Source of the DNA: Globisporangium splendens
Lineage: Eukaryota; Oomycota; Peronosporomycetes; Pythiales; Pythiaceae
Direction of reading: 5' to 3'
DNA length: 64,000 nucleotides
NCBI GenBank assembly: GCA_006386115.1
Contig: VFIW01000058.1
Span: forward strand, 229,474-293,473
Shown: positions 1 to 64,000 of the stretch, piece after piece
Position numbering within the stretch: position 1 is the stretch's first letter
Layout of the letters: every line of letters begins with the position of its first letter
The notes under the pieces: model-generated
What the model was told of the DNA's origin: nothing
Seen by the model: the letters and a program-made list of their open reading frames with translations, nothing else
Database searches by the model: none
Made by a program: the position numbers and the translations under genes

Positions 1-2330
1 TCCGAGATGGCCACCCGAAGACTGTCCATGGTACTCATACAAGAGTCGATGACGCAGACCTTCGTCGTTGGGAACAACAACCCTTGCTGTATCCCCGTCT
101 TCAACCGCATAGTACAACAACCCATTGTGTACTCGGAAGCGGTGAACTCGCGACCTTGTTCGAGCAGGCAAGCTCTGCAGTGCTTTGTCCGAAGGGTCCT
201 TGAAATACTTCAACAAGTCCTGACATGTTTCGTCAGACTTGTACCCTTCGACAATGTCTTCTCGCACTGTAGTCGTTGCTTGCACTGCGATCGCTTGAAT
301 GTCTTCACAGAGTCGACACGCTCCGTCCGTGTCTTCACTCTTGGTCTTCGGATCGTAGTCCGGACGTCTTGACAGCGCATCGGCTAAGATGTTCGTCTTG
401 CCTGGCTTGTAGTGTACAACAGAGTTGTACTCTGCAAAGAAGGAGAACCATCTCGCCATTCTTTGCGACAAGTGAGGAGTCCTTCAACAATGCCGTACGC
501 AGAGATGCTGTGGTCCCTTGTAGATCGCAAGCGCCCTCTCCAAGCAGACACCCACGAACTTGACCAAAGAATACTCAATCGCCCAGAAGTCTTTGTCGGA
601 CCTGGGTGTTCCGTTCTGCGGGTCGGAGTTGTCGTGACTGATACGACACAACTCGCTCTCGACCCTCATCATCGTGTTGCATCAAGGCGCAACCGATGAC
701 ATAATCGCTTGCATCGCAAACCACATGAAAAGGCTTGTCGTGGTTTGCAATTGCCAGCACGGGAGCTTCTCGCAAACTCCTCTTCACTTCGGCAAATGCC
801 ATTTGGTGGTCACTGACAACCTCCCCACTCAATGTCCTTCTTAGTAGCTGTGTGCGGGGTTTGCACCAACGCTGCATAATTGTGCGCGTGTACTTGTGCA
901 AGTAGCTGGCCAGACCCAGCCATTGTCTCAGCTGTTTGACATTCTGAGGCACAGGCCAATCGTCAATAGCTTTGACCTTCTCCGGATCGACTCGAACACC
1001 ATGCTTTCCCACAAAGCAACCGAGAACGGGGATCTCTGGTGCAAAGAATATGCACTTCTTCAGGTTAGCGTAGAGCTTGTTCTCTCGCATGACCTGAAAG
1101 ACTTGGCGAAGATGGTCAAGATGAGCATCAACGTCAGACTTTTCACCCGTCGTTTTACTATGAACGAAAATATCGTCAAAGTAACTCGGTGCAAACCCTC
1201 TCAATGGACGAAGTAAATTCGTGACCATCCTATTGAAAGTCGCAGGAGCGTTCTTCAAACCCTGTGGCATCACTAACCATTCCCACAGCATACCACTCGG
1301 GGTACTCACTGCAGTTAGTGGAACATCGTCTTCGCGCATTCGAATCTGATAGAACCCATCTTTCAGATCGATAGCACTGAAGACAGTACTGCCAACCATT
1401 CCATCGAGGATCATATCCTTGCGTGGAACCGGAGTCTGGGCTGGAATGGTAGCGTCGTTCAGCTTGTTGAAGGCGTGAACAATGCGCCAACCACCAGTTG
1501 CCTTCTTCACACAGAAAGTGTGGCTGCAAATGGGCCGGGGGGGGGGGGGGGGGGGGGACTTGCTCTCTCGCACATAGCAGCCTTAGCACGTGCGCAAAGA
1601 ACTCGTCGATCGCTCGATTTGTCTTTGGCAAACGGCCACTGTATTGTGGCTGCAGTACTTCGGCCAGGAAGTACATCAATCTCATGACGAACGCCTCTGG
1701 TCATGGCCAGTCGTCCGGCACCTTGTCTGGGAATATGTCTCATATTCCCTGCACAGTTCATACCGGGGTTCGTATGGAGTGGCGTCCCACGACTGCTCCT
1801 CGAACCTATCCTCCGTTGTCTTCTCACGAACACTTCAGCATCGTTGCTGAACCGTGTTGATGTCTTCTGCATCGTCAACATCGACGATCATGCAGACCTG
1901 CGAAAATTTCGCCTTTCAGCTAGGCACGCTCAGCGTTTCTTGCTCATCCATGGCAAGGAAATACTTCTTCGACTGAGGATTGGAGGATTTCAATCTTCAC
2001 GTGAAGGAGTACATCCACGTCACCATCTTCAGTAGACGCGATTATTCGCAAAACTCGCTTGTGAAATGTCTGTGCTGGGACACTTCTTCGTCACCGTAAC
2101 TGTACCGTGATCAGGGGCCACGGGACACTCTCTTGTGGTCTTCTGCTCTCGGGATGGCTCTTCGGCTCTTTTCCCATTCGTTTCTTCCACCGACATAACC
2201 GGAATCCATGAGGTCGATGCAAAGGGCCCGTTCTTTTGTTGCGCCGATGCTCCACCTCCAGCAGTCTCTTTCAAGATGGGTCCCGCTCGGAACCATGGGG
2301 CCATGAACACCGCAATATCACGAGGGTAAT
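1..2330 (-). pseudogene. pol remnant of element D (protease, RT, RNase H, start of integrase)
   Basis: The longest clear stretch (575-1573) carries RT motifs including FNKLNDATIPAQTPVPRKD, the catalytic YFDDIF box, and the RNase H start VVCDASDYVIGCALMQ. The segments on either side are in other frames: the connection to protease (about 1685-2310) and the region 1-570, which matches the RNase H end, linker and HHCC zinc domain of B. A 21-base run of G on the plus strand (1537-1557) replaces the short His-Cys-Ser-Pro segment seen in B with polyproline. Reverse transcription is this family's function, but this copy cannot make an intact polyprotein. Confidence 0.85.
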
Positions 2331-2854
2331 CTGTGATCTAGTCCACAGATGTATACACCAATACCACTCATCCGTTGGTGGTTGAGCACAAGTCAGCATC
2401 GTTGTGTGGACTTGTCAACGGAGAGATCTTCATCTTAATCCAGTCATGCTAGGTTGGAAACCTAAACCATGGATGACCAGAATGCTATCAAAATTGTAAT
2501 CCGAGGTCGAGTAGAATGAACTTGTTTCTCACTCGGAAATCTTCACACATATCGCACCAAGCGCACACGCGCTTGGCATTCTTCAAGCTTGACCCGTTGG
2601 CCCAACCGGACGATTCATCATTTTTTCTTCATTCGCATCAGCCCGAAGACACCATGCCTGGCGCTCACTCATTCGAACAAATGTTCAGACGCACCAGCTG
2701 TCACACAAGAGCACGTAGAGGCGTTGCAATACCGTCAACATGCAACTGAGAAACGATAAAACTTGACGTTTGGACTGCACTGTTATACCTCGTGAAAACT
2801 GCATGTGCATCATGAACATTGGGGCCAGAGTCCTGTGTTCCACAAACACAGTCC

Positions 2855-3930
2855 TCTTTTCGAGCCCCGTGGAGGCCCCGCCCCTACTGGCGTTCCAGTT
2901 TTTTGAACGTTGGGAACGATCGAACCCACGGCCGCGACCGTAGTTGTTCGAGCGCGAACCCTGTGTCGTTTGCCGGCCAGGCAAAGACACTTTGCAGTTC
3001 CGAGCGAAGTGACCCGACTTCCCACAACGGAAACATTTTCCATCGTTGCGAGGACGTCCATTTCCAGGCGTGGAAATGTACGAGATGTCCATCGGCTCTG
3101 GACCTCGTGAGCGAATTCGCTTGTCTGGTGGCCTTGACGGAAACCCTTGGAACGTGGCTGGGCTGATGCTGAAATATTCTTGCATGCCCCGGCTGATTGC
3201 TCGTCCAGCGTCTTGGGATACGCACGGAACAATTGGTCCGGATTGGCCCGTCGTGCAGACCGTCTATGAACGTAACAACTTGCGTGGAAGTCAATCGGCT
3301 GTCCACGATGCTTGAGACAGGAAGCGCGCCGTTGGCCACGAATGCAGATCGAAGACGGCCTGGCGAAGCTTCGAGGAAATCGGCCCGCGCACGAACTCAC
3401 CTCTGCGTGGATCAAAACGCTGCCTTGAGCTATGCCTGAAGTCTTCGTAGCTGTAGAAGCAGTTTGGATCCGACAACGCTTTTCCCATAAGCCAGCTCTT
3501 TGCAGACCCGAAAGGTTGGACATCGCGAACAACACTCCGCTCTGCATTGGGTCACAAGTTGTATTGAGGTGATGCTGCAGCACCTCGCACGAACCATCTC
3601 GAAAAAGAGGAACGTTTCTCTACCGCCACCGATACGGAGGACACGTACAGCTCAAGGCACCGTCCTGAAGGACGAAACAGGGGTTGCGACCTGCTTTTCG
3701 AGATTCAATACTCTCGGGTGCATGAAACGACCACGGCGTTCTTCTGGTATTCAGGAGACTGCCGATCGTGAGGCTGATTACTTACAGCAGGCCTCCCCGA
3801 TGACGTTGTCGCATCCGCTCCAGCGCCGACACTACTAAGAAGACAAATGAGGAAAATATCATCGTCAACTCGACAGTTTCCGGTACTGCTGGGACCGAGT
3901 GGCACACTACTCCTTCAATGTTCTCAGACA
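2855..3930 (-). pseudogene. gag remnant of element D
   Basis: Fragments in all three minus frames align with gag of element B. An N-terminal piece near 3930-3790 contains VPETVELT and ALERM. A middle piece contains RAYPKTLDE. A C-terminal piece carries the CCHC knuckle CFRCGKSGHFARNCK followed by a basic Arg/Gly tail. The heptamer A AAA AAC, which is the -1 slippery site of element B, is kept at 2898-2904 in the gag frame, but the stable hairpin that follows it in B has decayed. Several frame changes make this a pseudogene. Confidence 0.8.
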
Positions 3931-4043
3931 TAGCGGAATGTATGTCTTGGACAGGAATGCGCGAGGGCCTCAAAGCGCTTCGTCAAACCTTTCTTAGCTT
4001 GTCGCTGGAAGGGTGGAAAGGGACCCGCTCGAAGGCTGCCAGG

Positions 4044-4706
4044 TGTAAGGGGCGCTGCTGTTCACAAACAGTCCCCAAAACACGGACACACGCTTGTGCC
4101 AGAGGAAGCGATCTCCGACGGGGAGGGGGGGGGGAGAGAAGCGACTTGAGTACTTGAGGGTAAATTGCACTGGAAATTGAAAAGCGTTATGGTTCCTGTC
4201 GCCTACTTGTTAAATGAACCACAAGGGATCCTACACGTTGACAACTACCTAAAACATAAACATGAACAACAAAAACTATGAATCAGGTATATAACGTTGG
4301 GGTACACGAGGTTGAACCTACGAGATCTCGAGAAGCTGGTTGGAACTTGTAGTCCCGTGGAAAATTCCCTGCAAAGTGATTGGCTCGCGCCACACTTTAG
4401 GTGGCAGAGACACGTCGGTCTCATCACCAGTGCAGTTTCCCAAGTAGGAACCATCACTCAGTACTTGATTAGTACATGGATGTAATCACTCTGTACTGAT
4501 TAGTACATGTGAACAACATTCTGCACTGATCAGCACAGAGAGCGCTCGTGACGTCATGGGATGACGTCACATGTGCATGTGGGGACTGTCATACCGTAAT
4601 CCCTTTGTTAATTGTCTCTCCACAATGCACACTGAAGGTGGTGTGCGGCACACTAAATCTGTGGACAGATCCACCTTCATGTAATGGGCTAGGTAAAGCC
4701 CTTACA
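4044..4706 (-). repeat. 5' LTR of element D (663 bp)
   Basis: The LTR has TG...CA ends in the element's orientation and belongs to the same LTR family as element C (42091-42744). On the minus strand it is followed by a candidate primer-binding site starting TGGCAGCCTTCG (about 4041 down to 4024), two bases inside the LTR edge. It contains two TGACGTCA palindromes at 4549-4556 and 4562-4569. A G-rich stretch occurs near 4122-4135. Confidence 0.8.
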
Positions 4707-4745
4707 CTCTCCTCTGCTGCACGTTCGCGCTCGCGCTCTTGCCTC

Positions 4746-4755
4746 GCCTCGATAG

Positions 4756-4800
<45 letters not shown>

Positions 4801-4817
4801 TATCCCGGGTCGCGGCA
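4746..4817 (+). pseudogene. tRNA-Phe(GAA) pseudogene, first copy of the array
   Basis: This is the same sequence as the intact copies, but with one base missing in the D arm/A box (ATAGTCAG instead of ATAGCTCAG) and with the B box changed (GGTTCTATCC instead of GGTTCGATCC). Both changes hit internal RNA polymerase III promoter elements, so this copy is probably dead. The anticodon arm with GAA is intact. Confidence 0.8.
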
Positions 4818-5278
4818 GTTTTTGCTTTTCTTGCTCGGCTGCTTGCTATTGTGCTCTGTTCTTTCTTGTTTGTATTTCGTCTGCCGAGCTCACTTGTCGT
4901 GTGTGTATGCTGTTTGGTTGCATGGACATGCGTTGTTTTTGATTTTGATTTTGTTTTTAAGAGGGACAGACGAGAGCAAGACACGAAGAACTGCAAAACA
5001 GACGGTGGTCCGAACAACAGAAAGAGAGAGATTCGACCAGTGCCGTGGCCGACAGTCCACTGCAGGAAACGAGTGGGTGGTCAGGCGATTGAAGCGCACG
5101 GGAGGCGAAAGCGATGACAAAGGAGGTCGGTTGTGGCGCGGGAAGCGTGTAGGTGAAGTGTCGCGCTTGCATGTGAGGTGGATCGAGTATAAATTTGTAG
5201 AGTGCGTGTTGTTGTTTGTGTGGTGTTTTTTGGAGAGAGTGGTGAGTGGGCGAGTTCGTCGCCTCGATAGCTCAGTTG

Positions 5279-5672
5279 AAAGGTTGTCTATTTACTTGAA
5301 TTAGACAGAGTGGCTACTCAATCTACCTAGCAAAATAGAGGTATACACTTACAATACAAGTCTAGTATACATGCTGAGTTTTGTCTGCTTTTGTTTTGTT
5401 TTGAATCTGGACTTGAGTTTGAATCTTTATATTGTCTGGACTTGCAATTCTTTTGATTGAATTGTGTGAATTGCGTGTAGGAGGGGGGATATTTTTGGCT
5501 TTCGGAAGAGGCGGCTAAAAATAGCTCATTCGTCAAACAAGCCCGACCAGCCCCGATGTCGCCCAAGACCACCAAGACACCTCGCCCGCGCTCATCGCCT
5601 GCTGTTGCTGCTGCTGCGCTCTCTCGCTCGCGCTCTTCCTCTGCTACGCGTTCGCGCTCGCGCTCTTGCCTC
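5279..5672 (-). mobile_element. SINE-like non-autonomous element, copy 1
   Basis: This 394-bp element sits between two copies of the 18-nt tRNA-Phe target (5261-5278 and 5673-5690). Read on the minus strand it starts in GC-rich sequence with repeated GCG/GAGCGC motifs. It ends in a tail of about 50 nt that closely matches the LINE tails at 13694 and 23863, including a GTCTA...TAGAC stem-loop just before the target. It has no long open frame (one of 82 codons) and no tRNA-like head that I can see. It probably uses the LINE's reverse transcriptase. Confidence 0.75.
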
Positions 5673-5690
5673 GCCTCGATAGCTCAGTTG

Positions 5691-6381
5691 AAAGGTGTCT
5701 GTATATTGTTGTTAATAAATAGTACGGCAAACTGACTTCTAATTGCTCGCTACGCCCTTGCGTATTCTGTGATGCTAGCACTAATGCTTCTCTTTAATTC
5801 TGTGTTGGTGTGAGATGTTGGTTGTTGCTTTGAGATCGTTGGTGTTGGCTTGGTGAAGGTTGCATTTGTGTCATTTCCTTGAAGTGTGAGTGTCGGTGGT
5901 GCGACACTTGAGGCTGGATTGTTGTCTTGTGGGTTGATTCTTGGCTTGTGAGTTGGTTCTTGGCTTGTGGGTTGATTCTTGGTTTGTAGATTGATTCTTG
6001 CATTCTGGGTTGATTCTTGCATTCTGGGTTGATTCTTGCATTCTGGGTTGATTCTTCGAGTCCGTGCTGGCGATCGGAGTACGCCCCGCTCGTACCACCA
6101 CGACCTCTCTCGGTCGTCTTGCAGTTGCTCACGCGCAATGCGGGTCGCTTCGCTCAGCAAAGAGCACCGGCTCTACCGACGGAGCCGATCGACGGACACT
6201 GGCGAGGCGAACTGGAAGACGATGTGTATGCTGACTCCAAACGCATGTCTTTTTGCGTTTCTTCTTGGTTCTCCGTACACCCATGCTGTAGGCTGAGTGT
6301 GTGGGAGAGGGAAGGCGGAGTGGGGATGGTCTGGTTACTTCTGAAGAGTCGACTTGTGGGGTAGCGAGCAAATTGAGAAGT
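5691..6381 (-). mobile_element. Non-autonomous element E, full-length copy
   Basis: This 691-bp element lies between tRNA-Phe half-sites 5673-5690 and 6382-6399. Its 5' end on the minus strand (CACTTCTCAATTTGC, then a block with GTCGACTCTTCAGAAG) matches the 5' end of the long LINE at 21092. Its 3' tail differs from the LINE and SINE tails (AT-rich, with TATTTATTAACAACAA). Inside, a 19-20 bp tandem repeat (about 5928-6058) makes an open minus frame of 136 codons that is rich in Asn, Gln and Pro. No domain is recognisable, so I do not call it a gene. Confidence 0.65.
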
Positions 6382-6399
6382 GCCTCGATAGCTCAGTTG

Positions 6400-6605
6400 A
6401 AAGGTGTCCGTATATTGTTGTTAATAAATAGTACGGCAAACTGACTTCTAATTGCTCGCTACGCCTTTGCGTATTCTGTGATGCTAGCACTAATGCTTCT
6501 CTTTAATTCTGTGTTGGTGTGAGATGTTGGTTGTTGCTTTGCGATCGTTGGTGTTGGCTTGGTGAAGGTTGCATTTGTGTCATTTCCTTGAAGTGCGAGT
6601 GTCGT
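6400..6605 (-). mobile_element. Element E, 5'-truncated second copy
   Basis: Its first roughly 200 bp on the plus strand repeat the 3' part of the copy at 5691, after which it stops at the next half-site (6606-6623). Loss of the 5' end with an intact 3' tail is the usual outcome of target-primed reverse transcription. Confidence 0.7.
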
Positions 6606-7128
6606 GCCTCGATAGCTCAGTTGAAAGTTGTCTATATTACTGGAATTAGACGAAGTGACTACTCAATCTACCTAGCGTGGACAGTTTCTATCATAAATAT
6701 AATCCTACACTTGTATCTATGATTTTATAATTTATATAAATTTTGAGAATTTTTGTGAGAATAGTCCGTGTGGACCAAAGTCGGGTATATAGTGGGACCT
6801 CTATTCCCTTATTTTGGGAACTTCTGAAGTCGACATACCAAGCCAAGCCGGTCCAAGTCGAGGGAAGCGGACCCAAGTCAAGTCAAGCCGAGCCATCTCG
6901 CCAAATCCAAGCCGTGCGACTTCTCCTCCTGAGACTACTGCTGTCTCACCCGGAGCCCAGGGGAACGTGAGGGCCCCGAAGCCGGGTTCGAGCGCGGAAT
7001 CAATGGAGGGGATTCGTGTGGTCATGGCCGAGGCAGGTGGTTTTGGTGTCGACGACGCTTGTGGAGCAAGTCCAGTTTGGAGCGTGGCGGTCGGTGTCGT
7101 CTGCACGCTTGAGTGCTGAGGAGTGCTC

Positions 7129-10100
7129 TTATCGTTCCCGAATTTGGAACATCGTCGGGTGAGCTGCCAGGAAGTCGTCGAATGCCTGGAGCGTCCTCAT
7201 CTTCGTCACCACTCTCTTGAGCGACCGTAAGTCTTCGTCTTCATATCTTCTTCTCATGTTGTGTCGGATGTGTGCACTGACCGTTGTGTAGATGACTGTC
7301 ATTGCAGGGGTCACCGGTGTGGGCTGTCTTCCGTCGAACAAGCACCGATTGCGATCCGTCCAGAGGAAGTGAAGGGCCACTGCGCGAAGAGTGTGCCACA
7401 CATCGTAGACGACGTCTTCGCATTCCTTCCACTCTTCGTGAATCGACGGCTTCCGCGCCAGAGCGATCATCGTCCACGTTGGCTGGCGCCGAAAGAATGG
7501 CCGCATCAGAAGCCACAGGTGCTCCCACACTCGAGAGGCAAGCGCGCACTCGAAGAACAAGTGCTGCTCGGTCTCGACTGCGTTGCAGCCGTCCTGGATG
7601 CAGTACGTGATTTGTGGGTCGGTGTTTCTCAGAAAGAAGAACCGAGAGCGCACAGGAAGCAGTCGGAACGCCACTCGAAACTGCAAGTCCTCAAAGACTG
7701 GAAGCAGGAGCTGGCGAAGATGCTTGCCGTACTTCACGAACCGTTTCACTTCGTCCTCGTCGACGCTCTGGCTGTGGAGCGTCATTGGGTGGCTTTTCGA
7801 AGGCGGTGTGGGCTTCCACACCAGACGAAGAAGCGCGCTTCTCGGGATGGCCGGAAACAGGCATGTCTTCGTGCCATTGGCGCAACCAAGGTGCGGAAGG
7901 AGACGAAGACTTGAGTCAACTTGCGGTGGTATTGCACCTAGTCGGTCCACGATCTGTGTCGCTTCCTTGTACAACGACCGAAGCCATTGCGACTGGATGC
8001 CGACAGAGATGTGAGTCAGCGTGCGATCAAGGTGAGCCGACACAAAGTCGTTGCAGCTCGGCCATGCCGTTCCACCATGCATGAAGTCCGCCAGTGATCG
8101 CAAACCGAACACTCTCGAGATGTGGAGCCGGAAGCTTCGCTGCGGCTCGGGACACATACCAAGGCACCTTCGATGAGCGTTGACGGTTGCAGTCCGAGGG
8201 GTCTGTTCGTAGTGGAGGTGCGCATCTGCATGGAACCAAATTGGCTGAGCGAGGCACTCCCTCACGCCTTCGTCCGGCGGAAGGTTGCGCCACGTGATCT
8301 CCCAGCTGATCGTGTACCACAGCGTCCAGGTCGCTCTCCACCATCCTGATGTCTTCTGCCACTTGATCATCGAGCCATGCCGCAGCGGCGATACTGTGAG
8401 AAAGTCGAGTGCTCTGCACCTTCCGATGGGTGGTAGAACAGACTTGAGCACCTCACAGCTCGCTGTCGTCCAGTTTCTCTCCTCGGGAGTCGTGGCTGCG
8501 CGCACAAACTGAAGCAGCAGCTGGAGTCGTTGCCGCTTCAGATGAGCCTCGATGCTCGGGATGCCCAGACCACCTTCGCTGCGTCTCAAGTAGAGAAACT
8601 CCTTCGGAATCAGCTGGATGTGTGTGTCCTCTCGGTCGTGCTTCCGACTCAGGACAAACTTGTTCAACATCGACTGCCACCTCTTCACGACTTGCCGAGG
8701 GACAACCACATGTTGCGTGTAGTGCCACAAGCGAGACAGGACCATTGTCTGGGCCACAAGAAGTCTCCCTCGCAGTGTTCTTGCTCGCCTGTACCACGCC
8801 TTGAAGCCGTCGTAGAAACGGTCATCGAGGAAGGACACGATGGCGTCATTGACTGGAGACTGGCTGAACGGAACACCAAGGAACTTCACCGACTCTGCAC
8901 GACCCAGCACTTGGACGCCAGTCAGGCGAGGGCAGTCTTGGTTGCGGTTCAGTGCCATCAGCATCGACTTGCTGAGGTTGAGTTTCGCACCGGATCCCTT
9001 GCAGTAGACATCCACGAGCTCCAGTTGTGCTTGGACACTCGGGATGGAACCGCCAAGAAGCGTGGTGTCATCTGCGAAGAACATGCTGGTGGCCGTGTGG
9101 TCCGCGTTGAGGCACACACCGTATTCCTCGTGCGACCGCAGCATGTTCCCAAGAGGCTCAATTGCCAGAAGGAACAACAAGGCAGACAGAGGATCACCCT
9201 GTTTGACACCTCGCGTCGGATGAAGCGCGGGCTGGATGTTCTGGTTGATGAGAAGGTGTGCTTGCGGCCGCGTGTACAGAAGCCTCACCCACTGGATAAA
9301 CGCAGAGCCGCATCCCATCTTCTCAAGCACTCGGAACATGTAGTCCCAGTTCACTCGGTCGAAAGCCTTCTCGAAGTCCAAGAACATCGCGTACGCTTCG
9401 TCGTCGAGGTTCGTGATCAAGTCTTGGAGATCAGCGAGGAAGCGAACGTGATGGTGGATCGACCTGCCCTTCACGAATGCCTTCTGGTCCGTGTGGATGA
9501 GACTGCACACAACGGACTGGAGTCGGAATGTGAGAGTCTTGGGCAGAGCTTTCACGTCGACTGGCATCAGCGTGATCGGTCGGTAGTTGCCAGGATCGGC
9601 TCTTGATCCCTTCTTGTAGAGGAGCACGACCGCTGACTTGCGTTGGGATGGCAAGAGAGTGCCACGACGAAGCTGGTCGTTGAAGACAATGCTGAGGCAT
9701 TCGCCGAACACATCGGGAGCGACCTGGTAAAAGCCAGCCGTCAAGCCGTCCATACCAGGTACCGAACTCGCCTTCATGTGCCTGATCGAGTCCGCAAGGT
9801 CGGAAGCCGTCACAGGAGCATTCAAGATCTCCCGATCCAGCTCTGACAGCACTCGGATGATCGAGTCAACGAGCGTTTGCTGCTTGGCTTCGTCTGGTGG
9901 AGGAGCTGTTCCTGCTGGACTGTCGGGATCTCCCATCTCGGATCCCCAGTGCTCGAGGAAGCGGAGAGATATCTCTTGAGGGTTCGACGAGACACTTCCA
10001 TTCGGTGTCACGACCTCTTCAATCGATACCTTCCTCAGACACGTGTCCAACGGACGGAAGAAGTGCTTGGTCGATTTCTCGGAGTTGGCTGCCTGGAAGT

Positions 10101-11199
10101 CAAACGCATTGTCTTGGTTGTACTGGCTGGTTCTGGTGACTGTCTCCTTGTAAATCTTCATCGCGTCGTCGAACTGGCTGCGGTTGTTCTCGGTGGAAGA
10201 CTCACGGTAGCGAGCAGCAGCCTGGTCGAGCGAAGCACGAGCCTCTCCAACCGCGGCTGTGTCTTGTGTGCGGAGCTTCTTCTGAACGTCTTGCAGCTGG
10301 CTCTTGATTCTCGTCTTCCACCTCTCCCAGATTTGGCCAGGATTGGTGGAGCCACGGAGCTGGTCTCGGACTGCTTCCGCTTCCTTCTCGATCGCGGACA
10401 CAACCACAGGGTACTCCAGCAGGTAACGGGGGAACTTCCAGTACCCGCGTCCATGCAGCTGGGAGCCAGTCTTGAAACTCACGCAGTGAGCAAGGTGGTC
10501 GCCAGCGTTCTGGGGAACGAAGTACTTGGAGTCGTCGTAGAAGCGTTCATAGAACGGCTCCGAGAGAAGAATATAGTCCAGCCGGTTCTTGCGAGGCAAG
10601 GGACCAGTGAAGACTCGCTTCGTGTCATGGTGGACACGCCACGCATCCACAACGCCAAGACGAGCAAGCCACGCAAGGCAGCTCGAGCGTGCCGGGTCGT
10701 AGCGCAGATCTGGAGACGACGAGTCGAGTCTGGGGTCCAACGGAGTGTTCAGATCCCCCAACACAAGGTGTGTCGCTTGATCGTCGAACCCTTCGGTCGA
10801 GAGACTCGAGAAGAAGTGTTGCTATTCCTGTCGATCCACAGGAGCGTACACGTTGTGAATGTAGACGGGAGCGTCGCTCACCATCAGTTTCACTACGAGG
10901 TACCGACCTGGGACGGCGAGGCTTGGTTGTTCCGCAGCCGTTTCAAAACCCGGCACGTCAGAGCGAAGAACGGTGAGAACACCGCCACTGCGTCCGCGTG
11001 TGGGTCGATCCAACTGGGAGTTCGGGTCGTTTACGAAGACTTGGTGCTTGAAGCTTGAGTCGAGGTGAAACTTGAAGGTCGAGAGGTGTTGCTTGTCACT
11101 GAACTTGGTTTCTTGGACGCATGATATCGAGTGCTTCGATACCATGCTGTCGATAAATAGGTGACCGTTGTCTTTGATGCCGTTAGTGTTCACGGTCAA
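7129..11199 (-). pseudogene. LINE2 ORF2: APE endonuclease-reverse transcriptase with one in-frame stop
   Basis: The frame runs from the endonuclease start (VNTNGIKDNG, SCVQETKF) through RT motifs (GVKQGDPLSALL, the FADDTTLL catalytic box) to a C-terminal Cys/His segment (ETEQHLFFECA) typical of the zf-RVT domain. It is about 1,356 codons, very close to LINE1 ORF2. One TAG at 10822-10824 replaces a Lys codon of LINE1, after which the same frame continues. No ATG precedes the endonuclease in this frame; see the hairpin at 11182-11208. Nicking and target-primed reverse transcription are inferred from the family. Confidence 0.85.
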
Positions 11200-11208
11200 G
11201 ACACTAAC
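11182..11208 (-). promoter_or_regulatory. Conserved hairpin at the ORF1/ORF2 junction of LINE2
   Basis: On the minus strand the arms GTTAGTGT and ACACTAAC enclose a short loop, a few tens of bases downstream of the ORF1 stop and at the first codons of the endonuclease. LINE1 has the same hairpin at 18378-18404 with a compensating A-T to G-C change at the outermost pair. A role in starting or recoding ORF2 is inference. Confidence 0.5.
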
Positions 11209-11239
11209 GTTGCTCCACGAGGGCTGAGTCGAGGTTGGT

Positions 11240-12697
11240 TTAGCAACTGACAGCGAGACTGCCTGCTGCCATCACCACGCTACCATCAACCACCTGAAGC
11301 TTCAAGACTGACGCGTCATCTGGGTAGTAGTCTTCGAGGTCACGAAGAGCTTCCAGGTCCTCAAGAATGCGTCCTTGCCACTGCACTTCAGCCCATTGCT
11401 TCATGCACAACGCTCCAAGCTCCGAGCGTAGCAGCATCAACAGCGTGTTGGGATGCAGCAGACGGGTGTGGTGTGCAGGGATCCACGGCACCGGCATTCC
11501 AGTCAGGTACTGGATCCAGTGGTCATTCGCGAATATCGTCGGGGCGATGGACATCAGCATGAGCTCAAAGAGACTCAGTGCCTTTGTCGTTCGAGACAGT
11601 TCTCGGACTGGCTCCGACGTTGTCCACCACTTTGCAGCGGTGTGGAACAGATCCCCTCGCGTCGACGGAACCTTGGTTTTCATAAACTTCTTCCACTTCG
11701 TGCTGAACGTCGTGTCCTCACTTGGGTCGGAAGCACTCAAGACGCGGTTGATCATGTGAAGTTGAGCGAGCTCCTGCATCTCGTGTCCAGTCCCTGCCAT
11801 CTTGAGTGACAGAGCACTGTTGAACGCGAGCGGGTTCTCGACAGCGTGTTTGGTCACATGATCTGCGTTGGTGGCATTCGCAACGATCTTGCACGCAGCG
11901 TCAACCTTCGTGTCGGCGTGAGTCAATCGGTCTGGGAGAACGCTGAGAAGAGCAGTGTTCTCATCGTTCGCCATCGACTCGGCCACTTCCACAATGTGCG
12001 AAGCTTTCGGTGACTTTCTCACTTTCGTGTGGTGCTTCTCGATGAAGAAAGCCGATTCCTTGGACTCCTTCAATGCTTCTGGTCGCTTGACTTCAGTCGG
12101 CAAAACTTGGTATCGAATGCCGTACTTCTTGTCTGCGGTCACTCTCTTCGCTTCGAAAGCCACCTCCACTGATTGGAGTACGTCGAAGTAGTTGGACGTC
12201 GCGATTCCATCAAGAGGCTGCGGCTGTTGCTTGGCAACCATGTTGGCGAAGTCGGTGCCGTTCCTCGATCGCTTCTTGTTGTTCTTCTTGGTCACGGGTT
12301 GGAACCCATCGCTTTCTCCGTTGGTCAAGAGAAGAGGCTGCTGCGGACCAACTCGAGGGCTGGCAGGCGGAGTGATCTTCCCGATTGATCCGTTGAAGGT
12401 GCTCACGGATAAACCCGAGGTGGGGCTGCCAGGTTTTCTCGGCACAATTGGACCAGAAATCTGTCCATGCTGAGCTCCTCGCTGGGGCTGCGAATCTCCA
12501 TTCACTTGTCCCTTGGTCGCAATCGGCGGCGAAGGTTGCTTCGGATTGCCTGCGGCTTGGGCATACGATTTCGCAGAGCTTGGTGTGTTTGGCTTCTGAC
12601 TTCTGAGGACTGGCTCAGACATCGGGTCAGGGAGCGGAAACGCACCACCAGGCACTCCAAGCTCAAGAGCTTGTGCAGAGCGATAGCCGAAAGGCAA
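11240..12697 (-). pseudogene. LINE2 ORF1, 5'-truncated
   Basis: The 485-codon frame matches the C-terminal half of LINE1 ORF1, including SERLPFGYRS, TFNGSIGKITPP, SNYFDVLQS and KMAGTGHEMQE. The first about 360 residues are missing because the element is truncated at 12747. There is no CCHC knuckle in this half. It ends in ...LAVSC followed by TAA, and ORF2 begins in the +1 frame across that stop. ORF1 products of this group bind RNA, and the function here is inferred only from position. Confidence 0.75.
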
Positions 12698-12747
12698 ACG
12701 CTCCGAGCGGGACGGCGCATTCTTGCCGTGGGCAGGATGGAGCTTGT

Positions 12748-12751
12748 GCCT

Positions 12752-12809
<58 letters not shown>

Positions 12810-12820
12810 GGGTCGCGGCA
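12748..12820 (+). tRNA. tRNA-Phe (GAA)
   Basis: This 73-nt cloverleaf has D arm GCTC/GAGC, anticodon stem TCAGA/TCTGA with loop CTGAAGA (GAA at the anticodon positions), variable AGGTC, and T arm CCTGG-TTCGATC-CCGGG. The acceptor stem has one T4:C69 mismatch, shared by all copies. A T5 run follows and would serve as the pol III terminator. It is regenerated downstream of LINE2 by the target-site duplication. Confidence 0.92.
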
Positions 12821-13281
12821 GTTTTTGCTTTTCTTGCTCGGCTGCTTGCTATTGTGCTCTGTTCTTTCTTGTTTGTATTTCGTCTGCCGAGCTCACTTGT
12901 CGTGTGTGTATGCTGTTTGGTTGCATGGACATGCGTTGTTTTTGATTTTGATTTTGTTTTTAAGAGGGACAGACGAGAGCAAGACACGAAGAACTGCAAA
13001 ACAGACGGTGGTCCGAACAACAGAAAGAGAGAGATTCGACCAGTGCCGTGGCCGACAGTCCACTGCAGGAAACGAGTGGGTGGTCAGGCGATTGAAGCGC
13101 ACGGGAGGCGAAAGCGATGACCAAGGAGGTCGGTTGTGGCGCGGGAAGCGTGTAGGTGAAGTGTCGCGCTTGCATGTGAGGTGGATCGAGTATAAATTTG
13201 TAGAGTGCGTGTTGTTGTTTGTGTGGTGTTTTTTGGAGAGAGTGGTGAGTGGGCGAGTTCGTCGCCTCGATAGCTCAGTTG

Positions 13282-13675
13282 AAAGGTTGTCTATTTACTT
13301 GAATTAGACAGAGTGGCTACTCAATCTACCTAGCAAAATAGAGGTATACACTTACAATACAAGTCTAGTATACATGCTGAGTTTTGTCTGCTTTTGTTTT
13401 GTTTTGAATCTGGACTTGAGTTTGAATCTTTATATTGTCTGGACTTGCAATTCTTTTGATTGAATTGTGTGAATTGCGTGTAGGAGGGGGGATATTTTTG
13501 GCTTTCGGAAGAGGCGGCTAAAAATAGCTCATTCGTCAAACAAGCCCGACCAGCCCCGATGTCGCCCAAGACCACCAAGACACCTCGCCCGCGCTCATCG
13601 CCTGCTGTTGCTGCTGCTGCGCTCTCTCGCTCGCGCTCTTCCTCTGCTACGCGTTCGCGCTCGCGCTCTTGCCTC
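13282..13675 (-). mobile_element. SINE-like non-autonomous element, copy 2
   Basis: It is nearly identical to copy 1 at 5279-5672 and flanked by half-sites 13264-13281 and 13676-13693. Because the copies sit at the same relative place in every unit and are so similar, this one may stem from duplication of the whole unit rather than an independent insertion. Confidence 0.75.
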
Positions 13676-13887
13676 GCCTCGATAGCTCAGTTGAAAGTTG
13701 TCTATATTACTAGAATTAGACGGAGTGACTACTCAATCTACCTAGCGGAAGACTATTTAAATACCATACTATACTCTAAATATGTATACTCCTGGATGCC
13801 ACGAGTGTATACCTGTGGACCATCCTTTTTTTCTTTTTTTCTTTTTTGGAATAACCAGGTTTGAGTAATTGACCACCAATTGTGCGT

Positions 13888-13960
13888 GGTCATGTAGCTC
13901 AAATGGTAAAGTACCGGGTTCCCAACCTGGAGGTCGCGGGTTCGATCCCCGCCGTGGCCA
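13888..13960 (+). tRNA. tRNA-Gly (CCC), possibly a pseudogene
   Basis: The 73-nt sequence folds with acceptor GGTCATG/CGTGGCC (wobble pairs), anticodon stem CCGGG/CCTGG, loop TTCCCAA (anticodon CCC) and T arm GCGGG-TTCGATC-CCCGC. The D arm is weak (only three of four pairs) and no T run follows directly, so it may not be a working gene. It lies between the LINE1 tail and ORF2 stop, so it was either carried by LINE1 or inserted into it. Confidence 0.65.
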
Positions 13961-14308
13961 AACTTGGAAAATCACATAAAAACTGCACTCCCGTAATTTA
14001 ACTGTTGTGAATCCGTAATTTATCTGTTTCTTGCAGGCTTGGGCTCATTCGTCAATTTGCGTCGTCGAGAGCTGGTGTCGCTTGGAGAGTGATGGTCGCT
14101 GGTGCTTCTGAGGAAGAGAACTCAGGGAGGGAGGAACCTGATACCGTGTCCATAATGCAATCGGCTGAGCCGCGCCGTGAGGCGGAGGTGTCGGGGGGCA
14201 TAGGTTCGGTTGAGGGGGATTCCCAACGTGAGAGCTCCGACTCAGGAGAATCAGAGAATAGCTCTTCGGCGCACTGGAGAGTCAATTCCTTCGTGCGTGT
14301 CAGTGCAG

Positions 14309-17300
14309 CTACACCTGAAGGTGGCGGATTTGGAACGCTGTTGATTTGCTGCTCGCAAAGTCGCCAAACGGTACGTACTGCTTCATCGCTTCGATCACCT
14401 TGTGCAGCGAGCCTCTCTCATCACCATCATATCTCCTGCGCAGGCTGTGCCGAAAATGTGCACTCACTGTTGTGAAGATCACTGACAGCGCAGGGGCCGC
14501 AGGAGTGGGCTGTCTTCCATCGAACAAGCACCGATTGCGGTCCGACCAGATGAAGTGAAGCGTCATCGCGCGCAGAACGTGCCAGGCATCGCCGACGACA
14601 TCCTCGCAAGCTTCCCAGTTGTCGCGTACGCGCATTTTCGTTGCCAGGGCGATGTTGTGCCACGTCGGTCGCGCTCGAAAGAACGGCGACACCAGTGAGC
14701 ACACATGTCCCCACAATTGCCGAGCGAGCGAGCATTCGAAGAACAAGTGCTGCTCGGTCTCGATTGTGTTGCACTCCTCGCGAACGCAGATGCGAATGCG
14801 CGGGTTGGACGCCTCCAAGAACCAAAATCGCGAGCGCACCGGCAGAAGACGGAAGGCCAGCCGGAACTGCAAGTCTTCAAACACGGGGAGCAAGATCTTG
14901 CGCAGGTGCTTGGAGTACTTGATGAACGCCTTGATCTGCTGCTCGTCTACGCGTTGCGAGTGAAGAGTCATCGGATGCGGCTTTGTCGGCGGTGCTGGTG
15001 TCCACACCACGCGAAGAAGCGCCGACCGCGGAATCGCAGGGATCAAGCACACTTTCACACCGCTCTTGCAGCCCAGATGCGGCACCGCTCGTCTCGCAGC
15101 ACTCGTGGTCTGCAACACAAGCTCTCGCGCACCCAGACGCTCGACGATCTGTGTTGCCTCGTTGTACAGCACTCGCAGCCACTTCACCTGTTGACCAGGT
15201 GTGGTCGACACGAGCGTGAAGTCGAGATGGCGCTGGACGAAGTCTTGCTGCGACGGCCAAGCACAACCCTCGCGCATGAAGTCGGCAAGCGACCGCACGC
15301 CGAAGACTCTTGACACATGCAACCGAAAGCTGCGCTGTGGTTCAGGGACAGTCCCAATGCACCGACGGTGTGCTGAGCTGGTGTGAACTCTCGGAGTCTG
15401 CTCGAAGTGGAGCTCTGTGTCCGAGTGGAACCAGATTGGCTGTCGAAGACCGTACCAAGCGCGCTCGTCCGGAGGAAGGTCGTGCCACGTGATCTCCCAG
15501 CGAATCATGTACCACGATTTCCACGTCGTTCGCCACCAAGCTGAAGCGTGTCTCCACTGGATCATGTCGCCATGTCGGAGCGGAGAGATCACGAGAAAGT
15601 CGAGTGCGTTGCAGCCACCTGTGCGAGGAAGAACGAGCTTGAGCAGCTCCGTGCTCGCAGTCGTCCAGTTCCTCACACCATCTGCAGTCGCCGCTCGCAT
15701 GAACTGCAGCACAAGCTGAAGACGTTGCCGCTTGAGGTGCGCGTCTAGGCTTGGGATCTGCAGACCACCGTCACTCCTCGGGAGGTACAGGAACTCGCGA
15801 GGGATGAGCTGGATGTGCGACGCGTCGCGGTCGTGCTTCCGACTCAGCACGAACCGGTTCAGCATCGACTGCCACCTCCTCACAACCGTGGTCGGTATCG
15901 ACACGTGCTGGGTGTAATGCCACAGGCGGGAGAGAACCATCGTTTGAGCCACCAAGAGCCGACCACGGAGCGTCCGCGCGCGTCTGTACCACAGCTTGAA
16001 GCCGTCGTAGAAGCGCTGCTCAAGGAACTCCACGAGGTCTTCGTCGACCGACGACTGGCCAAAAGGGATACCGAGATATTTCACCGTCTCCGCTCGACCT
16101 AGAACGTGCACTCCAGCGAGCGGCGGACAGGTCTGGTTCCGGTTGAGCGCCAGCAGCATCGACTTGGCAAGGTTGAGCTTTGCGCCAGAGCCTTTGCAGT
16201 ACTCCTTTACGATCCCAAGCTGTGCTTGCAGGTTTGGTATCGAGCTGCTCAGAAGAGTCGAGTCGTCCGCGAAGAAGATGCTCGTGGAGGTGTGGTCTGC
16301 GTTGAGACACACTCCGTACTCTTCGTGGGACCGTAGCAGGTTGCCGAGCGGCTCGATGGTCAAGATGAAGAGCAGCGCTGACAACGGGTCGCCTTGCTTC
16401 ACTCCTCTCGTCGGATGCAGCGCAGGCTGGATGTTCTGGTTGATGACGAGGTGGGCTTGAGGCTCGGTGTATAGAAGCTTGATCCACTGCACAAACTCCG
16501 AGCCGATCCCCATTCGCTCGAGTACTCGGAACATGTAGTCCCAGTTCACTCGGTCGAACGCCTTCTCAAAGTCCAAGAACAGCGCGAACGCTTCTTCGTC
16601 TCGACTCGTCACCAGGTCTTGCAGATCTGCGAGTAACCGTACATGGTGATGGATTGAGCGACCTTTGACGAATCCCTTTTGGTCGGGATGGATCAAGTCG
16701 AGGATGACTTGCTGGAGCCGGTACGTCAGCGCTTTGGACAACACCTTCACATCGACCTGCACGAGTGCGATGGGTCGGTAGTTGCCTGGCTCTGCTCGCG
16801 AACCTTTCTTGTGTAGCAGCACGACTGCAGACTTGCGCTGAGATGACAAAAGCACTCCTCGTTGGAGTCGATCATTGAACACGATACTCAGACACTCACC
16901 GAACACATCTGGAGCGACCTGGTAGAAACCAGCAGTCAATCCATCCATGCCGGGTGCTGAGGATGTCTTCATGTGTCTGATTGCGCTTGCGAGGTCAGAA
17001 GCGGTGACTGGTGCGTTCAAAATGGCACGATCAACCTCAGCAACGAAGCAAACAATCGAGTCGAGAAGCTTGCGCTGCATGGTTTCGTCGGGTGGAGGAG
17101 CTCTTCCTGCTGGACTGTCAGGATCTCCCATCTCGGATCCCCAGTGCTCCAGGAAGCGAAGCGATATCTCTTGAGGATTCGATGAGACACTGCCACTCGG
17201 TGTCATCACCTCCTCGATCGAGACCCTTCTCAAGCTCGTATCCAATGGACGAAAGAAGTGCTTGGTGGACTTCTCGGAGTTGGCCGCTTGGAAGTCGAAC

Positions 17301-18388
17301 GCAGTATCTTGGTTGTACTGGCTCGTCCTCGTGACCGTCTCCTTGTAGTTTCTCATGGCTTCATCGAAGTGCTCTCGATTTGAGTCATTGGAAGCGACGC
17401 GATACTGAGCAGCAGCTTGATCGAGTTGGATCCGAGCCTCTTCGACAGCTTGAGTGTCTTGCATGCGAAGCTTCTTCTGCACGTCTTGGAGTTGGGACTT
17501 GATGCTCTCCTTCCACTTCTCCCACACCTTGCCAGGGTATGTCGAAGTGCGAAGCTTGTCGAGCACCATCTCTGCCTCCTTCTCGATCGCCGAGACCACG
17601 AGTGGGTACTCGAGGAGGTAGCGAGGGAACTTCCAGTACCCTCGACCGTGGAGCTGCGAACCAGACCTGAAATTCACACTGTGAGCGAGGTGGTCTCCAG
17701 CATGCTTCGGCAGGAAGTACTTGGAGTCATCGTAGAAGCGCGTGTAGAAGTCTTCGGACAACAAGATGTAGTCGAGTCGGTTCTTCCGAGGGAGAGGACC
17801 AGTGAAGACTCGCTTGGTGTCATAGTGGATCCGCCACGCATCGACCACACCCAGCTTCGCCAACCACTCCAAGCAGCTGGACCTGCCAGGGTCGTAGCGC
17901 AAGGCGGGAGACGACGAGTCGAGTCTGGGGTCCAACGGAGTGTTCAGATCTCCCAACACAAAATGCGTCGCTTGATCTTCGAACCCTTCGGTGTCCAGAC
18001 TCGAGAAGAATTGTTGTTTCTCTTGCTGGTCCACTGGCGCGTACACGTTGTGGATGTAGATGGGAGCACCCTCAACCACCACTTTCACGACGAGGTAGCG
18101 ACCTGCGACCGATAGACTTGGTAGCTCGATAGCCGAGTCGAAGCCTGGGAAGTCGGAACGGAGTACCGTGAGCACTCCATTGCTTCTTCCTCGTGTCGGT
18201 CGATCGAGCTGTGAGTTGGGGTCGTTCACGAAGACCTTGTGCTTGAAGCTCGAGTCGAGGTGGAACTTGAAATTGGAAAGGTGTGTGTTGTCGCCGAACT
18301 TGGTTTCTTGGACACACGACACCGAGTACTTGGAGAGCATGCTCTCAATAAATAAATGACCGTTCTTCTTGATGCCATTAGTGTTCAC
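14309..18388 (-). CDS. LINE1 ORF2: APE-type endonuclease and reverse transcriptase
   Basis: This uninterrupted frame of about 1,360 codons holds, in order: an exonuclease-endonuclease-phosphatase domain (VNTNGIKKNG, SCVQETKFGD, FVLGDLNTPLD, about residues 1-240); a linker; RT with FEKAFDRVNWDYMF, GVKQGDPLSALL and the catalytic FADDSTLL (about 470-760); and a C-terminal zf-RVT segment CNTIETEQHLFFEC. The reaction is nicking of the target strand and reverse transcription of LINE RNA onto it. The frame lacks any ATG before the first endonuclease strand. The start given is a GTG, and the frame stays open upstream into the end of ORF1 (+1 relative to it). Confidence 0.9.
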   Translation of the reverse strand: MNTNGIKKNGHLFIESMLSKYSVSCVQETKFGDNTHLSNFKFHLDSSFKHKVFVNDPNSQLDRPTRGRSNGVLTVLRSDFPGFDSAIELPSLSVAGRYLVVKVVVEGAPIYIHNVYAPVDQQEKQQFFSSLDTEGFEDQATHFVLGDLNTPLDPRLDSSSPALRYDPGRSSCLEWLAKLGVVDAWRIHYDTKRVFTGPLPRKNRLDYILLSEDFYTRFYDDSKYFLPKHAGDHLAHSVNFRSGSQLHGRGYWKFPRYLLEYPLVVSAIEKEAEMVLDKLRTSTYPGKVWEKWKESIKSQLQDVQKKLRMQDTQAVEEARIQLDQAAAQYRVASNDSNREHFDEAMRNYKETVTRTSQYNQDTAFDFQAANSEKSTKHFFRPLDTSLRRVSIEEVMTPSGSVSSNPQEISLRFLEHWGSEMGDPDSPAGRAPPPDETMQRKLLDSIVCFVAEVDRAILNAPVTASDLASAIRHMKTSSAPGMDGLTAGFYQVAPDVFGECLSIVFNDRLQRGVLLSSQRKSAVVLLHKKGSRAEPGNYRPIALVQVDVKVLSKALTYRLQQVILDLIHPDQKGFVKGRSIHHHVRLLADLQDLVTSRDEEAFALFLDFEKAFDRVNWDYMFRVLERMGIGSEFVQWIKLLYTEPQAHLVINQNIQPALHPTRGVKQGDPLSALLFILTIEPLGNLLRSHEEYGVCLNADHTSTSIFFADDSTLLSSSIPNLQAQLGIVKEYCKGSGAKLNLAKSMLLALNRNQTCPPLAGVHVLGRAETVKYLGIPFGQSSVDEDLVEFLEQRFYDGFKLWYRRARTLRGRLLVAQTMVLSRLWHYTQHVSIPTTVVRRWQSMLNRFVLSRKHDRDASHIQLIPREFLYLPRSDGGLQIPSLDAHLKRQRLQLVLQFMRAATADGVRNWTTASTELLKLVLPRTGGCNALDFLVISPLRHGDMIQWRHASAWWRTTWKSWYMIRWEITWHDLPPDERAWYGLRQPIWFHSDTELHFEQTPRVHTSSAHRRCIGTVPEPQRSFRLHVSRVFGVRSLADFMREGCAWPSQQDFVQRHLDFTLVSTTPGQQVKWLRVLYNEATQIVERLGARELVLQTTSAARRAVPHLGCKSGVKVCLIPAIPRSALLRVVWTPAPPTKPHPMTLHSQRVDEQQIKAFIKYSKHLRKILLPVFEDLQFRLAFRLLPVRSRFWFLEASNPRIRICVREECNTIETEQHLFFECSLARQLWGHVCSLVSPFFRARPTWHNIALATKMRVRDNWEACEDVVGDAWHVLRAMTLHFIWSDRNRCLFDGRQPTPAAPALSVIFTTVSAHFRHSLRRRYDGDERGSLHKVIEAMKQYVPFGDFASSKSTAFQIRHLQV

Positions 18389-18404
18389 AGTCAGAACACT
18401 AATG
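18378..18404 (-). promoter_or_regulatory. Conserved hairpin at the ORF1/ORF2 junction of LINE1
   Basis: Perfect 9-bp arms ATTAGTGTT and AACACTAAT enclose the loop CTGACTGTG on the minus strand. It lies about 30 nt after the ORF1 stop and covers the first codons of the endonuclease. LINE2 keeps it with a compensating base-pair change (11182-11208). Confidence 0.55.
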
Positions 18405-18434
18405 TTGCTCCAGGTGGTGTTGGATGAGGATGGT

Positions 18435-20998
18435 TTAGCAACGAGTCGCCAAACCGCCCGCTACCATCGTAACCTCACCACCAGCGACTTGGAGCTGCAG
18501 CACTGAAGAGTCTTCCGGGTAAAAACCTTCAAGCTTTTGGAGCGACTCGAGGTCGTCCAGAAGGTGACCCTGCCACTGCACCTCGCTCCATTGCTGCATG
18601 CAGTGAGAGCCAAGCTCGGACCGCAAGAGACGAAGGGGGTGTTGGGATGGAGGAGACGCGCGTTGTGTGCTGGGATCCACTCGACTGGCTGACCAGTGAG
18701 GTACTGGATCCAGTGGTCGTTGGCAAAGATCATCGGCGCGATCGACATGAGCATGAGCTCGAAGAAGCCCAAAGCCTTGGATGCGCGAGTCAGCTCCTTG
18801 ATCGAATCCGACGTCGTCCACCACTTCGCGCACGTCTTGATGATGTCGGCTCGTTTTGATGGAACTACCGTTCCCATCAACTTCTTCCATTTCGTGCTGA
18901 AAGTGGTATCGTCATTCGGATGAGTCGCACACAGCACGCGGTTGATCACATGCAACTGGGCGACCTCAGCAATCTCATGACCACTCCCTGCCATCTTCAA
19001 TGACAGAGCACTGTTGAAAGCGAGAGGAGATTCGATCGCCTTCTTCGTGATGTGGTCAGGATTCGTGGCGTTCTCGAGGAGCTTGCACACGCCTTCGACC
19101 TTCTTGTCTGCTTCAGCTAGACGGTCAGGGAGGGTGTTGAGAAGCGCCGTGTTCTCGTCGTTGAGCATCGACTCGGTCACTTCAAGAAGCGGCGATGCCT
19201 TTGACGCCTTCCTGATCTTGGTGTGATGCTTCTCGACGAAAAAGGCAGACTCGGTCGAGGTCTTCAACTCAGCAGGACGTTTCACATCCACTGGGAGAAT
19301 TTGATGGCGGACTCCATACTTCTTATCAGCAGTCGCGTTCTTCGATTTGAACTTGACCTCCATCGACTGGAGTGCTTGAAAGTAGTTGGAGGTGGCGATG
19401 CCATTCAAAGGCTGTGCAGATTGTTTCACCATCAGGTTGGAGAAATCAATCGCATTGCGCGAGCGCTTCTTCTTGTTCTTGGACACCGTGGCAAAACCAT
19501 CGTCTGGTCCGTTGGTCAACAAGAGTAGCTTCTTCGGAGCTTTCGGACTTCCAGGTGGAGTGATCTTACCATTCGAGCCATTGAAGGTCGAAATCGACAG
19601 TGCGTCGTCGGAGTTGCTTGGAAGCTTGGCGAGCTGGTTGGCAACGGACTGCTGCCCATGCTGAGCTCCGTGCTGGGGCTGGCCTTCACGTTTCTTCGCT
19701 TCCTCAACTGCTTTCTGCAGTGAGGTTTGCTTCGGCATCGGCTTTGCGTTTGCAGCTTGCGCGTAAGTCTTCGGTTGATGTTGCTGTTGCTGCTGTTGCT
19801 GCTTTTGTCGAGCTGGCTCAGTCACTGGCCCACTCGATGGAGAAACACTGTCGGAAGTGCCGAGATCAAGTCCATGATGTGAGCGATAACCATACGGCAA
19901 GCGCTCGGACTGGAACGGAGCATTCTTCCCATGCGCGGGGTGCAGCTTGTTGTCGAACAACACTTGGTCGCAGACACTGCCGTTCACCATCAACGCGCTT
20001 GGACACGATGTGGACAAGAAGTACACTCGCCAGGTCGCAGACGTGATACCAGTCGCGAGGTTCACTTCGCGGAAGGTATCGTATACCGGCTTGCATCCGA
20101 GCAAGAACAACCGGTGTAGGATCACATCCGTGTCAGTGTCCGAGTCGACATTGGCGATATCAAGGAAGTACTTCCCGCCAAGGACGTCAAACTCCTTGAA
20201 CGTGAAGACACCACCGAGGATGTTCACCTTCGTGCGCTCGAGGAGCAGGCAGGCTTCCTTCGATTTCACCTTGACGCGAAGGTTGCCACCAGGGAGCTTG
20301 GAGATTTGACCGATCTCGTAGCGCTGGTACAAGTCTTCGAGAGCTTCATTGCCGTGATTCTTGCCAGAAAGCGACGCCATGATCTTCTGGAGCGGAGTCT
20401 TCGCGAGCGTCCGTCCAGTGTCGATCACCATGTCGTACTTGGATCGAGGGAGTGCATACGGACGCGCTTGCTCCATGCGTGGGGCAATGGACGACCAGTC
20501 ACTGCCTGCGGCGTACTGGCGTTCAATCGCTTCGATGTCGCATGCAAGAGGCTTTGGGGTCTCCACACGACGACGCACAGCGTCTGCTTCAGCATTGTCG
20601 CGACGGAGGAGTTCTTGTTGCGCGAGCACATCGGCCATTGTCGGACGCGGATCCGTGTTTGGATGCGAGGCGGCGTTGGCAGGAGGCAGCGCGGGTTCCA
20701 TCGGCTCATCATCTGACGGGGTGTCAGGAGGCGAGACGATCTCATTCGGCGGAATTTCCATCGACACATCCACTTCGTTGTCTATTCCAGTCGGCTCAGG
20801 AGCAGACGGAAGCGCGTCGGGTTGAGAGGCTGAAACGCCACTCAAAGGAAGAGGTCCAGACCTTTCCAAAATTTCCGAGGGGGATGGGCCAGGAGTGGGA
20901 CCTGGCTGGATACTGGGTGCGAACCCAGATTCCAGACCAGATGCGACACGTGGCAGCTGCTCGGAAGGAAGAGAAGAGGCGGAAGTTGGATTTTCCAT
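18435..20998 (-). pseudogene. LINE1 ORF1 (putative RNA-binding protein) with one frameshift
   Basis: It starts at ATG 20998 (MENPTSASSL), about 95 nt from the element's 5' end. An acidic/proline-rich N-terminus is followed by a region (about residues 215-360) with alternating strands and helices that could be an RRM-like fold, a Gln-rich stretch encoded by CAG/CAA repeats (near 19770-19805), and a C-terminal domain shared with LINE2 (TFNGSNGKITPP, KMAGSGHEI). Comparison with LINE2 shows a one-base frame change in a C run near 18635. The frame as read stops at 18461, whereas the conserved C-terminus continues in another frame to TAA at 18435. Its role is inferred from LINE ORF1 proteins. Confidence 0.75.
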
Positions 20999-21092
20999 GG
21001 GGACAGGCGGAGGGATGGCGGCGAAGGCGGCGGCTGGGAGAGGGTTCTTCTGAAGAGTCGACTTGAGGGGTAGCCGGCAAATTGAGAAGTGC

Positions 21093-21096
21093 GCCT

Positions 21097-21154
<58 letters not shown>

Positions 21155-21165
21155 GGGTCGCGGCA
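21093..21165 (+). tRNA. tRNA-Phe (GAA)
   Basis: It is identical to the copy at 12748, with intact A and B boxes and a downstream T run. It is regenerated immediately after the 5' end of LINE1. Confidence 0.92.
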
Positions 21166-21625
21166 CTTTTTGCTTTTCTTGCTTGGCTGCTTGCTGTTGT
21201 GCTGTGTTCTTTCTTGTTTGTATTTCGTCTGCCGAGCTCACTTGTCGTGTGTGTATGCTGTTTGGTTGCATGGACATGCGTTGTTTTTGATTTTGATTTT
21301 GTTTTTAAGAGGGACAGACGAGAGCAAGACACGAAGAACTGCAAAACAGACGGTGGTCCGAACAACAGAAAGAGAGAGATTCGACCAGTGCCGTGGCCGA
21401 CAGTCCACTGCAGGAAACGAGTGGGTGGTCAGGCGATTGAAGCGCACGGGAGGCGAAAGCGATGACCAAGGAGGTCGGTTGTGGCGCGGGAAGCGTGTAG
21501 GTGAAGTGTGGCGCTTGCATGTGAGGTGGATGAGTATAAATTTGTAGAGTGCGTGTTGTTGTTTGTGTGGTGTTTTTTGGAGAGAGTGGTGAGTGGGCGA
21601 GTTCGTCGCCTCGATAGCTCAGTTG

Positions 21626-21989
21626 AAAGGTTGTCTATTTACTTGAATTAGACAGAGTGGCCACTCAATCCACCTAGCAAAATAGAGGTATACACTTACA
21701 ATACAAGTCTAGTATACATGCTGAGTTTTGTCTGCTTTTGTTTTGTTTTGAATCTGGACTTGAGTTTGAATCTTTATATTGTCTGGACTTGCAATTCTTT
21801 TGATTGAATTGTGTGAATTGCGTGTAGGAGGGGGGATATTTTTGGCTTTCGGAAGAGGCGGCTAAAAATAGCTCATTCGTCAAACAAGCCCGACCAGCCC
21901 CGATGTCGCCCAAGACCACCAAGACACCTCGCCCGCGCTCACCGCCTGCTGTTGCTGCTGCTGCGCTCTCTCGCTCGCGCTCTTCCCTC
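21626..21989 (-). mobile_element. SINE-like non-autonomous element, copy 3 (shorter 5' end)
   Basis: At 364 bp it lacks about 30 bp of the GC-rich 5' end seen in the other copies. It is flanked by half-site 21608-21625 and the intact tRNA at 21990. The different 5' end suggests either independent insertion or a deletion within the GCG-rich repeats. Confidence 0.75.
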
Positions 21990-21993
21990 GCCT

Positions 21994-22051
<58 letters not shown>

Positions 22052-22062
22052 GGGTCGCGGCA
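21990..22062 (+). tRNA. tRNA-Phe (GAA)
   Basis: The sequence is identical to the copies at 12748 and 21093 and is followed by TTTTT. The next whole tRNA begins 928 bp later (tRNA + spacer + half-site + SINE). Confidence 0.92.
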
Positions 22063-22523
22063 GTTTTTGCTTTTCTTGCTCGGCTGCTTGCTATTGTGCT
22101 CTGTTCTTTCTTGTTTGTCTTTCGTCTGCCGAGCTCACTTGTCGTGTGTGTATGCTGTTTGGTTGCATGGACATGCGTTGTTTTTGATTTTGATTTTGTT
22201 TTTAAGAGGGACGGACGAGAGCAAGACACGAAGAACTGCAAAACAGACGGTGGTCCGAACAACAGAAAGAGAGAGATTCGACCAGTGCCGTGGCCGACAG
22301 TCCACTGCAGGAAACGAGTGGGTGGTCAGGCGATTGAAGCGCACGGGAGGCGAAAGCGATGACAAAGGAGGTCGGTTGTGGCGCGGGAAGCGTGTAGGTG
22401 AAGTGTCGCGCTTGCATGTGAGGTGGATCGAGTATAAATTTGTAGAGTGCGTGTTGTTGTTTGTGTGGTGTTTTTTGGAGAGAGTGGTGAGTGGGCGAGT
22501 TCGTCGCCTCGATAGCTCAGTTG

Positions 22524-22917
22524 AAAGGTTGTCTATTTACTTGAATTAGACAGAGTGGCTACTCAATCCACCTAGCAAAATAGAGGTATACACTTACAAT
22601 ACAAGTCTAGTATACATGCTGAGTTTTGTCTGCTTTTGTTTTGTTTTGAATCTGGACTTGAGTTTGAATCTTTATATTGTCTGGACTTGCAATTCTTTTG
22701 ATTGAATTGTGTGAATTGCGTGTAGGAGGGGGGATATTTTTGGCTTTCGGAAGAGGCGGCTAAAAATAGCTCATTCGTCAAACAAGCCCGACCAGCCCCG
22801 ATGTCGCCCAAGACCACCAAGACACCTCGCCCGCGCTCACCGCCTGCTGTTGCTGCTGCTGCGCTCTCTCGCTCGCGCTCTTCCTCTGCTACGCGTTCGC
22901 GCTCGCGCTCTTGCCTC
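22524..22917 (-). mobile_element. SINE-like non-autonomous element, copy 4
   Basis: This is a 394-bp copy flanked by half-site 22506-22523 and the tRNA at 22918. It is nearly identical to copies 1, 2 and 5. Confidence 0.75.
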
Positions 22918-22921
22918 GCCT

Positions 22922-22968
<47 letters not shown>

Positions 22969-22990
22969 TGTTCGATCCCGGGTCGCGGCA
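22918..22990 (+). tRNA. tRNA-Phe (GAA) with a T-arm change
   Basis: It matches the intact copies except for G to T in the T stem/B box (CCTTGTTCGATCC instead of CCTGGTTCGATCC). This removes one T-stem pair and weakens the B box, so it may be poorly transcribed. Confidence 0.8.
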
Positions 22991-23450
22991 GTTTTTGCTT
23001 TTCTTGCTCGGCTGCTTGCTATTGTGCTCTGTTCTTTCTTGTTTGTATTTCGTCTGCCGAGCTCACTTGTCGTGTGTGTATGCTGTTTGGTTGCATGGAC
23101 ATGCGTTGTTTTTGATTTTGATTTTGTTTTTAAGAGGGACGGACGAGAGCAAGACACGAAGAACTGCAAAACAGACGGTGGTCCGAACAACAGAAAGAGA
23201 GAGATTCGACCAGTGCCGTGGCCGACAGTCCACTACAGGAAACGAGTGGGTGGTCAGGCGATTGAAGCGCACGGGAGGCGAAAGCGATGACCAAGGAGGT
23301 CGTTGTGGCGCGGGAAGCGTGTAGGTGAAGTGTCGCGCTTGCATGTGAGGTGGATAGAGTATAAATTTGTAGAGTGCGTGTTGTTGTTTGTGTGGTGTTT
23401 TTTGGAGAGAGTGGTGAGTGGGCGAGTTCGTCGCCTCGATAGCTCAGTTG

Positions 23451-23844
23451 AAAGGTTGTCTATTTACTTGAATTAGACAGAGTGGCTACTCAATCCACCT
23501 AGCAAAATAGAGGTATACACTTACAATACAAGTCTAGTATACATGCTGAGTTTTGTCTGCTTTTGTTTTGTTTTGAATCTGGACTTGAGTTTGAATCTTT
23601 ATATTGTCTGGACTTGCAATTCTTTTGATTGAATTGTGTGAATTGCGTGTAGGAGGGGGGATATTTTTGGCTTTCGGAAGAGGCGGCTAAAAATAGCTCA
23701 TTCGTCAAACAAGCCCGACCAGCCCCGATGTCGCCCAAGACCACCAAGACACCTCGCCCGCGCTCATCGCCTGCTGTTGCTGCTGCTGCGCTCTCTCGCT
23801 CGCGCTCTTCCTCTGCTACGCGTTCGCGCTCGCGCTCTTGCCTC
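23451..23844 (-). mobile_element. SINE-like non-autonomous element, copy 5
   Basis: This is a 394-bp copy between half-sites 23433-23450 and 23845-23862. Here the right-hand tRNA is replaced by a LINE. Confidence 0.75.
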
Positions 23845-23862
23845 GCCTCGATAGCTCAGTTG

Positions 23863-25900
23863 AAAGTTGTCTATATTACTAGAATTAGACGGAGTGACTA
23901 CTCAATCTACCTAGCGTTGACAGTTTCTACCATAAATATAATCCTACACTTGTATCTATGATTTTATAATTTATATAAATTTTGAGATTTTTTGTGAGAA
24001 TAGTCCGTATGGACCAAAGTCGGGTATATAGTGGGACCTCTAATCCCTTATTTTGGGAACTTCTGAAGTCGACATACCAAGCCAAGTCAAGCCAAGCCGG
24101 TCCAAGTCGAGCCGAGCCATCTCGCCAAAGCCAAGCCGCGTGGATCTTTTTCTGTTGTTTCTGCTGTCTCACCCGGAGCCCAGGGGAACGTGAGGGCCCC
24201 GAAGCCGGGTTCGAGCGCGGAATCAATGGAAGGGATTCGTGTGGTCATGGCCGAGGCAGGTGGTTTTGGTTTCGACGACGCTTGTGGAGCAAGTCAAGGT
24301 TGGAGCGTGGCGGTCGGTGTCGTCTGCACGCTTGAGTGCTGAGGAGTGCTCTTATCGTTCCCGAATTTGGAGCATCGTCGGGTGAGCTGCCAGGAAGTCG
24401 TCGAATGCCTGGAGCGTCCGCATCTTCGTCACCACTCTCTTGAGCGACCGTAAGTCTTCGTCTTCATATTTTCTCATGTTGTGTCGGATGTGTGCACTGA
24501 CAGTTGTGTATATGACTGCCATTGCAGGGGTCACCGGTGTGGGCTGTCTTCCATCGAACAAGCACCGATTCCGATCCGACCAGATGAAGTGAAGAGCAAC
24601 AGCGCGGAGCGTGTGCCACACGTCGCAGATGACGTCCTTGCTGTCGATCCATTCGTCCTGGATGACAGGCTTCTTCGCTGTTGCGATTGCTGTCCACGTC
24701 GGGTGTGAACGGAAGAATGGCGCCATGAGAAGTCGCACATGCTCCCAGACCCTCGCTGCGAGAGCGCACTCGAAGAACAGGTGCTTCTCGGTCTCGATCG
24801 CATCGCATCCGTTGCGGACGCAGTAGACGATGCGCGGGTTCGACGTCTGAAGAAACCAGAATCGTGAGCGCACGGGGAGGAGTCGGAACGCGAGGCGAAA
24901 CTGCAGATCCTCGAACACGGGGAGCAGGATCCTGCGCAGGTGCTTGCTGAGGTTCACGAACTCCTTGATCTCGTCGTCGCCGATGCTCTGGTTGTGGAGC
25001 GTCATCGGATGTGGTTTGTTGGGCGGTGTCGGGGTCCAGACCACACGGAGGAGCGCGCTCCTCGGGATCGCTGGCACCACGCACACCTTCGATCCACTCG
25101 TGCAGCCAAGGTACGGTGAAGGGGGACGACGAGGTGTGTCGCTCGCAAACACAGTCTGCAGTCCACCCAACCGAGTTACCACTTGGGAAGCTTCCTTGTA
25201 CAACGCTCGGAGCCACTGCGCTTGGACGCCAACAGCGATTGAGGCGAGTGTGATGTCGAGATGCCTCTCCACGAACTCGTTGCAGCTTGGCCACGAGTTT
25301 CGACCTCTCATGAAGTCAGCGAGCGAACGCAACCCGAAGACTCTCGAGATGTGCAGACGGAACCCACGCTGGGGTTCTGGCACCATCCCAAGACAGCGAC
25401 GGTGAGCGTTGGCAGCGAGACTCCTTGGTGTCTGCTCGTAGTGGAGGTCTGGGTCCGAGTGGAACCAGATCGGTTGATGGAGTCCGTACTGGACACGCTC
25501 GTCCGTCGGAAGGTCGTGCCACGAGATCTCCCATCGGATCTTGTATCACCAGACCCACGTCTCCTTCCACCAAACAGAGATCAACTCCCACTTGATCATC
25601 ATGCCATGTCGAAGAGGAGACACCGTGAGGAAGTCGAGCGCCGTGCGTCGACCGACTCGAGGAAGAACCGCTGTGAGCATCTCCGCACTCGGTGTCGTCC
25701 AGCTTCGCTCGTCTGGCTTGCTCGCTGTTCGCATGAACTGGAGCAGATGCTGGAGGCGTTGTCGCTTCAGTTGTGCTTCGATGCTTGGGATCTGCAGACC
25801 ACCGTCACTCCTCGGGAGATACAAGAACTCCTTCGGAATGAGCTGGATGTGGCTTGCGTCTCGATCGTGCTTCCGACTCAAGACGAACCGATTCAGCATC
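23863..25900 (-). mobile_element. LINE fragment (LINE3), interrupted by gypsy element A
   Basis: It starts at the target half-site with the common LINE tail and shares its 3' UTR with LINE2. It then runs through the C-terminal part of ORF2 until it is cut at 25900 by the LTR of element A. The remaining 5' part is not found on the other side of the gypsy nest, so the locus has been rearranged or deleted. Confidence 0.85.
24352..25899 (-). pseudogene. LINE3 ORF2, C-terminal fragment
   Basis: The frame matches the last roughly 515 residues of LINE1/LINE2 ORF2 (LNRFVLSRKHDRDASHIQLIP, then the zf-RVT segment ETEKHLFFECA). A TGA at 25546-25548 interrupts it, after which the same frame continues. 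It lacks the endonuclease and the catalytic RT box. Confidence 0.85.
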
Positions 25901-26449
25901 TGTAACCGGACACTTCCGAGTTACGCAGCACGGTACGTGTGTGAGGAAGCGTGTGCATGACTTCTCTCAAGGACTCTGTTCCAAGAACTGTTGCCTGCTT
26001 CCTGCAGTGCAACGATCGGTTACCTATAGATCTCTATAGAGTAACCGTCAATAACTAAAGGCTTAGCCAGAGGTAAAAAATGGAACTGTTTATTTGTTGG
26101 GGGTTGCCCTCTGCAGGACACCCTGAGTTATCTTTAGTTCACTATCTAGCAGAGTGAACTTCCGCTTATTTCAATGTGGACATAAGTGAATGGCTCTGAA
26201 TTGCCGTGTTATTCAATTGGTCTAAAAGCATATAGTTTTAGCCTATGAGAGTCGTGTCTGCGACCGACCTCTAATCAGAGTAGCTTGGCTGCCTTTGTGG
26301 TTCGAGTAAGTGCGGCGAACCTAATGGATCGGCTGCTTTGGTGTTTCTCGTAGCTAAGTACGGAAACTTTAGTTGCATGCGGACTTAGTCCAATGCCAAC
26401 AGATTGAGCTAAGTTGCTGCGGTGCAACTTAGCGCGTGACCCCGTTACA
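25901..26449 (-). repeat. 3' LTR of element A (549 bp)
   Basis: It is bounded by TGTAAC and GTTACA, i.e. TG...CA, next to a polypurine tract on the internal side. It is unrelated by eye to the LTRs of B, C and D. Its far edge exactly interrupts the LINE3 frame. Confidence 0.85.
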
Positions 26450-26494
26450 CCACCCCCCACCTAAAGTGCGAAACACGGGAGTGGTTTCGAAAGA

Positions 26495-28150
26495 GTGGTG
26501 GCCACGCTACGACGCACGAAGTCGTGGTCAGTATTCTTCGGGAGAGGCACTGCGAACACGCGTGCAAATCTCTCCGAAAAGCATCGCAACATCACAAGTG
26601 TGAACGCACACGTGATGGCGACGAACAAATCGGTGCACAAAAAGATCGCCCGAAGCGCGAGCGGTCCTGCAGAAGGACTCGCTCAAAGACTGCAGAAGCT
26701 CGGCGCTGAGAAGCGCGAGGCGGCAAGCGCAAAACAACGCGCTGCCGCTGCGGTCACGTCTGCCACGGAAGACGTGAGCATGAGCGACGACGAGTCGACT
26801 CAATCGAAGACTGCTCCCGACGGTGTCAGTGAGCTGCAGTTTGGTGATCTCCCTGTCATCAAGCCGATGAGCAGGGCAAGCGACGCCGATGACGATACGG
26901 CAGTCGACTACCAAGAGTACTCACCCGAGGAAGGGGAGGAAGAGGAAGGCTTCACCGTGAGGCGCGACTCCATCGACGAGTGGGTCGAGTATGAGGAGCT
27001 GCGTTACGGGAGCGGTGGCCCCGAACTGCACGAGTTGGAGCGAAATCCCTCGGCAGACGTCTCGATTTATCGGACAAAGGAAGAGAATGACGTCGCAAAG
27101 ACTGTCAATGAAAGGGAGAAGGGGGAGGTCATCATTACCAACAATGAGACCGGACTGAAACCACCACCAAAAGGTTCCGTCCATTTTTCGCTTCCCATAA
27201 TGCCGCCGCCAAAGGAATGGCCGACAGCGAAAACCCCGGCAAATTTACTTGCACGGGCGCGGGTTCCACTCGAGAGGTATGACTCCGAGTTCGCACGATG
27301 GCGCGAAGCCGATCTGCGAGGACGTGATGGGGCACTGCGCGTGCACCCGATCCCGGTTATCCTTTACGAAGGTGAGACCGAGGATCAATATGAAACCGCG
27401 TTCTTGGCATCAAGAACCGGTGTGAAACGCTTTGGGGCTGCGCGTACATTGACCACCGATCCTGGGGCACAACGCAGCCAGCGCATGCAATTCGCTGTGC
27501 AGCGCGTACAAAAGTACCGCGAAGCAACAAAGAGTGATGACCGTGCTCGCACGAGTCTCGGTATTAACAAGCGACAGATGGACGAGTCTCACTCACCATC
27601 AACGCACGCTCAAAAGCGGCGACCATGTCGGGAACGTCCTCGAGGAGGCGCTCAGCAGGCTCCCAAGAGCTCTGCGACAAATCGTACCCACGCCACTTCA
27701 CAAGGCAGTGGGTGTTCCCCTTGCGCCGCTGCACACGCAGCAGGCGCTCGACATGGTAGTGGCGCTGTCCCTGCTTATCAACCAGCGGGACCGGTGGCGC
27801 CCTACCGCGCTTCAGCATCGGTGGTTGCACCAGATGCGATGGTTCAGATGGTTCACGCGAACGCATCGTCTTTGGGGGCGCTACAGCAAGACGTCCGTGT
27901 CTTTCGACAGCAATATCTGGACGAGACCTCGCTGTTAAAGCAGAGGGTGACGGCGCTTGAGACGGAGCTGAGGGAAGCTCGTCAGATGCTGGAGGAGTAC
28001 CATGTCCGCGGGAAGAACTTCCACGCGAGGTACGCTCCGCGAGTGAAGACGCTTTGGGAGAGGCACAACGCGCTCGTGTCTCGATGGGCGGCGTCTGAGC
28101 CCCCTGATGAGACCGACGTGCTCCCGCACTGGGATAAGAATCCGCAGTAG
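26495..28150 (+). CDS. Antisense ORF of element A with C-terminal coiled coil
   Basis: The 551-codon frame runs opposite to gag-pol, starting 45 bp inside the 3' LTR and overlapping the last 587 bp of pol antisense. The N-terminus is basic, an acidic middle follows (YSPEEGEEEEG), and the segment antisense to pol is rich in Arg, Pro and Ala. The C-terminus has a coiled-coil pattern (SLLKQRVTALETELREARQ). There is no known domain. The first ATG is used here, with other in-frame ATGs at MATNK and MSDDE. Elements B and C have an antisense ORF in the same place with no obvious sequence similarity to this one. Expression from an antisense promoter in the 3' LTR is inference. Confidence 0.5.
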   Translation: MVATLRRTKSWSVFFGRGTANTRANLSEKHRNITSVNAHVMATNKSVHKKIARSASGPAEGLAQRLQKLGAEKREAASAKQRAAAAVTSATEDVSMSDDESTQSKTAPDGVSELQFGDLPVIKPMSRASDADDDTAVDYQEYSPEEGEEEEGFTVRRDSIDEWVEYEELRYGSGGPELHELERNPSADVSIYRTKEENDVAKTVNEREKGEVIITNNETGLKPPPKGSVHFSLPIMPPPKEWPTAKTPANLLARARVPLERYDSEFARWREADLRGRDGALRVHPIPVILYEGETEDQYETAFLASRTGVKRFGAARTLTTDPGAQRSQRMQFAVQRVQKYREATKSDDRARTSLGINKRQMDESHSPSTHAQKRRPCRERPRGGAQQAPKSSATNRTHATSQGSGCSPCAAAHAAGARHGSGAVPAYQPAGPVAPYRASASVVAPDAMVQMVHANASSLGALQQDVRVFRQQYLDETSLLKQRVTALETELREARQMLEEYHVRGKNFHARYAPRVKTLWERHNALVSRWAASEPPDETDVLPHWDKNPQ

Positions 28151-31100
28151 CGTCATGGTAGCGTTTCAGCAAACCCACGTAGAACACGGGGTGCGTTGCC
28201 ATTCGCGTTGGGAGATCGAGCTTGTAATTCAAGTCTCCAATCTTCTCCACAACAGTGTACGGCCCGATGAATCGTGGCAACAACTTACTCCCGCTGGGGA
28301 GCGTTGTGACTGCATCGTTTGGTAGGTTTTTAATGCTCAATAGCACTTTATCACCCACACAAAACGTTTGTTTGTTCTTTCTACCCGATTTATCGGCGTA
28401 GAGCTTTTGCTTGTCTTGCGCAGCAGCTAGTTGGTCGCGTACGCGACGCAACAATGCTGCGCGCTCATCGACAAATTGCCGCGCTGCCGCGACGGCTTTG
28501 TCTTGCTTTTTCGTTGCTCTCGCAGCGCGTGCTGCAGAGAGATCTATTTCTGCGCCGGTGGGTGACACCGCGCGCCCTCCCTTTCGTGGCTGACGCTCGC
28601 ACGAGCAGTCGCCTGATTCTGTCTGAGACTGGCTATTTTTGGCATGAGTACCGTAACTCGGTACCGTGGGAGATCCATCTATAGGGACACGAGTACCGTA
28701 ACTCAGTACCGTGGGAGATCCATCTATAGGGACACGAGTACCGTAACTCAGTACCGTGTTTTTCTCTCCAAATGTGGAACGCGTGCCGTCCGGTAAGACC
28801 GTGACAGATTCGAAGTGCGACCGCACAGGCGGCGCATTGCGCGCGTCCACGTGAGCGGTTAACGCCACGTCTGGTGACGGAGGTCGCGCACTCGCATCGA
28901 GCGCAGCGAGTTGCCCTCCCACCGCAGAATATTCGACGCCCTCAAACAGAGTGGCGGGTACGCGCGGGTGCCGCAGCGAGTTAAAATAGAACGGAGTCAC
29001 GGCCGTAGAGGCGTGCTCGCTGCTATTTATAGCAAACTCGGCGTACGGCAGCCAGCGGCTCCAGTCGCGGGGATGATCGGCAGCGATGCTGCGAAGAATA
29101 TCCTCGACGACACGGTTCACGCGCTCGGTTTGCCCGTCTGTCTCGGGATGATCGGCAGTGGACATCGCCAGATCTGTGCCGAGCAGGTGAAAGAGTTCGC
29201 GCCAAAAGGCAGCGGTGAAACGCGGGTCCCGGTCTGATACAATAGACTCGGGCAAGCCGTGATAGCGGAACACGTGCTCTAAAAATAGGCACGCCGTCTC
29301 TTGGGCAGTGACATGCTTGCGCACAGGTGCAACATGCACCATTTTGCTCAGTCGGTCGACGAACACGACGACGCCTGTGTTGCGCGCCTTGTCTTCCGGG
29401 AAACCGAAGACGAAATCCATGCTGACCGACTTCCAGCAATCTTGCGGAATCGGCAGCGGATGCAGCGGCGCTTTGTTCTTGCCCGCAGGCTTCACGCGCT
29501 GGCACTGTTCGCATGAACGTACATAATTGGCCACCCATTTGTATTGGTGTGGCCACCAAAACACATTGGACACTTGCAAGAAGGTCTTTTCACGCCCGAG
29601 ATGCCCACTCGCTGGCGCATCGTGAAACTCATGAAGGATCGAAAGTTTCAGATCCTGGTCATGCGGTACATACACACGCGGGTAATCGAAGTTGGACAGT
29701 TGATGCCACAATAACCCGTCGTGATAACTAAACCGAGCAAGCTTTGACTCGAGTTTGGCAGGCAATGACTCTTTCGACGAGCCGTCAAAGTGAGCAATCA
29801 ACAAGCGACATTCATCGTCCTTTGGATAAAGCGACTGAATATTGTCCTTGAGCTTTGTTTGCACTCGACTGATGCTCAGATGCATGAGATCAGGAGCGCG
29901 CTCCGAACACAGAGCGTCGGCGCTGTTGTCAACGCTCGACTCGTAATCTGGACGGCGCGAAAGCGCGTCCGCCAGAACATTTTCCTTTTCCGGCTTGTAT
30001 TCGACCCGAAAGTTGAACTCGGAGAAGAATGCAAGCCATCGCGCCATTCGCTGCGACAAATGGGGAGAATTAATCGCGGTCCGCAAGGACGCGTGATCCG
30101 TGTACACAACAAACGGTGTCGCACCCAAAAGGCGGACCCTGAACTTCAAGAGAGCGTACTTGATCGCAAGCAGCTCCTTGTCGTGCACAGGATAGTTCTT
30201 TTCAGCTGCTTTAAGCAGTCTGCTTTGGTATGATACGACGCGCTCATGGCCGTCATCATCCTTCTGCATCAGCGCACAGCCGATTGCAAAATCGCTAGCA
30301 TCGCACACGACACTGAAGGCTTTCGTGTGGTCCGGCAACGCCAGGACAGGAGCGCGAACAAGCGACTCCTTCACGTCAATGAACGCATTCATGTCATCGT
30401 TGGTCCAGTCCCATTCGACATCCTTTTTCAAGAGATGTGTGAGCGGACGGACTCTCGCCGCGTAGTTGTGGCTGTACTTGCGCAAATAGTTTGCCAAGCC
30501 AAGCCACTTGCGCAAATCCTTGACGTTCTTTGGGATCGGCCAGTCGGCGATCGCCTTGATCTTCTCTGGGTCCGCGCGGACTCCAGCCTTGCCAACATAG
30601 CAGCCCAGGATCGGAATCTCTGAGGCGCCAAAGATGCACTTCTTCAGGTTGCAATACAGACTGTTGTCTCGTAAGCACTGCAACACTGAGCGCAAATGTC
30701 TCTTGTGCACGTCAACGGCACTGAGATCTCCTTCGGCACGACTGTGCACGAAGATGTCATCGAAGTAGCTCGGTGCGTACGCACGATGAGGACGCAGAAG
30801 ATGCGTTACCAGACGATTGAACGTCGCTGGTGCATTCTTCAGACCTTGCGGCATAACGAGCCACTCCCACAGCATTCCGCTGGGTGTGCTTACTGCCGTC
30901 AAGGGAACGTCACTCTCTCGCATGAGGATCTGATAGAACCCATCCATCAGATCCAATGCTGAGAACACAGTTGAGCCGCCCATGGAGTCGATCAAGACAT
31001 CCTTTCTTGGGATCGGCGTTTGTGCCGGAATGGTGGCGGCGTTCAGCTTGTTGAAAGCGTGAACAATGCGCCAGCCACCAGTCGCTTTCCGCACACAAAA

Positions 31101-32522
31101 CGTGGGTGAGCTATGCGGAGACTTGCTTTCTCTCACATGACCGGCGAGGGCTCGTTTCGCGAAGAACTCGTCGATTGCCTCAACCTGCTCGCGGGGCAGC
31201 GGCCATTGTCTGGTCACGCAACATTTGCTCCCGGGCTCGAGATCGATCTCGTGCCGTACGCCACGATCAACGGGCAGGGCACTTGGCACTTTGTCGGGAA
31301 ACACATCTTTGAACTCCCACAACAAGTCAAAGTATGGACTGCCTTTCACGGCGTCCCAGTCCTGAGCAGCAAACCGCCTCTGTTTGTCTGACTCCAAAAC
31401 ACTCTCATCCGCAGTGGACGAGGTGCACAGTTCGCTACGCGGAAACGCGGTGGGAACGACGATCTCGCGGATCTGATCACGCTCTAGATCCGTAAGAAAG
31501 AGCTCATAGCTCATTTCTTCGAGGGATACGATCGCCTCAACGGTACTCGGCAGCTCATGGAGCGCCGCAAATTCAGCGAAGAACACTTCGTCTGATGCGT
31601 TTGCTTCCGGACTGCGCTTTGCGCGTCTGAGCGCCACGTCAACGTGAGCGCGATCTATCGACGGATCCGAGATCCTGTCAAAGGCGCGCAGCGAAGCTGC
31701 AGCTGCGTTGAGAGATGGGGCAATCGTGTGCGAGGCGGCCGTTTCCTCAGCAACAGATGCCAATGCACTGTCTCTCTTGCGAGCTGACAACTTGCGCCGC
31801 CCTCGTCGGTTGATGCGAACACGCGACCTCGCGGTTCTGAGCTCCAGTACTGCACCGTCAGGGTGGTACGAGCTGGCTGACGCGTGTACGCCTGTACTGT
31901 CGCTGTCACTTGCGGGGGCTGGCTCGGATGCTCTGGAGCCGCACACTTGCGCACCAGTGTCCACGCCTGGACTTTCTGGCGCTTCCGCACAAACTGGGCT
32001 ACCTGCCACAGTGTATCGCTTCGCTGGGCTACCTGCCGCTGCGTGTTCGACGCTCACATCCATAGCGTGGAAATATTCCCGCAATCTTCGCTCTTCATCA
32101 CAGGAAGGGGTGGAGCTCCCGATTGTGCGTCCTCGCCAATCGGTCCAAGGCTGATGTTTCGCCAGCCAAGGCATTCCTAGGATGAGGTCGTACTTCGACC
32201 CCATCGCTAGTACTACGAATGTTTCTTTGCAGACAAAGCCGCAAAATCTGAAAGAGAGTTCAACTCGAACTCCTTCAGTGTGTACTGTCGACCCATCGGC
32301 CAGACGTACGATCATCTTCTCGCGCTTGCCAGTGTGGACAAGTCGCTCATACGCTTGCAGACTCTGTTTCAGAGCTGACTTAGAGGCGAAGTTCTGTGAC
32401 GCACCGCAGTCAACAAGAACCGTCATTTTCTTCTCATAGCCCTTCACATCGGCGCTATATACCAACATCTCACTCGGAGCCTTGTTGCCAAGAGCTCCTG
32501 GGACTAAGCTTCCCATCTGCAC
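27564..32522 (-). CDS. pol: pol polyprotein of element A (protease, RT, RNase H, integrase, chromodomain)
   Basis: The open frame of about 1,650 codons carries, in order: aspartic protease (VDCGASQNF), RT (YFDDIFVHS), RNase H (VVCDASDFAIGCALM), the integrase HHCC domain (GHLGREKTFL...CEQCQRVK), the DDE core (SDRDPRFTAAFW, HPETDGQTERVN), a long linker, and a chromodomain (YHVERLLRV...LVKWRGYDLSQSSWEP). The given start is the first ATG, but the frame is open upstream into gag and is reached by -1 frameshifting at 32597-32603. The chromodomain probably directs integration to marked chromatin. The linker contains 15-residue tandem repeats (28646-28764). Confidence 0.92.
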   Translation of the reverse strand: MQMGSLVPGALGNKAPSEMLVYSADVKGYEKKMTVLVDCGASQNFASKSALKQSLQAYERLVHTGKREKMIVRLADGSTVHTEGVRVELSFRFCGFVCKETFVVLAMGSKYDLILGMPWLAKHQPWTDWRGRTIGSSTPSCDEERRLREYFHAMDVSVEHAAAGSPAKRYTVAGSPVCAEAPESPGVDTGAQVCGSRASEPAPASDSDSTGVHASASSYHPDGAVLELRTARSRVRINRRGRRKLSARKRDSALASVAEETAASHTIAPSLNAAAASLRAFDRISDPSIDRAHVDVALRRAKRSPEANASDEVFFAEFAALHELPSTVEAIVSLEEMSYELFLTDLERDQIREIVVPTAFPRSELCTSSTADESVLESDKQRRFAAQDWDAVKGSPYFDLLWEFKDVFPDKVPSALPVDRGVRHEIDLEPGSKCCVTRQWPLPREQVEAIDEFFAKRALAGHVRESKSPHSSPTFCVRKATGGWRIVHAFNKLNAATIPAQTPIPRKDVLIDSMGGSTVFSALDLMDGFYQILMRESDVPLTAVSTPSGMLWEWLVMPQGLKNAPATFNRLVTHLLRPHRAYAPSYFDDIFVHSRAEGDLSAVDVHKRHLRSVLQCLRDNSLYCNLKKCIFGASEIPILGCYVGKAGVRADPEKIKAIADWPIPKNVKDLRKWLGLANYLRKYSHNYAARVRPLTHLLKKDVEWDWTNDDMNAFIDVKESLVRAPVLALPDHTKAFSVVCDASDFAIGCALMQKDDDGHERVVSYQSRLLKAAEKNYPVHDKELLAIKYALLKFRVRLLGATPFVVYTDHASLRTAINSPHLSQRMARWLAFFSEFNFRVEYKPEKENVLADALSRRPDYESSVDNSADALCSERAPDLMHLSISRVQTKLKDNIQSLYPKDDECRLLIAHFDGSSKESLPAKLESKLARFSYHDGLLWHQLSNFDYPRVYVPHDQDLKLSILHEFHDAPASGHLGREKTFLQVSNVFWWPHQYKWVANYVRSCEQCQRVKPAGKNKAPLHPLPIPQDCWKSVSMDFVFGFPEDKARNTGVVVFVDRLSKMVHVAPVRKHVTAQETACLFLEHVFRYHGLPESIVSDRDPRFTAAFWRELFHLLGTDLAMSTADHPETDGQTERVNRVVEDILRSIAADHPRDWSRWLPYAEFAINSSEHASTAVTPFYFNSLRHPRVPATLFEGVEYSAVGGQLAALDASARPPSPDVALTAHVDARNAPPVRSHFESVTVLPDGTRSTFGEKNTVLSYGTRVPIDGSPTVLSYGTRVPIDGSPTVPSYGTHAKNSQSQTESGDCSCERQPRKGGRAVSPTGAEIDLSAARAARATKKQDKAVAAARQFVDERAALLRRVRDQLAAAQDKQKLYADKSGRKNKQTFCVGDKVLLSIKNLPNDAVTTLPSGSKLLPRFIGPYTVVEKIGDLNYKLDLPTRMATHPVFYVGLLKRYHDATADSYPSAGARRSHQGAQTPPIETRARCASPKASSLAERTSRGSSSRGHGTPPASDELPSAPSQAPSPSALTARSRPDIAVERHGRLAVAPPKTMRSREPSEPSHLVQPPMLKRGRAPPVPLVDKQGQRHYHVERLLRVQRRKGNTHCLVKWRGYDLSQSSWEPAERLLEDVPDMVAAFERALMVSETRPSVAC
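28646..28764 (-). repeat. 45-bp tandem repeat in the pol linker of element A
   Basis: Two full units and one partial unit of 45 bp encode a 15-residue repeat (VLSYGTRVPIDGSPT) between integrase and chromodomain. The unit contains a palindrome around GTACCGTAACTC/GGTACCGT. Length variation between copies of the element is likely. Confidence 0.7.
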
Positions 32523-32548
32523 GACTCTAGTAGTCGGCGACGCCGAAG

Positions 32549-33640
32549 CTATAGAGTCCGTCTCAGTAGAGCGTCCCGCTTCTGCTGAGACGTTCCGTTT
32601 CCCTTTCTTGCCGCAGCGGATCTGCCACCTCGATGAGCGTGGTCACCGCGCGGCGGTTGGTAGTCTCTCGCCTGATTTCCAGTGCGAGGAGCGGACTGCC
32701 TTGGAGCGGGACACTTCGACTGATAGTGTCCTCGCTTGCCACAATTGAAGCAGACCACTTCGGCGCTGCTAAGATCCATTGGCATCGGGCCATGGAAGCG
32801 CTGTCCGTTCGTGACTGCTCGGTGGCTGGTATGCGCACCATTGTGGCGGCCAGCGTTCCAATCAGGTCGACTGACTCTGAATGATTGCTGCTCAACGAGC
32901 GCAATGCGGATCGCATCTTCCATCGTGGCCGGCAAGCGTCGGTACAGCTCCTGACGCGCTGGTCCACTGTTGAGGCCGTTGAGAAACGCAGGCACTTTCA
33001 CAGACTCAGGCAAAGGGCTGATCGTGATCGCCGCGCATAGACTTCTCATCTCCTGGATGTATCGTTCCAGCGAGAGCTTCCCTTGTCTCAAGGAGAAGAA
33101 ACGACCTTGCAACAGCACTTCGTTGTTCGGAGGCTGATACATGGCGGTGATTTTCGCACGGAAAATATCCCACGTGTCGAACGCACACTCATCGGCGAGC
33201 AACGTCGAGAATGCCCATTCCGACGCTCGACCGCGCAGGTTCGAGGTGGCGAAAGACACCATCTGCTCGTTGCTGTCGATGAGCTGAGCCTTGGCGCAAC
33301 GCTCCACGGCGAGTAGCCAGTGGATGAGCTTGTCGCCATCCGCACCATCGAATTTCGGAGCGTCAATCTTGACAGCTCTTGGGCGGGGAGTTTGGGACGT
33401 GGGTGTCTGAGGCGCAGCAGCCGCACTCGACAAAGACGTGGCTGCACCAGCAACCACAGATACCACTCGCTCGAGCGCTTCACGCGACTCGGCAGCTGAG
33501 CGCAGCATCTCTGCGGTCAAGCTTGCGGTGGCTTGCATTTGTGCTTGCGCACTTCGCTCTCCTTCGAGGCGCTGAGCGTTCGAGAAGTTCTCGAACTGCT
33601 CGAGTCGAAAGATTTGCTGCTCCAGCGACGCCGAGAGCAA
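32549..33640 (-). CDS. gag: gag of element A
   Basis: The 363-residue protein starts at ATG 33640 (MLSASLEQQ). It has an Ala-rich, helical N-terminus, then a capsid-like region (FDGADGDKLIHWLLAVERC, FLNGLNSGPARQELYRRLP), and a single CCHC knuckle CFNCGKRGHYQSKC near residue 300, followed by a basic tail. It forms the particle and binds RNA. It ends with TAG at 32549, and pol lies in the -1 frame. Confidence 0.88.
   Translation of the reverse strand: MLSASLEQQIFRLEQFENFSNAQRLEGERSAQAQMQATASLTAEMLRSAAESREALERVVSVVAGAATSLSSAAAAPQTPTSQTPRPRAVKIDAPKFDGADGDKLIHWLLAVERCAKAQLIDSNEQMVSFATSNLRGRASEWAFSTLLADECAFDTWDIFRAKITAMYQPPNNEVLLQGRFFSLRQGKLSLERYIQEMRSLCAAITISPLPESVKVPAFLNGLNSGPARQELYRRLPATMEDAIRIALVEQQSFRVSRPDWNAGRHNGAHTSHRAVTNGQRFHGPMPMDLSSAEVVCFNCGKRGHYQSKCPAPRQSAPRTGNQARDYQPPRGDHAHRGGRSAAARKGNGTSQQKRDALLRRTL
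32559..32603 (-). promoter_or_regulatory. -1 ribosomal frameshift signal of element A
   Basis: The heptamer G GGA AAC (32603-32597) is in the gag frame. After a spacer of about 4 nt, arms CGTCTCAG and CTGAGACG form an 8-bp stem (32592-32585 with 32566-32559). An inner AGCG/CGCT stem lies within its loop. The pol frame is open through this site. Heptamer, spacing, structure and frame all fit a programmed -1 shift. Confidence 0.75.
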
Positions 33641-33664
33641 CTCTAGCGCGACTTGATCGCCTAG

Positions 33665-34272
33665 TGTACTGGGCTAAGGCTGCCATTACATGCAAGGTGG
33701 CTCTTTGTGTGTGTCACACACCACCTTGTGGAAGTGCATTGTGGGCGCGAAGATATTGGGTGAAACACATAAAAGTGATCCCCACATGCACAGGTGACGT
33801 CATCGTCTGATGTCAGAGCAATCTGTGTCTGAGTTGAGTGTTGGTCGCTCGCAATCATTGAGATTCGGCGTGATTACGCACAACAGTACTCTAGACACGT
33901 GAGTGATGGTTCCCACTTGGGAAGCTGCACTGGTGATGAGACCGACGTGTCTCTGCCACCTAAAGTGAGTGGCTGTAGCCAATCACTTTGCAGGGAATTT
34001 TCCACCGGACTTCAAGTTCAAGTTTCTCGAAGATCCCCTGGGTTCAACCTCAGTGTACCCAAGGTTTTATATATCAGGTTCGTAGGTTTTATTGTGCATG
34101 TTTAGGTTTTAGTTATAAAACCTCTAGGAGCCCTAGTGGTGTTTTACATGTAGTGTCAGGAACCATAAGCTCATTTCAATTCAGTTGCATTTTGCCAAGT
34201 TCCCCTCAAGTCTTCCTCTTCAAGCGCAAGCGTGCGTGCCGTGTTTGAGGCTGTCTCGGATAGCCTCTTACA
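33665..34272 (+). repeat. 5' LTR of element B (608 bp)
   Basis: The TG...CA ends match 40507-41112. It carries TGACGTCA at 33795-33802 and a one-base variant TGATGTCA at 33807-33814. The segment GTTTTATATATCAGG near 34065 could supply a TATA element. Confidence 0.88.
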
Positions 34273-34274
34273 CC

Positions 34275-34292
34275 TGGTAGCACTTCGTAGTC
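34275..34292 (+). promoter_or_regulatory. Primer-binding site of element B
   Basis: TGGTAGCACTTCG begins two bases after the 5' LTR, in the place and with the TGG start expected for pairing with a tRNA 3' CCA end. The tRNA primer was not identified and is not the Phe or Gly tRNA of this window. Confidence 0.6.
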
Positions 34293-34379
34293 CTTCCAAC
34301 GACCAAGTCAAGAGTCTGCATAGGCCGCTTGTGTAGCGTGCGCGGACATTCCAAGACCCCTGTCCGATTGTGAGAAACA

Positions 34380-35423
34380 ATGGAAGGGATTGAGACGCCG
34401 GTGGGCTCGATGCCTGGAGAGACCGTGGAGCTGACGAATGAGCATTTTCCTCATTTGTCGAGCCACGAGTGGGCAGCCCTCGAGCGTATGCGAGCGGTCA
34501 TCGGTGAGGCGGCTGTGATCAGTTTGCTGAGATCAGCGTCACCGGATGAGCAGAGGAACGCGGCTACGAGCTTCATGCATCACGAGATCGTGAGCTCTCA
34601 TCGACAGCCTGCAACTCCTGTCACAACGATGAGAGTGGCACCTCTGAAGCTCGATGTATCTCCGTACCGTGGCGGAGAGAACGAACCTCTAGCGAGATGG
34701 TTCGTTGAGTTGGATGCAGCGATCACTGCAAGACAACTACGGGACCCAATGCAGCAAGTGTTGTTTGCGATGTCAAACCTTGCGGGTCGAGCCAAGAGTT
34801 GGGCGTATGGGAAGCGATTGGCGGAGCCACATTGCTTCTACGACCTGGACGACTTCAAGCGAGAGCTGAAGAAGGCTTTTGAGCCTCCGCAGAGCGAATT
34901 TCGGGCTCGCGCTGAGTTCCTAAAGCTTCGTCAGGGTAAATACGACCTACACTCGTACGCTCAACGAGCACGATACCTCGTGTCAAGTATCGTGAATGAG
35001 CCGATTGATGCCTCAACGCAAGTTGTGACATTCATGGCAGGGCTCAATGACGGTCCGATTCGGAACCAGCTGTTCCGCGAGTACCCCAAGACGCTGGATG
35101 AAGCCATCGAGCGAGCGATGCAAGAAGAATTCAGCATCAAGCAAGCCAAGTTCAACGGTTTCGGCCCTCGCCCTGTTCGACAACACGCAGTCACACACGA
35201 CGGTCCAGAACCGATGGACATCTCGTGTGCCGATGCGACTACAAGCAGATACCCACGCAATGACGGGAAGTGTTTCCGTTGTGGCAAGCCCGGTCACATC
35301 GCAAGAAATTGCAAGGTGTCCTTGCCAAGCCAGCAAGCGACACACGGTTCGCAATCGAATCGACCAGGCAGAGGCCGGCGATTCGAGCGTTCCCAACAGC
35401 CAAAAAACGGGAACGCCCAGTAG
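34380..35423 (+). CDS. gag: gag of element B
   Basis: This 347-residue Gag starts at ATG 34380 (MEGIETPVG), about 105 nt after the PBS. The capsid-like region includes LARWFVELDAAI, FLKLRQGKYDLHSYAQRARYL and REYPKTLDEAIERA. It is followed by a CCHC knuckle CFRCGKPGHIARNCK (about residue 300) and a basic tail ending at TAG 35421-35423. It overlaps pol by about 150 nt, pol being in the -1 frame. It is related to the gag of D. Confidence 0.9.
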   Translation: MEGIETPVGSMPGETVELTNEHFPHLSSHEWAALERMRAVIGEAAVISLLRSASPDEQRNAATSFMHHEIVSSHRQPATPVTTMRVAPLKLDVSPYRGGENEPLARWFVELDAAITARQLRDPMQQVLFAMSNLAGRAKSWAYGKRLAEPHCFYDLDDFKRELKKAFEPPQSEFRARAEFLKLRQGKYDLHSYAQRARYLVSSIVNEPIDASTQVVTFMAGLNDGPIRNQLFREYPKTLDEAIERAMQEEFSIKQAKFNGFGPRPVRQHAVTHDGPEPMDISCADATTSRYPRNDGKCFRCGKPGHIARNCKVSLPSQQATHGSQSNRPGRGRRFERSQQPKNGNAQ

Positions 35424-38400
35424 GAGCGGGGCTCCCTACTGGGCGAACAAAGAGTTCTGTGAATGTCGTGGAAGCGCAGAACTCTTGCCCCGGTGTGCGC
35501 AACGCACATGAAGTTTCCGCGAACAGATGTGAGCGTGTCGAGCAAGAGCCAGCCTTGATAGTCCACAAGGTTAAGGTAGATGGTTACTCAGAACCTCTAC
35601 GGGCTCTTGTAGACACTGGTGCGTCGAACAATTTTGTCCGCACACAAGTGGTGAGAAGGCAAGGTTTGGACCTGCCTATCTCGAACAAGGAAATGATCGT
35701 TCGCTTGACGAATGGATCGAAAGTGACGATGCCTAAGCGCGTGTTGCGTATGGCAATCGAATGTGATGATTTCCGAGGCGAAGATGAGTTTATTCTACTC
35801 GACCTCGATGACAAGTTTGATCTGATTCTGGGAATGCCCTGGTTGAGAAGGTACCAACCGAGCATTGACTGGAAGAAGAAGAAGATCAGCGTCGACAAGC
35901 AAGTCGACGAAGACCTCAGCTGTGTGACAGCAAGAGAGGTGATTTGGGCATATACATCTGTTGAAGATGTGTCTAATGAGAGTCAGGCGTGCGATGGCCC
36001 CTCACACTCAAATGACAAGCCCGTGAAGACCACTGGAGGTGGAGTAGTCAGGCGCCAGAAAAAGACTGCTCCTGTAGCCAAGAGCGATGTGGAGTTCCGC
36101 TCTGGCAGGGTTAAAGAAGACAAGAAGACCGACGAAGAAGAACGAAGATCTGCAAGCGTCCCTGATCAAGACACAAGAAAGGCAGAAGATGAAGTGAAGA
36201 GACAAGAACAAGCCACTTCAAGCGAATATGTGAACGTCGCAGTCTACAATGAAGAAGGTGACAGCCAGATAGTGCGTCACGTACAAGTGGAAAATCCTCC
36301 AAGTGTGGCTCAAGAATTGATTTCCTTGCCGTTGATGAGCAAGAAGACGCTTAAGCGTAGCCTGGCGAAAGGCGAAATTTCGCAAATTTGTGCGATCGTC
36401 GATGAAGTTGCCGACGATGCCATCGACACTGCGAAAGTGTTAGATGAGAGGACACGGAAGGAGAGGTTCGAGGAGCAGTCGTGGGACGCTCTAAAGACAA
36501 ACCCCGTGTATGGACTTGTCAAGGAATATGCGGACATATTTCCGGACAAAGTGCCGGACGAATTGCCGCAGGACAGAGGCATTCGTCACGAGATAGATGT
36601 ACTTCCGGGAACGAAGTACTGTATCACGAGGCAATGGCCGCTACCGAAGGAACAAGTCGATGCGATCGACGAGTTCTTCGCGCAGCGACAGAAGGCTGGC
36701 CATGTGCGCGAGAGCAAGTCTCCGCACTGTAGTCCCACCTTCTGTGTGAAGAAGGCCACAGGCGGTTGGCGCATTGTTCACGCATTCAACAAATTGAATG
36801 ATGCGACCATACCTGCTCAGACCCCAGTTCCACGAAAGGATATGATCCTTGATGGAATGGTTGGCAGCACTGTCTTTAGCGCGATCGATCTGAAAGACGG
36901 GTTCTATCAGATTCGAATGCGCGAGAGCGATGTACCATTTACAGCAGTAAGCACCCCTAGTGGTATGCTGTGGGAATGGATGGTGATGCCACAAGGTCTG
37001 AAGAACGCACCAGCAACTTTCAACAGAATGGTCACGAATGTACTTCGTCCATTGAGAGAGTTTGCACCGAGCTACTTTGACGACATATTCGTTCATAGTA
37101 AGGCCTCGGAAGGGAAGAAAGATGTCGATGTTCATCTTGAACATCTTCGTCAAGTCTTTCAAGTTATGCGTGAGAACAAACTGTACGCTAACTTGAAGAA
37201 ATGCATCTTCTTCGCCCCCGAGATCCCTGTACTCGGTTGCTTTGTTGGCAAGAATGGCGTTCGGGTCGATCCTGAGAAGGTCAAGTCTATCGACGATTGG
37301 CCTATTCCTCAGAACGTCAAACAGCTACGTCAGTGGCTGGGTTTGGCTAACTATTTGCACAAATACACGCGCAACTATGCAGCGTTAGTGCAACCCCTCA
37401 CGAGTCTTTTGAAGAAAGATAATGAGTGGGAATGGTCAGAGGAACATCAGGCAGCGTTTGCCGAAGTAAAGAAGAGCTTAAGAGAAGCTCCTGTCCTAGC
37501 TCTCGCAGACCATGAGAAGCCGTTCCATGCAGTCTGCGATGCGAGCGACTATGCCATCGGGTGTGCACTGATGCAACACGATGATGAGGGCAAAGAAAGA
37601 GTTGTGTCGTATCAGTCACGACAACTCCGACCCGCAGAACGGAACTATCCGGTCCATGACAAGGAACTATTGGCCATGAAGTATGCATTGGCAAAGTTCC
37701 GAGTCTATTTGCTTGGTGAAAAGCAGTTCGCTATTTACACTGATCACGCATCACTGCGGACAGCTGTAAAGACGCCTCACCTATCGCACAGAATGGCAAG
37801 ATGGTTTTCCTTCTTCGCTGAGTACAACTTTGTTGTACATTATAAGCCCGGCAAGTCAAACATTCTTGCCGATGCGCTGTCAAGACGTCCGGATTATGAT
37901 CCGAAGAACAAGAGTGACGACACGAACGGAGCGTGTCGACTCTGTGAAGACGTCAGCGCGATTGCTACGGGAGTGACAAGCACAGTCCAAGAAGAGATCA
38001 CTGAGGGATACAAGCAAGACGAAGCATGCCAAGAACTGATCAAGTATTTCAAGAATCCCTCAGAGAAGGCACTCCAAAACCTCCCACCAAGAGCAAGATC
38101 GCGTGTTCACCGTTACAGCATGCACAATGAGCTGCTGTACTATACGGTTGACGAAGGGGATCCAGCGAGGATCGTTGTCCCCAACGACGAAGGTCTGCGT
38201 CATCGACTCTTGTACGAGTATCATGACGGTCCTTCGAGTGGCCATCTCGGACGTGAGAAAACGTTTCTCAGCTTGTCTCGAGATTACTACTGGCCTCACA
38301 TGTACAAGTGGGTTCGCAAGTATGTGCGTACTTGCGAAGTGTGCCAAAGAGTTAAGCCATCCGGCTCTACTCGGGCTCCACTTCGTTCATTACCTGTCCC

Positions 38401-40105
38401 TCAGGACAGTTGGAAGTCTGTGAGTATGGATTTCATATTCGGACTTCCGCGTGACAAACACGGACGCAATGGCATCCTTGTGTTTGTGGACCGATTCAGC
38501 AAGATGGTCCATCTTGCGCCTGTTTCGGATAAGATCTCGGCAGAGATGACTGCGAAAGTCTTTGTAGACGTGGTGTTCCGTCTACATGGTCTGCCCTCGG
38601 AGATCGTATCAGACCGTGACACTCGGTTTACGTCTAGGTTTTGGCGAACTCTGCTTGGCATTTTGGATACAAAACTATCCATGTCAACAGCAGCACACCC
38701 AGAGACAGACGGTCAAACTGAACGAGTGAATCGTGTCCTTGAAGACGTGTTGCGCAGTTATGCGACGTCTTTCGGAGAGTGGAGTGAGTTTCTCCCTCTC
38801 GCAGAGTTTGCGTTGAACAACTCCACGCATGTCTCGACAGGTCATACCCCGTTCTATGTGAACTACGGACTCCACCCGAGAGTGCCAGCGTCACTAGTGG
38901 GAGAGGTTTCTACCTTAAGTGGGGGAGAGACTATGGCTAAGGAGCCACAGTCGGATCTGAATGCTGTCACAGAGTTAAAAGCCAACTTTGACTCGATGAA
39001 ACCTCTAGACGACATGACAAGTCGTGAGGAACAGCAAGTCGATGACTTTATTGTGAGGAGACAAGCCGTTGTGAGGTTTGTTCGAGACGCAATCGCAAAG
39101 GCTCAGGATCTGCAAAAGGAGCAAGCAGACAAGAGTGGAAGGAAGAACAAGCAAGTATATAAGATCAATGATCTTGTATTACTTAGCACGGCTAATCTAC
39201 CTGAACACGCAGTGTCCAACTTGGGGAGTTCGAAACTTCTGCCAAGATATATTGGACCGTTCAGGGTAGTTAAATGCAATGGTGATGCCTACACACTAGA
39301 CATTCCTAAACGCATGCGACTACACCCTACGTTCTATGTAGGTAGACTAAAGCCTTACCTTCCAAGTGGGTCAGCGAACCCTACAGAGCCTTTGGCAGAC
39401 GATCAAGTCGATCCTGAAGTCGCTCCACCAGCTCGCGAAGAGTCTGTAACTCATCGTCATGGAGCTTCTTCTCGGCATAAAGGCGCTGAAGCACATCAAA
39501 GGACTCGTCCTTTATTGTCTCCAATGCGAGAAGGCGACCATGATACTCCTTCCGAAGTATCTCAAGAGAAGTCCCTGCCTCTTCCACAGAGCGCAGTAGA
39601 CGTTCGTGATACGCATCGCGAGCTTTCTCAGCCTTCTGGAGTCGTTCAAGCTCGGCTTGAATCTTCTCGAACCTCTGTTCGAAACGTGACTCCATTGCCG
39701 AACGCTGGGCAAGACCATCGAAGTGCAAGTCGATCTTCGACTCCTGCTCCTTCAACCGGTCTTCGAGGCTTTCGCACCGGTCTTCGAGTACCGCGTTGCG
39801 AACTTCAAGAGCCTCGATCTGAGCGCGGTGAGCACTCTTCCACTTCCAGAGTCGCTCAATCGTTTTCGCGTTCAGCCCCACCTCCTCTGATCTATCATCA
39901 GGGAGAGCGTCGTTGGATCGTTGAGTCGATAGTCGATCACGAGGATCGATCGACTCGTCGTCGAGGAGAGAAGTCGTTGAACCGTCAACGCTTCTACAGA
40001 GTACGGTGGCTTGGCTATCCGCCGGACTCGGACACGTGGGAACCTCGAGAGACTCTTCAGTCTGATGTTCCCGACGTGGTTCACAGCTACGAACAGAGCT
40101 TGTAG
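35270..40105 (+). CDS. pol: pol polyprotein of element B (protease, RT, RNase H, integrase, chromodomain)
   Basis: The open frame covers protease (ALVDTGASNNF), RT (FNKLNDATIPAQ, YFDDIFVHS), RNase H (AVCDASDYAIGCALMQ), integrase HHCC (GHLGREKTF...CEVCQRVK), the DDE core (SDRDTRFTSRFW, HPETDGQTERVN) and a C-terminal chromodomain (RWIVESIVDHEDRS...YRVRWLGYPPDSDTWEP). The region about 35990-36250 between protease and RT is Lys/Glu-rich. Translation should enter this frame at 35408 by -1 frameshifting rather than at the ATG at 35270. The last 725 bp are overlapped by an antisense reading frame. No stop interrupts it, so the enzyme set may be functional. Confidence 0.93.
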   Translation: MFPLWQARSHRKKLQGVLAKPASDTRFAIESTRQRPAIRAFPTAKKRERPVGAGLPTGRTKSSVNVVEAQNSCPGVRNAHEVSANRCERVEQEPALIVHKVKVDGYSEPLRALVDTGASNNFVRTQVVRRQGLDLPISNKEMIVRLTNGSKVTMPKRVLRMAIECDDFRGEDEFILLDLDDKFDLILGMPWLRRYQPSIDWKKKKISVDKQVDEDLSCVTAREVIWAYTSVEDVSNESQACDGPSHSNDKPVKTTGGGVVRRQKKTAPVAKSDVEFRSGRVKEDKKTDEEERRSASVPDQDTRKAEDEVKRQEQATSSEYVNVAVYNEEGDSQIVRHVQVENPPSVAQELISLPLMSKKTLKRSLAKGEISQICAIVDEVADDAIDTAKVLDERTRKERFEEQSWDALKTNPVYGLVKEYADIFPDKVPDELPQDRGIRHEIDVLPGTKYCITRQWPLPKEQVDAIDEFFAQRQKAGHVRESKSPHCSPTFCVKKATGGWRIVHAFNKLNDATIPAQTPVPRKDMILDGMVGSTVFSAIDLKDGFYQIRMRESDVPFTAVSTPSGMLWEWMVMPQGLKNAPATFNRMVTNVLRPLREFAPSYFDDIFVHSKASEGKKDVDVHLEHLRQVFQVMRENKLYANLKKCIFFAPEIPVLGCFVGKNGVRVDPEKVKSIDDWPIPQNVKQLRQWLGLANYLHKYTRNYAALVQPLTSLLKKDNEWEWSEEHQAAFAEVKKSLREAPVLALADHEKPFHAVCDASDYAIGCALMQHDDEGKERVVSYQSRQLRPAERNYPVHDKELLAMKYALAKFRVYLLGEKQFAIYTDHASLRTAVKTPHLSHRMARWFSFFAEYNFVVHYKPGKSNILADALSRRPDYDPKNKSDDTNGACRLCEDVSAIATGVTSTVQEEITEGYKQDEACQELIKYFKNPSEKALQNLPPRARSRVHRYSMHNELLYYTVDEGDPARIVVPNDEGLRHRLLYEYHDGPSSGHLGREKTFLSLSRDYYWPHMYKWVRKYVRTCEVCQRVKPSGSTRAPLRSLPVPQDSWKSVSMDFIFGLPRDKHGRNGILVFVDRFSKMVHLAPVSDKISAEMTAKVFVDVVFRLHGLPSEIVSDRDTRFTSRFWRTLLGILDTKLSMSTAAHPETDGQTERVNRVLEDVLRSYATSFGEWSEFLPLAEFALNNSTHVSTGHTPFYVNYGLHPRVPASLVGEVSTLSGGETMAKEPQSDLNAVTELKANFDSMKPLDDMTSREEQQVDDFIVRRQAVVRFVRDAIAKAQDLQKEQADKSGRKNKQVYKINDLVLLSTANLPEHAVSNLGSSKLLPRYIGPFRVVKCNGDAYTLDIPKRMRLHPTFYVGRLKPYLPSGSANPTEPLADDQVDPEVAPPAREESVTHRHGASSRHKGAEAHQRTRPLLSPMREGDHDTPSEVSQEKSLPLPQSAVDVRDTHRELSQPSGVVQARLESSRTSVRNVTPLPNAGQDHRSASRSSTPAPSTGLRGFRTGLRVPRCELQEPRSERGEHSSTSRVAQSFSRSAPPPLIYHQGERRWIVESIVDHEDRSTRRRGEKSLNRQRFYRVRWLGYPPDSDTWEPRETLQSDVPDVVHSYEQSL
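35402..35445 (+). promoter_or_regulatory. -1 ribosomal frameshift signal of element B
   Basis: The heptamer A AAA AAC (35402-35408) is exactly in the gag frame. A 5-nt spacer (GGGAA) is followed by a 14-bp stem with one bulge: 35414-35427 pairs with 35431-35445 around a GGG loop. The gag stop TAG lies within the stem. The -1 frame continues as pol. Element D keeps the same heptamer at its gag end. Confidence 0.85.
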
Positions 40106-40430
40106 TGCTCTCGCGAGCACTAGAACGACGAGAGCCAAGCTCTTTATGGTCGTTCTCGAGCGTGCCTCCTAGGTTCCCTAGCAAACGCTCGACAAGATTC
40201 TCGTTCTCGAGTCGGACAAACGTCTTCCACGACTCGAGCTTCGCTGTGCTGGACTGGCCAGGATCGTCGCCGCCGGACATCTTGCGCCAGAGGAAGAACA
40301 ACTCCTTGTAGAACCGACGTCCTCCACGCTTCTTGCGAATAGCGGAGATGTCGTACAAGCCGGGAGTCGTCCGCTGCCGCTTTGGCTCGGGCCGTTCTTC
40401 GCGCTTCACTTGGTCGCTTGGTCGCTTCAT
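39381..40430 (-). CDS. Antisense ORF of element B: basic/leucine-zipper-like coiled-coil protein
   Basis: The frame begins at ATG 40430 (MKRPSDQV), just inside the 3' LTR, and runs opposite to pol for 349 codons, covering the chromodomain-coding end of pol. It stays open further upstream to 40700 within the LTR. The N-terminus has a nuclear-localisation-like KREERPEPKRQR. A conserved segment FVRLENENLVERLL follows, then a long coiled coil (heptad leucines in LEVRNAVLEDRCESLEDRL) to the C-terminus. The related element C encodes a clear homologue. No canonical bZIP basic region is seen. A regulatory role is inference. Confidence 0.65.
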   Translation of the reverse strand: MKRPSDQVKREERPEPKRQRTTPGLYDISAIRKKRGGRRFYKELFFLWRKMSGGDDPGQSSTAKLESWKTFVRLENENLVERLLGNLGGTLENDHKELGSRRSSARESTTSSVRSCEPRREHQTEESLEVPTCPSPADSQATVLCRSVDGSTTSLLDDESIDPRDRLSTQRSNDALPDDRSEEVGLNAKTIERLWKWKSAHRAQIEALEVRNAVLEDRCESLEDRLKEQESKIDLHFDGLAQRSAMESRFEQRFEKIQAELERLQKAEKARDAYHERLLRSVEEAGTSLEILRKEYHGRLLALETIKDESFDVLQRLYAEKKLHDDELQTLRELVERLQDRLDRLPKAL

Positions 40431-40493
40431 GGTCAATTGGAAAGTGAGAGCGGGTGCCTCTTCCGAAAGAAGTAAAGTCCGTGATGGAACTTT

Positions 40494-40506
40494 AAGGGAG
40501 GGATGA
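40494..40506 (+). promoter_or_regulatory. Polypurine tract of element B
   Basis: AAGGGAGGGATGA lies directly before the TG start of the 3' LTR, where plus-strand DNA synthesis is primed. Element C has a matching tract (AAGGAGGGGATGA) before 42091. Confidence 0.75.
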
Positions 40507-41112
40507 TGTAATGGGCTAAGGCTGCCATTACATGCAAGGTGGCTCTTTGTGTGTATCACACACCACCTTGTGGAAGTGCATTGTGGGTGCGAAGATATTG
40601 GGTGAAACACATAAAAGTGATCCCCACATGCACTTGTGACGTCATCGTCTGACGTCAGAGCAATCTGTGTCTGAGTTGAGTGTTGGTCGCTCGCAATCAT
40701 TGAGGTTCGGCGTGATTACGCACAACAGTACTCTAGACACGTGAGTGATGGTTCCTACTTGGTAAACTGCACTGGTGATGAGACCGACGTGTCTCTGCCA
40801 CCTAAAGTGTGGCGCGAGCCAATCACTTTGCAGGGAATTTTCCACGGGACGTCAAGTTCAAGTTTCTCGAAGATCCCCTGGGTTCAACCTCAGTGTACCC
40901 TAGGTTTTATATATCAGATTCATAGGTTTTATTGTGCATGTTTAGGTTTTAGTTATGAAGCCTCTAGGAGCCCTAGTGGTGTTTTACATGTAGTGTCAGG
41001 AACCATAAGCTCATTTCAATTCAGTTGCATTTTGCCAAGTTCCCCTCAAGTCTTCCTCTTCAAGCGCAAGCGTGCGTGCCGTGTTTGAGGCTGTCTCGGA
41101 TAGCCTCTTACA
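40507..41112 (+). repeat. 3' LTR of element B (606 bp)
   Basis: It is nearly identical to 33665-34272. Two intact TGACGTCA sites lie at 40637-40644 and 40650-40657. It joins directly to the truncated internal sequence of element C. Confidence 0.88.
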
Positions 41113-42014
41113 TACTCCTTGCAGAGTACCTCAAGAGCCGTCCCTGCCTCTTCCACAGAGCGCAGTAGACGTTCGTGATGCATTTCACGAGCCTTCTCAG
41201 CCTTTTGGAGTCGCTCAAGTTCGCCCTGGACTTGCTCGAACCGTTGCTCGAAAAGGGACTCCAAAGCCAGATACTGGGCGGGACCAAAGGTCAGCGAGTC
41301 GATCCGCGACTCCTGCTCCTTCACTTGGTCCTCGAGGCTCTCGCACCGATCCGAAAGGATCGCATCGCGAACTTCCAGTGTCTCGATCTGAGCGCGATGA
41401 GCACTCTTCCACTTCCAGAGTCGCTCAATCGTTTTGGCGTTCAGCCCCACCCCCATTGGTAGACTCTCAGGGAGATCATCGCTGGGTGGTCGAGTCGATT
41501 GTTGATCATGAGGATCGACAGACTCGTGGGAAGAAGCGGTTGAGTCCTCAACGCTTCTACAGAGTTCGGTGGCGTGGATATCCACCGAGCTCGGACACGT
41601 GGGAACCACGCCAGACGATGGAGTCTGATGTTCCCGACGTGGTCCGCAGCTACGAGAACCACTTGTAGCGTCGCCAGGGGCGACACTACGACGACCAGAG
41701 CTGGGATTCGCTCTGTCGTCAGCAGGAGTTCTTCTTTGGGCACGAGCATTGCCACGACGAAGAAGACGCTCCATCTTGTTCTCGTTCTCAAGACGAACAA
41801 ATGTTCGCCATGAGTCTCTCTGAGCTGCGATGTGTTGGTTCGGATCATCACGATCGTTGATCCGACGCCAACTGAAGAACCGCTCCTTGTAGAACTCGAG
41901 ATCCCCCTTCTTCTTCAGGATGGGAGATATGTCGAAGAGTTCTGGAGCTGTCTGCTGTCGCTTGGACAACGGACGTTCTTCACCTTGGTTCACTTGGTCG
42001 CTTGGTCGCTTCAT
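41046..42014 (-). CDS. Antisense ORF of element C, homologue of the element B antisense protein
   Basis: It starts at ATG 42014 (MKRPSDQVNQGEERP) and runs opposite to the pol remnant. Matches to the B product extend along the whole length: FYKERFFSWRR, TFVRLENENKMERLL, GLNAKTIERLWKWKSAHRAQ, and ERLLRSVEEAGTALE. Its last about 20 codons run into the LTR of B because the element is truncated at 41113, so the natural C-terminus is missing. The two copies differ clearly in sequence yet both stay open, which argues for selection on the antisense frame. Confidence 0.6.
   Translation of the reverse strand: MKRPSDQVNQGEERPLSKRQQTAPELFDISPILKKKGDLEFYKERFFSWRRINDRDDPNQHIAAQRDSWRTFVRLENENKMERLLRRGNARAQRRTPADDRANPSSGRRSVAPGDATSGSRSCGPRREHQTPSSGVVPTCPSSVDIHATELCRSVEDSTASSHESVDPHDQQSTRPPSDDLPESLPMGVGLNAKTIERLWKWKSAHRAQIETLEVRDAILSDRCESLEDQVKEQESRIDSLTFGPAQYLALESLFEQRFEQVQGELERLQKAEKAREMHHERLLRSVEEAGTALEVLCKEYVRGYPRQPQTRHARLRLKRKT
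41113..41668 (+). pseudogene. pol remnant of element C (chromodomain end)
   Basis: The open frame encodes a Ser/Pro/Arg-rich linker and a chromodomain (RWVVESIVDHEDRQ...YRVRWRGYPPSSDTWEP) very like that of B. All catalytic domains are missing. Confidence 0.85.
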
Positions 42015-42090
42015 GGCCGATTGGAAAGTGAACTGCTCCGAAAGGTCTGCAAAAGTACGCAAGGTACTTGTGGCTTTAAGGAGGGGATGA

Positions 42091-42744
42091 TGTAATGGGC
42101 TATACCTAGCCATTACATGAAGGTGGATCTGTTCTCAGATCTAGTGTGCCACACACCACCTTCAGTGTGCATTGTGGAGAGACAATTAACAAAGGGATTA
42201 CGGTATGACAGTCCCCACATGCACATGTGACGTCATCCCATGACGTCACGAGCGCTCTCTGTGTTGATCAGTGCAGAATGTTGTTCACATGTACTAATCA
42301 GTACAGAGTGATGACATCCATGTACTAATCAAGTACTGAGTGATGGTTCCTACTTGGGAAAACTGCACAGGTGATGAGACCAACGTGTCTCTGCCACCTA
42401 AAGTGAGTGGCTGTAGCCAATCACCTTGCAGGGAATTTTCCACGGGACTTCAAGTTCAAGCTTCTCGAAGATCTCGTGGGTTCAACCTCAGTGTACCCAA
42501 GGTTTTATATATCATATTCATAGGTTTTATTGTGTATGTTTAGGTTTTAGTTATAAAACCTCTAGGAGCCCTTGGGGTTCATTTACATGTAGCAACAGGA
42601 ACCATAAGCATTTTAAATCAGTTGCAAATTTTCCTTCAAGTACTCAAGTCGTTCTTCTCTCCCTCCAAGTCGGGAGATCGCTTCCTCGTCGCACAAGCGT
42701 GTGTGCTGTGTTTTGGGGACTGTTGTGAACAGCACCCTATTACA
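42091..42744 (+). repeat. 3' LTR of element C (654 bp)
   Basis: It has TG...CA ends after a polypurine tract and belongs to the same family as the LTR of D at 4044-4706. It contains a near-palindromic pair of TGACGTCA sites (42228-42235 and 42241-42248). Confidence 0.82.
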
Positions 42745-42872
42745 ATGTGGGGATTGTATAACCGTAATCACTTTGTTGTTTGTGTTCCCAATGCACGTTG
42801 AAGGTGGTGTGTGGCACACTAGATCTGTGGACAGATCCACCTTCATGTAATGGCTAGGTATAACCCATTACA
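42745..42872 (-). repeat. Inverted fragment of a C-type LTR
   Basis: This 128-bp sequence is the reverse complement of the first part of a C/D-type LTR and ends in ATTACA. It sits directly after the complete LTR of C, giving an inverted repeat. It is probably the end of another, oppositely oriented LTR. Confidence 0.7.
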
Positions 42873-45191
42873 GAAAAGATCTGGGACTTAATTATGTATT
42901 CATTTGCGCTTCATGTTCCACATTGCGACAACATCCACAGCGAAATGCAATTTTCACACCGCGCTGTGCATTGTTGTATTCAGGACAATTGTAAGTTACA
43001 TGGCGTATTATTCTGCCAGGCAGCGCACAAGCAATTTATCTACCTACACACAGTTCATGAGATCTAAAGAGCATGCGAGATTCGCTGCATATATCACTTT
43101 ATTGTCCTCTATGCCCGGCATGGATGAAAATCATCAGAGCCAACATTTTTGTAATAGAGCATCAACGTGCTTGTCGGAAGAGAATTGTCAGAGCAAAATA
43201 GGTGGATAGAGTCCAGTCACACTCAGAAATCCGAGCGACTGACTCGCAACTCGCGCAGCGAGGCAAATTCCCACCAACTCGGCTGTATGCCTGATACAAC
43301 TAAAATTTTGTTGTATAGCATTCATGAGCATGTGCAAAGAGAAAGGTCAGAGCAAAGCAGGCAGATTGAGTCTCCTTGTGTTTAGGAATGCAAGTGTGTG
43401 ACGTTTGACCTGTCACACTGTGACTCGTTTCAGCACAATCGAGGCGCGCACTGGGGAAGCTGGCACTTCCGAAAGGTTGTTTGCTGATTGTATTCATGGA
43501 CAGGAAATTGGATAATGATGCAGAACATGCACACTGCTCGACATGCACATCACGCACAACGCTCCTCTTGCAGCCTCTCGTCCATTCGATGGCATGCGAT
43601 CATTCGCAATAGTCACAAGAGTGGCCCTTCGAATGACAATGGCGACAGAACCGTTTTCAGCAGAGTCGTTGCACATTCGCACTCTGCTCGACCTACAACC
43701 TTTCAGTGGTCCGCCTGAGCATTTCAGCTTGAAACTACATTCGCTCGACTGAGAGGTTTGAAACAGCTGCATGCACAACCACCCTCTACACACACACTCT
43801 GAATGACTGTCTCCGCTTCAGCCGCATGCCCGACATGGATACAATTGATTTCAACTAAATCTTCGATGTTTTGCTGGCTCTTGGTCGTGGTAAATTGAAC
43901 GTGCGTGCTGGGTCTGTTTGCGTTTCAGGAGGTCAGCGGCTTTGGGTTTGGTCCTGATCGAGCAAAATCTGTGCCATGCCACGAAGCAAGGGATCGTGTT
44001 GACTACAACGTTGGAGTGCTTAGGGGATGCAGTGGTGTGATGGCAAAATGAGAGTGCTATCAAAATGTCACTGCCACCGTGGCACGGTGTATTTTACGAG
44101 TGGTTACATGAAGTGCAATTGTGTGGCTAATTGGTGAGAGATCATGGAGACGAAATTTACGAAAAACGGCATGCGGCAACCCAACGAGAGATTGCGACAA
44201 GTGTTGTTTGCCCACTCCCTAATCGAGTGGCATGGCACGGCATCGGCCGGTTACGAACAAGCCTTACCCTAGTCGCATGTGCTATTTTGGGTTAGATGCC
44301 TTCTTTATTGTGGGTTGACTGTCAGACCAACAAGCCCGACCGCAAAACAAACACTATCTGACCGTAAACCAGATCAGGTCGGCTGACGACCCTGTGCGAA
44401 GTCTACCTTGTCGAAGAACCATCAGATCGGAGGACTGACTTGCACTTTGGCTGCGATCGGGTCGTGCGTGAGTCGCGGCGTCAACCTGTGCGTTGCCCGA
44501 AGCCAAGGAAGACTGATGAATTGAGCCTATTCAAGTGCTCGTGCGGCAATGACCCGCCGTGTAAAGTTTCTTCGCTTCGGGACTGCGCTGTCGTCGACCC
44601 GAGCTGTTGTCAAGAGAACTATGGTCTATTTGCTGCGCGTGCGAGGTTCATGCACGCAAATTCTGGCCACAAGAGCTCCGTCGAGTCGAGCTTTCGGACT
44701 CGGCGCAATCTAAAGTCGCAACAGAGAAACGCTGCAGTGATGCACGCGAACGCACAGCGATCCCAGCATCGGTTCTCAAGCGACCTCGACGGAGTGCAGC
44801 AAACCGCCAAAATTCCGACGGGAAGGACGCAATATGAAGACGCATGATAAAGCAAAGCACACACCAGAATGACACCGAATGGCACAGTAGCCACTTCATA
44901 CACACACAAAGCTCAAACTGCGCCACCGTACACTGTGAATTGTTTCTTTTTCTTTTGGTTTTTTTTTCTCTTAGGGATGATACTTTCGTAAATGCTGAAA
45001 ATGCAAAAGGCATTTAATTCGGTTCACACAGTGACGGGAACAGGCCAAACACACATTAGACACACTCACCAGCAGCAGCCACCACTAGGAGCTCGTCATG
45101 CAACGCCCAACAATGCGTGAAAGCTGCTGCATGGTGGCTGTCAGCATGTGTGAATTGGCGCCGACCTGTCTCGCGCAAAAGCCCCTTGTGT
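42873..45191. other. 2.3 kb without a recognised gene
   Basis: Both strands hold only short open frames (135 codons or fewer) with no recognisable motif, and no tRNA or LTR-like ends. A T-rich run lies near 44945-44970. I see nothing more that I can support. Confidence 0.6.
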
Positions 45192-45467
45192 TTATTCTTC
45201 CGACGCAAGAGCCTGCTTGGCAGCGCGGGCCTTCTCCTTGCACGCGCTGTCCAACAAGTCGCAGTTCGAGTAGTCCCATGGGAATGGCTTGGTGCGCATC
45301 TTGAGGTAGGCGTACGCTGGCGCTTCCTCGTGGTGTTCGTGGCCGCCCATGTGCGAGAACAGGTTGATCACGGAGAAACCACCGACTAGGGCGAGCATGC
45401 CCTTCGAGATCGTAGTCCATCGGTGCATTTGCTCTACACAACATTTCACACCCAACATACACGCATG

Positions 45468-45498
<31 letters not shown>

Positions 45499-45845
45499 GA
45501 TGAACGCATAGACATGCACCACCAAAATGGCAACCAACAGTGTTCTTGCGTGCTCTCACGCAAGTCCCAAGCGCACATAATGTATATCCTACTCACCCTT
45601 GGCTTCGTTCTCGGTGGCGCTGGACATTTGGCGCGCACCAGCGCGGACCGACTGGGCGGCAACACGGGAACCCTTGGTAAGAAGCGACTGTCCATTTCAC
45701 AATCAGCAAGCACACACATTTCAGTCCCCATGCTCTCATTATTTCCATCACTGTATTCTCACGCACGCATATAGAAAGAGAGAGAGAGAGAGAAGGCGCA
45801 TAATATCATGGCATGCCACCACACCCGCCTCTCAATACGCACCAT
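45192..45845 (-). CDS. COX6A: Cytochrome c oxidase subunit 6a (COX6A)
   Basis: The last exon (45433-45192) carries the subunit VIa signature: a membrane helix (SKGMLALVGGFSVINLF), SHMGGHEHHEEAPAYAYLKMR, and RTKPFPWDYSNCDLL. An upstream exon (45687-45597) encodes a mitochondrial presequence-like stretch rich in Arg, Ala and Ser (TKGSRVAAQSVRAGARQMSS). The two join in frame across an intron containing a GA/CT microsatellite. The reading frame then needs a start: the best fit is a 3-nt exon ATG at 45845-45843 followed by GTGCGT, giving 111 residues, though an unrecognised first exon is possible. It is a nuclear-encoded subunit of complex IV in the inner membrane. Confidence 0.85.
45470..45497. 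repeat. (CT)n microsatellite in a COX6A intron
   Basis: An uninterrupted TC/CT run of about 28 bp on the plus strand lies in the intron between the last two COX6A exons. A shorter GA run (about 45776-45793) and a CCTT run (about 45900-45920) lie close by. Confidence 0.85.
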
Positions 45846-46438
45846 TTGGAGCGTTGGGCGACTTGAGCAAACTGGAGGCGCACACGTGCACGCCGGTGGT
45901 TCCTTCCTTCCTTCCTTCCCCCCTTCGCCCACCTGTCTATAGCGCCAAATATGGACCGGTCCAAACAACAACCGAACCGGTTCAGACTCATCTTCTCTTA
46001 TGTTGCGAAAAGCAGCTCACAGCGGTTACATGCAACGTAAGAGGAAGACAAGTGAAACGTAGCGTGCATAGACCAGGCAAGAGACCATCACTCGCGACTT
46101 GCTGTTTTGTTTGAAGAGGTCCAGTCGTTGTTGCCCACATGCCAAAAGGTGCACGACGCGCGCGCCATTGGCACGGGATTGCAGGACAGGCCGCTCACCC
46201 ACACGCACGCGAGCCACATAGACCCGTAGCGGTTGCACTTTCAGTTAGATTTTGTGCTCGTGCTTTGCGCCAAGCGTGCGCTTCTATAGAGCGCCTCCAA
46301 CTAACTGCTCGTCCGTCGAGCACTGCTCATTTTCGCGTCTTCTCGTGTCTCGGTTGACGACCCTCCTGCAAAAGTGTGCATCCACTATCGATAGCATACG
46401 CGTCAGCAGCAATAAAGACAATTTAAACACGACGAACC

Positions 46439-47235
46439 ATGTCGACGCAGATTTGTGTCTCGGTGACGGATGCGGTGAACTCCGTGGGGGGTAATCAGAC
46501 GCAGCGCAGTCCTGCTGCAGCGGAGATCCGAAAGATTGCTGCATCGCGCACCGACATGTCAAACAACCAACGTCAAGATGAATCGGGTGATGAGACCAAG
46601 CTGAGTCTTGAGCAACTCGTAGAGGAAGTGGACCAGTTGCTCAAGGAACCCGAGACGAGCGTGACGCCAATGAAGAAGCAGCCAGTGTTTCAAAGCCTCC
46701 TGGAGTAAGTTGAGTGTATATGCAGCAAGGTATTGCCACAGATAATGCTAACCTTCTGGCGGCTTGCTTGGACAGACGATACAGTGGCGACATGCGCGAG
46801 CTCGAGCGCTTTGCGTTCGCCGATACATCCAAGAACTACACGCGAAATCTGATTGCGACCGATAACGAGACCTACGCGCTCATCCTGATTGTGTGGAACC
46901 GCGGCAAGTACAGCCCCATCCACGACCATCCTTGCGACGGCTGCTGGGTGAAGGTGATCGACGGCGCGATCAACGAAGTCCGGTACGTAAGTCAAGACGG
47001 CAAACTCGTAGAGAGCTCCAACCTCACGCTGGATCAAGGAGTCACGTACATGGACGACTCGATGGGGTTCCACAAGATTGGCAATCCAAGCGCGGCAGTC
47101 GATGCGATCACACTGCACCTCTACTCGCCGCCGTACGACAAGTGTCGAGTGTGGTTCGACACGGAGAATGCGGAGAAGTCGTCGGTCGCCCACGCGTACT
47201 ACTTTTCAGAGTTCGGTGAACGTGCAGATTACTGA
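46439..47235 (+). CDS. CDO1: Cysteine dioxygenase
   Basis: The model has two exons (46439-46704, 46776-47235) and a 71-nt GT-AG intron, giving 241 residues. The cupin iron ligands are present: His138 and His140 in PIHDHPCDGCW and His188 in GFHKIG. The cross-linked Cys145 and Tyr205 (LYSPPY) are kept, as in animal CDO. The enzyme adds O2 to cysteine to give cysteine sulfinate, the first step to taurine or sulfite and pyruvate, in the cytosol. The first about 80 residues are polar and not conserved, so Met40 (46556) could be the real start. It is divergent from COX6A, with about 590 bp between starts. Confidence 0.93.
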
Positions 47236-47680
47236 GAGTGTGTCACTCGCATTATTATGAACTTCCTCACTGTCTCTTTTCGTTCCATTTTGTCTTCACC
47301 TGTATCCCAAATGTAATCACCTGAAGTCGCGCATCTAGGCAATCTATGTCCCTCTTGTTTGTGAATAGAATACACTAGCAGTGAATGATCAACCTAGCAT
47401 TGGTGGCATGAAGTTGGTCGTACACGACCGTTTTCTAGTATCAACCGGATACTTCCGTGTTGATTCTAAAGGGTAAGACCCTGAAAAGATGGACGGCGCT
47501 GGTTTGGCGGTCGCTGCACTGGTGCGTCTCCGAGCGGATCAATTGGTTCCACCACTCTTCCGTCTCGTGACTATGCAGCAACGTAGTTCAAGAAGAACGT
47601 CGCAGTGAGTGTACGAAGTGAACAAACTGCATCCTCGAAAACGCATGCATCTCGTACCTTGGCAGTTCCTTGCCGCTTGC

Positions 47681-48697
47681 CTACTGGTGGTTGGAACTGA
47701 GCTCTCGTGTACGACGATCCTGGCCGCGAAAATGAAGAAAGCTGAAGTACATTTGCATCCACTCAAAGTTCACGGTGTGAGAACGAAAGTTGCCAAAAGC
47801 CACTGAGGAGGAAGATACAACGCAAAAGCGTACGCTGTCGGAGTGCTTGTCTCCACTCGATGTGTGCTCGGGTTGATCTTGGACAATCTTCCGAATGATT
47901 CTTTTCGCGATCAGCTCCGACTTTTGACTTCTTCTGCAGCCACGAGCTTTAAGAAACAACCACGGTGTGCGTGAATAACTCTCCTACCATCACGCCTCTC
48001 TGGCCAATGGAAGGAAGAAATCCAGCAAAATACCTGCGAAAAACGGCCAAATCGCCTCGGAGATACTCGCATAGTCAATTGGTGTTCTTCCCTCTGTATC
48101 TGCCGATTTGGGATCCGCACCACGATCCAGGAGAACGCGCACAGCCTTTCCATGCTCTTGGAAAGCTGCAGCATGCAAAGCTGTCCGTCCAGTACCTAAA
48201 TTTCGCAGTCGACAAAGGATTTGGTCAGCGCTGGTTGGACGCAAGACCACGAGTCTTTGGAGAGAGCGCGTACCTTCATTTTTCGCTTGGATATCAGCTC
48301 CTTTGTCGAGCAAGAAGCTGACCATGGAATCGTTCCCCCAAAGCGCTGCGGCGCAGATTGGCGTCGTGCCGTCTACAAAGTCCAATGTATCAGTCCAGAG
48401 TACCAAGTATATGATCATCGCGAGGTGGATTGAACTCGTGCACATCGGAAGACAAACCTCTTCCTGGGGTGTCAATGTGCGCTCCATTTTCGAGAAGAAA
48501 CTCGACCTGTGTCCGTAAAATTGTTAGCTTGGGAATATCAGAATGCAGTCTTGAAGGAGATTATCCGTTTTCGCGCTTTATGTGAAAAATGCTCAAGCAT
48601 GTACCATTGCGCGCGATCCGTTCGCTGCGGCCTCTGCAAACTCGACGTGCGATCGGATGACGCCTTCGCGGTCTTGTTGATCTTCAAAGTCGGCCAT
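47681..48697 (-). CDS. Small ankyrin-repeat protein
   Basis: The five-exon model is complement of 48697-48605, 48506-48458, 48372-48274, 48195-48034 and 47946-47681. Joins are in frame at GT-AG borders, except the last acceptor, which reads AAG. The start is MADFEDQQDREGVI. Ankyrin repeats follow: VEFLLENGAHIDTPGRD, GTTPICAAALWGNDSMVSFL, LLDKGADIQAKNE, and GRTALHAAAFQEHGKAVRVL with LLDRGADPKSADTEGRTPIDYA. The C-terminal exon encodes a basic, featureless segment and its boundaries are doubtful. Such repeats mediate protein binding, and no partner is evident. The model gives 191 residues. Confidence 0.6.
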
Positions 48698-48905
48698 CGT
48701 TTCCCTTTTATCCTCTCACCAAAGCTATTGTTTCTGTGGTGAGCTTTAGAAAACTCACTCAATGTGCGCGCACTCACCCTCAGCCTGATCGAGCGATTGT
48801 TTTGAAACGGATTGCACCCGTGTTTAGCTTTAGAACTCTTTCCCTGCGACTAACTTTGGATTTTGATTTGTTTTTGAAAAGCGAAACAACGCAGATGCGA
48901 AATAC

Positions 48906-51900
48906 TTAACTGGTTATCAGATTCTCCAGGCACTTGGTCAGTGAGGCTCGGTATACGCTCGATGGATGGGTCGCCACTTTGGTTTTCGACGATACATGGA
49001 GATGTCGCTCGACGAAACTCGGATCCACGATCAAGTTTCCTTCCAGGTCGATTGCGATTTCGGTTCCAACGTGCTGGTACAGCCCCCACTACAGACAACA
49101 GAGCAGACAATCAGCGCACCATTCGCACAGCAATCAACCAAGACTTGAGAAGCAAGCAACGAGATAGATGAAGAGGCGACGTACAAACTTGGGCACCCCC
49201 GGAACAATGTCTCCATCCATGACGACACGATAGCTCGTTGCCACGCACTTGTTATAATGGCGACAGAAGCTCGGATTGCCGACCCGCGGTCCGCCAAAGT
49301 TGTACATGTTAACCTTCATGCTGAAATTCACGGCGAGGTCGTACGCGGCGAGGATCGCCAATGCGCCGCCCATACTGTGACCAGTGACGTACACCGTGAC
49401 CCCAGGATTCTCATCCAAAATTAGGCGCGTGACCTCTTTCAGCTCGTCTCGGACAGATGCATACGCTTTCCAGAATCCTGCACCCACACACAATCAGCCA
49501 GGTACAACCAAGTTGACCCCATCACACACAATGTTAGCATACTCACCACAAAATCCACCGAGAAAACTCACAGAGAATCCATGACACAACTCACCACTAT
49601 GGACTCGCGGCAGCGCCATATTCAGCAGCGGAATCTTCGATAGAAAATCCTTGGTCGCCTCCATGCATGTGCGTTGCCGCCAACGTCCGCGCGATTTCAT
49701 CCACAGCACTTTTTGGTGGAAACGGAGGTTGCTCTTCCAGTTTTCTCGCGACGTCGTGCCTCGAAACGCGACCACCAATCGCGTCCGATCCTGATTCAGC
49801 GCTACGACGACGTGGGTATCGGTCAAGCTGCTTCGCAGATGCGTCACGAGGTCAAACCCGTACGACTCCAGGTCGAGCTCTCCATACCCAGAAGGTGATG
49901 GTCTTCCCGGAGGGTCAAAATATGCCTGCCACGCGATTTCCAGCAGCCACGTCGCAGTCTCGACGCAAAACAAGTGTGAGTCCGGGGTCAAGAAGCCATA
50001 GTGATCGACGCGCGGCTTCTCTTCCACATGATACGCGGTTGTCGCTAACAGCCCCATGCTGTCCCCCGACTCAGGCGGGAGATGCACGAACATCACCAGG
50101 TACACATAGACCGAGAGGAAGATCAGCTTCCCGAGTGACGGTCGTCCAGAATGGGATTTCGCAAACGTGTGCACCGCGCTCTGAATGAACGGTTCGTAAC
50201 CCATCAGGTACCACGTTTGCAAGAGGAAAAACACTTGCACCCCTGAGAGCACCATGACGTAGATCAGGATCAGGATCGTCTCGAGCGACAAGAAGCGATA
50301 CGAGAGCTGCTGGAACCGTGTCGACATGTACGGCAACTGACGAAGGTACACACCCGTTTGCCAGCCGATGCGCGTGATCCACACGAGCCACACAACCAGC
50401 ATCGCGATGCGCACAAAGCCGAGCGCAGTGTAGAGCTCACCTTCATGTTTCGCTAGCATCGATGAATGTGCCGTCCCATTGTGATAACGGCTGGAAGCAG
50501 AAGAAAACAGCGACGGCATGCGGATCACAGCCATCCCGACATCCACAGCCAATAACGCCACTCCAAACACGACTTTCGGGATCAACGTGCTCTTGCGCAC
50601 TGCACGGCCATGGCGGTCTAGCAGGTTGAGCCAAAACACGTAGAAGAATGCCTCAGCAAAGGACTCGCACATTTCGGCGACAAACCGCGTGCGCAGACTC
50701 ACGGTCTTCGACAACTCGGACACCGCGTAGATCGGATTCTGCCACAGCATGAGCACAAAACCGAGAGCGAAGACCCACTTCTGTACGGACAGAATCTCGT
50801 GCCAGCTCCCATGGTAATTCAGCACTGCGATCAACCAGCATGGGAGTGCAAATAGCGACACAACGAGGAACAGTGTGCGAGCAATCAACTCGCTCACATG
50901 CAGCGCAGGTTTCCTGTTTGCAACGTGCACATAAAGGCAAACAGTAAGCATCTTTCTCCACTTCCAGAGATTAAATGGGAACTGCCGACATAGACGAACG
51001 TCACGGTCGCATTACGTACGTGTATGAAAAGTCGTACGACACTTTCTTGCCGAATGCGTTTGGGTACACGCCTTTGAAGACCACGACGACCAAGTACGAG
51101 CCGTACCCACCTCCATCCTACAAGCAGCCCAGAGCGTCAAAAAGCGAAACAACCGCAACACGAGAGCGACGGATAAGCAACGTCCAATGTGCACCAGAAA
51201 GGATACCAAAGCGTACCCGTTCTTCAAAATCCTGCGAGATATCGAGCAGCCGCACTTTGTCGCACGCTTTCGATGGGCAGTGGACCCACACACTTTGGTT
51301 CCGTTCAGCGACAATCAGCGTTTTCGTGACGGGGGTCGTCTCGACGTCGACGCCATAGAGAAAGACGTCGTACTGCAGCGCGAAGCTTTGGTCCATGAGC
51401 TCCAGCGACACTTGATCGTCCAAGGTGCTCGCGTGAGGGTGCCAGTTGTGCCAGAGCGCGTCCATTTGCTGCAATTCATTGCCTTCGTCGCCTTCTTGCA
51501 GCGATGCCGGCGCCGTCGAGTTGATCACTTCGCTGATATCTAGCGCCAACTCAATGGATCCAGCGTACCACGACACATTGTTGACAAGCCCCGACCATCG
51601 CGCGACGCCCTTCTCCTTGTCCACAATAATGCACGGCTCTTCTGTATGCAGCAGCAGGCGCTCACTGGTGTTACAGAGACCGCCTGGTAACGTGACGACG
51701 GTGCCGAGAAAGCCCTGACTCTGCAGATACGGCATCGCGATCGCCACGCAGAACGCGAGATACGTGATCCACAGCACCGTCGTCGCGGCTCTCGATGACA
51801 GCGTCTCCAGACGGATGCGCGCATGGATCATGCCGCCATCGTCATGCGGCTGCCGTGGCTTCTTCTTCGTTCTCGCATGTACCATTTCGCCATTCTCACC

Positions 51901-52245
51901 ATCACCGTCAGAGTCGGAATCCTCGACTGCTAGCAGCGCAGACGACGGCGATGTGGTCTTGGCTGCCAAGCGCTTCTCCTGCATGCGCGTGCGCATCTCG
52001 TACGTGTCGCGGAACAGCTCCGACGACGCGTAGCCGCTCGAGTGGAACAGCAGCGGACGGTACACTTTGGTCTCTGGGTCATCCTGGGCATCGACGGCTG
52101 CTGCTGCAGAAGCTGCAAAGCCACCACCGCGTGCGTCTACGGTGTCTGTGCGTCCTGTGGAGCCATGCGCGCTGCTGAGTCTTCTGTCGGCCGTCCGATC
52201 CGCGGCGCCATGACGCGCATTCGGCATGTTGCCCCTTGTGCGCAA
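48906..52245 (-). CDS. TMEM181/Wntless-like membrane protein fused to a class 3 lipase
   Basis: Exons are 52245-51217, 51117-51016, 50981-49595, 49477-49185 and 49088-48906, giving 997 residues. About residues 1-160 are polar, and one helix lies near 162-182 (TTVLWITYLAFCVAIAMPYL). A lumenal beta-rich domain runs to about 375, with about seven helices to about 660 (e.g. FALGFVLMLWQNPIYAV, ILILIYVMVLSGVQVFFLL). A lipase_3 domain follows with nucleophile Ser874 (TGHSMGGA), Asp929 (MDGDIVPG) and His943 (LYQHVGTE). Membrane-tethered acylglycerol hydrolysis is expected. Splicing keeps frame at every junction, but the second intron would be only 34 nt and is the least certain point. Family assignment of the N-terminal half is from topology and motif memory. 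Confidence 0.75.
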
Positions 52246-52498
52246 TTTAGGTAGGATATCGATTCTTCAAAAGAACACTCTGCAAGGCAATGCAATGCAA
52301 TAAATACCGGTAGTATTTTGTATGGAATAGCGTATACTGTACAATGCATATTGAAAATGCATTGTGTCATATTGTATTGGCAGACAATGTTTTTTGTACC
52401 CATTTCAAACACACAAAGCAGCCACCATTTACTTGCTCAAGATCATTATTTCTCGCAACGCTGGCCTAAAGCGTGGTCTCCACCATGCTTCTGGGTGT

Positions 52499-55080
52499 TT
52501 ACGTCCCCCACGGATCATTGAAAGTAGCGCTACTAGCTGGCCGCAGCTGCTCTGGAGCGTCGAACGGGTTGTCAAAAGGCGATAACGCCCAGGTGGAGTC
52601 GTTTTTGCTTATGCCACGATCTCCTCCACCACTGGCTGTGAAATCCATACCTGGAAACGCCATCGCTGACGACACCATTGCGCCAGTGTAAAACGGATTC
52701 GACGCGCTCTCGCTTGCACTTTGCATCCCAGCAGGGATGGTACGTGATGCCCCCTCAGTGTGCGGATCGGTCACCATCATCCTGTTTGACGGATCGGACG
52801 CGATCTGAAGATGCTGGCGGCCACAAAACACGTGCAATGCATCCCGTGGGGTCTCGACAAACTCACGGATGTTTGCACTGGACGAACGGATCTCCAGCAC
52901 GCCAGACCATCGTGTACGCATGCCGGAACCGTCTGCAGTTGCATCAAAGGAAGCGGTCAACGTCACGGACGCGGCAATAAACTGCTCCCATCGCGTCTCC
53001 GTCAAGAACGCAATCTGCGAGAGAACAGTGCAAACATGGAGTCAGCAAAGCACTCCCAACAACACAAATTTGCTTCATTGTCGTTTCTTCAAACAAACAA
53101 AGAAGGAAAGCAAATAACTTACGTGAATCTGGATCGGGGTGTCAATCAGCAGATCTTGGATGATAGCAACTCTGATGGAGCAACGCTTCACAAGACACTG
53201 ACAGAAAGAGAGGAGTTTCTCTGTGCTTTCAGAGTGCAACACCGACTCAATCGGGAAGAGGCAACTCGCTTCAGCGCTACAACAAAAGTATGAGCAAGAA
53301 CGACACCCTGTCAATCTCGAGACGAATTTGGTATCAACCATTTCCGTGAGACTTAGCTAGAGTTGTCCGCTTACCTTTGCCATGTGTGCTGGAAGAACAC
53401 TCCAGTTGCGAATTGGTGCTTTGGCGAGCGCAAGAGTGCATCAAAATGCAGCACAAACTTCTCTGACGGCGACAACCGGATCGGGATCACCTGCGGCTGG
53501 TCATCTCCACTGGCAGAAGAAGAATCCACTTCGTTGAACACGACCTGGAAGAAGAAACTCGTCTGAGCAAACGTCTGCACTTGAAAGCGCTTCTCACTCT
53601 TGAACACACCAAAGCACGGGAGGCTCCCACTCGCATTTCCTCCTTGCATGAGACGCAGCTTCAAATCGTTGGATCCATCAATGCATTTCACGGCACCAAG
53701 TGGTCGAATATGGATCTCAAAGTCACTCAATGGCACGTTCGTGAGGTTGCAGCAGCTCACACAGATCGCCACGACATCTTCACGTCCAGGGAGAGGTTGC
53801 TTGTACGTGACGTGGAGCGAGAATGGATCGGCACTTCCAGTGACGATGACAGCCTCGTGCTCGAGGTCATTGAACGAGTCCGCATGCACGGGTGAATCCG
53901 ACGAATGCTTTTTATTCGACATGACCTCTTGCTACTTTTGAGGAATGAACAAATGCGACGGATGGAACATCTCCTGTGAGTACAAACTCTTCTCGCGTGC
54001 CGCTTTCGCCAGCGAAAGAAGCTGCTCTTGCATCCTGAGAGTAGGTAATACGACACGGAGCTTCATCAGTAAATTGATCCCCTCTGCGCAAGCAAATAAA
54101 ACACCAACAAGTTCCTTACATGCGGAGTTGCAGTGACGAAGCAGACGCCGTACTCGCCACATGCATCTTCAGCTGCTCGTGTCCCTGTTGGAGAACGGTA
54201 ACGCAGGAAGGGCTTTGGCGAGAGTTTCTTTGCAGCACTCTGGATCGACAAAATCCGCGGAAATGCCTCTTTGAACACGGACGCGATCACATCGTTCACC
54301 GCGGACTGAGTCAGCTGAGGCTCCTTGTTGAAGCTGAACGCATTCAGCATCGAACCTCGTGCAAACAGCATGCGCATCGCGGAGAACGCGACGTCCGCTG
54401 CATCTTTCATTTCATTCTCGAGAAAAAGCGCTTGGAAGATCACTTTCCACGTATCCTTCACGATGATCCACAGATCTTGTTGGCAGCAAATTCGCGCTTC
54501 GTGGGATTCAAATGGGAATGCAAAGAGTCCACCAGCCGCGATGCTGGTCGCGACGTTGAGCGTCACCCTCGATAGCGTTGCAATCGCGCAACAGCGCACA
54601 TCGCTTTGCTCGTGGGTCAGCACTGCGCGCAGTTTGTTCATGGACTCTTTCTCGGACGAGATCAAGAAACCCAGCAACAGAGGGAGCGGGATTTGTTGCA
54701 GCAACGGGATCGCGTGCAGCAGAATCGGCGCGTTCTGCGAACACGCGAGCTCGGTCACGCACGCGTCAAGCAAAAACTGCCACGTGCTGAACGTCGAGCA
54801 GCTCGGGCAGCGAGTGGCGAGCCGATACCCGAGAATCTTCATTGTCGTGCTCGCCTCGGTCTTCAAGCATTCCTATAAAGCAAGCAAGAGTAAATGTTCG
54901 ACTCAGTGTAGTTTCCACAACTCGACGATTTCCAATTTCGCGCACCTCCAAAGTTTCGCGGTAGTCCTTCAGTGCGAGCGCGCTCCGCTTGGTCGACACC
55001 ACTTGAAGCATCTTCTGCGCCTTTGCGAGCGCGCGTTTGGCGCTCGCAGACGACTCGCCCCCGAGGCTCTCCTGCGTCAT
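52499..55080 (-). CDS. Beta-adaptin/beta-COP/TPLATE-like coat subunit (TSET-like), with an in-frame TAG
   Basis: Exons are 55080-54946, 54872-54120, 54081 to about 53375, 53276-53123 and 53014-52499, with a 38-nt intron at 54119-54082. The N-terminal half is helical repeat-like (LLHAIPLLQQIPLPLLLGFL). The C-terminal half is a beta-sandwich appendage-like region: DPFSLHVTYKQPLPG, CCNLTNVPLSDFEIHI, RVAIIQDLLIDTPIQIH and LTETRWEQFIAA resemble the TPLATE/beta-COP ear. The tail (SPFDNPFDAPE) is unstructured, with an NPF-type motif. A TAG at 53934-53932 lies in frame between the halves, so this may be a pseudogene, two genes, or a hidden intron. The start could lie further upstream. Confidence 0.45.
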
Positions 55081-56307
55081 CGTGGACGTCCACCTCCTCT
55101 TGGTTCTTTTGCTGCGAGGCGAGAGATCTGTGTTCGGCGAGTTCGCAGGATCTTCGCGCCATCCTTTCGTTGACGTCGTTTCGCGCTCGAACGACCTTCG
55201 TGCGACCTCCCACTTTGTTCTTCGAGCTGATCCTCCATCTCGCAGCCTGCTGCGGTTGCAATTCCGTTCATGCTGACGAGAAGTGATCTCCTTTGTCGTG
55301 TGACCTTCTCCGTATGACTCCATTGCGCGCTATCAATCTTCGCATTTCCGTTGTCCTGCGGCTCCTGCCCAAACCTATTACACCAGGAACCCAGGATCTC
55401 TCTTGCAGCCCACCAAATAACTTGTAATTGCGTAATTGGTCTCGTTGGAACTGATTGGCTCGGCCACACTGGTGGACGCCAACATGGTCGAGCCGACACA
55501 ACTTCACTTCGTCTGTGGGTCCCTGCTTGCTGACGAAGTCTTCTCACACGGCAGAGCGATATCGCGCACTACCGTTTGGCAGATCTGATTTGTCCTAGTG
55601 CGTTTTGTGGGAACACCATTCTGGTGACCAATGCGTGAGGCGTTCAACCAGTCAGGTGAACTCTTGGATTAGACTCCGATGCAAACCAAGCAAGACACGG
55701 GGATCCTTACTGGCCCATTTAATTGCACCAACAAGGTCATATTGAAGCCATCTCCCAAAAAATAGCTGGAGGCATAACCTGGAAGCACCTACGTGAGTAA
55801 CAAAGCTCCTCCGTTGAGTTCGCCTCTCGCCAGTACCAATGGCTAGACGAGACCGCTCACTTGGTATTCTTGCTGATTGGGTCCGTGACGTATGCGCATT
55901 GCCTTTCACTTCCCCATTGATACAAACTTTCACCGAAGCCAGCATGATCTTGCGCGCTTTGTCGGGTGACGCATGGAGCCTGAAGAAAGCAGGAGCATAA
56001 TATGTTGGAGCCGCAAACGACAATCTCTTTCACACCACTTGAGCCAATCAACTCTCGCTCTCTTTCGTACTTTTCGATGACTCTTTATCGCTCGACGTGA
56101 AGACGACTCTAATTTCGTGTCGTTTGTAAAACGCTGTGTACTGCAGTTAGCAGCGAACTCCCTGTGACAAAGTTGACGTACGAAATTAGACCACCTGTAT
56201 CGATTCCGTCCTTTTCTTAGAAACCCAGCTCTCACTATGTGATGGCAGCCGTCAGAAACACCAAAAAATCACCTCATTGAACAATCAATCAACCTGCGAC
56301 GGCCGGC
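55081..56307. other. 1.2-kb divergent intergenic region
   Basis: It separates the coat-subunit gene (-) from the multi-pass membrane protein gene (+). Open frames on both strands are short and without motifs. Some upstream in-frame sequence next to 55080 might be 5' coding or UTR of the coat gene. Nothing else is recognised. Confidence 0.5.
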
Positions 56308-57689
56308 ATGGCCCCAGATCCCGATCCTGCCGCGCTGGAGTGGTCGTGCGAGCTTGTTCCCTCCTTCCCGCTGCCTGTGCTGGACCTCTCGCGATCGCTG
56401 AAGTCACGTTACTTGCCCGAGTTCTTGCTCCAACGAATCGACGACTTCCTTGCGCAGTACAACAAACCACTTTTCTTCTGCTACGCTCTCAGTCTGATGC
56501 TCAGCATATCAGTCCCATTATTGGATGCCAAGACGGGCTGCTATGTCGCACTTACTAGCGCTTTGCTTGGATTACCGCTGGGGCTAGGCAGTCTCGGCAC
56601 CCTTCGCTATGACGTCGTACGTCTCTTGGTGCGCACGTACGATTTTTGGTTTTTCCTTTTCGTGAATGGGGCTACGAATATGATGGTCGCGACGATCTTC
56701 AGCGACCTCCGAATGACTCGACTCATTATCGACTGGTCCGGCTTTCAAAACATCGTCTTGATCGACGCTCAGTTGCGAGGAGTCCCAGGAAACACAGAGA
56801 TTGGAACATCCGACGACCCAGCTTTGTGCAGCAAATGCAATACGTCAAATACAACACCGTATCTGACTCCAGACGAATACTCCTGCCAATTCGAATTCAA
56901 ACCAAGGCACAATTTCCAGGAGTCATGCTCGCTCTTCTCTACGCCACTGGAGTCATCGGACTCCTTCTCTCGTTCATAGCGCTCACGCGTGAGCCACAGC
57001 AACCCATTGCCGAATCGCACCTCAGCCAGTTGCTCAAAAACGGACGTCTCGCGTTCGTGCTGACGGCCAGCTTCACGATAACGATCGCAGGCTTCTACCA
57101 GTCAGAGTTGCTCGTCGCACTGGCAACGTCGTTCGATTTCGTCTTCTACGCGCTTCAACTCACATCCACACACATCTCTCTGTGCGTCGTGTACGAGTGG
57201 GACGTGAGTCGATGTCTGGGAGTTGCTGCATCCTGGCTCTGGATTCACTGGGTCTTGACACTTGATGCACTCACACCGATGATGAAGACAAAATTGAAAT
57301 TCCGCACTCGATTCGGGATTCCGGTCGTAGCCATGTTCATCCTTTGGTATGTCATAATGTTGTTCCATATCCTGAGCGACTCGGGACCAAAGGATCGCAT
57401 CATCTGGGAGGGCAACATCTGGAGCCGCCATTTGCAAGTCAGGGTCGTGCCGTTCTACTTCAGTCGCTTGGTCACACTCACGCTGTGGAGCGTTCGGATG
57501 GTAAATCGGCTGGTCATGTCAGCGAACGAAGACGCGACGATCTTGCGAGGTGCTGTCACGTACGACAACTATTTAGTCTCGGGAAAGCGAAAAAAGTCGC
57601 GCGCTGGGCCACGCACGTCACGCTTCATAAAGTGCTGGAGCCGCGTAGCTCCAAAGGATACTGTAGAACATCCAGCTGAGCGAAGTTAA
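56308..57689 (+). CDS. Multi-pass membrane protein, unknown family
   Basis: Two overlapping frames share one membrane-protein pattern. The first starts at MAPDPDPAALEW (56308) and carries helices such as LFFCYALSLMLSISVPLL and FWFFLFVNGATNMMV. The second runs to 57689 with helices LLYATGVIGLLLSFIAL, LAFVLTASFTITIAGF and VVAMFILWYVIMLFHIL. The switch lies between 56755 and 56940. A 77-nt intron (56755-56831, GTCTTG...GTGCAG) would join them in frame into about 434 residues, but its donor is weak, so a frameshift is equally possible. The C-terminus is basic and presumably cytosolic. I recognise no family. Confidence 0.5.
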
Positions 57690-57820
57690 TACAGACGAGC
57701 TCGCTCACAACTGTTGTGCTATGGCGCAAGAAAGACGTGTCTTGCCAGCTTGCGTCGCGGAAGTTGTGTCTCATTGGAGTCGAAAGAGATCCACGCGTAG
57801 CTTCAATGGACAGATAACAC

Positions 57821-59896
57821 TCATCGCATCAGCCGCATCTTCTTCTTCGTTTGTTCCGACCACTCGCGCCAATCTGCCACTGGCTTTCCCAGTTCATCGC
57901 TCACTTGACCCTGAACTCGGAATGCTCGCTTCGACTCATCAATAACCGCCGTGCTGGAACGGAATGCTGTTTTCTGTGCATCTTTATGGAGACTCTGATA
58001 GATCTCGCGAGGCACAACCACCTTGACAGATCGCAAAACACCAACCAACTCTGCAAACACACATTTGTCATCCGCATTCACCATCACCAACGCAGTACCA
58101 CTACAGTCACTCCCTCGCCCAGTACGACCAATCAAGTGGATGTAGTCGGCAACTCTGCTCGGAAAATCAAACACCACGACATTCTGCACTTGAAGGAGAT
58201 CCATGCCACGGCTCAGTACGTTTGTCGATACCAGGACGCGAATGCCCTCGTTCACAAATGCTTCCAGCGCTTTCAACCGTTCTTGCTGTGACTTGTCTGC
58301 ATGGATGGAAGTGGACGGGATTAGAGTCTGCTTCTCAACTGCGTCGGCTAACAAATCGGCACCAATCTTGGACCGCACAAACACCAGCTATTTTCCACAC
58401 GTACACAACAGCAACACATAGTGATATCAACATTATGCCCAGCAAGCAAATTGCTGATCAAGCTACGATGAGTATACCGTTGTCTCTTGCTGCTTGGCTT
58501 GAAGAAATTCGAACAGCTCTTTTTTCTTGGACTTGTCTTCGACCCACACAACGGTCTGCCGAATGTTCGGATTCGCTGTTAACGTGTCAGAGCCGCTCTC
58601 TATGCTGTGCCGATTGTTCGCACCGATCTCGACGTAAACAAGACCAGATGCCTGACTCGGCGCATTGGCATAGCCGCGGGTCAGGACTTGCTTCACGAGT
58701 GACTTGATACGCGAGGACATCGTCGCACTGAAGAAAAGCATCTGCAGGCTCGGGATCGGCGGCAACCACGCCATGATTTGGATAATCTGCGCGTGGAACC
58801 CGATGCCAAGCATCATGTCCACTTCGTCCACGACACAGCAAATCACGGACTCCAAGAAGGATTCTTGCTCGTGCTGGGAGCCACTGCTACCGTTGTTCCT
58901 CATATCCACGTGATGATTTGTCACGATATCGATGAGCCTCCCAGGGGTCGCAATAATCACTTGAACACCTGTGCTTAGTCGATGCAACTGAGGAGGTATG
59001 GAGAAGCCACCGATCAGTAGCGCTGTCTTCATCATTGGGATCCCGTGGACGAGAATCTTCGTCACATCCTCGATTTGGATCGCGAGTTCGCGAATTGGCG
59101 CAAGAATGAGCGCCAATGGTGCGCGTGCGTGGTCTCCAATAGACTGGACATTAATGATCTGCGCAAGCGTTGGGATAAGGTAGGCTGCCGTCTTCCCGGT
59201 TCCTGTCGGTGCAACCACTAGCAGCTGTGAACAAACACAAGTTAGAGAAAGTTAGCACACTTAAACCACACACGAAAATGTATGCGCGTACGTACATGTT
59301 TGCGTTGCAACGCACAGGGAATGACCTGCATCTGCACGGGTGTGGGCGTTGCGTACATCTTGGCCTGCATGTTCGCGTACAATTTTGGCGGCAGCGCGCA
59401 CTCTGCGAAACCTGTGATCGGAAACGGTATCTCACGCTCGTAGTATGCATCGTTGCCACGCTCAGTCCTGTCACCACAGCCTTTGCTGCTATCGTCGTTG
59501 TCGTCGTCGTAATAGACTCGAATCGCGAGTCGTTTGCGTAGCATTTTCGCTGCTAGTGCACGTTGCGTGGTTTGCGCTTGTGCTGCTGCGCGCGCTTGAT
59601 CGTGTCTGGCGATGCACTTGTCGCGGCACTCGATACTGCACACATCTTCGTCCGTGGCGTCGCAAATGTACGCGCCATAGCGGCTGCATATCTAAAAACG
59701 TTGGATGGTTCACAAGGAAAGGTGAGGACAGTAGCAAAGTATACACACAAACACGCAGACGTACCACACAGTGGGGCTCGCCTTCCTCGTCTCGTGGCAG
59801 CCGCTGGCCGATCGCGAATCGGACGACGGCGTCGCTCTCCACTTCCTCTTCTGGGGCAACTTGATCATCGTCGTTGCAGGCTTGGAAAGCGCTCAT
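57821..59896 (-). CDS. DDX59: DDX59-type DEAD-box RNA helicase with HIT zinc finger
   Basis: There are four exons (59896-59765, 59691-59296, 59224-58478, 58387-57821), all phase 0, giving 613 residues. The N-terminal zf-HIT motif runs from Cys43 (CVICSRYGAYICDATDEDVC...ECRDKC), as in animal DDX59. The helicase core follows: Q motif (TPTPVQMQVIP), motif I (APTGTGKTAA), Ia (PIRELAIQ), Ib (TPGRL), motif II VDEVD in place of DEAD, SAT, then VSTNVLSRGMDL and HLIGRTGRG. ATP-dependent RNA unwinding is expected, while the HIT finger suggests a place in RNP assembly. The HIT finger crosses the first intron. Overall order and length match DDX59 orthologues. Confidence 0.92.
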
Positions 59897-60405
59897 TGTT
59901 GCTGCAAACGGGAAAGCGAGAGTGTGTGAGGGCGGACGGTGGTGGATCAATAAGGGATAGGTGTACGCTCTTGCTCCACTGAATTATGCCCCCTCCCTCA
60001 AGTGGCGAAAATGCATGCGGACAGACAGACACAAGGCAGGACTGCCTGGCGATGCGGCGTGTCGTGCATGGTGTCATGCGCACTACACACAGAGAAACCA
60101 CCGTGTGCTACACAAAGTCGCACGCTTGAATCTTCCGTGCGCTGAAGTATGGGTCGCCTGCAGCGCCATTTGCCAACGAGCAAAGTCTCTTTCGCGTCGC
60201 ATCCCCTCCCTTCCTGTCGCATGCAGAATTCCCTATGCTCATTACAGATAATGCGGTTGATAGCAACCACACATACATCGCCATAGCGTTCTCCAAGTGC
60301 ATCGCGTTCCTGTTTACTAATATTATTTAAAAAGAGAGAGAAGAATCGCTGCGTGCCAGCCCTCTCCACTGCTGGTCGCTTGGTCCAATCGTTATCCTTT
60401 CCTTC

Positions 60406-61054
60406 TCATACGCTCTTTGCGGTCGCGAGCGGCGGGGACGGTGACGTGTAGCGCTCCATGGGGGACATGTGCTGCGCCAAGGGCAGCTCCTCGTCCGAGT
60501 CTTCGATCTCGTAGTACGAGTTTCTTCGCACAAACGTCTCCGTGATGAATCCGAGTTCGCCCGAGTGTATCTTCTCGCGTTTCCACAGCACATAACAGAC
60601 CACCACGCAGACACCATACAACGCTCCTGTCACTCAAGCATCTCGCGCATTAGCTTCCTTTCGAACTTGCAGCCCACACGCCGCATCATGATAAGTGACA
60701 CCCACTTACCAGCTTTGAAGCACGCGTTCGCGATCGTCTCTGGATTTTTCGCGCCATGGACAAACATCGGCTGCAGCTTCAGCAGTGCGCCAATGATCGT
60801 CTACGCATTCACAGCCACACACATATAACACGGATTCCGGAAGTCAGTCAATCCATCGCATCGAAACTCACGCGTCGCACTGAGAAAGACATGACCGCAC
60901 CAGAAAGATGAACCCAGCGAAGCCAAAGATGATCCCAAACAGATACCCTACAGAGCAGCAGCACACGCAGACACACGGGCAGTGCGTCAGTCCCCTGTGT
61001 GTGCAGCAGCATGCGCCAGTGGACTCGCATTTCCGTACGCGAACTCTTGCTCAT
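60406..61054 (-). CDS. Small two-helix membrane protein (RNase kappa-like)
   Basis: Four exons (61054-61039, 60947-60901, 60800-60710, 60626-60406) join in frame to 124 residues. After MSKSSR a first helix spans exons 2-3 (YLFGIIFGFAGFIFL then TIIGALL). A lumenal loop follows (PMFVHGAKNPETIANACFKA), then a second helix (LYGVCVVVCYVLW), a basic stop-transfer KREK and an acidic tail (YYEIEDSDEELP). Topology and size resemble RNASEK, an accessory V-ATPase component, but sequence support is weak, so the family is only suggested. Intron lengths are about 83-100 nt. Confidence 0.5.
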
Positions 61055-62063
61055 GGCCGTCGTCTCCTTCACTTCCTTTTCTCACTCTTCTTCTGTTATG
61101 ACAAATGGACCTTTTGTTCTCTCTCTCTCTCTCACTCACTCTTTGTGTACCGCAAGGAGACCCACTTCTTCCTCTACAAGAGCAGAGGTCATTTCATCTT
61201 CTTTTTATCCAATCAATAGAATCAGTTGCAGAGTAAGTAGCCAATCAGCAGCCGATTTGAACAAGCACAGGGTTACAAAGTGGTACACTCTGCAGTTTCA
61301 GCAGATCAGAGTTGCACACTTCGTAACCTTGGACAAGGTTACACTTCGTACCCCCTAGATTTGCATGATGCTCGGCACCAGCGTGCAAGACCGAGTGACA
61401 CAAACACTTTCTGCTGCTCATTTGTTCCCATGAAGGACGCACCTCTCCAAGTGACTCGGAGACTGAGTCCACAAAAATGGACCATATGGCCGAGCCGATC
61501 TCGTCCCAAGAGACGCAATGGGCATATCAGTTCAGATCGCTTTTTTCTACAGTACGCACACCTGGCAGAGGCACGCATTGAAAAAGCTGCTCCGTTTGCG
61601 TTGCTGCGCACTTGCCATCGCAATAGAGACTCGGACACGAGGAAGCGGCCATTCAGTGTCTGCAAAACAAAAACCGAAGCAGAGTTTGGGGGTGGGATCC
61701 TCGAAAGAAACGCCATTTGTAGAAGCGTCATCAAACGAATTGGCAATCCTGCTGGCCTGGCTCTAACCTTGGGTACGTGGCGTCGTGAGACCAGCATCCT
61801 TCTCATGAACACATCTCAGTATTGGATAAATTGTATGATTTGGGTATGTGCTATTTTTGCAAACTATATTCTAACTGTAGAGAATGTCATATATGAACCC
61901 ATGTCCTTTATAAATACAAAACCTTGAACCAAGTCGACAGCAAGGAGGGTACAGGGACTGCCCTATCTGCAGCAGGAGGGAAACACAGGCGATCAATCAA
62001 CCACTCGAGCCTGCGGCATCTCGACAGCTCGCCTGCGACACGACGCGACGCGAATGAGAGACG
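61055..62063. other. 1-kb intergenic region, no recognised gene
   Basis: Overlapping open frames on both strands (215 and 157 codons) show no motif and largely mirror each other, so neither is supported. A CT run (about 61119-61140) and an imperfect palindrome around CTTCGTAACCTTGGACAAGGTTACACTTCG parts (61319-61349) are present. Confidence 0.5.
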
Positions 62064-62906
62064 ATGACCTCCCTGTCGTCGTTATTCTCACATTTTCTCC
62101 GCACCTGCCACAAGATGTCCGCGACGACGACGAAGCTCCGCGTGCTGTGCCTGCACGGCTTCCGCACGAACGTCAAGGTGATGCAGAACCAGACGGCCAC
62201 GCTGCGCGCGCTGCTCGGCGACGACGCCGAGTTCACGTTCCTCAATGGCCCATACAAGGCCAAGGGTCCGTCAGCCGAGGGCATTCAGCGCCAATACAGC
62301 AACGACGCTCCGTTTTACGAATGGTGCGCGCTCGGGTATGTCCAGGGTCTCGACAAGGACAAGGAGGATGCCGACGCCGCAAAGACAGAGTGGCGTGAGT
62401 TATATATTGGCTTCGAGAAAGCGGCCGAGTTCCTTGACGCGCATCTGCGGCAGTATGGACCGTACGATGTCGTCATTGGGTTTTCCCAGGGTGCCGCGGT
62501 GCTCACGATCCTCTCGATGATTTATCTGCGGAAGCAGCCATCACAGCGCTGGTGGAACCTCTGCGTATGCGTCGGTGGGGTTCCCGTTCGCGACGTCTCG
62601 ATGCGTCCGATGTTTGAGAAACCGAATGGCGAGCTGATTCTGCTGCCGTTCCCATCCATTCACATCATGGGCCGCAAAGACTCGCTGTACAAAGACTCGA
62701 TCCAACTCGCCGCCATGTACGAAGACCGACCGGCCGGGTCCGTGATGAAAAAGCTCGTGTTCGAGCACAACGGCGGCCACAACTTCCCGCCAGCGAAACA
62801 CAACCCGGGCTTTTACGAGAACCTCGCTGATCTCATCCGACAGCACTGCGGGCTCCAACCAACCTCAGCGCAACCCAAACGTGTCGCTCTTTACGCCTCG
62901 CTGTAG
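62064..62906 (+). CDS. FSH1/OVCA2-family serine hydrolase
   Basis: This is a single exon of 280 residues. It is an alpha/beta hydrolase beginning LRVLCLHGFRTNVKVM, with nucleophile Ser141 (VIGFSQGAAVL), Asp206 (IMGRKDSLY) and His239 (NGGHNFPP), the order and spacing of the FSH1 family. A second in-frame ATG at 62115 (MSATTTKLRVL) is the more usual start for the family, since the extra 17 residues are weakly conserved. These enzymes hydrolyse small esters or lipids, and the substrate is unknown. No signal peptide is obvious, so cytosolic. Confidence 0.88.
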   Translation: MTSLSSLFSHFLRTCHKMSATTTKLRVLCLHGFRTNVKVMQNQTATLRALLGDDAEFTFLNGPYKAKGPSAEGIQRQYSNDAPFYEWCALGYVQGLDKDKEDADAAKTEWRELYIGFEKAAEFLDAHLRQYGPYDVVIGFSQGAAVLTILSMIYLRKQPSQRWWNLCVCVGGVPVRDVSMRPMFEKPNGELILLPFPSIHIMGRKDSLYKDSIQLAAMYEDRPAGSVMKKLVFEHNGGHNFPPAKHNPGFYENLADLIRQHCGLQPTSAQPKRVALYASL

Positions 62907-64000
62907 GTTCTTCAGAGAGAGAAAAATGGACAGCGAGGTAATTTATTCTCTCACCGCATCTCACTAGTACATTTTTAGATTTCTCACTAGAAATTGAAGC
63001 GAACTCGCCACTTTGAAGATTGTTTTGTAAGGTTTGTATGGACATTTTCCTATTGCTGCTGCTGTCCAAAGATCACTCACCACAGATCATTCCGTATGAA
63101 TGGGACGCGGCAGTTCTGTAGTAAAGCGAGGGCAAAGCAGCTGTGACCATATGGTGAGCTAACAGGATGCAGTTGCCCACTCATCCACACGTTGACGAAA
63201 GCTCTGGTCTGCTTGTAGAACTCCATCTAACAGAAAGTCATGTCGTGGTCATGCTGCCGACTACCAACGACTGCAGTAGGCGATTATTTCGCTGCACGGG
63301 GAGATGTTGTATTAGTATAACTTTAAAGCAGCAATCCACGAAGTTATTGAAAACTTCGATGCACTCACGGCGAATGAAATATGCATCCCTTTGCAGTGCA
63401 TACGGCGCTGAAGCACGTGGCGTAGATCTTTGCTCAGTAAAAAGCAAGGAGATTGGATCGCAGGTCGCAGTGTCTTTGAAACTCAGATCCACCGATGTCG
63501 TGGTGCCGACTGTAAATTTGCTGAATCAGCAAATTTGCAGTCGACATCATCATCTGATTTCTGACCAATAGTAGACTCGTGATGGGTTGATTTTATAACC
63601 AATCGCTGTAGACTTTTCTAACCGGTCACTCACCAAATTAACCAAGCAGTGCACTTGCAGACAGAGCTGTTTGTATCGGAGGAGCAAGCACCACGACGAC
63701 AACCGACAGTCCACTACAAAGATCATTGGAACGGAATAATATACTGAACTGAGTATACAAGCCACTATTAAGTGCGATCTGTCTCTCGAGGTCTCTGCGA
63801 CGAATGTGGAGCAAACAAAAGGAGGAGGACGCGTGGAAGGAAGCTTTGGAAGGAAGTTCTACGACGACAGCCGCTGCGCAGCGGCGCAAGCCGACGCGGC
63901 GACGGCCGTACCGTCGTCACAGCGCGAGGAAGGGGGAGCCCCAGATCCCGTGCGCACGAACGAACCGGACCAGGTAAATGCAGGAACGCCGGACGAGTCT
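62907..64000. other. 1.1-kb region to window end, no firm gene
   Basis: Short frames only. A perfect inverted repeat with 11-bp arms (AAATTTGCTGA around a single base) lies near 63514-63536. A plus-strand frame open to the window end from about 63790 may be the start of a gene, but no motif supports it. Confidence 0.4.

What the first reader, a model, noticed from the sequence alone, without database searches (positions are those of the whole stretch)
4707..25900. Retroelements that insert at one fixed point of tRNA-Phe genes and regenerate the tRNA
At ten places the sequence GCCTCGATAGCTCAGTTG (tRNA-Phe nt 1-18) is followed not by the rest of the tRNA but by the 3' end of an antisense retroelement. 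The right end of each element or stack runs straight into a whole tRNA-Phe starting with the same 18 nt. The simplest reading is target-primed reverse transcription at tRNA position 18/19 with an 18-bp duplication. LINE1, LINE2, LINE3, the SINE and element E all use this exact site. Site-specific Tx1-like LINEs targeting multicopy RNA genes are known in animals, and Dictyostelium TRE elements insert near tRNAs. I know of no described oomycete element that inserts inside the tRNA A-box region and restores the gene.
Basis: partly seen in the sequence, partly recalled or inferred. Interest (0 to 1): 0.93.

Follow-up and report, generated by a model that had tools for sequence, protein, structure and literature searches.

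The report
Jumping genes that split tRNA genes
In the water mould Globisporangium splendens a family of LINE-type jumping genes inserts at one exact letter inside many kinds of tRNA gene and usually leaves a whole tRNA gene beside itself, a way of landing that I did not find described for LINEs.

Summary
The window lies in the Globisporangium splendens draft genome. All ten tRNA-Phe heads followed by an element are there; 4 of 5 stacks run into a tRNA-Phe. Genome-wide, 77 element tails were found and 76 left junctions read: 66 sit directly after nucleotide 14 of a tRNA gene (11 head types), one elsewhere in tRNA-His, four after unmatched tRNA-like heads, five elsewhere. The duplicated host part is 14 nt; the next GTTG belongs to the element. 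Of 85 five-prime ends read, 63 run into a whole matching tRNA, one into a cut one, 15 into another half-site, 2 into chimeric tRNAs, 4 elsewhere. Empty sites with the same flanks exist for five tRNA families. The LINEs encode ORF1 and an endonuclease-RT ORF2 of an oomycete clade nearest human L1 among solved proteins; copies 95-97% alike sit in different tRNA families. Best explanation: target-primed reverse transcription from a nick after A14 in the Pol III A box, with a ~14-bp stagger spanning tRNA nt 1-14, so the tRNA gene is rebuilt. My searches showed no such LINE in print.

The parts
4746..4817 (+). tRNA-Phe (one-base deletion in the head) directly after a fragment of the short element's 5' end
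5261..5274 (+). tRNA-Phe half-site, nt 1-14 (GCCTCGATAGCTCA)
5275..5672 (-). short non-autonomous element ('SINE') with a LINE-like 3' tail at its left end
   Evidence: 94 nt at 89% to one LINE; the rest without a match to the LINEs compared
5673..5686 (+). tRNA-Phe half-site nt 1-14
5687..6381 (-). element E: different tail, LINE-like 5' terminus (36-49 nt)
6382..6395 (+). tRNA-Phe half-site nt 1-14
6396..6605 (-). element E, 5'-truncated copy
   Evidence: family D19
6606..6619 (+). tRNA-Phe half-site nt 1-14
6620..12747 (-). LINE1, 5'-truncated; RT frame 7129-10764, ORF1 remnant 11240-12697; LINE similarity runs up to the base before tRNA nt 1
12748..12820 (+). whole tRNA-Phe directly after the truncated 5' end of LINE1
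13264..13277 (+). tRNA-Phe half-site nt 1-14
13278..13675 (-). short element ('SINE')
13676..13689 (+). tRNA-Phe half-site nt 1-14
13690..21092 (-). LINE2, full length
14309..18388 (-). LINE2 ORF2: APE endonuclease and reverse transcriptase
   Evidence: (PF03372, PF00078)
18461..20998 (-). LINE2 ORF1, no Pfam match at E 0.001
13690..13746 (-). conserved 3' tail (as RNA about 57 nt, predicted stem-loop, ends ...CUUUCAAC)
21093..21165 (+). whole tRNA-Phe at the 5' end of LINE2 (two extra bases at the junction)
21608..21621 (+). tRNA-Phe half-site nt 1-14
21622..21989 (-). short element ('SINE')
21990..22062 (+). whole tRNA-Phe
22506..22519 (+). tRNA-Phe half-site nt 1-14
22520..22917 (-). short element ('SINE')
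22918..22990 (+). whole tRNA-Phe
23433..23446 (+). tRNA-Phe half-site nt 1-14
23447..23844 (-). short element ('SINE')
23845..23858 (+). tRNA-Phe half-site nt 1-14
23859..25900 (-). LINE3 fragment, 3' part only; no tRNA at its right

Best explanation
A family of APE-type LINEs, with short elements that use the same site, inserts by target-primed reverse transcription into the A box of many tRNA genes. The encoded endonuclease nicks the tRNA-sense strand after A14 (...GCTCA^). The free 3' end primes copying of an element RNA that ends in ...CUUUCAAC, so the first letters added are GTTGAAAG. The other strand is cut about 14 bp upstream, at tRNA nucleotide 1. Filling in duplicates nt 1-14: the left copy stays as a half-site behind the native flank, and the right copy rejoins nt 15 onward, so an intact tRNA gene starts directly at the element's 5' end and can be hit again, which builds stacks. 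Shown: both junctions, the duplication, empty sites, APE and RT domains, spread across tRNA kinds. Inferred: the order of nicks, the RNA intermediate, and that the endonuclease itself recognises the A-box sequence.
For: Left junctions: 66 of 76 readable tails follow nt 1-14 of a tRNA gene of which a copy was read here (0-1 mismatch); the host sequence ends in CA at 71 of 76 and in GCTCA at 66 of 76, and the element starts GTTGAAAG at 65 of 76. E: 30 tails; 29 match the A-box motif + tail within 3 mismatches (28 with GCTCA, one with ACTCA), and the 30th (C34:12778) starts 3 bases after a head listed. Right ends: of 85 read, 63 are followed by a whole tRNA whose head and body fit (61 called by ARAGORN, 2 Gly by their letters), 1 by a cut tRNA-Tyr and 15 by another half-site; the offset to nt 1 is 0 in 66 of the 78 with a readable head and 1-6 extra bases in the other 12. 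A 5'-truncated LINE also stops at nt 1 (window 12747/12748), so the target, not the element end, sets the boundary. Empty sites with the same native flank: Phe, Ile, Met, Lys, Thr-TGT. Three copies at other sites carry plain duplications of 13-15 bp (C46, C151, C164). APE and RT domains. Copies 95-97% alike lie in different tRNA families. The terminal 49-58 nt of LINE2 are 94-100% alike in five other LINEs although the rest of the 3' UTR gives no blastn match in four of them, as for a tail recognised by the RT.
Against: Nine of 76 left junctions are not in a matched tRNA gene, and one more lies in tRNA-His at nt 21. Six of 51 left-right pairs do not match: five join two different tRNA arrays and one ends in a chimeric tRNA, so recombination or template effects also act. 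Nine listed 5'-end matches (3 mismatches) lie in C63 repeat units; the two read show no tRNA. The tails of LINE copies C34 Phe and Thr are only 88% alike over 68 nt. Many copies share array-duplication history, so 66 is not the number of jumps. No transposition or nicking was observed. All evidence is from one draft assembly of one strain.
Confidence: 0.92

Rival explanations
1. Donor-head model: the element RNA starts inside the antisense strand of its donor tRNA gene, so the cDNA ends in the donor's tRNA head, which pairs with the shared D-arm sequence of the new target; the rebuilt head comes from the donor, not from duplication.
For: Heads that do not fit: Asn head on a Met body (C162:1696498), Met head on an Ile body (C35:84352), a Phe half-site inside the Met cluster (C162:1695132) and a Met half-site inside the Phe cluster (C29:124732). 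Three of the four follow an E-type (GAG) 5' end; the fourth is followed by an E.
Against: The three copies at other sites have plain 13-15 bp duplications without a tRNA head. The 5'-truncated LINE1 also ends at nt 1. 63 whole and one cut tRNA have a head that fits the body, 2 do not. Gene conversion between arrays gives the same chimeras.
Confidence: 0.1
2. Sequence preference alone does not choose the site: TFIIIC or another Pol III factor bound at the A box brings the element in, as TFIIIB does for TRE5-A, and the endonuclease only fixes the letter.
For: One copy outside the A box lies 5 bp before a tRNA-Leu(CAA) gene (C164, L110). The A box is a TFIIIC contact (recalled). TRE5 ORF1 interacts with TFIIIB (PMC5911963 passage).
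Against: Two copies with both ends read sit at ACTCA and CCACA sites with no tRNA found by ARAGORN in the 244-500 bases read (C46, C151), and the nick is fixed to the letter, unlike the spread of TRE5/TRE3 sites.
Confidence: 0.3
3. A few old insertions were multiplied by duplication of tRNA arrays; there is no continuing site-specific jumping.
For: Tandem arrays with repeated element-tRNA units (C34 Thr, C121 Ala) and near-identical C29/C34 copies (99.5%). Recombination between elements could make new head/tail combinations.
Against: 43 different combinations of head type and tail subtype (two of them with the unmatched heads, one with His); one subtype (TACATA) occurs at 8 tRNA head types; the same short-element stack carries different LINE copies (96.5% alike, different tails) in the window and in C188.
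Confidence: 0.05
4. The heads belong to the elements (tRNA-derived SINE-like ends), not to the target.
For: Every copy in the window begins with the same 18 nt.
Against: Elsewhere the head changes with the locus while the element stays the same, native flanks continue across it, and empty sites carry it.
Confidence: 0.01

Closest known systems
TRE5 / TRE3 / NLTR-A / NLTR-B of social amoebae (PMC5911963, PMC5006619: passages read)
   Same: APE-type LINEs bound to tRNA genes in compact genomes; most have ORF1 and ORF2.
   Different: They insert outside the tRNA, tens to about 150 bp up- or downstream, with a spread of positions; no half-site and no rebuilt tRNA in the passages read.
Dada DNA transposons (PMC3706591, PMC8869645: passages read)
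   Same: Insert at a fixed place inside tRNA genes; several lineages use nt 8-13 in the A box, including TAGCTC in Perkinsus marinus.
   Different: DNA transposons with 6-7 bp duplications; families are tied to particular tRNA kinds, and the passages speak of disrupted tRNA genes, not restored ones.
Utopia (oomycete U2 snRNA LINEs; PMC4640811: passages read)
   Same: Site-specific LINEs inside a small-RNA gene, present in oomycetes including Pythium.
   Different: Restriction-like endonuclease, U2 target; here APE and tRNA.
Dewa, Keno, Mutsu (LINEs named in PMC3706591 and PMC4640811 passages; Tx1-clade membership of all three recalled)
   Same: LINEs at multicopy RNA genes; Keno is given as APE-type, Dewa is named for the tRNA-Leu spacer.
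   Different: Spacer of one tRNA kind, U2 or 5S genes; none is given there as within the A box of many tRNA kinds.
R1/R2 rDNA LINEs (recalled)
   Same: Exact site in a multicopy gene; R1 makes a duplication of about 14 bp (recalled).
   Different: R1 and R2 interrupt the rRNA gene (recalled); here the tRNA gene survives.

Membership tests
Non-LTR retrotransposon (LINE), APE type | Reverse transcriptase | tested here: met
   PF00078 in two window frames; human L1 ORF2p E 1.7e-63
Non-LTR retrotransposon (LINE), APE type | N-terminal APE-like endonuclease | tested here: met
   PF03372 in 14309-18388; no match in the LINE1 frame, whose N-terminal part is missing
Non-LTR retrotransposon (LINE), APE type | Target duplications and 5' truncation | tested here: met
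   truncated LINE1
Non-LTR retrotransposon (LINE), APE type | Moves by target-primed reverse transcription | not testable with these tools
   inferred from anatomy
L1-like superclade | RT groups with L1-like elements | tested here: inconclusive
   best PDB match is L1; in the tree a clade of 74 rows with the oomycete ones (SH-aLRT 97) stands apart from plant rows (100) and fungal rows; no Tx1, R1 or TRE reference sequence was in the tree, long branches, midpoint root
TRE5/TRE3 | Insertion at a distance outside the tRNA | tested here: not met
   insertion after tRNA nt 14
Utopia | Restriction-like endonuclease and U2 site | tested here: not met
   APE domain and tRNA sites
Dada DNA transposons | Transposase and 6-7 bp duplication | tested here: not met
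   RT, and 14 bp
SINE (window 5275-5672 and copies) | 3' tail shared with a partner LINE | tested here: met
   94 nt at 89%
SINE (window 5275-5672 and copies) | tRNA-type Pol III promoter in the 5' part | tested here: not met
   no B box within 2 mismatches on either strand of the SINE; 5S- or 7SL-type promoters not tested

The most novel reading that the evidence does not exclude
A whole lineage of oomycete LINEs treats the Pol III A box as a universal landing site: the fixed 14-nt distance from tRNA start to A14 acts as a ruler matching the enzyme's stagger, so almost any tRNA gene of this A-box type can be hit again and again without loss, and by exchanging heads and joining arrays the elements also make chimeric tRNA genes and reshape the host's tRNA clusters.
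Probability: 0.35. Interest if true: 0.9.

Novelty: new variant of a known kind. Interest (0 to 1): 0.8.

Why it matters
LINEs that live inside multicopy RNA genes normally break the copy they enter (recalled for R1 and R2). Here the cut position and the stagger fit the tRNA so that the gene is rebuilt, which should remove much of the cost: of the 20 tRNA-Phe genes in the assembly 14 have a half-site and element upstream, 2 a fragment of the short element, and only 4 the native flank. One element family crosses tRNA kinds because it uses the shared internal promoter. This offers a natural, letter-precise, gene-restoring landing site for insertion by reverse transcription, a possible source of change for the large tandem tRNA arrays known in oomycetes (PMC9584435, passages), and a direct test of whether a LINE endonuclease or the Pol III machinery reads the A box.

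Tried and rejected
Rejected: tRNA-Phe specificity and an 18-bp duplication. Heads as part of the element. Pure array duplication. Covariation of the tail: the tails were too alike, so no claim beyond single-sequence folds; of five tails folded two reach z below -3, one -2.1, two lie between 0 and -0.6.

Led nowhere: the viral-contig scan and the genome-contig scan gave no related locus, so relatives in other species could not be checked at DNA level. The C63 repeats with an E-like 5' end hold no tRNA in the piece read. Two deeper relatives in the same genome: P0059 (C184) is followed by a poly(A) run beside what looks like a protein gene, with no tRNA in the 1.5 kb read; P0064 (C173) shows no tRNA in 1.5 kb, but its 3' end was not defined. 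They suggest that A-box targeting arose inside the clade, from two cases only. P0071 could not be searched.

Limits of counts: the tail pattern was made from window tails, so unlike tails are missed. One search found 108 five-prime ends and listed 100; 84 of these plus one weaker match were read for the table; the 16 listed but left out are nine in C63, three in C35 and one each in C67, C113, C165 and C182. Pairs take the nearest 5' end in the same direction; in at least two (C153:234771, C34:5030) that end belongs to a neighbouring E, with the same head. Of the 51 pairs 41 agree in tRNA head, 6 do not, 3 are non-tRNA sites and 1 has an unreadable left side. The two heads called SerLeu?a/b were typed from the half-sites themselves and are not counted as matched. 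The table counts a few overlapping loci twice, so only its number of combinations is used. On checking I lowered 'whole fitting tRNA' from 64 to 63, since one tRNA-Tyr (C153:39881) is cut.
Full report
What was checked. The 18-nt string occurs 14 times in the window, never in 100 shuffles. Ten copies are followed by element sequence and four by the rest of tRNA-Phe. The units read, left to right: tRNA-Phe, spacer, half-site, one or more antisense elements each followed by a new half-site, then a whole tRNA-Phe. Four of five stacks end in a whole tRNA; the last ends in a truncated LINE without one.

Source. Protein matches name Globisporangium splendens, and the contig lengths given with them equal contig lengths of the window's genome. 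The published draft has 53.3 Mb in 197 or 198 scaffolds (PMC7163027, passages); the searched genome has 53,310,241 bases in 195 contigs. The taxon is an oomycete.

Left junctions. A pattern of the conserved tail gave 77 places, 0 for the reversed control. All were fetched; one is cut by a contig end. Of 76, 66 follow nt 1-14 of a tRNA gene of which a copy was read here: Phe 22, Ala(AGC) 10, Ile 6, Thr(AGT/CGT) 5, Met 5, Lys 4, Thr(TGT) 4, Tyr 4, Asn 3, Leu(TAA) 2, Ala(CGC) 1. One lies in tRNA-His at nt 21. Four follow tRNA-like heads that I could not match (C16, C143, C145, C182) and five lie elsewhere (C46, C99, C151, C164, C170). The host part ends in CA at 71 of 76, and the element begins GTTGAAAG at 65 of 76.

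Where the boundary lies. In tRNA-Phe, Tyr and Asn nt 15-18 are GTTG, so host and element cannot be told apart. In Ala(AGC) the native gene reads GCTCAAATGG, in Ile, Met and Lys GCTCAGTCGG, and in Thr GCTCAGTGG, yet the left junction is GCTCA|GTTGAAAG. One rule fits these: host to A14, then the element's own GTTG.

Right junctions. A pattern of the element 5' end gave 108 places, 0 for the control. I read 85 (84 of the listed 100 plus one weaker match): 63 are followed by a whole tRNA whose head and body fit (61 called by ARAGORN, one of them with a one-base head deletion; 2 Gly genes not called but complete in letters), 1 by a tRNA-Tyr cut within the gene, 2 by chimeric tRNAs, 15 by another half-site (one degraded), and 4 by other sequence. 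Where the head is readable it starts exactly at nt 1 in 66 of 78 and after 1-6 extra bases in 12. Of 51 left-right pairs 41 agree in tRNA head; five join different tRNA arrays (Phe-Ile, Phe-Thr, Ala-Thr, Ala-Met, His-Ala), one ends in an Asn-head/Met-body tRNA, three are non-tRNA sites and one has an unreadable left side. Recombination between elements is the simplest reading of the five (inference).

Empty sites. Whole tRNA genes behind the same native flank as the half-sites were read for Phe, Ile and Met and for Lys and Thr(TGT). The half-site therefore belongs to the target.

Copies at other sites. Three such sites with both ends read carry duplications of 13-15 bp whose last letters are CA or CAGT (C46, C151, C164), which fits an ordinary staggered cut. 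C164 lies 5 bp before a tRNA-Leu(CAA); no tRNA was found in the pieces read at C46, C151, C99 and C170. Nine weaker 5'-end matches lie in C63 repeat units; two were read and show no tRNA.

Enzyme and relatives. ORF2 of LINE2 has APE and RT domains; the nearest solved protein is human L1 ORF2p. The C-terminal part holds a C-x4-C-x7-H-x4-C motif (read by eye). 137 proteins matched (120 listed), with named ones from Peronospora matthiolae, Phytophthora fragariaefolia and megakarya, Aphanomyces astaci, and one whose name is cut at 'Plasmo' (probably Plasmopara). In an RT tree of 114 rows a clade of 74 holds them (SH-aLRT 97). A-box targeting in those species is therefore predicted, not shown. No Tx1, R1 or TRE reference was in the tree, so no finer clade name is given. 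P0059 and P0064, outside that group, show no tRNA in the 1.5 kb read.

Elements. LINE copies of about 7 kb at different tRNA kinds are 95-97% alike (Phe-Ile 97.0, Phe-Thr 95.8, Phe-Met 95.3), so one family uses many tRNA genes. Some of the 16 copies compared keep both long frames. LINE2 shares its terminal 49-58 nt at 94-100% with five other LINEs. The 394-nt short element shares 94 nt with one LINE tail; E shares only 36-49 nt at the 5' end. E has 30 copies; 29 match the A-box motif, and the 30th starts 3 bases after a listed head.

Mechanism. Nick after A14 of the tRNA-sense strand, priming on an RNA that ends in CUUUCAAC, second cut about 14 bp upstream. Because A14 is 14 nt from the tRNA start, the stagger duplicates nt 1-14 and the downstream copy is a whole gene again. 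That this is set by the target follows from the 5'-truncated LINE1, which also stops at nt 1 (window 12747/12748). The rebuilt gene is again a target, so newer elements should lie to the right in each stack (inference).

Consequence. Of 20 tRNA-Phe genes in the assembly 14 have a half-site and element upstream, 2 (window 4746, C188:43778) a fragment of the short element's 5' end, and 4 the native flank.

Literature. In the listings of searches (open-access library; titles and abstract starts) I saw no LINE inserted inside tRNA genes; most listed papers were not opened. Passages of PMC5911963, PMC5006619, PMC4640811, PMC3706591, PMC8869645 and PMC9584435 were read. Two of them (PMC4640811, PMC8869645) name tRNA genes among LINE targets in a general sentence without the position; [quoted passage not shown] The A box is a known target of Dada DNA transposons. 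Subscription papers and Repbase reports were not searchable, so an earlier family description cannot be excluded.

Verdict. A real, letter-precise, tRNA-restoring LINE family; a new variant of the known kind 'target-specific non-LTR retrotransposon'.

Noticed in passing
window 13888-13960: A whole tRNA-Gly(CCC) gene with a 3' flank like that of the native Gly locus lies inside the 3' UTR of LINE2, antisense to it; a tRNA with the same Rfam score lies at C122:5606-5678, 180 bp inside another LINE tail. Probably captured by 3' read-through.
   Followed up: partly
C162:1696475-1696498, C35:84329-84352: Chimeric tRNA genes: Asn head on Met body, and Met head on an Ile body with base losses, directly after element 5' ends.
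   Followed up: partly
C188:19353-26612, C34:37371-44752, C122:16759-24065, C129:124839-132296, C114:22501-29856: Elements whose two sides lie in different tRNA arrays, as if elements had fused arrays by recombination.
   Followed up: partly
C29:115501, 121230, 121506; C162:1714193: A further short element (about 260 bp where both ends were read) with a different tail (AAAGTGGCTGTATATTACC) at the same tRNA site; its tail folds well.
   Followed up: partly
C63:4250-23261: At least nine matches to an E-like 5' end, most spaced about 1.5 kb apart in repeat units; no tRNA in the unit read.
   Followed up: partly
window 27564-33640 (-) and 34380-35423 (+): Ty3/gypsy element with chromodomain and a second gag frame in opposite orientation.
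   Followed up: no
window 575-1573 (-): Fragment of a reverse transcriptase with RNase H domains as in LTR elements.
   Followed up: no
window 49494-50951 (-): Frame with a Wntless-like transmembrane domain.
   Followed up: no
C184:398874-402300 (L137): A relative of the LINE (protein about 45% identical) followed by a poly(A) run, not beside a tRNA in the 1.5 kb read.
   Followed up: partly
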